From NCBI GenBank assembly GCA_015065295.1, contig SVQN01000024.1:1-37029 (forward strand): 37,029 nt of DNA, written 5' to 3'. Within the stretch, counting starts at the first letter, position 1, and every line of letters starts with the position of its first letter. Under the pieces are notes generated by a model. That model was not told where the DNA came from, made no database searches, and was given only the letters and a program-made list of their open reading frames with translations. Made by a program: the position numbers and the translations under genes. This DNA comes from Oscillospiraceae bacterium (GTDB lineage Bacteria > Bacillota > Clostridia > Oscillospirales > CAG-272). Positions 1 through 37,029 of the stretch are shown here, piece by piece.

Positions 1-1192
1 CGACACCCGGGCCGATCGGGAGCATATAGGTCACGCCGTTGTGCATCGTATCGGTCGATTCCGGATGGCGGGACGCGAGAATGTGGTTGAACAGCGCACG
101 TTCGATGTAGTCCATATAGTCTGCACGTTCGGGATCGAGCGCATACAGTTCGCGGGCGATTTTGATGAGATTGTACGTCGCGCAGGTTTCGCAGTTGGTG
201 TCGCCCTTGATGAACTGCGCCTGATGATCCGGTTCGCGGAAACATTCGCCCTGTCCGACGCCGCCGATGGCGTAGAGGTGATGCTCCGTCACGATGTCAA
301 AGAAATTCTGCGCGATCCGGAGGTAATATTCATCTCCCGACGCGCGGTATTCGAGGAGCGCACCCATGATCTGCGGAATGTGCTGATTGGCGTGGAGGTG
401 CTTGATCGTGTCGGTGCCGTCCGCGAGACCGGGGAAAATATTCACGTTGTCGAACATTTTCGCACCGTCGAGGAAGATTCTGTCTCCGGTAAGCAGAGCA
501 AGCCGTGCGAGAGCCTCGTTCATTCCGCCGAATTCGCCGGCGATGTACATTTTCCACATCTTCGCGCGGTGTTCCGGCGTGAGAACGGACAGCCGGCCGA
601 TGACCCAGCGTCCGATGCCGCAGGCGGTGTCGAGCGCGGTTTCGTTTCCGGTGCGTTCAAAGGCTTCGATCAGTCCGGCGAGGAGCTTGTGGAGCGTGTA
701 ATACGGTGCCCAGATTCTGGCATACGGTGTGAACTGTTCGAGCAGGGCAAACTGGTCGGGCGAATACGCGGAGAGGAACCCTTCGCCCCATGTGGACGGA
801 TCGCGGCTCCATTTTTCCTGCGGACAGTCCTCGGGCGTGCAGGCGGTCACGAATTCGTGCGGGATTCCCTTGGATTTCAGCTGAAGACGACGCAGTTCGG
901 CGACCATATAATCGAGTTTTTCCTTATATAACGCATTCCCGGAGGAACTGTACGCCAGCGCGAGAGCGGAGAGAAAATGCCCCGTGGAATGACCGCGCAG
1001 AAGCCCGTCGGGAGCGTCCCAGCCGTACACGGGTTCGCAGGCGGGATTTTCGCCGAACGCGGCGCGGAAGTTGTACAGCATCCGGTCGCCGTCGAGCGCG
1101 GCGAGGTAGGCGAGGTCGCCGGTGAAGTTGACGGAGAAGGGGGTATCATCGGCAAGGGTGATACAGGAGAGGTGGGGGTAGGTGTTTATCAT
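1..1192 (-). CDS. GH127 beta-L-arabinofuranosidase (DUF1680), 3' end cut by the window
   Basis: Glycoside hydrolase that releases beta-L-arabinofuranose from plant-type glycans. The first 397 residues are visible; the gene runs off the left edge. Recognition rests on the N-terminal (alpha/alpha)6-barrel pattern, with a GLLRGHSTGHFLSALA segment near residue 70, and on the ETCATYNLIKI motif at residues 335-345. In characterised GH127 enzymes the E-x-C pair binds zinc; the nucleophile Cys lies about 80 residues further on, just outside this window. The start ATG follows CGAAAGGAGTTTCCT. It lies 26 nt after the stop of a DUF3592-like gene, so it is probably the last gene of a four-gene operon. 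No signal peptide is seen, suggesting cytoplasmic action on imported oligosaccharides. Confidence 0.85.
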   Translation of the reverse strand, partial: MINTYPHLSCITLADDTPFSVNFTGDLAYLAALDGDRMLYNFRAAFGENPACEPVYGWDAPDGLLRGHSTGHFLSALALAYSSSGNALYKEKLDYMVAELRRLQLKSKGIPHEFVTACTPEDCPQEKWSRDPSTWGEGFLSAYSPDQFALLEQFTPYARIWAPYYTLHKLLAGLIEAFERTGNETALDTACGIGRWVIGRLSVLTPEHRAKMWKMYIAGEFGGMNEALARLALLTGDRIFLDGAKMFDNVNIFPGLADGTDTIKHLHANQHIPQIMGALLEYRASGDEYYLRIAQNFFDIVTEHHLYAIGGVGQGECFREPDHQAQFIKGDTNCETCATYNLIKIARELYALDPERADYMDYIERALFNHILASRHPESTDTMHNGVTYMLPIGPGV

Positions 1193-1218
1193 AGGAAACT
1201 CCTTTCGTTCGGCAGGGA

Positions 1219-1647
1219 TTATCCGAGGATGAGATTGGTAATCAGAGCAATCCCGAAAATCAGCAGGAAAAGTCCTCCGGCGATCAGTTCGTTGAGTGCC
1301 TGTTCACGGTCGCACGGGAGCATGGCACGTCCGACGTTTTTTTCGCTGACGCGGACGGGAAGGTCGTCACCGATTTTGTGTGCCGGAAGAGCGTACGGAA
1401 AGAAGGAACGGAGGCGGTACGTCTGCCCGTCACAGATGTATTCCACGATCAATCGGTCACGGCGGCCTTTGTTGGTGGTGTGGGGTTCGACATCCACGAC
1501 TTTTCCGGTCAACGTACGGCGGTACAGAAAATACCGTAGGAAGGGAATTCCGCCTTCCGTCAGCAGGGCAAGTGCGGCGACCACGCCGAGACTCAAAGGA
1601 ATGGCTGCGGAAACGCCGCTGTGGGTACGAAGAAAACAAACGGACAT
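1219..1647 (-). CDS. DUF3592-like membrane protein, copy 1
   Basis: Small membrane protein of unknown function, 142 aa. A hydrophobic segment near residues 12-35 is followed by a soluble domain with the pattern G-x-V...RRDRLIVEYICDGQTYRLRSFF...IGDDLPVRVSEKN, and a second hydrophobic segment near the C-terminus. This layout fits DUF3592 proteins. The start is placed at MSVCFL because CACGAAAGGAGTTTCCC sits directly before it; a longer reading from MIDSRK would begin inside the previous stop region. It is one of three tandem paralogues, 19 nt after copy 2 and 26 nt before the GH127 gene. The conserved end of the domain (A-M-L-P-x-D/Y-x-x-x-A) is shared by all three. Confidence 0.6.
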   Translation of the reverse strand: MSVCFLRTHSGVSAAIPLSLGVVAALALLTEGGIPFLRYFLYRRTLTGKVVDVEPHTTNKGRRDRLIVEYICDGQTYRLRSFFPYALPAHKIGDDLPVRVSEKNVGRAMLPCDREQALNELIAGGLFLLIFGIALITNLILG

Positions 1648-1666
1648 GGGAAACTCCTTTCGTGAA

Positions 1667-2110
1667 TCAATCATTTGTCAGGAGAGCGGCGGCGAGCAGG
1701 AAGACTGCCCCGAGGATAAGAACGCCGCCGGAGAGAATAGAGGCGGTGACTGCCTGTTCAAGGTCATACGGCAGCATGGCGTTTTCCGGATGCTTTTTGC
1801 TGACTCGCACGGGAATCCTGTCGCCGATTTCATACTTGGGGAGAGGGTATGTATAAAATGAACAGACGTTGTAAACAGTGCCGTCACATTCATATTCTAC
1901 GATCAGCCGGTCACGGCGTCCGTGTTTTCCGGCGGAGATTTCAACATCCGTGACACGTCCGACGATCTCCCGGCGGTATCGGAAATACCGGATAACGGTG
2001 ACAAGACTGATAATCAGGAGAATGGCGGAGAGAAGGAACAGGACGATGAAGATAAAAGGACCTCCGTTCCTGCTCCTGCGGACATAGATGCGGAGAAGAA
2101 AATTAGACAT
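1667..2110 (-). CDS. DUF3592-like membrane protein, copy 2
   Basis: Second tandem paralogue, 147 aa. It has an N-terminal arginine-rich stretch, a transmembrane segment (about residues 17-40), a soluble domain with GRVTDVEISAGKHGRRDRL then IGDRIPVRVSKKHPENAMLPYD, and a C-terminal hydrophobic segment. The start at MSNFLL follows CACGAAAGGAGTTCCTTT, almost the same leader as the other two downstream starts, suggesting that the ribosome site was duplicated with the gene. The function is unknown. The soluble domain probably faces one side of the membrane between two spans. Assignment to DUF3592 is from remembered motif pattern only. Confidence 0.6.
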   Translation of the reverse strand: MSNFLLRIYVRRSRNGGPFIFIVLFLLSAILLIISLVTVIRYFRYRREIVGRVTDVEISAGKHGRRDRLIVEYECDGTVYNVCSFYTYPLPKYEIGDRIPVRVSKKHPENAMLPYDLEQAVTASILSGGVLILGAVFLLAAALLTND

Positions 2111-2145
2111 AAAGGAACTCCTTTCGTGAATCATATTCCACTGCG

Positions 2146-2544
2146 TTATATTACGGCGGCAGCCAGAACAAACGCAAATGCCGCTCCTGTAATCAGGGAA
2201 GAAAGCACGGCGGTACGCAGATCGTGCGGCAGCATGGCGTGCGCGGGATTTTTCTCACTGACGCGGACGGGGATTTCGATGCCGGTTTTGTAGTACGGGA
2301 TCGTATGACTGTAAGCGGAACGGACGTAGTAGGAACTGCCGTCCACGGTGTATTCCGCCGTGATAAGGTTCCTGCGGCTGCGGCGGTCTTCGGTGAGTTC
2401 CGCAATGTGTCCGATGACGGTCTGACGATAACGGAAATACCGGAAAACGATGAGAAGGCTGTAAATCAGACCGGCAAGCAGAATCGCAAGAACCACCGGA
2501 AGCGGCACGTTCCGGAACCGGAAAGCGGCCATAAAGGGAATCAT
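2146..2544 (-). CDS. DUF3592-like membrane protein, copy 3 (first gene of the operon)
   Basis: Third paralogue, 132 aa, and the promoter-proximal gene. A hydrophobic segment covers residues 12-34, followed by RYFRYRQTVIGHIAEL, the soluble domain and a C-terminal hydrophobic end. It differs most from the other two copies at the N-terminus. Start ATG at 2544 follows AGGAGGGTTCCGC. A consensus sigma-A promoter lies about 30 nt upstream (2575-2603). It is separated by 35 nt from copy 2. The function is unknown; the link with a glycosidase in one operon suggests, but does not show, a role in the envelope during glycan use. Confidence 0.6.
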   Translation of the reverse strand: MIPFMAAFRFRNVPLPVVLAILLAGLIYSLLIVFRYFRYRQTVIGHIAELTEDRRSRRNLITAEYTVDGSSYYVRSAYSHTIPYYKTGIEIPVRVSEKNPAHAMLPHDLRTAVLSSLITGAAFAFVLAAAVI

Positions 2545-2574
2545 GCGGAACCCTCCTTGGATACGTTTTTCTTC

Positions 2575-2603
2575 ATTATATCACATTCCCCGCCGTTTGT
2601 AAA
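2575..2603 (-). promoter_or_regulatory. sigma-A promoter of the DUF3592/GH127 operon
   Basis: On the minus strand TTTACA (2603-2598), a 17-nt spacer and a perfect TATAAT (2580-2575). The expected transcript starts near 2568, giving a short leader to the ATG at 2544. Confidence 0.75.
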
Positions 2604-2652
2604 AGGAAAACCGCAATAAATCTGTACATCCCCTTATTTTTCCTTTTGCCGG

Positions 2653-2713
2653 AAAGTTTTTGAAAAAGGGGTGTGGGGGAAAAACGTTTTTCAAAAAGTT
2701 TTTCCCCCACGAA
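2653..2713 (+). repeat. Operon-flanking hairpin repeat, copy a (plus orientation)
   Basis: Begins AAAGTTTTTGAAAAAGGGG, then a stem GTGGGGGAAAAAC...GTTTTTCCCCCAC with complementary T and A runs at the top. It lies 11 nt after the stop of the Gfo/Idh gene and reads against it. It forms an inverted pair with the copy at 3853-3905. Confidence 0.85.
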
Positions 2714-2724
2714 CATCCTGTTCT

Positions 2725-3768
2725 TCAGTTGTTTTCAAAAATCGTGCCCTTCTTGACGGTTTCGATCACGTCAATGACCTTTGCCGCCTGATCGAGCGTG
2801 ACGGGGAACGCCTTGCCGAAACGGATGGTTTCGTACAGCGCGTCCCAGATGCGGGTCGTACCGTCGCTGAACGGGATGTCTTCTTCGATCCAGTTCAGTT
2901 TTTCGGAATTGCCGAAGCTGGCACCCGTGCCGGGTGTGTTGGGATCGGCTTCAATCTTCGCAAGCGGTACTTCCGGATCGAGATAGCGCAGGTGGAACTT
3001 GCCGCCTTCGGAGATCATCGCGCCTCTGGAGCCGTAGATCATGTATTCCGGGGTGGGAAGTGCAACACCGCCGGAGATTTCCATATCCACGATGCGTCCG
3101 TTGATGCCGGTGAAGACGATTTTGATGTGGTCTTCGCAGTCACCGGCCGCCGCCACCTGCTTGATGGACGAATACAGGGTCTTGTAATCCCCGCCGCAGA
3201 AACGGAGCGAGTGGTCGATGATGTGCGGACCCCAGTTGAGAAGCTGACCGCCGCCGAATTCGGAAATGGTCTGCCAGTCGTTGCGCCGCTGGTATCCGTT
3301 GCGGGTCAGCTTGATTTCGTACACATCGCCGAGCTTGCCGGAGTCGATGATCTGCATTGCGGTCTCGAAGCCGCCTTCGAACCGGCGGTTGTGACGGATG
3401 TACAGGTGCGGGCCGCCGGGTTCGCTGCCGAGAGCGATGAGTTCGCGCGCCTGTTCGGTCTTCATGCAGAACGGCTTTTCGAGGAAGACGTTCTTGCCCG
3501 CCTTGAGTGCCATTTTCGCGTGCTTGAAGTGATCCACGGAGCGGGTAGCGATGGTGACGAGCTCGACCTCGGGGTCAGCGAGCAGGTCTTCGATCTTCGT
3601 ATACGCGCGGCTGCCGAATTCTTCGGTAAAGGGAACGGTACGTTCCTCGATGATATCGCAGACGGCGGCGAAGTGGAACTTATCCCCTCTGGGACGAAGT
3701 TCGTTCCGGTGCATTCCGTTTCCGGCACGTCCGAGACCGATCAGGCCGACCTGAATGGGCTTTGTCAT
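2725..3768 (-). CDS. Gfo/Idh/MocA family NAD(P)-dependent oxidoreductase
   Basis: Dehydrogenase of sugars, inositols or similar polyols, 347 aa. Residues 1-120 are a Rossmann domain with GLIGLGRAGNG near the N-terminus, and the family's EKP motif appears in NVFLEKPFCM. The rest is the mixed alpha/beta substrate domain, with a GGGQLLNWGPHIIDH segment carrying the usual catalytic-region His. The substrate cannot be read from sequence. The start at MTKPIQVG is chosen because GGAGG lies 9 nt upstream and a consensus promoter at 3811-3839 drives it; reading further upstream would translate the hairpin repeat. It is a single-gene unit bracketed by inverted repeat copies a and b. Confidence 0.88.
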   Translation of the reverse strand: MTKPIQVGLIGLGRAGNGMHRNELRPRGDKFHFAAVCDIIEERTVPFTEEFGSRAYTKIEDLLADPEVELVTIATRSVDHFKHAKMALKAGKNVFLEKPFCMKTEQARELIALGSEPGGPHLYIRHNRRFEGGFETAMQIIDSGKLGDVYEIKLTRNGYQRRNDWQTISEFGGGQLLNWGPHIIDHSLRFCGGDYKTLYSSIKQVAAAGDCEDHIKIVFTGINGRIVDMEISGGVALPTPEYMIYGSRGAMISEGGKFHLRYLDPEVPLAKIEADPNTPGTGASFGNSEKLNWIEEDIPFSDGTTRIWDALYETIRFGKAFPVTLDQAAKVIDVIETVKKGTIFENN

Positions 3769-3810
3769 AAGAAAAATCCTCCGTTTGGTATGAGTTTGGA
3801 TGGTATTTGT

Positions 3811-3839
3811 ATTATAGCAAATCTGCGGGGGTGTGTCAA
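3811..3839 (-). promoter_or_regulatory. sigma-A promoter of the Gfo/Idh gene
   Basis: Minus strand TTGACA (3839-3834), 17-nt spacer, TATAAT (3816-3811); a full consensus match. It lies downstream of repeat copy b, so this copy is outside the transcript. Confidence 0.85.
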
Positions 3840-3852
3840 TTGGGGAGGGGGA

Positions 3853-3905
3853 ACGTTGGGGAAACTTTTTGGAAAAAGTTTCCCCAAACCCCTTCAAAAA
3901 CTTTT
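3853..3905 (-). repeat. Operon-flanking hairpin repeat, copy b (minus orientation)
   Basis: Stem GGGGAAACTTTTT (3858-3870) and AAAAAGTTTCCCC (3873-3885), perfectly complementary, followed on the plus strand by AAACCCCTTCAAAAACTTTT. It reads in the same sense as the Gfo/Idh gene and lies just upstream of that gene's promoter. Confidence 0.88.
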
Positions 3906-4004
3906 AATCTGTGTAGCCGGTTTGTTTGGCTGATATGATGGGGAGGGGATTTTTGAAATATACCGTGGAGTTCGGCTGAAATTTGTTAGACCTGTTGGCG
4001 TGGG

Positions 4005-4365
4005 GCTGGTTTTTATCTCTACGAAAATCGTTATGGGGAAGTCAGGCTCCGCCAAGACCCTGACTTCCCGCGCCATGTTGCGACTGCGTGATATAGTACG
4101 TCAATTTTGAATTCAGCTACGGTATGTTGGTTTTCCGCGCGTCTTGGCTAGCCCGCCGTCCGCGCTTTACGTTCATTCGGTTAGCTGACATACAGTTTTC
4201 TTCGAAAAGCACGAACGGCGTCAGCCAAGGAGTGCGGGGGATTACCAAATGTAGCTGAATTTTGACGAGACGCACCTCATCACTGTATCTCCATACGGCG
4301 TGGGAAGTCAGGGTCTTGGCGGAGCCTGACTTCCCCAGAACGATTTTCGAAGAATTTCAAACCAA
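4005..4365. repeat. ~360-bp degenerate fold-back (palindromic) element
   Basis: The stretch is an imperfect long inverted repeat centred near 4185. Matching blocks are GAAAATCGTT (4023) with AACGATTTTC (4339), a 40-bp GC-rich block (4035-4074 with 4297-4336), GTCAATTTTGAATTCAGCTAC (near 4100) with GTAGCTGAATTTTGAC (4251), and CTTGGCT/GCCGT with ACGGC/AGCCAAG near the middle. Each GC-rich block is itself a hairpin, GGGAAGTCAGG with CCTGACTTCCC. No credible gene lies inside. The structure fits a non-autonomous fold-back or MITE-like element, or the remnant of one. Confidence 0.75.
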
Positions 4366-4467
4366 CATCATGTCAGCGGATGGGATCAACTATATGGCTA
4401 CGCACAGACCCAAGAAAATCCCCCTAGAAAACAAAAAATCCGCACATCCTACATTTGATAGCAGACC

Positions 4468-4522
4468 AAAAAGGTTTGGAAGGGGTTTGGGGGAACCTTT
4501 CCTCAAAAGGTTCCCCCAAGAG
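4468..4522 (+). repeat. Operon-flanking hairpin repeat, copy c
   Basis: Stem GGGGGAACCTTT (4489-4500) and AAAAGGTTCCCCC (4505-4517). The stem has GG/CC where other copies have A/T, and both arms changed together. It lies 23 nt upstream of the flippase promoter and reads with that gene. Confidence 0.88.
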
Positions 4523-4545
4523 CGTCCCCATTGGCAACTTTCAAC

Positions 4546-4574
4546 TTGACTTTCCCTCATACCTGTGATAAAAT
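4546..4574 (+). promoter_or_regulatory. sigma-A promoter of the flippase unit
   Basis: TTGACT (4546-4551), 17-nt spacer, TAAAAT (4569-4574). Transcription should begin near 4581, which limits the start codon of the next gene to a short stretch without ATG, GTG or TTG in frame. Confidence 0.8.
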
Positions 4575-4610
4575 GACGTATATAAATTTAAAGGTAAAGA
4601 AGGTATCATT

Positions 4611-6194
4611 CTGAAAAACAATTCTGACGGAACACAGAGCCGGAGAGGGAGCTTCCTGCAGGGGGCGTTCATCCTCACCATCTCCACGGCGTTCGTAAAG
4701 CTCGCCGGACTGCTGTTTACCATTCCGATTGCCAATATGCTCGGCGGCGACGGTATGGGCTATTTTTATGCCGCCTACGATATTTATAATATGCTTGCCG
4801 TGCTGGCGTCCGCGGGGCTTCCCGTTGCCGTTTCCCGTATGGTCAGCGAAACCCTCGTCTCCGGCAATACCGCCGAAGCCGACCGCATTTATACGATTTC
4901 CGTCCGGATCTTCACGATCCTCGGCGCGGTGATCGCCGCCGTCATGTTCTTCGGCGCGGACGGTCTGGCTGCCATTATCAAGAACCCCAACGCCGGAATG
5001 TCCATCCGCGCTCTGTCGATTACGTCGTTCTGCGCGTTTGTCATGTCCGCTCTGCGCGGGTACTTCCAGGGACATTCCATCATGAAGTATACCGCCGTTT
5101 CGCAGGTCATCGAAGCCTTTGCCAAGCTGTTCTTCGGCTGCCTGCTCGCGTATGTCCTGCTGAAAACCGAGTATGCCTACGTCGGCGGTTCCGCCGGTGC
5201 GATTCTCGGCGTGTCTCTCGGCGCGGTTCTGGCCGTGGTCTATCTGCTGTTCAATAAAAAGCGCATGGACAGTACCAAGGAACCCTGTGACCTCCCCGTC
5301 CGCGATACCCGCAGCATCGTGAAGGAACTCTTCCGGATTGCGATTCCCGTATCTCTCGGCGCGTCCGTCATGAGCCTTGTCAACCTCATCGACACGACCG
5401 TCATCATGCGGATTCTGCAGGACGGTCTCGGCTATACCTACGAACGCGCGAACTGGCTCTACGGCGTGTTCGGCAACGCGAAGAAGATTTTCAACTTCCC
5501 CTCCGCGTTCATCGTCCCGTTCTCGGTCAGCATTCTTCCCGTCCTGACCGCCGCGTTCACGGCAAAGGATAAGGAAGGCGTGCGTACCAATATGGTAACG
5601 TGCTTCAAGTACGCGCTTCTTCTCGCACTTCCCGCCGGGATCGGCATCACCGTTCTGGCGGAACCGATCATGCACATTATCTACTTCAACACGCCCGAAG
5701 AAGCGGCGGCGGGTACGCCTCTGCTGGCAATCTTCGGGATTGCGGTGATCCTGTACGCGGTCGTTTCCATCAGCGGCGCGATCCTGCAGGCGTTCGGACA
5801 CGTCAACCGTCCGCTCATCAGCCTCACGGTCGGCGGCATCATCAAGTGCGTGCTGAACGCGGTGCTGGTCGGCGTGGAATCCGTGAATATCGCGGGTGCG
5901 CCGATTGCAACCTGCGTCTGCTACGTTGTGATGATCGGCATGAATGTCTGCTTCCTCCGCAAGTACCTCGTCGGATGCGGCGCGATCCTCTGGAACACCG
6001 TCAAAACGGCAGCGGCGGCTCTCCTCATGGGCGGCTTTGCCTACGGTGCGTACGCGGTACTGTCCGGTGCGCTCGGCGTGAAGATGGGCGGTATGGTGTC
6101 GATCATGGGTGCCGTTGTGGTTTATGCGGTGCTGGTGATCGTACTGAAAATCGTTACAATCAAGGAACTCAAGTCCATGGTAAGACGTGGATAA
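4611..6194 (+). CDS. SpoVB/MurJ-type polysaccharide or lipid-linked precursor flippase (MOP superfamily)
   Basis: Multi-spanning membrane transporter, 527 aa with the start used here, close to the ~520 aa usual for SpoVB-like proteins. The N-terminus FLQGAFILTISTAFVKLAGLL followed by IPIANMLGGDGMGYFYAAYDIYNML is typical of the SpoVB/YtgP branch, and about 14 hydrophobic helices follow. These proteins move lipid-linked cell-wall or exopolysaccharide precursors across the membrane. The first in-frame ATG (4737) would remove conserved helix 1. Upstream the frame is open from 4572 with no ATG, GTG or TTG. AGAAGG at 4598-4603 points to CTG at 4611 or ATT at 4608 as the start. A strong promoter sits at 4546-4574. 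Confidence 0.85.
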   Translation: MKNNSDGTQSRRGSFLQGAFILTISTAFVKLAGLLFTIPIANMLGGDGMGYFYAAYDIYNMLAVLASAGLPVAVSRMVSETLVSGNTAEADRIYTISVRIFTILGAVIAAVMFFGADGLAAIIKNPNAGMSIRALSITSFCAFVMSALRGYFQGHSIMKYTAVSQVIEAFAKLFFGCLLAYVLLKTEYAYVGGSAGAILGVSLGAVLAVVYLLFNKKRMDSTKEPCDLPVRDTRSIVKELFRIAIPVSLGASVMSLVNLIDTTVIMRILQDGLGYTYERANWLYGVFGNAKKIFNFPSAFIVPFSVSILPVLTAAFTAKDKEGVRTNMVTCFKYALLLALPAGIGITVLAEPIMHIIYFNTPEEAAAGTPLLAIFGIAVILYAVVSISGAILQAFGHVNRPLISLTVGGIIKCVLNAVLVGVESVNIAGAPIATCVCYVVMIGMNVCFLRKYLVGCGAILWNTVKTAAAALLMGGFAYGAYAVLSGALGVKMGGMVSIMGAVVVYAVLVIVLKIVTIKELKSMVRRG

Positions 6195-6216
6195 ACGATA
6201 AATTTATTTTTGAATT

Positions 6217-6434
6217 AACGTGAGTTCGATGGATTTCCATATTGACTGCTGAACCCGTAGGGAGCGGCGCCCCCGTCGCTCCATCGAACGATTTGAATAT
6301 ACAAAATTTATTAAATCCAAAATTGAACTTCCATATACAGACAATTTATTTATCCAAATCGTTTCACGGAGCGACGAGGGCGCCGCTCCCTACAGGTGTA
6401 TCTGTCCTTTTGGTTTCTTCATCGAACTCACGTT
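6217..6434. mobile_element. MITE-like element B1 (218 bp, 17-bp terminal inverted repeats)
   Basis: Left end AACGTGAGTTCGATGGA (6217-6233) and right end TTCATCGAACTCACGTT (6418-6434) match with one mismatch. Inside, GTAGGGAGCGGCGCC... at 6257-6282 pairs with 6368-6393 (25 of 26 positions), so most of the element folds on itself. It has no coding capacity. The right end lies 26 nt before the GDPD start codon. No convincing target-site duplication was seen; GAAT next to both ends is only suggestive. Confidence 0.75.
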
Positions 6435-6460
6435 GAATCATACAGAAAAGGAGAAACGAC

Positions 6461-7294
6461 ATGAAATTTGATATCCGTGAAGCGGCTTCCGAACGGGTGA
6501 TTCTTTGCGCGCACCGCGGCGTGTGGGGCGGCAATATCCCCTGCAACAACCTTCTGGCGTACGACATCGCGCTGGCTCAGGGCGCAGACATGGTCGAAAT
6601 CGACGTGACCATGGCAGGCGACGGCGAGCTGTTCATTTTCCATCCGCACATGGAACGCCGTCACATCGGCAAGGACGTTCATCTGGAAGAAATGACCACT
6701 GAGGAAATCCGAAAGCTCCGCTACTGCAACTACGACGGTGCGGAAACCGAAATCGGTCTGAACACGCTTGACGAACTGCTCGAACACCTCAAGGGACGCT
6801 GCTTCATCAACGTGGACAAGTTCGGCGACCATCCGGCGGAGATCATCGAAAAGATCAAGCGGCACGACATGAAGGATCAGATCATCCTCAAGTGCAGCCC
6901 GAATCCCGCACAGCTTGACATCATCGAAACCTACGCGCCGGACATCCAGTTCCTTCCCGTCATCTCGAAGGACGGCGGCGTTCACGAAATGATGAAGACC
7001 CGCAACATCAACTACATCGGCTCCGAACTGCTGTTCAAGACGATGGATGACGAACTTGCGTCTGCGGATTACCGCGAAAAGCTCCGCAAGGACGGCAAGC
7101 TCTGCTGGGTCAACACCATTGTGTACAGCTACAAGGCGGTTCTGTCCGCGTTCCACTCCGACGACACTGCGCTTGCCGGTGATCCCGAATACGGCTGGGG
7201 CTGGTGCGCCGACAATTTCGACATTCTTCAGACCGACTGGATCGGTCCGCTGTCCGCTTATCTCGAAAAGACCGGACGGAGATATCGGAAGTGA
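6461..7294 (+). CDS. Glycerophosphodiester phosphodiesterase (GDPD) family protein
   Basis: TIM-barrel phosphodiesterase family, 277 aa, which hydrolyses glycerophosphodiesters to an alcohol and glycerol phosphate. Visible motifs are HRG at residues 18-20, EID at 46-48 (metal ligands) and the catalytic-type His in FIFHPHMERR at 61. The usual PENT motif is replaced by PCNN in GGNIPCNNLLAYDIALAQGAD, a variant I associate with a Firmicutes subfamily, so the exact substrate is uncertain. No signal peptide is seen, suggesting a cytosolic role. AAAAGGAG lies upstream of the ATG. It is placed between MITE-like elements B1 and B2 and has no clear promoter of its own; it may be read from the flippase promoter. 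Confidence 0.82.
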   Translation: MKFDIREAASERVILCAHRGVWGGNIPCNNLLAYDIALAQGADMVEIDVTMAGDGELFIFHPHMERRHIGKDVHLEEMTTEEIRKLRYCNYDGAETEIGLNTLDELLEHLKGRCFINVDKFGDHPAEIIEKIKRHDMKDQIILKCSPNPAQLDIIETYAPDIQFLPVISKDGGVHEMMKTRNINYIGSELLFKTMDDELASADYREKLRKDGKLCWVNTIVYSYKAVLSAFHSDDTALAGDPEYGWGWCADNFDILQTDWIGPLSAYLEKTGRRYRK

Positions 7295-7314
7295 TTTTTG
7301 GGGAGACCCTTTTG

Positions 7315-7596
7315 AACGTGAATTCGATGGAAATTTCAATCGGTTGACCGCACATCCGTTTTTTGTGAATTGGTAAATACACCCATACAGCAAATACACC
7401 TGTTTCGGATAAGTCGTATATACCCCCATAGGGAGCTCAATCCCTTTCAACCGAACGAAATTTGATCGCCACATCGTAGGGCGGGGGCTTGCTCCCGCCG
7501 TGAAGAAATTCAAACCGTTCGTTCCGGCGGGAGATAAACCCCCGCCCTACGGTGTTGAGCGTTTTCTTATCAAATCATATCCATCGAACTCACGTT
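7315..7596. mobile_element. MITE-like element B2 (282 bp, 17-bp terminal inverted repeats)
   Basis: Ends AACGTGAATTCGATGGA (7315-7331) and TCCATCGAACTCACGTT (7580-7596), one mismatch. It holds a ~58-bp module (7371-7428) that recurs twice near 10.3-10.7 kb, and a GC-rich hairpin with arms 7476-7500 and 7525-7550 beginning GTAGGGCGGGGG. The right end lies 37 nt before the pepF start. The element fills most of the 339-bp gap between the GDPD and pepF genes and has no coding capacity. Confidence 0.78.
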
Positions 7597-7633
7597 TTTC
7601 AAATAAAAAATTCATCAGGTTAGGTTTAAATTT

Positions 7634-9409
7634 ATGAGAAACAGAAATGAAATTCCCGCGGAATTGAAGTGGGATTTTACACATATTTTTGCGGCTCCCG
7701 AAGATTGGGAGAAGGCGTATGCGGAATGTGAAGCGGCGATCCCGACCGTTGCGGCGGTGAAGGGCACGCTCGGTCAGTCCGCAGAGGCTTTGTTCAACGC
7801 GTACGAGACGGTTTATAATTTCTCCGAAAAGTTTGACCTCGTTTCCTGCTATGCGTTTCTTGCAAAGTCCGCCGACGGTTCCGATACCGCCGCACAGGTC
7901 ATGACCGACCGCGTCCGGATGCTCGGTGTCAAGTACGGGACGGCAATGGCGTTCTTTACGCCCGAACTGCTTGAAATTCCTGCGGAAACCCTCGCGGAAT
8001 TCATGAAGTACGAACCGCTGAAGAAGTACGCGCACATCATCGAAGACGAAACCCGTCTGCGCGAACACACCCTCGACGAAAAGAGCGAACAGCTTCTTGC
8101 AAAGGTATCGAAGATCACCGGCATTCCGAAGAGTACCTACGATATGTTCACGAACGTGGAAATGGAACTTCCGAACATCGTCGGCGAGGACGGAAACGAA
8201 GTTGAACTGACCTCCGGCACGTTCGGAATGTTCCGCGAATCGTCCGACCGGAAGGTGCGCGAAGCGGCATTTGAAGGAATGTTCGGCACCTACGGCAAGT
8301 ATATCAACACATTCGCGTCCCTCTACGGCGGCAGCGTCAAGAAGGACAACATGGGTGCGGACATCCGCGGCTATTCCTCCGCACGGGCGGCATCTCTCGC
8401 GGGCAGCAATGTTCCCGAAGCGGTGTACGACGCGCTGGTGGAAGCCGTTCATGCGGCCATTCCGACCATGGTGAAATACCTCGAACTGCGGAAGAAGGCA
8501 CTCGGTCTGGAAACGCTTGACGTATTCGACCTCTACACGCCCATGGTCGCCGATGTCGATTATCCGGTCGCTTACGAAGATGCGTGCGAACTCGTCAGGA
8601 AAGCGGTTGCTCCGCTCGGACAGGCGTATGTGGATGTGATCGACCGCGCGTACCGCGAAAACTGGATTGACGTATACGAAACCCCCGGCAAGGATTCCGG
8701 CGCGTTCTCGATGGGCGTTCACGGTGTGCATCCGTACGTCATGATGAACTTCAACGGGACGCTCGACCATGCGTTTACGCTCGCACACGAACTCGGTCAC
8801 GCGATGCACTCCTATCTGTCGTCCGAAGCGCGTGACTATGCGAACCACGGCTATCACCTTCTCGTTGCCGAAGTTGCGTCCACCTGCAACGAAGTCCTGC
8901 TGACCAAGTATCTCCTTGCCAACGAAACCGATCCCAAGAGACGCGCATATATCCTCAATCACTTCCTCGAAGGCTTCCGTACCACCGTTTTCCGTCAGAC
9001 GCTGTTTGCGGAATTCGAACAGAAGACCCACGAACTGGAAGCGTCCGGCACACCGCTGACCGCCGAATGTATGTGCAGCCTGTACGCTGATCTTGTAAAG
9101 CAGTATTATCCGGCGGCGGAATTCCGCGATGTCGTGAAGTACGAATGGGCGTTCATTCCGCATTTCTACCGTGCGTTCTATGTTTACCAGTATGCGACCG
9201 GCTTCTCTTCCGCCGTTGCCATCGCATCGAATATCCTCGAAACCGGCGACCCGTCGAAGTATCTCGAATTCCTTGCGACCGGCGGTTCGGATTATCCGAT
9301 CAACGAGCTGAAGATCGCCGGCATCGACCTCACCTCTCCGGAAGTCGTCAAGAATGCGATGAAAGTCTTCGACGAAACCATCGACGAACTTGCAGCACTT
9401 CTTGACTGA
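7634..9409 (+). CDS. pepF: Oligoendopeptidase F (M3 family)
   Basis: Cytoplasmic zinc endopeptidase that cleaves short peptides, 591 aa, near the family norm of about 600. The zinc site is HELGH at residues 385-389, in TLAHELGHAMHSYLSS, and the third ligand Glu is in HLLVAEVASTCNE about 28 residues later. The N-terminus RNEIPAELKWDFTHIFAAPEDWEKAY and the C-terminal FYVYQYATGFSSAVAIAS segment are both typical of PepF. The ribosome site is weak (AGGTTAGG). The start lies 37 nt after MITE-like element B2. No strong promoter is visible, so transcription may come from upstream or from within the element. Confidence 0.92.
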   Translation: MRNRNEIPAELKWDFTHIFAAPEDWEKAYAECEAAIPTVAAVKGTLGQSAEALFNAYETVYNFSEKFDLVSCYAFLAKSADGSDTAAQVMTDRVRMLGVKYGTAMAFFTPELLEIPAETLAEFMKYEPLKKYAHIIEDETRLREHTLDEKSEQLLAKVSKITGIPKSTYDMFTNVEMELPNIVGEDGNEVELTSGTFGMFRESSDRKVREAAFEGMFGTYGKYINTFASLYGGSVKKDNMGADIRGYSSARAASLAGSNVPEAVYDALVEAVHAAIPTMVKYLELRKKALGLETLDVFDLYTPMVADVDYPVAYEDACELVRKAVAPLGQAYVDVIDRAYRENWIDVYETPGKDSGAFSMGVHGVHPYVMMNFNGTLDHAFTLAHELGHAMHSYLSSEARDYANHGYHLLVAEVASTCNEVLLTKYLLANETDPKRRAYILNHFLEGFRTTVFRQTLFAEFEQKTHELEASGTPLTAECMCSLYADLVKQYYPAAEFRDVVKYEWAFIPHFYRAFYVYQYATGFSSAVAIASNILETGDPSKYLEFLATGGSDYPINELKIAGIDLTSPEVVKNAMKVFDETIDELAALLD

Positions 9410-9449
9410 ACGATAAATTTGCACTCACTCAATCAAGTTACATAGATTG

Positions 9450-9507
9450 AAGTTTTTTGAAAGGGGTTTGGGGAAAACTTTTTCGAAAAAAAGTTTTCCC
9501 CAAGAAA
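9450..9507 (+). repeat. Operon-flanking hairpin repeat, copy d
   Basis: AAGTTTTTTGAAAGGGG then stem GGGGAAAACTTTTT (from 9470) with AAAAAGTTTTCCCC (ending 9501), then AAGAAA. It ends about 15 nt before the MBL-fold gene start and reads with that gene. Confidence 0.9.
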
Positions 9508-9516
9508 GTTAATTCC

Positions 9517-10233
9517 ATGAGACTTACCTTTATCGGAACGAGCCACGGCGTACCGGAACCGGAACGTCGATGCTCCTGCACCATGATCGAAGTGGAGGGA
9601 CGGTATTACTTCATCGACATGGGAACGCAGGCAATCGAAGACCTCATCCACCGCGGGATTTCCATTGACGCGGTCAAGGGGATCTTCATTACCCATCCTC
9701 ACGGCGACCATACGAACGGTCTGATTTCCTTCGTTGACCTCGCGGGATGGTATTTCAAGACCGCCGAACCGCAGGTCTACCTGCCCGAAGAAAGCCTCGT
9801 TACCGGCATGAAGGCGTGGCTGACCGGCGGAAAAGACCTCCGCGAAGGAATCGGTCTGCACGTCTACGAAGCGGGCGTGATTTACGACGACGGGTTTGCC
9901 AAGGTTACGGCGATCGCCACCCAGCACTGCCATCATTCCCACGCCTTCCTCTTTGAGGCGGAAGGAAAGAAAATCCTCTTCACCGGCGACCTCGCGCATC
10001 CCACGAAGGACTTCCCGCAGGTGGCGTTTGAAGAAGAACTCGACCTCATCGTGGTGGAATCCGCGCATTTCTCGTCCGACGCGACGGAAGCGGTTCTCGC
10101 CAATGCGAAGGTCAAGCGCGTTCTCCACAACCACATCAGCCCGAGATGGGCGGAAGACCTCGCAAGAATGGCAAAGAACGAACACCATTACCAGTACGGC
10201 AAGGCGTTCGACGGCATGGAAGTGGTTCTGTAA
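9517..10233 (+). CDS. MBL-fold metallo-hydrolase (RNase Z-like subgroup)
   Basis: Metallo-beta-lactamase-fold hydrolase, 238 aa. The start MRLTFIGTSHGVPEPERRCSC resembles the RNase Z/phosphodiesterase branch, and the metal motif HPHGDH is at residues 60-65, followed by further His residues in TQHCHHSHAF and a GD in LFTGDLAHP. The substrate is unknown; it is shorter than true RNase Z and lacks a clear exosite, so tRNA processing is not claimed. The start at 9517 is the first residue of the conserved fold; reading from 9457 would add 20 residues encoded by the hairpin repeat. There is no good Shine-Dalgarno, only AAGAAAG about 9 nt upstream. A strong terminator follows at 10250. Confidence 0.82.
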   Translation: MRLTFIGTSHGVPEPERRCSCTMIEVEGRYYFIDMGTQAIEDLIHRGISIDAVKGIFITHPHGDHTNGLISFVDLAGWYFKTAEPQVYLPEESLVTGMKAWLTGGKDLREGIGLHVYEAGVIYDDGFAKVTAIATQHCHHSHAFLFEAEGKKILFTGDLAHPTKDFPQVAFEEELDLIVVESAHFSSDATEAVLANAKVKRVLHNHISPRWAEDLARMAKNEHHYQYGKAFDGMEVVL

Positions 10234-10249
10234 CGGAATATGAATTATG

Positions 10250-10285
10250 AATCGTCGGAACCTCCGGTTTCCGGCGATTTTTTTT
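10250..10285 (+). terminator. Rho-independent terminator after the MBL gene
   Basis: Stem AATCGTCGGAA (10250-10260) and TTCCGGCGATT (10269-10279) with one G-U pair, followed by an eight-T run. Confidence 0.85.
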
Positions 10286-10296
10286 GGAAGAAGAAC

Positions 10297-10494
10297 TGGT
10301 AAATACACCCATACAGCAAATACACCGGTTTCGGACAAGTCGGTACCACCCCCACTGTGCGGGGGGCAGAGTGGGATTATGATGTGATGTGGGGTTTTGT
10401 GTAATTGATATATAGTATTTTGCTATAACAAAAATTTTCCGCCCTACGGATTTGATCGTTTTCTTATAAAATCTTATCTCATTGAACTCACGTT
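10297..10494. mobile_element. Left-truncated MITE-like element B3
   Basis: It starts with the ~58-bp module (10297-10354) also found inside B2 and ends with a 56-bp stretch (10439-10494) nearly identical to the right end of B2 (7542-7596), including CATTGAACTCACGTT. The left 17-bp terminal repeat is missing. Between these lie about 85 bp of unrelated AT-rich sequence. Confidence 0.6.
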
Positions 10495-10555
10495 AAATAC
10501 AACGTCCGATTCGGAGGGATTTTTGACAAAGTTTCGTTTATCCAAATTCTTTGGC

Positions 10556-10575
10556 GGACACGGCACGCCGTGTCC
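10556..10575. repeat. Perfect-arm GC palindrome
   Basis: GGACACGGC, a 2-bp centre and GCCGTGTCC, followed by CTACG. It resembles the GTAGGG-type hairpin cores of elements B1 and B2. The surrounding 10495-10640 holds no gene that I can support. Confidence 0.5.
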
Positions 10576-10640
10576 CTACGAAAAGGGGGATGTCCGATTG
10601 GTTGTGCGTTCTTTCAGGGATTGCTTTCACCCCACACGAA

Positions 10641-10698
10641 TGGGGGTGGTAGCGACTTGTCCGAAACAGGTGTATTTGCTGTATGGGTGTATTTACCA
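10641..10698 (-). repeat. 58-bp module, inverted copy
   Basis: On the minus strand it reads TGGTAAATACACCCATACAG and continues like the copies at 7371-7428 and 10297-10354, ending CCCCCA. It is inverted relative to the 10297 copy, so the two could form the ends of a ~400-bp composite element. Confidence 0.75.
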
Positions 10699-10765
10699 GT
10701 TCCCCTGTTCCGTACGTTTCGTCGGAAGAAATTCGGAGGGGGCGGATTTATTTACAGTTTATCCC

Positions 10766-10794
10766 TTGCAATACCTTGTAAAATCCGGTATAAT
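10766..10794 (+). promoter_or_regulatory. sigma-A promoter of the metallophosphoesterase gene
   Basis: TTGCAA (10766-10771), 17-nt spacer, TATAAT (10789-10794). Transcription should start near 10801. Confidence 0.8.
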
Positions 10795-10809
10795 ATAAAA
10801 ATTCAGAAA

Positions 10810-10874
10810 CCGTCCGACAAACGCAACAGATGCGCCGGACGGCAATTCGGAAATTCTGTAAGATCATGACAGAA
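10810..10874 (+). promoter_or_regulatory. Two leader stem-loops before the metallophosphoesterase
   Basis: CCGTCCG (10810-10816) pairs with CGGACGG (10836-10842). TTCTGT (10854-10859) pairs with ACAGAA (10869-10874), whose right arm abuts the AAAGGAA ribosome site. A role in translation control is possible but untested; no known riboswitch class is recognised. Confidence 0.4.
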
Positions 10875-10888
10875 AGGAACTATATATA

Positions 10889-11989
10889 ATGGAAGAAAAC
10901 GTACTTCGCTTTGACCCGTCCGTGTTTGTGGTCGGGCAGGATTACCAGATCATTTTTCTGACCACCACCATGGGCATCGGCTGGATCGAAATCGACGGCG
11001 AACGCTTCACCGACGAAGAATGCGGCCTGCTCATGTACGATACCGTACATAAAATCCCCGTTCCGGGCGACAAGCTCAACGCAGCCGGTCACTATACCGT
11101 TGTGTTCGTCGAATATCTCGACAAGAAGCCCTACTATCCGCAGGGGGTCGAAAAAGTCCGCAAGACCTACAATTTCTACCCGCTCACCGGCGACGAATTC
11201 CGCCTGTTCCAGTTTGCCGATACCCACGCGCAGACCGATCTCCCGATCGAAACCTACAACATGACCGGCGGTACCTGCGACATTCTCCTGCTCAACGGCG
11301 ACATCAACGAGTGGAGCGACAAGATCGAACATTTCTATACCTCGTATGAACTGTCCGCAAGAGCCGTTCACGGCGAACGTCCGGTCATCGGCTCCCGCGG
11401 CAACCATGACACGAGAGGGCACAAGGCACAGCTTCTCCCGAACTACATCCCGACCGCTTTCCGTGACGGCCGCCGCGAAACCTTCTACTCCTTCCGTCAG
11501 GGATCGCTTTGGGGACTCGTCCTCGACTGCGGGGAAGACAAATACGACCACAACGTCGAGTACGGCGGAACGATTTTCTTTGACGCGTTCCGCAAGCGCG
11601 AGACGGAATATCTCGAATCCCTCATCGCCAATAAAGCGAACGAGTACGAAGCGGACGGCGTCAAGTATAAAATCGCCTTCTGCCATGTGCCGATCACGGA
11701 AAAATTCGGCCATCCGTTCGACGTTGCGTCCGATACCTACGAATACTGGACGAAGCTCCTGAACGAAATGGGCATTGATATGCTCGTCTGCGGACACATG
11801 CACCGCGCATACTGCATCCCGCCGCACACCGAAGGCAAGTGCGACGCCGATTTCCCGACGATGGTCATGAGCATCCCGAACGTCAAGCGCGAAGACGGCA
11901 GCAAATACTATGTCGGCGGCATCGTTGACGCGAAGGACGGAACTCTGTCCGCAAAATCCGCACCCTACGGCGAACCCTTTGTGATCTGA
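10889..11989 (+). CDS. Calcineurin-like metallophosphoesterase
   Basis: Binuclear metal phosphoesterase, 366 aa. An N-terminal beta-rich domain (about residues 1-95) resembles the Ig/fibronectin-like domain preceding some purple-acid or PhoD-type phosphatases. The catalytic domain carries D111-x-H113 (FADTH), G137-D138 (NGDIN), GNHD at 171-174, a His in CHVP and GHMH at 302-305, so all metal-ligand motifs of the family are present. No signal peptide is seen. The substrate is unknown. The gene has its own promoter and leader and ends at a terminator shared with the convergent neighbour. AAAGGAA lies 12 nt before the ATG. Confidence 0.85.
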   Translation: MEENVLRFDPSVFVVGQDYQIIFLTTTMGIGWIEIDGERFTDEECGLLMYDTVHKIPVPGDKLNAAGHYTVVFVEYLDKKPYYPQGVEKVRKTYNFYPLTGDEFRLFQFADTHAQTDLPIETYNMTGGTCDILLLNGDINEWSDKIEHFYTSYELSARAVHGERPVIGSRGNHDTRGHKAQLLPNYIPTAFRDGRRETFYSFRQGSLWGLVLDCGEDKYDHNVEYGGTIFFDAFRKRETEYLESLIANKANEYEADGVKYKIAFCHVPITEKFGHPFDVASDTYEYWTKLLNEMGIDMLVCGHMHRAYCIPPHTEGKCDADFPTMVMSIPNVKREDGSKYYVGGIVDAKDGTLSAKSAPYGEPFVI

Positions 11990-12000
11990 CCCTGTAAATG

Positions 12001-12060
12001 AAAAAATGCGGTGATTGAAGTGAACGCGTTCGCGTTGACTTCCGCAATCATCGCATTTTT
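12001..12060. terminator. Bidirectional terminator between convergent genes
   Basis: A single long hairpin: AAAAAATGCGGTGATTG pairs with CAATCATCGCATTTTT, with an inner stem AAGTGAACGCG/CGCGTTGACTT. The A run on one side and T run on the other serve both strands. Confidence 0.88.
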
Positions 12061-12078
12061 GCGGGTTTATGGGGAGTT

Positions 12079-12603
12079 TCAGAGATGCGCCAGAATCCAC
12101 TGTTCAAGCTCCGCCGCCGCTTCCGACGGTGTTTTTCCGGTGATATCGAGCAGCGTGATCGGCGGTTTTGTCCCGGAGGCGTGTTCCTTCAGCCAGCGGT
12201 TGAACGAGGCGGAACCGGAGAGCCAGTCTTCTTCCGTGATTCCGCGGCCGTTTTTCATCCGGTCTTCCAGGGCGGCATCGTCACAGACGACCGCAAGATA
12301 GTGGATTTCCGTGAACAGTTCCCGTTCGGGCAGGTTTTCAAACTGTTCCGGCAGGGCACATCCGCAGAGAACGACCGGCTTGCCGCACTGCGAAATATTC
12401 GCGCAGAGATACATCCATGTGGTGCGCAGTCCGCGGTAATTGTCCTCGGGCGTGTCGTAATAGTCGTCCCAGAGAATGTCGCTTTCCATCACGAGATATG
12501 GCTTTCCGGCTTCGTTCCGGAACAGTTCCTCGCAGGTGGTCGATTTTCCGACACCGGACGCGCCGGTCACGACGAACAGCGGCTGTTTGTTGACAGGAGT
12601 CAT
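12079..12603 (-). CDS. P-loop nucleoside/shikimate-kinase-like ATPase
   Basis: Small P-loop NTPase, 174 aa. Walker A is GASGVGKST at residues 14-22. ESDILWDDYYD resembles the substrate-binding acidic motif of small-molecule kinases, and an Arg-rich lid-like segment is DRMKNGRGITEEDW. The arrangement suggests phosphorylation of a small molecule or nucleoside, but the substrate cannot be named. The start follows GGAGG with a 7-nt spacer and a promoter at 12637-12665. It is transcribed divergently from the histidine operon. Confidence 0.75.
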   Translation of the reverse strand: MTPVNKQPLFVVTGASGVGKSTTCEELFRNEAGKPYLVMESDILWDDYYDTPEDNYRGLRTTWMYLCANISQCGKPVVLCGCALPEQFENLPERELFTEIHYLAVVCDDAALEDRMKNGRGITEEDWLSGSASFNRWLKEHASGTKPPITLLDITGKTPSEAAAELEQWILAHL

Positions 12604-12636
12604 AAAATAACCTCCGGAAGGTAAATTCTTTCTGAA

Positions 12637-12665
12637 ATTATACCATATCGCCGGACAGATTACAA
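12637..12665 (-). promoter_or_regulatory. sigma-A promoter of the P-loop kinase-like gene
   Basis: Minus strand TTGTAA (12665-12660), 17-nt spacer, TATAAT (12642-12637). Confidence 0.78.
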
Positions 12666-12721
12666 GAATCTTCCCGCATTTTTATACAATCCTACAAAGT
12701 CAAAAGATTTTAGCGATTTAC

Positions 12722-12750
12722 TTGACTAAAGTGCTAAAGCGTGCTATAAT
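12722..12750 (+). promoter_or_regulatory. sigma-A promoter of the histidine operon
   Basis: TTGACT (12722-12727), 17-nt spacer, perfect TATAAT (12745-12750). Transcription should start near 12757, giving a leader of about 106 nt that includes repeat copy e. Confidence 0.88.
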
Positions 12751-12782
12751 AGGAAACATCAAATTTTAACCGAACGACAACC

Positions 12783-12805
12783 AAACCTTTTATTTGAAAA
12801 GGTTT
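12783..12805 (+). promoter_or_regulatory. AT-rich leader hairpin of the histidine operon
   Basis: AAACCTTTT (12783-12791), loop ATTTG, AAAAGGTTT (12797-12805), followed by TTG. Its right arm is the first segment of repeat copy e. It could compete with the stronger hairpin that follows; no T-box sequence is present. Confidence 0.45.
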
Positions 12806-12857
12806 TTGAAAGGGGTTCGGGGAAAACTTTTTCCTTAAAAAAGTTTTCCCCGAAAAA
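12797..12857 (+). repeat. Operon-flanking hairpin repeat, copy e, in the his leader
   Basis: AAAAGGTTTTTGAAAGGGG then stem GGGGAAAACTTTTT (12819-12832) with AAAAAGTTTTCCCC (12838-12851). It ends 11 nt before the hisZ ATG and is transcribed with the operon. It pairs with inverted copy f at the operon's far end. Confidence 0.9.
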
Positions 12858-12862
12858 TTCAA

Positions 12863-13966
12863 ATGACACAAAACATCCTCCGTAAAGAAGAGAAAGCGAT
12901 CTTCGACCTGCGCGAACTGTACGAAACGCACGGGTATAAAAAGTACAAAATGTCCAAATTCGAGGAGTACGATCTCTATGCTGAGAACCGCAGCTTCCTC
13001 GCCGAAGGAAACATCATCACCTTCAACGATACGCACGGCAAGCTCCTTGCCCTCAAGCCCGACGTGACCCTGTCCATCGTGAAGAACGCGGCGGCAGGCG
13101 AACGCATCAAGGAATACTACACCGAAAACGTCTACCGCGCAATTGACGGCGAATACCGCGAGATCATGCAGGTGGGCCTCGAATGCATCGGGGAAGCCGA
13201 TCTGTATTCCACCTGCGAAGTCATCATGCTGGCGAAAAAGTCCCTCGCGTGCATCTCGAAGGACTACATCCTCGACCTGTCCAGCGCGGCGTTCGTCGGC
13301 GGCCTGTTCGAGAACCGCGCCATTCCTTACGACGTGCGCGAACAGCTTCTGACCTGCGTGTCCGGCAAGAATCCGCATGACCTCGCACGCATCTGCCGCG
13401 AAAACGGCATCGACGACGATACCCGCGCGAAGCTGACCACCATTTCCGAAACCTACGGCAAGGTCGAAGATGTCATCGCGGCACTCCGTCCTCTCGCCGA
13501 AAACGATACCATGACCTCCGCTCTCGATGAACTCGAAGCCATCTACAATTTCATGACCGCTGTCGGCGAAGGGGACAATCTCCGTCTCGATTTCTCGCTC
13601 ATCAACGACATGAGCTACTACGACGGCATCATTTTCCGCGGTTACATCGACGGTGTGGCGCGCGGCGTTCTCTCCGGCGGCCGCTACGACAAGCTGCTCG
13701 ACAAAATGGGCAAGCATACCGGCGCGATCGGATTTGCCATTTACATGAACACGCTTGACCTGTATTTTGAAGATAAAAACGAATACGACGTCGATATTCT
13801 CATCACCTACGACGATACCGCCGACCTCGCCGCACTCACGAGAACCGTGAAGATGCTCACCGGCGGCGGACGCAGCGTAAGAGTGCAGAAAACCAGCGAC
13901 GGCACGCTGAAATGCCGCGAACATTTCCGTTACGGGGAAGGGGGACTTGACATTGAAACGACTTAA
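12863..13966 (+). CDS. hisZ: ATP phosphoribosyltransferase regulatory subunit HisZ
   Basis: Class II aminoacyl-tRNA-synthetase-like paralogue, 367 aa, that joins the short HisG to form the histidine-sensitive first enzyme of the pathway. The N-terminal fold shows ALKPDVTLSIVK (motif-2-like), then QVGLECIGEADLYSTCEVI, and LSGGRYDKLLDKMG toward the C-terminus, as in HisZ and HisRS. It has no anticodon-binding domain of a true HisRS. Presence beside a short HisG confirms the call. The ATG is 11 nt after a strong hairpin and has no Shine-Dalgarno, only GAAAAATTCAA. It overlaps hisG by 14 nt. Confidence 0.9.
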   Translation: MTQNILRKEEKAIFDLRELYETHGYKKYKMSKFEEYDLYAENRSFLAEGNIITFNDTHGKLLALKPDVTLSIVKNAAAGERIKEYYTENVYRAIDGEYREIMQVGLECIGEADLYSTCEVIMLAKKSLACISKDYILDLSSAAFVGGLFENRAIPYDVREQLLTCVSGKNPHDLARICRENGIDDDTRAKLTTISETYGKVEDVIAALRPLAENDTMTSALDELEAIYNFMTAVGEGDNLRLDFSLINDMSYYDGIIFRGYIDGVARGVLSGGRYDKLLDKMGKHTGAIGFAIYMNTLDLYFEDKNEYDVDILITYDDTADLAALTRTVKMLTGGGRSVRVQKTSDGTLKCREHFRYGEGGLDIETT

Positions 13967-14588
13967 CATCGCACTGCCGAAGGGACGTCTCGGCGAAAAG
14001 GTATACGGTCTTCTGGAATCCCTCGGCTACGGCTGTCCCGGCCTGACGGACGGTTCGCGCAAGCTGATTTTTGAAGACGACGGAGGCATCACCCGCTATT
14101 TCTGGGTCAAGCCCTCCGATGTGGATATTTATGTGGAACGCGGCGCGGCGGATATCGGCGTTGTCGGACGGGATATTCTTCTCGAACATACCCCCGATGT
14201 GTACGAATTCCTCGACCTCGGCTTCGGTAAATGCCGGATGTGCGTTGCCGGAATGGTCGGCTACGACGCCAATCCCAACCGGACGCTCCGCGTGGCAACC
14301 AAGTTCCCGAACATTGCGAGAGCGTATTACGCTTCCAGGAGCCGGGAAATCGAAATCATCAAACTGAGCGGTTCCATTGAACTTGCCCCGATTCTCGGTA
14401 TGTCCGACGTGATCGTGGATATCGTGGAAACCGGCTCGACCCTCAGGGAAAACAATCTCGAAGTCAAGGAAACCGTGTGCGACATCAGCGCGCGCCTGAT
14501 CGTGAACAAGGCGGCGTACCGCTTCAAGAATACCGAAGTGAACGAACTGGTCGAAAAAATCAACGCGGTCTGCAAAAAAGGGGAATAA
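13953..14588 (+). CDS. hisG: ATP phosphoribosyltransferase catalytic subunit, short form
   Basis: Catalyses condensation of ATP and PRPP, the first step of histidine synthesis. At 211 aa it is the short form without the C-terminal regulatory domain and needs HisZ. Motifs include NIALPKGRLGEKVYGLL at the start and SDVIVDIVETGSTLRENNL, the family's PRPP-binding region. The start is TTG at 13953: GGGGAAGGGGGA ends 8 nt before it, while another in-frame TTG at 13947 is too close to that site. It overlaps the end of hisZ by 14 nt, suggesting translational coupling, and is followed 3 nt later by hisD. Confidence 0.93.
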   Translation: MKRLNIALPKGRLGEKVYGLLESLGYGCPGLTDGSRKLIFEDDGGITRYFWVKPSDVDIYVERGAADIGVVGRDILLEHTPDVYEFLDLGFGKCRMCVAGMVGYDANPNRTLRVATKFPNIARAYYASRSREIEIIKLSGSIELAPILGMSDVIVDIVETGSTLRENNLEVKETVCDISARLIVNKAAYRFKNTEVNELVEKINAVCKKGE

Positions 14589-14591
14589 TCC

Positions 14592-15875
14592 ATGATTAAG
14601 ACATACAACATCAAAGACCTCTCCGTGGACGAAATTCTCGCCAGAGAGGAAAATGCCGTGGACGTGTCCGGCATCGTTGCGGGAGTCATCGACAACATCC
14701 GCAAGAACGGTGACGCGGCTCTCGCGGACTATACCGAAAAATTCGACAAGGTCAAGCTCGATTCCATCGTCGTCACCCGCGAAGAACTCGACGAAGCGAC
14801 CGCTTCTCTCGATGAAGACTTTCGGAATATCCTCCGTGACGCGGCGGCGAATATCGAACATTACCACAAGTGTCAGATCAAGCAGGGTTACGCCGTTACC
14901 GATAAGGAAGGCGTAATTCTCGGTCAGCGCGTTACCCCGATCGAAAAGGTCGGCGTGTACGTTCCGGGCGGCTCCGCACCGCTTCCGTCTTCCGTTCTGA
15001 TGAACATCATTCCCGCGAAGATTGCAGGCGTTCCCTTCATCGCCATGGCAACCCCTCCGGGACCGGACGGCAAGGTCAATCCCGCGATTCTCGCCGCCGC
15101 TGATATCGCCGGTGCGGATGTGATCTATAAAATGGGCGGTTCGCAGGCAATCGCGGCTCTCGCTTACGGTACCGAAACCGTTACGGCGGTTCACAAAATC
15201 GTCGGCCCCGGCAACGCGTTCGTTGCGGAAGCCAAGCGTCAGGTATTCGGCAAGGTCGGCATCGACATGATCGCCGGTCCGAGCGAAATTATCGTTCTGG
15301 CGGACGGTACCTGCGATCCCACCGTGGTTGCGGCGGATATGCTCTCGCAGGCGGAACACGACCGTCTTGCGTCTGCGATTCTCGTCACGGATTCCGAAGA
15401 CCTCGCCGCAAAGGTGGCGGACGAACTGGAAGTCCAGATTCCGCTTCTCTCCCGCGCCGATATCGCCCGCGCATCCATTGACGTGTACGGCAAGATCATC
15501 ATCACCGATACATTCAAGCGTGCGATTGACATGGTCAACGAACTTGCGCCGGAACACCTCGAAGTGATGGTGGACGACCCGTTTGCGGTTCTCTCCGAAA
15601 TCAAGAACGCCGGTTCCATCTTCCTCGGCAAGAACTGTCCCGAACCGCTCGGCGACTATTTCGCAGGCACGAACCACGTTCTTCCGACGTCCGGCACCGC
15701 GAAGTTCTCCAGCCCCCTGTCGGTTGACGACTTCATCAAGAAATCTTCCTACCTTTATTATACCCGTGAGGCACTCGAAAAGGAAGCGCGCCGCGTCAAC
15801 GAATTCGCCAAGCGCGAACAGCTCACCGCGCACGCAAGAAGTGCCGTCGTGAGATTCGAAAAGGACGGTAAATAA
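14592..15875 (+). CDS. hisD: Histidinol dehydrogenase
   Basis: NAD-dependent zinc enzyme that performs the last two oxidations, histidinol to histidine, 427 aa as expected. Signature segments are YVPGGSAPLPSSVLMNIIPAKIAGV, the MGGSQAIAALAYGTE region, IVGPGNAFVAEAKRQVFG and IDMIAGPSEIIVLADGT, and ELAPEHLEV near residue 320. The ATG lies 3 nt after hisG, with AGGGG overlapping the hisG stop. It is followed after only 2 nt by the glycosidase-like gene rather than by another his gene. Confidence 0.96.
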   Translation: MIKTYNIKDLSVDEILAREENAVDVSGIVAGVIDNIRKNGDAALADYTEKFDKVKLDSIVVTREELDEATASLDEDFRNILRDAAANIEHYHKCQIKQGYAVTDKEGVILGQRVTPIEKVGVYVPGGSAPLPSSVLMNIIPAKIAGVPFIAMATPPGPDGKVNPAILAAADIAGADVIYKMGGSQAIAALAYGTETVTAVHKIVGPGNAFVAEAKRQVFGKVGIDMIAGPSEIIVLADGTCDPTVVAADMLSQAEHDRLASAILVTDSEDLAAKVADELEVQIPLLSRADIARASIDVYGKIIITDTFKRAIDMVNELAPEHLEVMVDDPFAVLSEIKNAGSIFLGKNCPEPLGDYFAGTNHVLPTSGTAKFSSPLSVDDFIKKSSYLYYTREALEKEARRVNEFAKREQLTAHARSAVVRFEKDGK

Positions 15876-15877
15876 AA

Positions 15878-16891
15878 ATGATCCCCTTCCAGAGAAAAAA
15901 CGATGCGCTCGTCAGCCGTGACGAAATGCAGGCGATTTACGAAAAAATCCGCACCCCGAAGAAACTCGGCGCGGTCATGAAGTGGGAAAACGATTTCACC
16001 GATTCTCCGAGCATTTTCCGTCATGACGGAATGTTCTATATGTACTTCATCGCCATTTCCAAGGATACCCATATCTCCGGCTACGAAACCCACCTCGCAA
16101 AATCCGCCGATCTCGTGAACTGGGAATACGTCGGACCGGTTTTCCGCCGGAACGACCTCAATCACTGGGACAGCAAGCAGGTTGCCGGATATGCCGCGTT
16201 CTTTGATCCGGCATTCGGCGGCACGAACGAGCTTGGCAAGGTGAACGGCAATTACTATATCACCTACCTCGCCGGAAACAGCGACGGTTACGAACCCGAC
16301 CCGCTTCTCATGGGCATGGCGAAGACCTCCGATCCCACGGCGGCGGACAGCTTCGTTCGTTTTGAAGACCCGATCCTCACTCCGCAGGACGAAGACAGCC
16401 GTCCGAAGGAAACGAAGACCCTGTACAAGAGCTACGTTTTCGCCGATCCGCTGAACTCTACCGGACATCCCTACGTCAACTGCTTCAACGCCAAGGGCGA
16501 AGACAACCGCGAACGTCTGTTCCTTGCCGTTTCGGACGACGGCGAACACTGGGAACGCTGGGGGGAACACGCGATCATCGACCTTGCGTCCGACGGGCCG
16601 TGTGACTTCATCAGCGGCGACCCGCAGATCGTGCTGATCGGCGATATTTACGTCATGTTCTTCTTCCGCTTCGGAAAGGGCGCAGGTGCTTATGACAGCT
16701 TCGCCTGCTCGAAGAACCTCGTGGACTGGACGATCTGGGACGGCGAACCGCTCATCAAGCCCGAATTCGAGTGGGAAAACGTCCACGCGCACAAGCCGTG
16801 GGTTGTCAAGTACGAAGGGAAGGTTTACCACTTCTACTGCGCCGTCAATAAGAATAACGAACGGTATATTGCGCTCGCCGTTTCGGAATAA
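15878..16891 (+). CDS. Five-bladed beta-propeller glycosidase-like protein (GH43/GH32-like) inside the his operon
   Basis: 337 aa. The repeated pattern of short blades is visible: DSPSIFRHDGMFYMYFIAIS with LAKSADLVNWEYVGPVF, then NGNYYITYLAGNS, LFLAVSDDGEHWERWG, GDIYVMFFFRFG with SKNLVDWTIWDGEPL, and EGKVYHFYCAVNK. This is the signature of GH43, GH32 and related propeller glycosidases, with Asp in the first blade as the likely nucleophile or base. No signal peptide is seen, so it would act in the cytoplasm. The substrate and exact family are not resolved. It starts 2 nt after hisD and is followed 30 nt later by hisC, so it is co-transcribed with histidine synthesis. Confidence 0.72.
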   Translation: MIPFQRKNDALVSRDEMQAIYEKIRTPKKLGAVMKWENDFTDSPSIFRHDGMFYMYFIAISKDTHISGYETHLAKSADLVNWEYVGPVFRRNDLNHWDSKQVAGYAAFFDPAFGGTNELGKVNGNYYITYLAGNSDGYEPDPLLMGMAKTSDPTAADSFVRFEDPILTPQDEDSRPKETKTLYKSYVFADPLNSTGHPYVNCFNAKGEDNRERLFLAVSDDGEHWERWGEHAIIDLASDGPCDFISGDPQIVLIGDIYVMFFFRFGKGAGAYDSFACSKNLVDWTIWDGEPLIKPEFEWENVHAHKPWVVKYEGKVYHFYCAVNKNNERYIALAVSE

Positions 16892-16921
16892 ATCGAAAAG
16901 AGTGCGGAAAGTTACCCGATT

Positions 16922-17986
16922 ATGAGCAGATTTTTAGATAAAAAATTCGCGGCACTGGAAGCCTACGTTCCCGGCGAACAGCCGCGCGATAAGAAATACA
17001 TCAAACTCAACACCAACGAATCCCCGTTCCCGCCGTGTCCTGCCATTCTGGATGCGGTGAACGGTGCGGCGGCGGCTGACCTCCGTCTGTATTCCGATCC
17101 GACGTCCATTGCAGTCAAGCGGGCGATTGCCGATTTTTACGGCGTTTCTCCCGAATGGGTGTTCGTTTCCAACGGTTCCGACGAATCGCTGAACTTCCTT
17201 TTTATGGCGTTCTGCGAAAACGGTGCGGCGTACGCGGACATCACCTACGGGTTCTATCAGGTGTTCGCCGACCTGTACCAGAAGAAGACCACCGTCGTTC
17301 CGCTGGAGGACGACTTCACCCTCGATCCCGAAAAACTCATGGCGACGACGGAAACCCTGTTTATCGCCAATCCGAACGCACCGACCGGCATCTGCTTCCC
17401 GCCGGACGTGATCGAAACAATCGTGACATCCAATCCCGACCGTCTGGTTGTCGTGGACGAAGCGTACATCGACTTCGGCGGCGAATCCGTCGTTCCGCTG
17501 ACGCAGAAGTATGACAACCTCGCCGTTGTGCAGACATTCTCGAAATCCCGTCAGCTTGCGGGCGCACGTCTCGGCTTCACGATTGCCAATCCCGCGATCA
17601 TCGAGGGGCTGGAAAAGATCAAATATTCCACGAACCCCTACAATGTCAACCGCCTGACCCAGCTCTGCGGCGTTCTGGCGATGGAGGATCGCGCGTATTT
17701 CGACAAGACCCGCACCGCGATCATCGAAAACCGCGCATATACCGTGACCGAGCTGAAAAAGCGCGGCTTCACGATGACCGATTCCATGACCAACTTCATT
17801 TTCGCCAAGTCCGATAAAATTTCCGGCAAGGCGTATTACGACGGTCTCCGTGAACGCGGCGTTCTCGTGCGTTACTTCGGCAAGGCGCGCATCGCCGATT
17901 ATGTCCGCATCACCATCGGCTCCCGCGAAGAAATGGAAGCCCTCGTTGCGGCGACGGACGATATTCTTGCGAATGTGGGGGAATGA
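16922..17986 (+). CDS. hisC: Histidinol-phosphate aminotransferase
   Basis: PLP-dependent fold-type I aminotransferase, 354 aa, making histidinol phosphate from imidazole acetol phosphate. Recognised by IKLNTNESPFPP at the start, FVSNGSDESLNFLF, IANPNAPTGICFP, VVDEAYIDFGG and the PLP lysine in TFSKSRQLAGARLGF. The C-terminal VRITIGSREEMEALV is also typical. It follows the glycosidase-like gene by 30 nt and is followed by hisB after 1 nt. The Shine-Dalgarno is weak (GGAAAG, 12 nt upstream). Confidence 0.95.
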   Translation: MSRFLDKKFAALEAYVPGEQPRDKKYIKLNTNESPFPPCPAILDAVNGAAAADLRLYSDPTSIAVKRAIADFYGVSPEWVFVSNGSDESLNFLFMAFCENGAAYADITYGFYQVFADLYQKKTTVVPLEDDFTLDPEKLMATTETLFIANPNAPTGICFPPDVIETIVTSNPDRLVVVDEAYIDFGGESVVPLTQKYDNLAVVQTFSKSRQLAGARLGFTIANPAIIEGLEKIKYSTNPYNVNRLTQLCGVLAMEDRAYFDKTRTAIIENRAYTVTELKKRGFTMTDSMTNFIFAKSDKISGKAYYDGLRERGVLVRYFGKARIADYVRITIGSREEMEALVAATDDILANVGE

Positions 17987-17987
17987 C

Positions 17988-18578
17988 ATGGCTCGTACCG
18001 CTGAAATTGTAAGAAATACCCTGGAAACGCAGATTTCCCTGACCCTCGACCTCGACGGAACGGGTGTGTATGACATCGACACCGGCTGCGGCTTCCTCAA
18101 TCACATGCTGATTCTGTTCGCCAAGCACGGACGGTTTGATCTGAACGTGAAATGTACCGGCGACACGGACGTGGACTATCACCATACCGCCGAGGATATC
18201 GGCATTGCGCTCGGCGACGCGTTCAAAAAGGCTCTCGGCGACAAGCGCGGCATCACCCGGTACGCGGACATCACTCTCCCGATGGACGAAGCCCTGATCC
18301 TCGCCGCCGTGGACGTGTCCGGACGGGCGCATCTGACTTACGCCGTGACCATGCCGACCGAAAAAGTGGGCGATTTCGACACGGAACTGGCGAAGGAATT
18401 CTGGCTCGGCTTCATCCGTGCGGCGGATATCACCCTGCACGTCCGGATGCTGTCCGGTGAAAATTCGCACCACATCATCGAAGGCATCTTCAAGGCGGTC
18501 TCCCGCGTATTTGCCAAGGCCGTTGCCATTGATGCGCGGTACGCGAACGAAATCCCGTCCACCAAAGGAGTGCTTTAA
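17988..18578 (+). CDS. hisB: Imidazoleglycerol-phosphate dehydratase
   Basis: Manganese enzyme, 196 aa, monofunctional; it lacks the N-terminal histidinol-phosphatase domain of the enterobacterial fusion. Motifs are TGCGFLNHML, DVDYHHTAEDIGIALG with the metal-binding His residues, and GENSHHIIEGIFKA near the C-terminus. The start MARTAEIVRNT is 1 nt after the hisC stop, with GGGGGAATGAC serving as ribosome site. It is followed by a 38-nt spacer containing a small GATTTTT/AAAAAATC hairpin before hisH. Confidence 0.95.
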   Translation: MARTAEIVRNTLETQISLTLDLDGTGVYDIDTGCGFLNHMLILFAKHGRFDLNVKCTGDTDVDYHHTAEDIGIALGDAFKKALGDKRGITRYADITLPMDEALILAAVDVSGRAHLTYAVTMPTEKVGDFDTELAKEFWLGFIRAADITLHVRMLSGENSHHIIEGIFKAVSRVFAKAVAIDARYANEIPSTKGVL

Positions 18579-18616
18579 TTCGATTTTTGCGAAAAAATCA
18601 TTTTTGGAGAAAACCT

Positions 18617-19234
18617 ATGATAGCGATTGTTGACTACGGCGTGGGAAATATTTTTTCTCTCTGCTGTTCCTTTAAATATATCGGCGCGGACGCTGTCCTC
18701 ACTTCCGATGCGGACGTGATCCGGAAAGCCGACCGCGTTCTCCTTCCCGGCGTAGGTGCGTTCGGCGACGCGGCATTGAAACTGCGCGAATCCGGTCTGT
18801 GGGACATTGTTGTTGAAGAAAGCTCCCGCAAGCCTCTCCTCGGCATCTGTCTCGGGATGCAGCTTCTGCTCGAACGCAGCTTCGAGTACGGCGAACATCA
18901 GGGTCTCGGACTGGTGAAAGGCTCCGTTGTTCCGATCTCCGGCGTGATTCCGGCGGACTACAAAGTTCCGCACATCGGCTGGAATGCCCTGCATTTCCCG
19001 AAGGACAAGCCGAAATCCCCGATTTTCGAGTACATCAACGAAGGCGACCACGTTTATTTCGTCCACTCCTACTATGCGGCGGACTGTGAAAAGAACGTCA
19101 TCGCCAGTGCGGAATACGGCGCGGAACTCACGGCAGCTGTGGGCGACGGAAACTACGTCTACGGCGTACAGTTCCATCCCGAAAAGAGCGGCGAGGTCGG
19201 TCTGAACATCCTCCGCGCGTTCGCAAAACTGTAA
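18617..19234 (+). CDS. hisH: Imidazole glycerol phosphate synthase, glutaminase subunit
   Basis: Class I glutamine amidotransferase, 205 aa, that feeds ammonia to HisF. The catalytic triad is Cys78 in LLGICLGMQLL with His187 and Glu189 in VQFHPEKSG. The oxyanion-region segment LPGVGAFGD is present. The start MIAIVDYG is preferred because TTTTTGGAGAAAACCT directly precedes it; a start at 18587 would add ten residues without homology. It is followed by hisA after 13 nt with a strong AAGGAGG. Confidence 0.95.
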   Translation: MIAIVDYGVGNIFSLCCSFKYIGADAVLTSDADVIRKADRVLLPGVGAFGDAALKLRESGLWDIVVEESSRKPLLGICLGMQLLLERSFEYGEHQGLGLVKGSVVPISGVIPADYKVPHIGWNALHFPKDKPKSPIFEYINEGDHVYFVHSYYAADCEKNVIASAEYGAELTAAVGDGNYVYGVQFHPEKSGEVGLNILRAFAKL

Positions 19235-19247
19235 GGAGGACGACACG

Positions 19248-19964
19248 ATGAAAATTTTTCCTGCCATTGACTTGTCCGAAGGCTGTGCCGTCCGTCTGCT
19301 GAAGGGCGATTACGCGCAGAAAACCGTGTATTCCGACGATCCGGTGTCCGTTGCAAAAGGGTTCCGCGAAGCCGGAGGGGAAATCCTCCACCTCGTTGAC
19401 CTCGACGGTGCAAAGGCCGGTTATGCGGCGGCGGCGGAAATCGTTGAGGAGATCGCGGCGGAATCCGGAATGTTCGTCGAAATCGGCGGCGGCATCCGCA
19501 ATGCGGAAACCGTGAAACAGTACCTCGACGCGGGGGTCGGACGTGTGATTCTCGGAACGGCGGCTCTCCGTGACCGTGCATTCCTCGAAGAAATGGTTCG
19601 TCTGTACGGCGAAAAGATCGCGGTCGGCGTGGACATCAAGAACGGCAATGTCGCCGTTCAGGGATGGACGGAAGACGACGGCGTGAAATACACGGACTTC
19701 CTCGATTACCTCGACGGGATCGGCGTGGCGACGGTCATCTGCACCGACGTGTCCAAGGACGGCGCGATGCAGGGCACGAACCGCGAACTCTACCGCGAAC
19801 TTGCCGCGAAGTATTCCTTCAAAGTGGTCGCGTCCGGCGGCGTTTCCACCCTCGACGACATCAAGGCTCTCGCAAAGATGGACATTTACGGTGCCATCGT
19901 CGGCCGTGCGCTCTACAACGGCGCGATCGACCTCAAGGAAGCCATTGCCGCAACAAAGGAGTAA
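19248..19964 (+). CDS. hisA: ProFAR isomerase
   Basis: 1-(5-phosphoribosyl)-5-[(5-phosphoribosylamino)methylideneamino] imidazole-4-carboxamide isomerase, 238 aa, a half-barrel-duplicated TIM barrel. The catalytic Asp8 is in FPAIDLSEG and the second catalytic Asp is in ICTDVSKDGAMQG. Phosphate-binding loops appear as EIGGGIRN and VASGGVSTLDD, and GAIVGRALYNG ends the barrel. AAGGAGG lies 9 nt upstream. The end of the gene provides the AAAGGAG ribosome site for hisF 4 nt further on. Confidence 0.95.
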   Translation: MKIFPAIDLSEGCAVRLLKGDYAQKTVYSDDPVSVAKGFREAGGEILHLVDLDGAKAGYAAAAEIVEEIAAESGMFVEIGGGIRNAETVKQYLDAGVGRVILGTAALRDRAFLEEMVRLYGEKIAVGVDIKNGNVAVQGWTEDDGVKYTDFLDYLDGIGVATVICTDVSKDGAMQGTNRELYRELAAKYSFKVVASGGVSTLDDIKALAKMDIYGAIVGRALYNGAIDLKEAIAATKE

Positions 19965-19968
19965 ATCT

Positions 19969-20730
19969 ATGATTACAAAGAGAATTATCCCCTGTCTGGA
20001 CGTGAAGAACGGACGGGTAGTCAAGGGCGTGAATTTCCAGGGAGTGTCCGACGTGTCCTCTCCGGTCGAGCTCGCCGAATATTACAGCCGCGCCGGTGCG
20101 GATGAACTGGTCTTCTACGATATCACCGCGTCGGTTGAAGGACGTTCGCTGTTCTGCGACATCCTCCGCGAAACCGCGTCGAAGGTGTACATTCCCCTCA
20201 CGGTCGGCGGCGGCATCAACACCATCGAGGACTTCGACCGCGTGCTGAAATGCGGTGCGGACAAGGTCAGCGTCAACTCCGGCGCGATCCGTAATCCGAA
20301 CCTCATCGAGGAAGCGGCGAAGATTTACGGCGACCAGTGCGTCGTTCTTTCCTGCGATATCAAGCGTGTGGACGGCGGATTCCGTCTGTTTGCCAAGGGC
20401 GGCCGTGTGGACACCGGCATCGAAGCGATCCAGTGGATCAAGGACGGCGTGGCACGCGGTGCTGGTGAAATTGTCGTCAACAGCATCGACACGGACGGCG
20501 TGAAGAAGGGCTTCGACCTCGAAATGCTCCAGCAGGTCATTGACGCGGTGAACGTTCCCGTTATCGCGTCCGGCGGCGCAGGCTCCGCGCAGGACTTTGT
20601 GACCCTGTTCAAGGAAATTCCCGAAATGGACGCGGGTCTTGCCGCGTCGATCTTCCACTTCGGCGAAGTAAAAATCAACGAACTCAAGAAAATCATGGCG
20701 GACAACGGAATCAACGTCCGTCTGAACTGA
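19969..20730 (+). CDS. hisF: Imidazole glycerol phosphate synthase, cyclase subunit
   Basis: TIM-barrel partner of HisH, 253 aa. Catalytic Asp11 lies in IIPCLDVKNGRVVKGVNF and the second catalytic Asp in VVNSIDTDGVKKGFD. The loops LTVGGGIN, VSVNSGAI and VIASGGAGS bind the two phosphates. It ends with EVKINELKKIMADNGINVR, standard for HisF. The start at 19969 follows AAAGGAG overlapping the hisA stop. Next comes hisIE after 14 nt. Confidence 0.96.
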   Translation: MITKRIIPCLDVKNGRVVKGVNFQGVSDVSSPVELAEYYSRAGADELVFYDITASVEGRSLFCDILRETASKVYIPLTVGGGINTIEDFDRVLKCGADKVSVNSGAIRNPNLIEEAAKIYGDQCVVLSCDIKRVDGGFRLFAKGGRVDTGIEAIQWIKDGVARGAGEIVVNSIDTDGVKKGFDLEMLQQVIDAVNVPVIASGGAGSAQDFVTLFKEIPEMDAGLAASIFHFGEVKINELKKIMADNGINVRLN

Positions 20731-20744
20731 AGAAGGAATAAAAA

Positions 20745-21392
20745 ATGCTGAATATCAACGATCTCAAATTCGATGACCGCGGGCTGATTCCTGCGATTGT
20801 TGTCGATTATCTCACCCGCGACGTTCTTACGCTCGCATACATGAACCGCGAATCCCTTGAAATTTCCATGAAGGAAGGCCGCACCTGCTTCTGGTCCCGT
20901 TCCAGAAACGAACTGTGGCGCAAGGGCGAAACCAGCGGCAACGTCCAGCACATCGTCAAGATCACGGCGGACTGTGACCGTGACGCGCTGACCGTTCACG
21001 TCAAGAAGGACGGCCCCGCCTGCCACACCGGCGCGGAATCCTGCTTCAATGACGAAGTGTTCATCAGCGAAGAAATTTCCGACTTTACCGTGCGCGGTCT
21101 GATGAAGCTGATCGAAGGCCGCAAGACCGATCCGACCGAAGGCTCCTATACGACATATCTCTTCCAGAAGGGTCTTGACAAGATTCTGAAGAAGGTCGGC
21201 GAGGAATCCACGGAAGTCATCATCGCGGGCAAGGCGGAAGACAAGGCGGAAACCGTCTACGAAATCTGCGACCTGATCTATCATGTCCTTGTGCTGATGG
21301 TCGAAATGGGCATCTCCTACGAAGACATCATGAAGGAACTGTCCTCCCGTCATGTTGTTGACCACAAGGTCAAGCAGGAAAAAATGCAGTAA
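20745..21392 (+). CDS. hisIE: Bifunctional phosphoribosyl-AMP cyclohydrolase / phosphoribosyl-ATP pyrophosphatase
   Basis: Fusion that carries out steps two and three of the pathway, 215 aa. The HisI part (residues ~1-115) shows [36 protein letters not shown] and the zinc Cys segment CHTGAESCF. The HisE part (~120-210) shows [26 protein letters not shown], an all-alpha MazG-like domain with the acidic EESTE motif. It is the last gene of the operon; AGAAGGA lies upstream. Repeat copy f follows 10 nt after the stop. Confidence 0.95.
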
Positions 21393-21401
21393 TAAGGGGA
21401 G

Positions 21402-21461
21402 TTTATTGGGGAGGAACTTTTTGCAAAAAGTTCCTCCCCAAACCCCTCTTCAAAAAACTTT
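21402..21461 (-). repeat. Operon-flanking hairpin repeat, copy f
   Basis: Stem GGGGAGGAACTTTTT (21408-21422) and AAAAAGTTCCTCCCC (21425-21439), perfectly complementary, then AAACCCCTCTTCAAAAAACTT. It reads against the his operon and forms an inverted pair with copy e. The stem GGAGG/CCTCC is unique to this copy and is changed on both arms. Confidence 0.9.
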
Positions 21462-21514
21462 ATACAAGATGAAGGGATAAAGAAAGTACGGATGTTTCGG
21501 GAGGAGGAATTTTT

Positions 21515-22582
21515 GTGCCGAAATTTTTGAAAATACTTTTGATTGTTGTATTAGTACTGGTGATTCTTGTGTTTGCCGTTGCGTTCCCGATTGTTTCGAT
21601 TTCTGTATACGATTCGATTTTTAAGGTACGCATCCAGACACCGCCGCACGTTGTTTTTACGGCGGACGATTATGAGGGACTGACGGTAGAAAATGTTTCA
21701 TTTGCAACCAAGCAGGGACATAATCTCGCCGGATATAAGTATCGAATGGAAGAAACGGACGCTCCCAAGGGTGTCGTTGTTCTTGCACACGGTTTCGGCG
21801 GAGGCGGTCACTGCGGGTATATGCCTGTGATCGAATATTTTGCGCGGAACGGTTATGCGGTCTTTTCTTATGACGCGACCGGGAACGATGCCAGCGAAGG
21901 AGAGTATGTCGGGGGGTTCCCTCAGGGAGTGATTGATCTTGATTACGCAGTCCAGTTTGTGAAAAACGATGCGGATTACAGCGGTCTTCCGATTTTCCTA
22001 GTTGGACACAGCTGGGGAGCGTATTCCGTTGGGAATGTACTGAATATTCACACGGATATCCGCGGTGCGGCAATGTTTGCCGGTTTCAATGAGTCAAAGC
22101 TGCTGATCCGTCAGACCGGTCTGGAGTATGTCGGCGGACTGGTCGATCTGATGCTTCCGTATGTACAGGCGTATGAATGGATTAAGTTCGGAGAACATGC
22201 TCTGACCACAGCCAATGAAGGATTCTCAGCGGCGGAAAACGCTGAAATTATGATTATCCACAGCAAGGATGACGGAGTAGTACGTCAGGAAAACGGGTAT
22301 GATCTGTTTATGGAAGAACATGGAGAGAATCCGCGGGTTCATTTTGCTCTCTATGATGACCGCGGTCACGACTACCTGTTTTACAACAGCGAAACCATGG
22401 CAGAACGTATGGTAATTGATGTTGATTACGATTTCTACCTGACAGACAACGGTCTTGAGAACACGGACGAGAACCGTGCGGCATTCCGCAAAGAGTCCAT
22501 TGATTATTCCGTGTATTATAAGATGGACGATGAGATCATGGGACAGGTACTCGCCATGTTTGATTCGAAAATTGATGGATAA
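21515..22582 (+). CDS. Membrane-anchored alpha/beta hydrolase (S33/Hydrolase_4-like), copy 1
   Basis: 355 aa. One N-terminal transmembrane helix (about residues 5-32) anchors an extracytoplasmic hydrolase domain. The oxyanion motif HGFGGGGHCGYM, nucleophile elbow GHSWG with Ser166, acid Asp in HSKDDGVV, and His in YDDRGHDYL give a complete triad. The substrate is unknown; related proteins are lipases, esterases or aminopeptidases. It starts with GTG after GGAGGAATTTTT. It is followed after 18 nt by a paralogue with the same length and motif positions. Base use looks more AT-rich than in the his genes, which may mark transfer. Confidence 0.8.
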   Translation: MPKFLKILLIVVLVLVILVFAVAFPIVSISVYDSIFKVRIQTPPHVVFTADDYEGLTVENVSFATKQGHNLAGYKYRMEETDAPKGVVVLAHGFGGGGHCGYMPVIEYFARNGYAVFSYDATGNDASEGEYVGGFPQGVIDLDYAVQFVKNDADYSGLPIFLVGHSWGAYSVGNVLNIHTDIRGAAMFAGFNESKLLIRQTGLEYVGGLVDLMLPYVQAYEWIKFGEHALTTANEGFSAAENAEIMIIHSKDDGVVRQENGYDLFMEEHGENPRVHFALYDDRGHDYLFYNSETMAERMVIDVDYDFYLTDNGLENTDENRAAFRKESIDYSVYYKMDDEIMGQVLAMFDSKIDG

Positions 22583-22600
22583 ACGTTAAGAAGGGATTTT

Positions 22601-23668
22601 ATGCTGAAATTTTTTAAAATACTTTTGATCGTTCTTCTGGTACTGGTGGTTCTCATATTTGCCGTTGTGCTTCCCATTCTTTCGATTTCGGTTTATAAGT
22701 CTGTTTTTAACGTTCGCTTTGAAACATCGCCGGATAATTATTTTACGGCGGATGATTACGAGGGATTGACGGTTGAAAATGTCTTGTTCAAAACCAAGCA
22801 GGGACATAACCTCGCGGGATATAAGTACCGGATGGACGATGTAGACAGTCCGAAGGGAGTGGTCGTTTATGTCCACGGCTTCGGCGGAGGCGGTCACTGC
22901 GGACATATGCCGATGATTCACTATCTGGCAGAAAACGGTTACGCCGTATTTGCTTACGACGCGACCGGGAACGATGCCAGCGAAGGCAAATACATCGGCG
23001 GTTTCCCGCAGGGAATTATTGACCTTGATTATGCAATCCGGTATGTGAAGAACGATGCGGCGTACAGCGGTCTTCCGATTTTCCTGATGGGACACAGCTG
23101 GGGGGCATATTCCGTCGGAAATGTACTGAATTTCCATACGGATGTCAAAGGTGCGGTCCTGTTTGCCGGAATCGACAGTTCTTCGGTGCTTTTTCGTCAG
23201 GAAGGTGCCAAGTATGCCGGAGACTGGGCAGAGCTGCTCATTCCGTATGTCCGGGTATATGAGCGGATCAAGTACGGCGAATATTCCATGACAACCGCGA
23301 ATAAGGGCTTTGCGTCTGCGGAAAATGCAGAAATTCTGGTTGTTCACAGTAAGGATGACGATACAGTGCTTCAGGAAAACGGATATGATCTGTTTATGGC
23401 GGAACACGGGGACAACGAACGTGTTCATTTCGTTCTCTATGACGACCGTGGGCACAACTATCTGTTCTACAGCGAAGATACAATGATCGAACGGCAGTTG
23501 ATTGATATCGACTACGACTTCTATTTGATGGATAACAATCTGGAGCGGAACGATGAAACGCGCGCCGCGTTCCGGAAGGAATTCGTGGACTATTCGGTTT
23601 ACTATAAAATGGACGATGAACTCATGGGACAGGCGGTTGCCATGTTCGACCGGCAGCTCGGAAAATAA
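22601..23668 (+). CDS. Membrane-anchored alpha/beta hydrolase (S33/Hydrolase_4-like), copy 2
   Basis: 355 aa, gene duplicate of the preceding gene; the Ser nucleophile is also residue 166 and no gaps are needed around it. Helix LKFFKILLIVLLVLVVLIFAVVLPIL anchors it. The triad is Ser166 in GHSWGAYS, Asp in HSKDDDTVL and His in DDRGHNYLF. Differences concentrate in the region after the nucleophile (residues ~185-215), the likely lid or substrate zone, so the two may have different substrates. AAGAAGGGA precedes the ATG. A terminator follows 10 nt after the stop. Confidence 0.8.
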   Translation: MLKFFKILLIVLLVLVVLIFAVVLPILSISVYKSVFNVRFETSPDNYFTADDYEGLTVENVLFKTKQGHNLAGYKYRMDDVDSPKGVVVYVHGFGGGGHCGHMPMIHYLAENGYAVFAYDATGNDASEGKYIGGFPQGIIDLDYAIRYVKNDAAYSGLPIFLMGHSWGAYSVGNVLNFHTDVKGAVLFAGIDSSSVLFRQEGAKYAGDWAELLIPYVRVYERIKYGEYSMTTANKGFASAENAEILVVHSKDDDTVLQENGYDLFMAEHGDNERVHFVLYDDRGHNYLFYSEDTMIERQLIDIDYDFYLMDNNLERNDETRAAFRKEFVDYSVYYKMDDELMGQAVAMFDRQLGK

Positions 23669-23677
23669 AAAAATCAA

Positions 23678-23726
23678 CAGAGTACCATGCGGATATAACG
23701 AAAAATCTGCACGGTGCTCTGTTTTT
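23678..23726. terminator. Terminator shared by the hydrolase pair and cysN
   Basis: CAGAGTACCATGCGGAT (23678-23694) pairs with ATCTGCACGGTGCTCTG (23705-23721), then TTTTT. On the minus strand a T run also follows, so it can serve both converging units. Confidence 0.82.
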
Positions 23727-23737
23727 CTTATAGTATA

Positions 23738-23797
23738 AAGTTTTTTGAAAGGGGGTCGGGGAAAACTTTTTTTCAAAAAAGTATTCCCCGAGAAAAA
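23738..23797 (+). repeat. Operon-flanking hairpin repeat, copy g
   Basis: AAAGTTTTTTGAAAGGGGG, stem GGGGAAAACTTTTTT with AAAAAAGTATTCCCC; one stem mismatch, the only imperfect stem besides j. It lies between two convergent units and reads against cysN. Confidence 0.85.
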
Positions 23798-23801
23798 TAA
23801 A

Positions 23802-25379
<1,578 letters not shown>

Positions 25380-25442
25380 GATGTAAACTCCAAGTTCAAG
25401 ATAGATAGTTATTCACTATTAGTTCTTAGTCCTTAGTCAAAA

Positions 25443-26327
25443 TCACATATATCCGTCACGGCGCAGTTCTTCAAGTCCGCCGCCGTCTTCCTTGTCCTGT
25501 TCGCGGCCGCTGCGTTCGGCGATGTGGGAGAACTTACCGGATTTCAGTTCTTCGATGATGTCGTCGAGGTTCTTCGCGGTGGATTCGACCGGCTTGGTGC
25601 ACGGCCAGCATCCGAGCGAGCGGTAACGCTTGCCGTCGCCCTGATCGAAGTAGAGCGAAACCACCGGCACGCCTTCGCGCTTGATGTATTCCCAGATGTC
25701 CACTTCCGTCCAGTCGAGAAGCGGGTGAATGCGGACGTGCGTACCGGGAGCGAAGTCGGTCTTGTACTGACCCCAGAATTCCGGCGGCTGGTCGTCGGCA
25801 TCCCAGTCGTTATGCTTGTCGCGGGGGCTGAAGTAGCGTTCCTTGGAGCGGCTGCCTTCTTCGTCTGCGCGTACACCGACGATAACGCCCGTGAAGGGTT
25901 CGCGGTTTTCGTCCTTTTCGTAGAGACCGGTCGCGTGGTTCAGACGGTATCTCGGCCATTCGCCGGAGAGGGTGTTCGCCAGCGCGGTGGTCTTGAGCTT
26001 ACGGCAGCATTCGATACGGGTCGCGTTGCCGTCCGGGAAGGTTTCCTTCTTGTCGAGGGCTTCGCGGTTTTCGCCGTAGATCATGTCGAGGTTCCATTCC
26101 ATCGCCAGACGGTCGCGGTACTCGATCATTTCGGGGATTTTGTAGTGGGTGTCGACGTGGACAAGCGGGAACGGGACGTGGCCGTAGAATGCCTTTCTTG
26201 CGAGGCAGAGCAGAACGGTGCTGTCTTTCCCGATGGACCACAGCATACACAGATTTTTAAATGCCGAATAGGATTCCCGCAGAATGTGGATACTGCGCGA
26301 TTCGAGCATATCAAGATGACTGTACAT
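25443..26327 (-). CDS. cysD: Sulfate adenylyltransferase subunit 2
   Basis: PP-loop ATP-pyrophosphatase-fold subunit, 294 aa, partner of CysN in ATP sulfurylase. The PP-loop is [17 protein letters not shown] near residue 31. The segments [35 protein letters not shown] and [16 protein letters not shown] are hallmark CysD sequences. AAAGGAAAG lies before the ATG. It is 28 nt after the cysCQ fusion stop and 63 nt before cysN. Confidence 0.95.
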
Positions 26328-26355
26328 AGTTCTTTCCTTTATATTAATCTGATTT

Positions 26356-27789
26356 TTACTTGGTGATTTCCGGCAGCTTCAGCGCGGATTCCGGATGATT
26401 CAGAATGATGAATCCGCCGTGGTTGACCGGATCGGCGCGGTTTGCGGGGACCTTGTTTCCGGCTCCGTCGGTGTAGATGCCGCCCGCTTCCTCGCAGATA
26501 ATCTGCATGGCGGCGGTGTCCCATTCCTTCATGAAGGAGCCGAAACGGTAGTGGATGTCCGCCGTACCTTCCGCGATCAGGCAGCCTTTGAGACAGCTGC
26601 CCGCCGTGATGGTGTCGGCGATGCGGTCGGCGTTGAGATCGAGCAGGGCTTCGGTCTGCTTGTCGCCGTGGGAACGGCTGGCGGTGATGACGAGCTTATC
26701 CGTACGGTCGGAAACGTGGATGCGGTTTGCCGGATCGAAGACATTTTCCGGAAGTTCGTCAAACGAAATCTTGTAGGAGCCGTGACCTTCCGCCGCATAA
26801 TACAGCAGACGTTTTGCGGGAACGGCGATTACACCGGCGTACACACGGTTGTGGGCTGCGAATCCGATGGAAACGCAGAACTCGCCGTTGCGGTGGATGA
26901 ACTCCTTCGTCCCGTCGAGCGGGTCAAGGATGAACACGCCCGCATTGTTCGAGAGGCGTTCCGGCATCCCGTGCAGATCGGCGGCGGAGGATTCCTCCTC
27001 GGTCAGGATGCTGTATTCGGGATAGCGTTCGCGGAAATACGTCGTCAGCACTTCATTGGATGCGGTATCTGCCGTGGTGAGCGGGGAAGCGTCCTCCTTG
27101 AAGGAAACGTCGTACTTGCCGTCGTAGATTTCCATGATTTTTGCCGACGCGAGCATGGCGGCGTCCAGCATGGAGCGCACCAGTACGGCAGGCTTGCAGA
27201 TGTTTTCGAGTGCGGTGTTCACAAGGATTTCCGCGCATTCGTCGGCGGTGTTTTCCGTTGTGTCGAGGACGATATCCGCGTTTTCCGGGATTTCATACGG
27301 TGCGGAAACGCCGGTGAAGTTGGCGATTTCTCCCGCGAAGGCACGTTTGTACAACCCCTTCGGGTCGCGTGCGGCGCAGACATCCACGGAAGCCTTGACA
27401 TAGACTTCGTAAAAATCCGCTGCTTCGGAAATGATTTCCCGTGCGGTATCGCGGGACTGCTTGTCCGGCGAAATGGTGCAGACGACCACGGTCAAACCGG
27501 CGGATGCCATCGCCTTGGCGAGATACGCGATCCGGCGGAGGTTTTCGTGACGGTCTTCCGCCGAGAAACCGAGTCCTTTGCAGAGTCCGGTGCGGACCGT
27601 GTCGCCGTCGATCATGAACGCGGCACAGCCTTCTTCGGTCATGCGGCGTTCAAACTGCACGGCGATGGTGGACTTACCGGAGCCGGACAATCCGCTCATC
27701 CAGAAGACGGCGGGAACCGATCCGGTGATTTTCCGGCGCGATGCCGCTGTCACACCGGAGTGGTGCGGCGTAATATTGTTAGCGAGCAT
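26356..27789 (-). CDS. CysC-CysQ fusion: APS kinase joined to PAP/PAPS phosphatase
   Basis: 477 aa with two complete enzymes. Residues ~1-200 are APS kinase: Walker [10 protein letters not shown] at 33-41, DGDTVRTGL at 61-69, [18 protein letters not shown] and FTGVSAPYE. Residues ~205-477 are a CysQ-like 3'-phosphoadenosine phosphatase of the inositol monophosphatase superfamily: [16 protein letters not shown] and [16 protein letters not shown], giving all metal-site motifs. The protein can therefore both make PAPS and hydrolyse PAP or PAPS. It is the first gene of the operon, with CGGAG 7 nt before the ATG and a palindrome overlapping the promoter. Whether domains are balanced by ligands cannot be read from sequence. 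Confidence 0.9.
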
Positions 27790-27811
27790 ATTTACTCCGA
27801 TTTTATAATAA

Positions 27812-27838
27812 TTCTATAATATACATTATATTATAGAA
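27812..27838. promoter_or_regulatory. 27-bp palindromic operator candidate over the cys promoter
   Basis: Arms TTCTATAATATA (27812-27823) and TATATTATAGAA (27827-27838) are perfect inverted repeats with a 3-bp centre. It covers the whole -10 box, so a bound protein would block transcription. An Rrf2-type sulfur regulator such as CymR is a plausible binder by analogy only. Confidence 0.65.
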
Positions 27839-27854
27839 CGGTGGGGTGTGTCAA
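27825..27854 (-). promoter_or_regulatory. sigma-A promoter of the cys operon
   Basis: Minus strand TTGACA (27854-27849), 18-nt spacer, TATAAT (27830-27825). Confidence 0.8.
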
Positions 27855-27943
27855 CGGAAGAATGAAAAAAGGGCGAAAAAAATCAAATTTTAGCTGTTTT
27901 TTGAATCCTTTTTCAGGGAAAAAACGGATATCTGGAGGGTTTT

Positions 27944-28273
27944 ATGAAGAAAATGACCATCGGCAGAACGCGGAAAAAATCAATCGCCGAAACACCGGCG
28001 GAGAACAGGGAAGCGGTATCCCGCCGTACGGCGGATGCGGTCATGATTTTCGGCGCGGCCGCCGTGTGCGGGATGCTGGCACTGCCAATGATATCGGAAC
28101 CGGTTCGGGCAAAACCGATCCCGCAGGAAGCCGCGGTGATGGTGATGAGCCGTGCGGTCGGGACACAATCCGCAAAAGAGGAAGTGATCGCGCCGTCGAA
28201 CGCGGAGGACGAGGAATGGAATTTCTACGATTACATCGGCGAGCTGTTTGCCGGGCTGATTTCGGGACGGTGA
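27944..28273 (+). CDS. Small single-span membrane protein upstream of a site-2 protease
   Basis: 109 aa, not recognised as a known family. A basic cytoplasmic N-terminus (~33 aa, rich in Lys/Arg) is followed by one hydrophobic helix (about 33-51) and a ~55-aa outer part that becomes acidic near its end (NAEDEEWNFYDYIGELFAG). GGAGGG lies 4 nt before the ATG. The stop is 1 nt before the next start, so the two are likely translated together. By position it could be a partner, regulator or substrate of the protease, as SpoIVFA is of SpoIVFB in Bacillus, but no sequence similarity to SpoIVFA was seen. Confidence 0.65.
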   Translation: MKKMTIGRTRKKSIAETPAENREAVSRRTADAVMIFGAAAVCGMLALPMISEPVRAKPIPQEAAVMVMSRAVGTQSAKEEVIAPSNAEDEEWNFYDYIGELFAGLISGR

Positions 28274-28274
28274 G

Positions 28275-28784
28275 ATGACGGAGTTCCTCTGGTTTCTGAC
28301 GGCGGTGCTTCTGCATGAACTGGGGCATATCCTGTGCGCACGTCTGCTGGGGATTCCGCTGAACGGATGCTCCGTCCGACCGTGCGGCGCACTGCTGACC
28401 TTCGATTTTTCACGCACTTCCTACTTTCGTGAGGGATGCGTGCATCTGGCAGGTGCCGGAACGGGAATTCTGTCCGCTGTTCTGGCACTCCGTATCTTCG
28501 GGGAACCGGCGGAGGTTTTTGCCGGAATTTCCGTTGTGCTTGCTGCCGTCAATCTGCTCCCCGTGCGCGGCTTTGACGGCGGCGGCGTTCTGCATTGTCT
28601 GCTGTCCGCCGTTCTTCCGCCGGAACTGTCGGAGAAAATCTGCCGTACGGTTTCCCTGACTGTGCTTCTTCTTCTGTGGACGGCGGTTTTATGGGTAGAA
28701 CTGCGCGTCCGCGCGGATGCGGCGATGCTGTGTTTTGTGTTGTATGTGATGATTTTTCAGACGGAAATTGTGAATTTCACATAA
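28275..28784 (+). CDS. Site-2 protease (M50, SpoIVFB-like)
   Basis: Intramembrane zinc metalloprotease, 169 aa, four to six hydrophobic segments. Zinc motif HELGH at residues 14-18 in the first helix; the second ligand motif NLLPVRGFDGGG with Asp101. It contains only the S2P core and is shorter than Bacillus SpoIVFB (about 290 aa), lacking a CBS domain. In Firmicutes such proteins activate membrane-held sigma factors in sporulation or act in stress signalling; which one applies here is not known. It is coupled to the small upstream gene. The trk promoter begins 7 nt after its stop. Confidence 0.82.
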   Translation: MTEFLWFLTAVLLHELGHILCARLLGIPLNGCSVRPCGALLTFDFSRTSYFREGCVHLAGAGTGILSAVLALRIFGEPAEVFAGISVVLAAVNLLPVRGFDGGGVLHCLLSAVLPPELSEKICRTVSLTVLLLLWTAVLWVELRVRADAAMLCFVLYVMIFQTEIVNFT

Positions 28785-28790
28785 ACCGTC

Positions 28791-28819
28791 TTGCAATTTC
28801 CGTGAAAATGTGCTATATT
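28791..28819 (+). promoter_or_regulatory. sigma-A promoter of trkAH
   Basis: TTGCAA (28791-28796), 17-nt spacer, TATATT (28814-28819). The leader of about 100 nt contains repeat copy h. Confidence 0.75.
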
Positions 28820-28865
28820 ATAAAACCATCAAATCTGCACGAACTTATTTATTCTTCACAGATTG

Positions 28866-28923
28866 AAGTTTTTTGAAAGGGGTTTGGGGGAATCTTTTAT
28901 TCAAAAAAGATTCCCCCAAGAAA
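28866..28923 (+). repeat. Operon-flanking hairpin repeat, copy h, in the trk leader
   Basis: AAGTTTTTTGAAAGGGG then GGGGGAATCTTTT with AAAAGATTCCCCC; the T-C in the left arm is matched by G-A in the right arm. The stem ends at 28917, 8 nt before the trkA ATG. It forms an inverted pair with copy i. Confidence 0.9.
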
Positions 28924-28925
28924 CC

Positions 28926-30290
28926 ATGAACATAGTAATCGTCGGCTGCGGCAAGGTCGGATTTGCGCTTGCCAAGCAGCTTTCCGTGGAAAATCACGAT
29001 ATCACGATCATCGACAACAGCGAAAAAGTGATCGAAAAGGCGCAGGAAACGCTGGACGTGATGGTCATGTCCGGCAACGGCGCGGCACTCGACATCCAGC
29101 GGGAAGCGCGGGTGGATGAAGCCGATCTGCTGATTGCCATTACCCATTCGGACGAACTGAATCTGCTCTGCTGCATCGTCGCCAAGCGGCTGGGATGCCG
29201 CCATACAATCTGCCGCGTGCGGAACGCGGACTATATGAATCAGCTTCAGTTCATGCGCGACGACTTCGGCCTGTCGATGACGGTCAATCCGGAATTTGCG
29301 ACCGCGCGGACAATTTTCCGCTTTTTGCAGTTCCCGTCGTTCCTGAAGATCGACTCATTTGCCAAGGGGCGCGTGGAACTGGTGGAACTCAAGATCGCCG
29401 AAGACAGCATTCTGGTCGGCAAAAGCCTTGACAAACTGACGACGGAGCTGCACCTGAAAGTTCTTGTGTGCGTTGTCGAACGGGACAATAACACGTTCAT
29501 TCCGAAGGGGGACTTTGTCCTCCGCGCCGGTGACAAGATCAACGTGACCGCGCCGCGTTCGGAACTGGCGAAGATGATTAAGAAGCTGAACATCAGTACG
29601 CAGAAGATCCGCAACGTCATGATGATCGGCGGCGGCCGGATTGCGGAATACCTTGCGGACGAACTCATCAAATCCGGCGTGGACGTAAAGATCATCGAAC
29701 GCGACCGGGAACGCTGCATGGAACTTGCCGCACGGTACCGGGACGCGTTGGTCATCAACGAAGACGGCTCCAACCACGACGTTCTTCTGGCGGAAGGAAT
29801 CCGCGAGACGGACGCGATCGTCACGCTGACGGGGATGGACGAACAGAATCTGGTGATTTCCCTGTACGCGGAACACGTCGGCGTGCCGAAGACGGTCACG
29901 AAGATGAACCGTATCGAATATGCGGATCTGTTTTCCGACAAGGAACTCGGCAGCACGGTCTGCCCGAAGGAAGTCATCGCGTCCGAAATCATCCGGTATG
30001 TGCGCTCCATTGACAATACCGACGCGTCGATCATCACGCTCCACCGCATTGTCGAAGGAAAGGCGGAGGCGATTGAATTCATTGCCAACGCACAGACGGC
30101 GGGACTGGACACTCCTCTGCGTGACCTGAAACTCAAGAAGAACATTCTGATTGCGTGCATCAACCACAACGGAACGATCATCATTCCGCGCGGTATGGAC
30201 CGGATCTCCTACGGCGACACGGTCATCGTGGTCACGGCGGCGGACGAACCGATTGCCGAACTGAACGATATTTTTGAGGAAGAGGACTGA
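28926..30290 (+). CDS. trkA: Trk potassium uptake regulatory subunit
   Basis: Cytoplasmic NAD(H)/ATP-binding gating protein, 454 aa, with two RCK_N-RCK_C units. The first Rossmann domain starts MNIVIVGCGKVGFALAKQL and the second IRNVMMIGGGRIAEYLADEL near residue 228; each is followed by a TrkA-C domain, the last ending SYGDTVIVVTAADEP. It gates the TrkH channel encoded 16 nt downstream. The ATG at 28926 is chosen because it begins the conserved strand; reading from 28863 would add residues encoded by the hairpin. No Shine-Dalgarno is present (AAGAAACC between stem and ATG). Confidence 0.93.
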   Translation: MNIVIVGCGKVGFALAKQLSVENHDITIIDNSEKVIEKAQETLDVMVMSGNGAALDIQREARVDEADLLIAITHSDELNLLCCIVAKRLGCRHTICRVRNADYMNQLQFMRDDFGLSMTVNPEFATARTIFRFLQFPSFLKIDSFAKGRVELVELKIAEDSILVGKSLDKLTTELHLKVLVCVVERDNNTFIPKGDFVLRAGDKINVTAPRSELAKMIKKLNISTQKIRNVMMIGGGRIAEYLADELIKSGVDVKIIERDRERCMELAARYRDALVINEDGSNHDVLLAEGIRETDAIVTLTGMDEQNLVISLYAEHVGVPKTVTKMNRIEYADLFSDKELGSTVCPKEVIASEIIRYVRSIDNTDASIITLHRIVEGKAEAIEFIANAQTAGLDTPLRDLKLKKNILIACINHNGTIIIPRGMDRISYGDTVIVVTAADEPIAELNDIFEEED

Positions 30291-30306
30291 GCCGGAGTAA
30301 ACGGAT

Positions 30307-31773
30307 ATGAACAAAAAACTTACGTTAAAATACCTCGGCTACCTGATGGTGATCGAGGGGGCTTTCATGATCCCGGCGATGCTGATCGCGCTCATCCGGA
30401 CGGAAACGCCGGCGACGTTCGGATTTGCCGGGACGATTGCCATTCTTCTGGCGATCGGCGGCCCGCTTCTTCTGCTGAAAGCGGAAAACCAGACACTGTA
30501 CGCGAAGGACGGCTTCTTCATCGTCGCGCTGTCATGGATCGTTCTGTCCCTGTTCGGCGCACTGCCGTTCCGGATCAGCGGCGCGATTCCGAGTTTTGTT
30601 GACGCCTTTTTTGAAACGGTGTCGGGCTTTACGACCACCGGGTCGAGTATTCTGACCGAAATCGAGAGCCTGCCGATGTCGATCCTGTACTGGCGCAGCT
30701 TCACGCACTGGCTCGGCGGGATGGGCGTGCTGGTCTTCATTCTGGCGGTGATCCCGAAATCGGCGGGCAGCGGGGTATCCCTGCACATTCTGCGTGCGGA
30801 AAGCCCGGGACCGGTTGTCGGCAAGCTGGTTCCGAAAATGCGGAGTACCGCGCGTCTGCTGTATTCGATTTATATTGTAATGACGCTGTTGGAGTTTCTT
30901 CTTCTGCTGGTCGGCGGAATGCCGCTGTTTGACGCGGTGACCGTTTCCTTCGGTACGGCGGGGACGGGCGGCTTTGCGATTACGAACAACAGCATTGCGG
31001 CGTACGACAGCTATTACCTGCAGGGGGTTATCACCGTCTTCATGCTGCTGTTTTCGGTGAATTTCAATATTTACTTCCTTCTCATGATGAAGGAATTCCG
31101 CGCAGCGTTCAAGGATACGGAGCTGCGGGTGTTCCTCGGCATCGTTGGTATTTCGATTCTCGCCATTGCGGTGAACATTTATCAGACGGGACAGGAACTG
31201 TGTGGAACCTTTTTCAGTGCCCTGCATCACAGCGCATTTCAGGTCTCGACGATCATTTCGACGACGGGCTTTGCGTCGGTGGACTTCAACCAGTGGCCGA
31301 CCTTCTCCAAGATGATCCTGATGCTGCTGATGTTCATCGGTGCGTCGGCAGGTTCGACCGGCGGCGGTATGAAGGTATCGCGCGTGATTATTCTGGGAAA
31401 GTCGATGCTGTCGGAGATCAAGAAGCTGATCCACCCGAGCAGCGTGCGTCTGATCCGCGTGAACGGAAAAGTGGTCAGTCCGGACGTTGTCCACAGCGTC
31501 AACAGCTATCTGGCGGCGTACGTCGCCATTCTGGTGGTGTCCACGCTTCTTCTCTCGCTGGAGAATTTCAGCTTTGAAACGACGTTCTCGGCGGTCGTGG
31601 CGTGCTTCAACAACATCGGCCCCGGCTTTGACATGGTCGGCGCAACGGGAAACTACAGCGCGTTCACGAACTTCGGCAAGCTGGTTCTGTGCGCGGATAT
31701 GCTCCTCGGCCGTCTGGAAATTTTCCCGATCCTGATCCTCTTCAGCCCCTCGCTGTGGAGACGGACGAAGTGA
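30307..31773 (+). CDS. trkH: Trk/Ktr potassium transporter membrane subunit
   Basis: Membrane subunit for potassium uptake, 488 aa. Four pore-loop filter segments are visible in order: SGFTTTGSS, FGTAGTGGF, ISTTGFASVD and NNIGPGFDMVG, each with the conserved Gly. About ten to twelve helices surround them. The C-terminus GRLEIFPILILFSPSLWRRTK is standard. It follows trkA by 16 nt. An inverted hairpin repeat and a large terminator follow. Confidence 0.94.
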   Translation: MNKKLTLKYLGYLMVIEGAFMIPAMLIALIRTETPATFGFAGTIAILLAIGGPLLLLKAENQTLYAKDGFFIVALSWIVLSLFGALPFRISGAIPSFVDAFFETVSGFTTTGSSILTEIESLPMSILYWRSFTHWLGGMGVLVFILAVIPKSAGSGVSLHILRAESPGPVVGKLVPKMRSTARLLYSIYIVMTLLEFLLLLVGGMPLFDAVTVSFGTAGTGGFAITNNSIAAYDSYYLQGVITVFMLLFSVNFNIYFLLMMKEFRAAFKDTELRVFLGIVGISILAIAVNIYQTGQELCGTFFSALHHSAFQVSTIISTTGFASVDFNQWPTFSKMILMLLMFIGASAGSTGGGMKVSRVIILGKSMLSEIKKLIHPSSVRLIRVNGKVVSPDVVHSVNSYLAAYVAILVVSTLLLSLENFSFETTFSAVVACFNNIGPGFDMVGATGNYSAFTNFGKLVLCADMLLGRLEIFPILILFSPSLWRRTK

Positions 31774-31781
31774 ATAGAGGG

Positions 31782-31841
31782 AGTTTCTCGGGGAAAACTT
31801 TTTTGGAAAAAAGTTTTCCCCGAACCCCTTTCAAAAAACTT
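31782..31841 (-). repeat. Operon-flanking hairpin repeat, copy i
   Basis: CGGGGAAAACTTTTTT with AAAAAAGTTTTCCCCG, then AACCCCTTTCAAAAAACTT. It reads against trkH, 8 nt after its stop. Confidence 0.9.
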
Positions 31842-31853
31842 CAATCTGGGAAA

Positions 31854-31945
31854 AAAGACAAAGTTTGTGCAAATTTGGTGTAGAAACTGTCTGTACGATT
31901 GACAGACGGTTTTTCTTACAGAAAATCTGCACAAACTTTGTCTTT
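31854..31945. terminator. Nested bidirectional terminator between trkH and the YbjQ gene
   Basis: Outer arms AAAGACAAAGTTTGTGCA (31854-31871) and TGCACAAACTTTGTCTTT (31928-31945) are perfect 18-bp inverted repeats. Inside, AAACTGTCTGT (31884-31894) pairs with ACAGACGGTTT (31902-31912) followed by TTTC. A and T runs flank both sides. Confidence 0.8.
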
Positions 31946-31956
31946 CTTTTTTGGTG

Positions 31957-31976
31957 AAAAGTTTTTCCCCGCGAAA
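31957..31976 (+). repeat. Half copy of the operon-flanking hairpin repeat
   Basis: GAAAAGTTTTTCCCCGCGAA matches only the right arm and tail of the element; no left arm is present. It lies 8 nt from the end of the YbjQ-family gene. Confidence 0.5.
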
Positions 31977-31984
31977 CATCATGC

Positions 31985-32296
31985 TTACTTAAACTTTACA
32001 GCCGTGCCATAGACGATGACTTCCGCCGCGCCCTGCATGACGGCTGAGGAAGCGTAACGGATGTTGACGACGGCATCCGCGCCGAGAGCTTCCGCTTCTT
32101 CGACCATGCGTTTGGTGGCGAGCGCACGCGCTTCGTTCATCATTTCGTTGTAGGCCTTCAGTTCGCCGCCGACCAGCGTTTTGAAGCTCTGCGCGATGTC
32201 CTTTCCGATGTGTTTGGACTGGATCGTACTTCCTTTGACAAGGCTCAGGGTTTCCAGTTCCTTTCCGCTGATGTAATCAGTATTGACTAAGATCAT
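31985..32296 (-). CDS. YbjQ/UPF0145 family protein
   Basis: 103 aa. Matches the small YbjQ-type family (PF01906, named heavy-metal-binding from structure), which forms ring-shaped pentamers of unknown function. Family segments are ILVNTDYISGKELETLSLVKGSTIQSKH, GGELKAYNEMMNEARALATKRMVEEAEALGADAVVNIRY and a final AEVIVYGTAVK. The ATG at 32296 is preferred over a GTG nine bases earlier because GAAAGG is 8 nt from it. It overlaps the end of the preceding gene by 20 nt and is last in a four-gene operon. Confidence 0.85.
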   Translation of the reverse strand: MILVNTDYISGKELETLSLVKGSTIQSKHIGKDIAQSFKTLVGGELKAYNEMMNEARALATKRMVEEAEALGADAVVNIRYASSAVMQGAAEVIVYGTAVKFK

Positions 32297-32501
32297 CTTC
32301 TTCACCTTTCTTTATTTCACGGATTCGTTCGATACAGACGGCGATCATCAGGATTGCCAATGCCAGCGGGATGATCCCGAGGAGGTATTTCCATACCCCG
32401 TCAAGCATGGAGATCAGAAAGCCGAAGTATACAACATAATACAGGATCATGATTACCGTAATCACGATCGGTGCGATCATTTTTCGGTTATGGGATTTCA
32501 T
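32277..32501 (-). CDS. Small two-span membrane protein
   Basis: 74 aa, not assigned to a family. Basic start MKSHNRKMI, two hydrophobic helices (about 8-30 and 36-57) with a short connection SMLDGVWK, and a charged tail. The start at 32501 overlaps the preceding stop as ATGA, which favours it over a longer reading; AGGA lies 6 nt upstream. By position it may anchor or assist the SPFH protein of the same operon. Confidence 0.7.
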   Translation of the reverse strand: MKSHNRKMIAPIVITVIMILYYVVYFGFLISMLDGVWKYLLGIIPLALAILMIAVCIERIREIKKGEEDDLSQY

Positions 32502-32701
32502 TCTTTTCCTGTCTCCTCTCCGTCGCGTTCGTCTTCGAGACGGCTTTTTTTCTTCCGTTTCCGGACGCATTCCGTCAGAAGATATTCGATCTGTCCGTTC
32601 AGGGAGCGGAAATCATCCTCCGCCCACGCCGCCAGTTCGTCGTAGAGCGTTTTCGATAACCGGAGGGGAACCTGTTTTTTCTGATTGTCCTTGTCCGCCA
32701 T
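32498..32701 (-). CDS. Ribbon-helix-helix (Arc-like) DNA-binding protein
   Basis: 67 aa. Residues 10-46 (KQVPLRLSKTLYDELAAWAEDDFRSLNGQIEYLL) form the beta strand plus two helices of the Arc/MetJ fold; the tail is highly charged. Such proteins dimerise and insert the strand into DNA at inverted repeats. It starts 1 nt after the SPFH stop and overlaps the next gene by 4 nt. A perfect palindrome in the operon's leader (33764-33780) is a candidate site for autoregulation. Confidence 0.8.
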   Translation of the reverse strand: MADKDNQKKQVPLRLSKTLYDELAAWAEDDFRSLNGQIEYLLTECVRKRKKKSRLEDERDGEETGKE

Positions 32702-32702
32702 A

Positions 32703-33740
32703 TCAATAAATCGAACCGGTATTGACGATCGGCTGGGCGTCCTTGTTGCCGCAGAGAACGACGAGGAGGTTGGCGACCATCTGTGCCTTGCGTTCGTCGT
32801 CGAGGTCGCAGATGCCTTCCTTGTTGATCTTGTCGAGTGCCATCTGCACCATGCCGACCGCGCCGTCCACGATCATCTTGCGCGCGTCAATGATTGCCGA
32901 TGCCTGCTGACGCTGGAGCATGACCGCCGCGATTTCCGGCGCGTACGCGAGGTAAGTGATCCGCGCTTCCACGATTTCCAGACCGGCGAATTCGACTTTT
33001 TCGCTGATTTTTTCGCGGATTCTCGCCGCTACCACTTCGCTGGAGCCGCGCAGACTTCCTTCGTCCGCGATGCCGTCGCCCGTCGTGTCGATGCCGGGAG
33101 CAACGTCGTAGGGGTAAATCCGAACGATTTCACGGAGGGCACTGTCGCACTGGAGGGAGAGGTATTCCTTGTAGTTGTCCACATTGAACACCGCCTTGGC
33201 CGTGTCCACCACGCGCCACATGACCGCGATGCCGATTTCGACCGGGTTGCCGAGACAGTCATTGATCTTCTGACGGTTGTTGTTCAGGGTCATGACCTTG
33301 AGGGAAATCTTGTTGCTGACCGCCGTGTTGACCGTGGTCGTCGTACCGTTGACGATGGAGGTATTGGAAACATCGCCGCTCTGCTTCAACTGCGTCTTTG
33401 CCGCCGGATTCACGGAGACGCAGAACGGGTTTACAAAGAAGAATCCTTCCGACTTCACCGTGCCGACGTAACGGCCGAACAGGGTGAGAACCAGTGCTTC
33501 GTTCGGACGGATGACCTTCAGTCCGAGCCACCAGATCCAGCCGACGCAGACGTAGAGCAGGCAGATAACGAATCCGATGACACCGACGGCAACGAGAGAG
33601 TTCACATGGCTCTCCATTCCCATTGCCGAAAATACGATACCGAAAATGGCCGCGATGTAGACCAGAATGGATGCGATCAGCACCTTCCAGCCTTTTTTCG
33701 GAGTCAGAACCTTTTCTTCAATCGTGAGAGAGTTTTTCAT
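32703..33740 (-). CDS. SPFH/Band 7 (prohibitin-like) membrane protein
   Basis: 345 aa. Two hydrophobic helices (about residues 18-41 and 48-75) precede the SPFH domain, which begins LKVIRPNEALVLTLFGRYVGTVKSEGFFFVNPFC and continues through VMWRVVDTAKAVFNV and the helical LEIVEARITYLAYAPEIAAVMLQRQQASAIIDARK. SPFH proteins form large ring or cage assemblies that organise membranes and proteases. The stop is 1 nt from the next start. A consensus promoter lies at 33789-33817 and AAAGGA lies 10 nt before the ATG. Confidence 0.9.
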   Translation of the reverse strand: MKNSLTIEEKVLTPKKGWKVLIASILVYIAAIFGIVFSAMGMESHVNSLVAVGVIGFVICLLYVCVGWIWWLGLKVIRPNEALVLTLFGRYVGTVKSEGFFFVNPFCVSVNPAAKTQLKQSGDVSNTSIVNGTTTTVNTAVSNKISLKVMTLNNNRQKINDCLGNPVEIGIAVMWRVVDTAKAVFNVDNYKEYLSLQCDSALREIVRIYPYDVAPGIDTTGDGIADEGSLRGSSEVVAARIREKISEKVEFAGLEIVEARITYLAYAPEIAAVMLQRQQASAIIDARKMIVDGAVGMVQMALDKINKEGICDLDDERKAQMVANLLVVLCGNKDAQPIVNTGSIY

Positions 33741-33763
33741 AATAATTTGTCCTTTCTTGAATT

Positions 33764-33780
33764 GATATCATTTTGATATC
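33764..33780. promoter_or_regulatory. Operator candidate: GATATCA palindrome in the SPFH leader
   Basis: GATATCA (33764-33770), TTT, TGATATC (33774-33780): perfect 7-bp arms. It starts at or just after the expected transcription start, where a bound repressor would block transcription. The co-transcribed ribbon-helix-helix protein is the natural candidate binder. Confidence 0.5.
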
Positions 33781-33788
33781 GCAATTAT

Positions 33789-33817
33789 ATTATATACGAT
33801 TCGGGAGATTTTGTCAA
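33789..33817 (-). promoter_or_regulatory. sigma-A promoter of the SPFH operon
   Basis: Minus strand TTGACA (33817-33812), 17-nt spacer, TATAAT (33794-33789); a perfect consensus promoter. Confidence 0.9.
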
Positions 33818-33846
33818 TATAAAAAAATAAAAATCTTTCCCAGATT

Positions 33847-33907
33847 AAAAAGGTTTTTGGAAGGGGTTCGTGGAAACCTTTTTCCTCAAAAAAGGTTTCC
33901 CCGAGAT
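33847..33907 (+). repeat. Operon-flanking hairpin repeat, copy j
   Basis: AAAAAGGTTTTTGGAAGGGG then GGAAACCTTTTT with AAAAAAGGTTTCC. It lies 62 nt before the M14-like gene and reads with it. The first segment carries GG, as does the right arm, so both changed along with the left arm. Confidence 0.88.
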
Positions 33908-33969
33908 AGCATATCCAAGTCTCCCCCCGCATACAATCGAGCAAATCTATTGTGAACAGGGGAAGAACA

Positions 33970-34950
33970 ATGACTGAAAACAAAACGCAGATGACCGCGC
34001 TCCAGACCATCGCCAGAATCAAATACCACCGTGCCGCTGATTACCGCACGCTTGTCGAAATGCTTGGGGAAATCGCGGTGCGGCATCCGTCGGTGGAGCT
34101 CGGTTCCGTCGGCACCACAATCCTCGACCGTCCGATTCCGGTTGTCACGATCGGGCGGAGCAAACACAGCCGCAGCGTCCTCTATCTCGGCGGCATCCAT
34201 CCGACTGACCGGCTGACTCCGGCGGTTCTGCTGCGCTTCATCAGCGAATATGCGGAATTTCTGGACACCGGAAAATCGGCGTACAACGTGAATCTGCCCT
34301 ACCTCTATGAACACCGGACGGTTCACATTCTTCCGATGCTGAATCCGGACGGGTACGAAATTCTGCGCGGCGGCGTGGCTGAGGAGGCTCATGCGGTCGT
34401 ACGGGATCGCCTGCTCAAACAAAACGGCGGCGCGGACTTCCGGAAGTGGCGCGGAAATGCGCGCGGCGTTGATCTCTGGCGCAATTTCACGGACTGTCCC
34501 GAACAGATGTCCGACGATGAACCGGTCTGTCCGCAGGGAACGCCGGGACTGTCGCCGGAAAGCGAGCCGGAAACCGCGTCCCTGTGCAGTTATCTCCGCA
34601 TTTTCGATGAAATCACCGCCGTTCTGTCCCTGCACACGCTCGGCAGCAGCATCCGTTATTTCAGTTCCGATCTGTATATGCCACGCTCCCGCACCGTCGG
34701 ACGGCTTCTCTCCCGCATGACCGGCTGTCCGCTTGATCCTCTTCCGGCGGCACAGGCGATTTCTCAAGCCCGTACCGGAACAGGTTCCGGCGGAAGTCTG
34801 ACCGACTGGTTCCTCCGCGAACAGGCGAAGCCGGCGTTTGAGTGCGGCTGTCTCGGCGAGGGCGACGTTGACCCGGCGGTTCCGGATGACTATCTTAAGG
34901 TGTATACCGCTTTCCGCGAAGCATTTTTTTCGGTTCCGCTCATGATCTGA
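33970..34950 (+). CDS. M14-family zinc carboxypeptidase-like protein with altered active-site motifs
   Basis: 326 aa. The fold is that of M14 peptidases, with GGIHPTDRLTPAVLL, HILPMLNPDGYEIL, RGNARGVDLWRNF, VLSLHTLGS and a final AFECGCLGEGD. His77, His222 and Glu291 match two zinc His ligands and the catalytic Glu. The first motif is normally HxxE but here reads HPTD (Asp80), and the usual N-R of GVDLNRNF is W-R. M14 relatives in Firmicutes cut gamma-D-glutamyl-diaminopimelate bonds of peptidoglycan; the changes make the substrate or even activity uncertain. ATG 33970 is preferred over a GTG at 33952 because GGGGAAG precedes it. No signal peptide is seen. Confidence 0.78.
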   Translation: MTENKTQMTALQTIARIKYHRAADYRTLVEMLGEIAVRHPSVELGSVGTTILDRPIPVVTIGRSKHSRSVLYLGGIHPTDRLTPAVLLRFISEYAEFLDTGKSAYNVNLPYLYEHRTVHILPMLNPDGYEILRGGVAEEAHAVVRDRLLKQNGGADFRKWRGNARGVDLWRNFTDCPEQMSDDEPVCPQGTPGLSPESEPETASLCSYLRIFDEITAVLSLHTLGSSIRYFSSDLYMPRSRTVGRLLSRMTGCPLDPLPAAQAISQARTGTGSGGSLTDWFLREQAKPAFECGCLGEGDVDPAVPDDYLKVYTAFREAFFSVPLMI

Positions 34951-35000
34951 ACATTTCCGACGGAGAATTGCCGTTCTGCCACAATGTTTACAAAACAATA

Positions 35001-35029
35001 TGGAAATCCTCCGGAAGACGTGGTATGAT
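35001..35029 (+). promoter_or_regulatory. Likely promoter of the membrane-protein gene
   Basis: TGGAAA (35001-35006), 17-nt spacer, TATGAT (35024-35029). The -35 box is weak. The same GGTATGAT sequence occurs at the next gene's promoter. Confidence 0.5.
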
Positions 35030-35064
35030 AAACAGGAATGTTATACCCACTGGAGGTTTTGGAC

Positions 35065-35787
35065 TTGAAATCCGATCATATAGAACAAAAAAATACCGGA
35101 CTCGGCATGACGGTGCTTCTCATGCTGATTCTGGCACTTTTCGGACGGGGTGTTTCGTATGTCAATACCGCCGCTGCCACGGATATTTCCTACGCCGCGT
35201 GGGTTCCGGCGGCACTGTCCTATCTCGGGGAACTGATCGTCTGTGCGCGGACGGTTCTCGGAATTGCCGGAATCACGTTTGCCATGTATTTCTTCGGAAA
35301 GCCGACGGCTCTCCGGTTTCTCGCCGGTACGGCAGGGGCTGCACTGGCGGATTATGCCGCGCGGTTCGGGATCGATCTGGCGACGAAAGCAATTGCGGAG
35401 ATGGAATTTCTGGCGGCAAGCTGGCTGTTCATGCAGTTTTTGTATGAGATGCTGTTCGTGGTTCTTTCCTGCGTTGTCGCGGGGGCGATGAAAGCGAAAA
35501 TGGAGCGGACAGAGGTGCGCCGTCAGGCGGAAAAGTACACCGTCAACCGCGCGTGCACGGTTTCGCTTCTGCTGGTCATGCTGTCACGTCTGGCACTTGA
35601 ACTATGGTATATTGTGGATTTTCTTCTGGCGTACACCAACATTACGGCGGCGGAAACAGCGGCGATGGTCGGCACGGTTCTGAAGGTGATCGTGATCTAC
35701 GGCGGCGCGGCGGTGCTTCTCGGCGAATGGTATACAGAACTGCTCAAGAAGCGGTACGGTGGTTTACAGAATGTGAAAAATGCCTGA
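35065..35787 (+). CDS. Polytopic membrane protein of unknown function
   Basis: 240 aa, not recognised. About six hydrophobic segments are visible (roughly residues 13-30, 42-75, 80-105, 120-145, 170-195, 205-230). There are no clear catalytic motifs. The start is taken as TTG at 35065 (MKSDHIEQK) because GGAGG lies 8 nt upstream; an in-frame ATG at 35038 lies before that ribosome site. The promoter-like sequence at 35001-35029 supports a separate transcript. It precedes the PPIase gene by 83 nt. Confidence 0.65.
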   Translation: MKSDHIEQKNTGLGMTVLLMLILALFGRGVSYVNTAAATDISYAAWVPAALSYLGELIVCARTVLGIAGITFAMYFFGKPTALRFLAGTAGAALADYAARFGIDLATKAIAEMEFLAASWLFMQFLYEMLFVVLSCVVAGAMKAKMERTEVRRQAEKYTVNRACTVSLLLVMLSRLALELWYIVDFLLAYTNITAAETAAMVGTVLKVIVIYGGAAVLLGEWYTELLKKRYGGLQNVKNA

Positions 35788-35803
35788 AAATGCGGATTTT
35801 CTC

Positions 35804-35832
35804 TTGAAAAAAACGCGGAAATATGGTATGAT
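35804..35832 (+). promoter_or_regulatory. sigma-A promoter of the trigger-factor-like lipoprotein
   Basis: TTGAAA (35804-35809), 17-nt spacer, TATGAT (35827-35832). Confidence 0.72.
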
Positions 35833-35870
35833 AATACGAATACACGAAGAAAAAGGATTGAAAAAACGAT

Positions 35871-36959
35871 ATGAAAAAACTGATTTCTCTGATTCTTGCG
35901 ATGCTGTGCACTGCAGGTGCGGCGGTATCGTGCGGAAAAGCGGAGGAAGGCTATGAAGGACTTCTGACGTATAAATACAACTACGACCTTTCCGAATACA
36001 TCGACCTTGCGGACTACAAGGGACTTCCGGCAAACGGCTACCGTTACGAAGTGACGGACGAAGAAGTGCAGCAGCAGATTCTGGCGACCCGCTCCTATTA
36101 TTCGCGTCTGACAGACGTGACCGACCGCGGCGCAGAACTGGGGGACACGGTATACATCGACTACGTCGGCACGATTGACGGTGCGGAATTCGAAGGCGGT
36201 TCGGAGGAAGACTGCGAGCTGGTTCTCGGTACCGGCACTTTTCTCGAAGGCTTTGAAGAAGCGATTGTCGGTGCGTATCCGGAAACGGAGCTGTCGGTGG
36301 ATCTGACGTTCCCGGAACCGTATCCGGCGGCACCGGATTTCTCGGGCAAGGACGTTCACTTTGACATTCACGTTCACGAAGTGTGCGAACAGGAACTGCC
36401 GGTATACGGCGAAGAATTCGTACGCGGCTATCTCGGCTACGAGTCGGTCGAAGAGTTCGAGTCCAATCTGCGCGTCCTGATCGAGGAACGCTACAAGGGT
36501 CTGTTCAATCAGTATGTCGTTGCACAGGTATGGCAGACGGTATATGACAATACAGTTGTCAAGCAGTACCCGCAGGAAGAGATGCAGGCGATGTACGACG
36601 ACATGGTGGAAGCGGAAAAGCTGTACGCAGAAGCGCAGGGCATCAACTTCGCGGACTATGTCAGCGTCAACTACCAGATGACGGAAGACGAATTCTACGC
36701 CTCCGTTCAGGAATACGTTGAAGGCCGCATCAAGGAAGAGATGATCTGCTACGCGATCGCCCGCGCGGAAGGCATCACCCTCACCGCCGAGGAATACTCC
36801 AAGCGCGCGACCGAATACGCCCTCGACATCTACGGCTTCGACTCCCTCGACGCTCTCGAGGCGATCTACAGCCACGGCACCATCTGCCAGATCCTCATGA
36901 TCGACAAGGCGAAGGAAGCTCTTGTGGAGTATGCGGATATTACTTATCTGAATGACTGA
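35871..36959 (+). CDS. Secreted trigger-factor-like peptidyl-prolyl isomerase lipoprotein
   Basis: 362 aa. The N-terminus MKKLISLILAMLCTAGAAVSC is a lipoprotein signal with Cys21 as the lipidation site, so the protein should be anchored outside the membrane. Residues ~85-170 are an FKBP-type domain (GDTVYIDYVGTIDGAEFEGG, VLGTGTFLEGFEEAIVGA, VDLTFPEPYPAAPDFSGKDVHFDIHVHEV), and residues ~180-350 are the helical trigger factor C-terminal chaperone domain (EEFVRGYLGYESVEEFESNLRVLIEERY). The ribosome-binding domain of cytosolic trigger factor is absent. It is likely a folding factor for exported proteins, comparable in role to PrsA. It has its own promoter; an inverted hairpin repeat follows. Confidence 0.88.
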   Translation: MKKLISLILAMLCTAGAAVSCGKAEEGYEGLLTYKYNYDLSEYIDLADYKGLPANGYRYEVTDEEVQQQILATRSYYSRLTDVTDRGAELGDTVYIDYVGTIDGAEFEGGSEEDCELVLGTGTFLEGFEEAIVGAYPETELSVDLTFPEPYPAAPDFSGKDVHFDIHVHEVCEQELPVYGEEFVRGYLGYESVEEFESNLRVLIEERYKGLFNQYVVAQVWQTVYDNTVVKQYPQEEMQAMYDDMVEAEKLYAEAQGINFADYVSVNYQMTEDEFYASVQEYVEGRIKEEMICYAIARAEGITLTAEEYSKRATEYALDIYGFDSLDALEAIYSHGTICQILMIDKAKEALVEYADITYLND

Positions 36960-36978
36960 TGTTTTGCTTGGGGTTACG

Positions 36979-37029
36979 TTTCTTGGGGAAACCTTTTTGA
37001 GGAAAAGGTTTCCCCAAACCCCTTCCAAA
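36979..37029 (-). repeat. Operon-flanking hairpin repeat, copy k, cut by the window end
   Basis: GGGGAAACCTTTTT with AAAAGGTTTCCCC then AAACCCCTTCCAAA to the edge. It reads against the lipoprotein gene and would pair with copy j across the M14 to PPIase segment. Confidence 0.85.

Follow-up and report, generated by a model that had tools for sequence, protein, structure and literature searches.

Hairpin repeats in the window

The window, the whole stretch of 37,029 nt that we analyzed, carries a Gfo/Idh gene, a MurJ-like gene, a metallo-beta-lactamase-fold gene, a run of his genes, trkA and trkH, and a unit extending from an M14 peptidase gene to a PPIase/trigger-factor-like gene, together with eleven copies and one half copy of a hairpin repeat. 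All twelve had been reported in the original prediction and all proved real: the covariance model R1 recovered the eleven copies where they had been placed, at 42.8-89.7 bits, a match by construction for the seven from which R1 was built (those beginning at 2648, 3855, 4464 and 21403 were not in the build), and the half copy lies at 31946-31976. The features are as follows.

2648-2713, plus strand: copy a, 3' of the Gfo/Idh gene (2725-3768, minus strand) and reading against it; R1, 42.8 bits
3855-3909, minus strand: copy b, 5' of the Gfo/Idh gene and reading with it; likely left outward end of a class I element; R1, 51.0 bits, and pairing
4464-4522, plus strand: copy c, 5' of the MurJ-like gene (4737-6194, plus strand); likely right outward end of the element of b; R1, 53.1 bits, and pairing
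3855-4522, no strand: likely complete two-ended class I element (b, interior and c), among 15 large pairs aligned from the 804 kb
2610-4535, no strand: approximate segment spanning copies a to c and the Gfo/Idh gene, missing from the corresponding locus of the relatives G012 and G022
9445-9506, plus strand: copy d, 5' of the metallo-beta-lactamase-fold gene (start taken as 9517, no Shine-Dalgarno in between); R1, 87.7 bits; also in G012 (paired) and G022
12793-12856, plus strand: copy e, in the leader of the gene that opens the his run at 12863 (by Pfam histidyl-tRNA-synthetase-like); R1, 82.1 bits; kept in three species by alignment
21403-21465, minus strand: copy f, 3' of the final gene of the his run (20745-21392, by Pfam) and reading against it; R1, 65.5 bits; in both relatives
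23733-23794, plus strand: copy g, 3' of a gene at 23802-25379 (minus strand) and reading against it; R1, 84.8 bits; also in G012, with a short terminator-like hairpin in G022
28861-28922, plus strand: copy h, in the trkA leader, hairpin end 8 nt 5' of the ATG at 28926; R1, 87.3 bits; in neither relative
28875-28880, plus strand: candidate split Shine-Dalgarno for trkA, GAAAGG 5' of the copy h hairpin, from sequence and statistics
31785-31846, minus strand: copy i, 3' of trkH and reading against it; likely left outward end of a two-ended element; R1, 89.7 bits; kept in G012 and G022
31946-31976, plus strand: half copy, likely the decayed right outward end of the element of i; repeat family D4
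33845-33907, plus strand: copy j, 5' of the M14 peptidase gene; R1, 76.5 bits; in G022
36980-37029, minus strand: copy k, 3' of the PPIase/trigger-factor-like gene and cut by the window end; R1, 61.4 bits; not in G022

The conserved tail, AAGTTTTTTGAAAGGGG, occurs as an exact 17-mer four times in the window and eight times with up to three mismatches (shuffle mean 0.10). The predicted tail is thus shared overall but loose for three copies, one of them the copy cut by the window end, and the predicted GGGG at the start of the stem holds generally, with GTGG in the copy at 33847. No Rfam family matched the window at its gathering score; eight sub-gathering matches (miRNA, snoRNA, CRISPR-repeat and Chlorobi-1 families) cover none of the eleven copies and were rejected as identities. 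Two of these eight fall inside the 31785-31976 element, between its ends.

Orientation and position at gene borders

Copies had been predicted to read with the gene when they precede it and against it when they follow it, and by gene calls all eleven copies in the window and the half copy do so; the outer end of the element would therefore face the gene. Among the matches listed for the source genome (G000, 804 kb of it examined; the best 150 plus six further from the match list, 156 in all), the hairpin end points toward the nearest gene in 135 of 144 scorable copies, against a null of 0.50 with a maximum of 0.625 over 500 runs. The same orientation recurs among the matches listed in two close relatives (125/133 and 19/20; G012 represented by the best 150 of 155 matches with opposite-strand duplicates removed, G022 by the matches listed), which excludes the random orientation that was to refute the idea and upholds a REP/MITE-type repeat family with an orientation rule. 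Solitary copies with clearly unequal flanks keep the rule in 119 of 123 cases, and about 150 or more copies per genome are found among the matches listed in three species. All six scorable copies in the genome G280 face away from the gene.

Only one of the 156 listed G000 copies lies within a coding sequence. Modules start at a median of 9-12 nt past the stop codon, the stem begins within 15 nt of the stop in 46/87, 55/84 and 10/15 stop-facing copies of the three species, and the stop-side hairpin is in the mRNA, mostly within about 25 nt of the stop. That no copy lies inside an operon is true of the window but not of G012, where a copy sits within the his run between glycosyl-hydrolase-like and aminotransferase genes (window gap 16891-16922). 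Avoidance of co-directional gaps is not clear: such gaps hold 93 of 144 copies (65%), and they account for 75% of gaps by number (422 of 561) but for roughly 60% of the intergenic sequence.

Comparison with close relatives

Across 168 orthologous-gap comparisons we found 36 presence/absence differences, 32 shared sites and no inversions, with the proviso that sites scored as absent may hide decayed copies below the score cut-off; near-clean empty sites were also seen. The inverted pairs bracketing transcription units in the window fared differently from one another. The trkAH bracket is confined to the source genome (h is missing from both relatives, i is in both), the M14-PPIase bracket lacks one side in G022 (j is present, k is replaced by an unrelated hairpin), and the his bracket is common to all three genomes. 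The bracketed unit as a meaningful object is not supported, since bracket ends come from different elements and the trkAH and M14-PPIase ends are not co-inherited.

One form of that proposal, in which inward-facing pairs delimit mobile or exchangeable gene cassettes, survives for Gfo/Idh alone, because both relatives lack, at this locus, the segment of about 1.9 kb that holds the gene and copies a, b and c. The gene itself has no match at E <= 1e-60 in G012 or G022 (both MAGs less than 75% complete), and its orthologues in four other genus members have neither the window neighbors nor the repeats in loci of 3-4 kb. Set against the separately inherited ends at trkAH and M14-PPIase and a his bracket that is simply common to all three genomes, cassette ends appear a very improbable general explanation.

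The tight spacing described above, together with positions conserved despite stem changes past trkH and 5' of the his run, would suit a selected gene-boundary signal, in which a REP-like mRNA 3'-end hairpin past stops and a leader structure before starts are functional and determine the orientation, with misplaced or misoriented copies being purged. Ribosomes reportedly stall in E. coli at REPs that lie no more than 15 nt from a stop (PMC12306157, in the part available), which points the same way. Yet close species gained or lost copies in 36 of the 168 gap comparisons, and modules at 5' ends lie, relative to transcription, on the opposite strand from those at 3' ends, which leaves no single RNA-level function able to account for both; we rate this explanation as rather unlikely.

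Probable two-ended elements

All 57 pairs of copies that share a gap face outward, as do 14 of 14 such pairs from further genomes of the order. Inner spacing in the 31 G000 pairs was 106-108 nt (n=8), 555-576 nt (n=12), 445-460 nt (n=3) or other (n=8), which places 23 of 31 in three classes of MITE-type defined length. Outward module pairs around palindromic interiors form terminal inverted repeats of the MITE kind, also in G128 and G232, where near-identical pairs occur at unrelated sites; with 156 listed copies and 31 pairs in 804 kb, the family is likewise extragenic, high-copy and made up of singlets and inverted doublets in the manner of REPs and REPINs. The unit is probably a two-ended palindromic element, of which 3855-4522 and 31785-31976 are examples. 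Copy c, which had been thought to lack a partner, pairs with b, each forming one end of a repeated element of 668 nt, and copy i is paired with the half copy.

In the explanation that we consider fairly probable, which includes the split Shine-Dalgarno proposal set out below, each copy is an end or a half of a two-ended palindromic element that is non-autonomous, present at high copy and MITE/REPIN-like in its architecture. The two modules of such an element would face outward around a variable, palindromic interior, and the element would be almost confined to intergenic gaps, with its outward end settling only nucleotides away from a start or stop codon; a bracket would then arise around any transcription unit flanked by elements in both neighboring gaps. 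Solitary copies may be halves of this kind: the inner arm is kept by 30 of 64 in G000 versus 5 of 64 shuffled. It is absent in the other 34, and some sites resemble single-module insertions, so geometry alone is insufficient for the orientation of solitary copies, and targeting or selection must therefore contribute.

Search for mobility machinery

The elements may be actively mobile, and we searched for a RAYT (Y1 transposase, PF01797) that might have spread them, a check that the original prediction had proposed. None was found in seven of eight carriers at least 97% complete (G150, G189, G128, G232, G280, G065 and G181); one is present in the eighth, G242, and another in G214 (84% complete). 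There was none in G012 or G255, only weak partial matches in G000 and G022 (26 and 22 bits), and in the genus member G007 four Y1 matches occur alongside 13 matches to the repeat. A RAYT-driven REP was rejected as a general account, given its absence from seven of eight near-complete carriers. In REPs and REPINs a GTAG/CGTC tag adjoins the palindrome; no such tag lies beside the palindrome here, where the conserved tail is the 17-mer given above.

Module architecture and candidate triplex motif

The module spans about 62 nt and comprises the 5' tail, a 3-nt loop, a long hairpin and an outer GAGAAA or AAGAAA. Its 15-pair hairpin covaries, with 99.4% of cells paired and double changes in 12 pairs in an alignment fitted to the model. 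Canonical triads of third strand and duplex, namely GGC, AAT and TAT across a short second loop, fill all six positions from the loop in 218 of 349 parsed copies (of 373), and over 125 unique pairs the triad rate is 0.690 versus 0.609 shuffled (maximum 0.656 of 2000), with a mutual-information matrix that has no clean diagonal. A Fisher value of 2.7e-33, which ignores relatedness, becomes 0.0019 on unique combinations. The ITxF search rule expects a first loop of 1-6 nt, and the first loop here is longer because the triad region continues into a further stem. An A:B attenuator pairing was also considered, as the tail is pairable with the left arm (e.g. AAGGTTT/AAACCTT), and was rejected since no fitting U tract was seen.

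Copies past stop codons

Past a stop, the module would add a hairpin to the mRNA. Read from the gene over the module plus 110 nt, a canonical terminator was found in 15/87, 20/84 and 2/15 stop-side copies, versus 1/150 with the inner part shuffled, and another canonical terminator was rarer at module-adjacent gene ends (30/162) than at ends in element-free gaps (113/391; G000 and G012). This enrichment and the fewer other terminators next to modules favor a 3'-end role. The same observations, with a similar GGGGAAAAC hairpin in some element-free orthologues (carrying a T tract in G022), could be taken as transcription terminators that spread as repeats or through gene conversion, but 149 of 186 stop-side copies had no canonical terminator by the same test, the main hairpin is followed by CCCC and not T, and start-side copies would be left unexplained. 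We find terminators as such quite improbable.

Copies before start codons

Near starts, the linker between module and gene lacks a Shine-Dalgarno (SD) in 54 of 82 copies, although for one of these rows the start distance of -30 is impossible. By contrast, an SD is present in 282 of 346 genes free of the element. Since the gene caller favors SD-bearing starts, we recounted with 53 SD-less rows and a background without the SD bonus (255/346). The native SD is lost in several aligned start-side cases, and the start-side module seems to replace the usual ribosome-binding signal at some starts. GAAAGG is present in the tail of 43 of 53 SD-less start-side copies, 66 of 175 stop-side copies and 9 of 28 start-side copies with an SD, and its position 5' of the hairpin makes it a candidate split Shine-Dalgarno. 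Under the two-ended element reading, the module would often displace the native ribosome-binding region, and the tail GAAAGG, drawn toward the AUG by the hairpin, may act in its place. GAAAGG may instead mark a subfamily. If the split SD is genuine, a mobile repeat has altered how translation starts at many genes, with trkA and the his leader among them.

A further reading, which we hold to be unlikely, is that a genome-wide family of triplex-coded repeats was domesticated as orientation-locked border modules, with one module providing both a post-stop hairpin at 3' ends and a split-SD leader at 5' ends, and thereby the ribosome-binding site of dozens of genes, and with a third strand that co-evolved with the duplex. 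If such co-evolution were true, it would be evolutionary evidence for triplexes in living cells.

Comparison with known systems

Bacterial MITEs are non-autonomous, palindromic and intergenic, with partly defined lengths and lineage-specific bursts, and the elements described here share these traits. Unlike MITEs, they yielded neither a parent transposase, in a search of Y1 proteins, nor a consistent target-site duplication in 11 pairs examined by eye. With REPs and REPINs they share short extragenic palindromes at high copy as singlets and inverted doublets, and differ in mostly having no RAYT, in another tag and in palindromic interiors partly in size classes (PMC3733652, PMC2817692 and PMC3116915, as far as available). 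In the literature searched, with most subscription journals outside coverage, we found no description of this hairpin repeat.

A hairpin directly past the stop codon is shared with E. coli REPs, of which 446 of 4,072 lie within 15 nt of a stop (260 of 496 in an earlier count cited there), so stop proximity as such is already known; unlike those REPs in the available portion of that study, the module here also occurs 5' of starts in a fixed orientation toward the gene (PMC12306157). Split Shine-Dalgarno sequences were demonstrated by mutation and probing for phage T4 genes 25 and 38, where, as may be the case here, the SD and the AUG would be brought closer together by an intervening hairpin; unlike T4, the present case is one of sequence statistics over some 50 gene starts sharing one repeat (PMC3014915, excerpted text).

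The closest known kind appears, from sequence comparison, to be the potential intrastrand-triplex repeats (PIT/TM_ECO), mixed with REPIN/MITE-like architecture. Shared with PIT/TM_ECO/BoxC are a purine-rich hairpin arm, a second loop of 3 nt and a mirror-like third strand, an intergenic and uneven distribution among close relatives, and an arrangement as solitary copies or as inverted pairs whose third strands lie on the inside (by our own reading of Table 1, in 4 of its 5 pairs; PMC4666352, in part). For TM_ECO/PIT, E. coli K-12 has 23 copies and Enterobacter asburiae as many as 143, and the available text reports TM_ECO to be unbiased in strand orientation and operon arrangement and to favor no particular distance (Holder et al. 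2015, PMC4666352). Unlike PIT/TM_ECO, whose third strand is 3', the third strand here is 5' in a class I layout, the hairpin runs on through an A/T-rich part, and a strong orientation rule comes with close spacing and at least about 150 listed copies per genome in three species (PMC4666352, same portion). A bias of about 94% with spacing of a few nucleotides in three species stands against the absence of orientation bias reported in that source for TM_ECO, the triplex-type repeat studied best so far, and, if the mirror covariation holds, these modules may offer an evolutionary handle on intrastrand triplex formation in vivo.

Distribution of the repeat

The window is contig 104 in a 135-contig, 2.90-Mb metagenome-assembled genome (G000; completeness 70.8%); the nearest named relatives found were the Clostridia genomes RGIG7288 and RGIG1778 from ruminant caeca, and over 1.4 kb the two close relatives compared here, G022 and G012, shared 87% and 86% identity with the window. 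All 11 window copies (a to k) and the half copy were present as originally described; 7 of the 11 had gone into building the covariance model that matched them. Across the whole G000 genome this model detected at least 150 copies, and a 17-mer with up to 2 mismatches occurred 95+91 times vs 20+22 for the reversed control. We kept 156 copies in 804 kb (the window and 40 further stretches), or one per 5.2 kb, a density biased upward because contigs were picked for having matches; the stretches taken carried one per 3.8 kb in G012 and one per 11.3 kb in G022. Matches to the model were present in 33 of 295 genomes of the order (G000 counted) and 21 of 149 genera, under strict filtering at the cost of weak matches. 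We found this repeat described nowhere in the literature searched, most subscription journals being outside its coverage.

We detected several other extragenic repeats in the window, none with a match inside a called CDS in the 804 kb. The motif AACGTGAGTTCGATG (6217, 6420, 7315, 7582 and 10480) had 19 matches with at most 1 mismatch, the palindromes GGGAGCGGCGCCCCCGTCGCTCC and GTAGGGCGGGGG (within 6237–6413 and 7476–7550) had 10 and 8, and GTAAATACACCCATACAGCAAATACACC (7373, 10299 and 10669) had 5; two miRNA-family matches at 6237–6413 were both below gathering score. The window also encodes small proteins in tandem paralogues at 1219–2544 (the two tested match DUF3592), a glycosyl-hydrolase-family-43-like gene within the his run (15878–16891), and two adjoining paralogous stretches at 21511–22896 with 78% identity over 300 nt.

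Orientation relative to genes

The original observation that copies are oriented relative to genes was borne out: in 135 of 144 G000 copies the nearest gene lay on the side of the hairpin end and not on that of the AAGTTTTTTGAAAGGGG tail (11 at stretch edges and 1 within a CDS left out), with genes called by a simple codon-usage caller written for this analysis. Random placement in G000 gaps gave 50% gene-facing copies and a maximum of 62.5% among 500 runs. The same orientation was found in 125/133 G012 copies and 19/20 G022 copies (11 and 1 edge copies left out), and in 119 of 123 solitary copies with two flanks unequal by 40 nt or more. Copy d, one of the nine G000 exceptions, reflects a gene-start error of the caller, as an in-frame ATG lies at 9517, 15 nt past the hairpin. 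Elsewhere in the order, 36 of 44 scorable copies in five genomes faced the nearest gene; G280 ran against the rule (0/6), the tail of its copies (L178–L181) pointing towards the gene. Convergent gaps were favoured in G000 (29/144 copies vs ~12% of intergenic bases) and divergent gaps under-used (22/144 vs ~29%), while co-directional gaps, 75% of gaps and ~60% of intergenic bases, held 93/144.

Gene-facing copies lay close behind stop codons, at median distances of 12, 9 and 9 nt to the module and 15, 13 and 13 nt to the stem's final C (G000, G012 and G022). Stop-side modules may act as transcription terminators, which is a live rival explanation of their placement. Canonical terminators read from the gene occurred in 15/87, 20/84 and 2/15 stop-side copies in the three species, with 4, 11 and 2 in the opposite direction and 1/150 in shuffled sequence; another terminator at the gene end accompanied 30 of 162 module-adjacent ends vs 113 of 391 element-free gaps (G000 and G012).

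Stem and tail structure

Among 139 distinct copies, 99.4% of cells in the 15-pair hairpin were paired, with double changes at 12 pairs. Both-side changes filled 300 cells (shuffled mean 88; slid controls at most 38) in an alignment fitted to the covariance model; therefore the stem, in DNA or RNA, is maintained as a stem. The tail is mirror-like relative to the purine arm, a pattern known from intrastrand-triplex motifs (PMC4666352). Canonical triads at seven positions had a share of 0.690 vs 0.609 shuffled (maximum 0.656 among 2000). At the second position past the G run, third strand and duplex agreed in G/A in 277/295 copies, from 298 that were parsed. Counting each combination once, the agreement was 32/43 (46 unique combinations in total; p = 0.0019). 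Changes on both sides were also seen in distant genomes, for example GAAAGGGAG-TTT-GAGGG in G280. Against triplex coding, the full mutual-information matrix gave no clean diagonal. We regard triplex coding of the module as suggestive.

A probable two-ended element

Two copies in one gap always faced outward (31 pairs in G000, 24 in G012, 2 in G022), with no other arrangement seen in these three species, and the same held for 14/14 pairs in other genomes of the order. Inner spacing of the G000 pairs was 106–108 nt in 8, 555–576 nt in 12, 445–460 nt in 3 and 46 to 306 nt in the remaining 8; window copies b and c form a pair of the large class, and copy i with the half copy a small one. In G128 and G232, near-identical modules at unrelated sites enclose palindromic interiors. 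The arms of these interiors (L167–L177) are conserved and partly covarying, with loops that differ strongly between copies, and by eye G128 (L173–L177) has an extra outer inverted repeat, ~35 nt in length, beyond the modules. An inner-arm motif was kept in 30 of 64 solitary G000 copies having a tail-side flank of 40 nt or more (both arms in 9; shuffled 5/64) and was missing from 34, so some solitary copies may be halves of two-ended elements.

Orthologous gaps in the G012 and G022 stretches taken were available for 144 of the 476 G000 gaps that measure 20 nt or more, giving 168 comparisons, at least two gaps being counted twice. These comprised 36 presence/absence differences, 32 common copies and 100 gaps without any copy, absence meaning a score below the cut-off, with a related hairpin in some such gaps; none of the 168 differed only by reversed orientation. 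In the cleaner cases among 14 aligned gaps, pairs added ~244, 235 and 197 nt and single modules 60–81 nt; the others were mixed with further changes.

Bracketing of transcription units by inverted copies had been proposed to be meaningful. Both relatives carry copies d, e, f and i, and the his bracket (e/f) is common to all three species; copy g is present in G012, with a short hairpin there in G022. Copy h is absent from both relatives, leaving i alone beside trkAH, and G022 has j without k around M14–PPIase (the G012 contig ends before j can be compared); therefore neither bracket is an inherited unit, and that part of the proposal is not supported. Copies a, b and c are absent from both relatives together with the Gfo/Idh gene, a bracket that is a local gain or loss.

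Our preferred reading is a mobile palindrome with two ends, the outer sides of which would come to rest at gene borders; solitary copies would require an added targeting or selection step besides this geometry. We rejected RAYT-driven REP mobility as a general mechanism, as the Y1 family was missing in 7 of the 8 carriers with a completeness of 97% or more; it was present in carriers G242 and G214.

Start-side copies

Across the three species, 82 copies had a start codon no more than 40 nt away, and 54 of these had no Shine-Dalgarno (SD)-like motif in the linker, their hairpin end mostly 8–20 nt before the start. The other 28 keep such a motif and lie further off (median 31.5 nt). Element-free genes had one in 282/346 cases, or 255/346 when starts were picked without an SD bonus. 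Alignment with the element-free allele showed that its native SD was clearly lost at L106_18386, L100_16321, L095_3164 and L103_3631 and retained at L106_2842; native leaders also differ at trkA and the his-run gap, where the native SD is weaker.

GAAAGG stood directly before the hairpin in 43/53 SD-less start-side copies, 9/28 with an SD, 4/30 further from the start and 66/175 stop-side copies within 40 nt. This start-side bias may be a subfamily effect. Columns 38 and 108, the last loop base and the first base past the stem, paired as UA (71), CG (63) or GC (5), which would bring the stem close to GAAAGGGG; in the his leader, GAAAGGGG is conserved across the three species, whereas the stem varies. 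A search of the 25 genomes of the genus gave no match to the exact 16S 3'-end pattern. The start-side arrangement would fit a candidate split SD, a feature known from T4 genes 25 and 38 (PMC3014915).

Comparison with known repeats

The REP/REPIN and MITE architectures each fit this repeat in part. Among known kinds, this repeat comes closest to PIT/TM_ECO: both are intergenic, form inverted pairs and have a hairpin, a third strand and a 3-nt loop. PIT/TM_ECO is reported to show no preference for a strand orientation, an operon arrangement or a distance (PMC4666352), whereas the repeat studied here is strongly gene-oriented.
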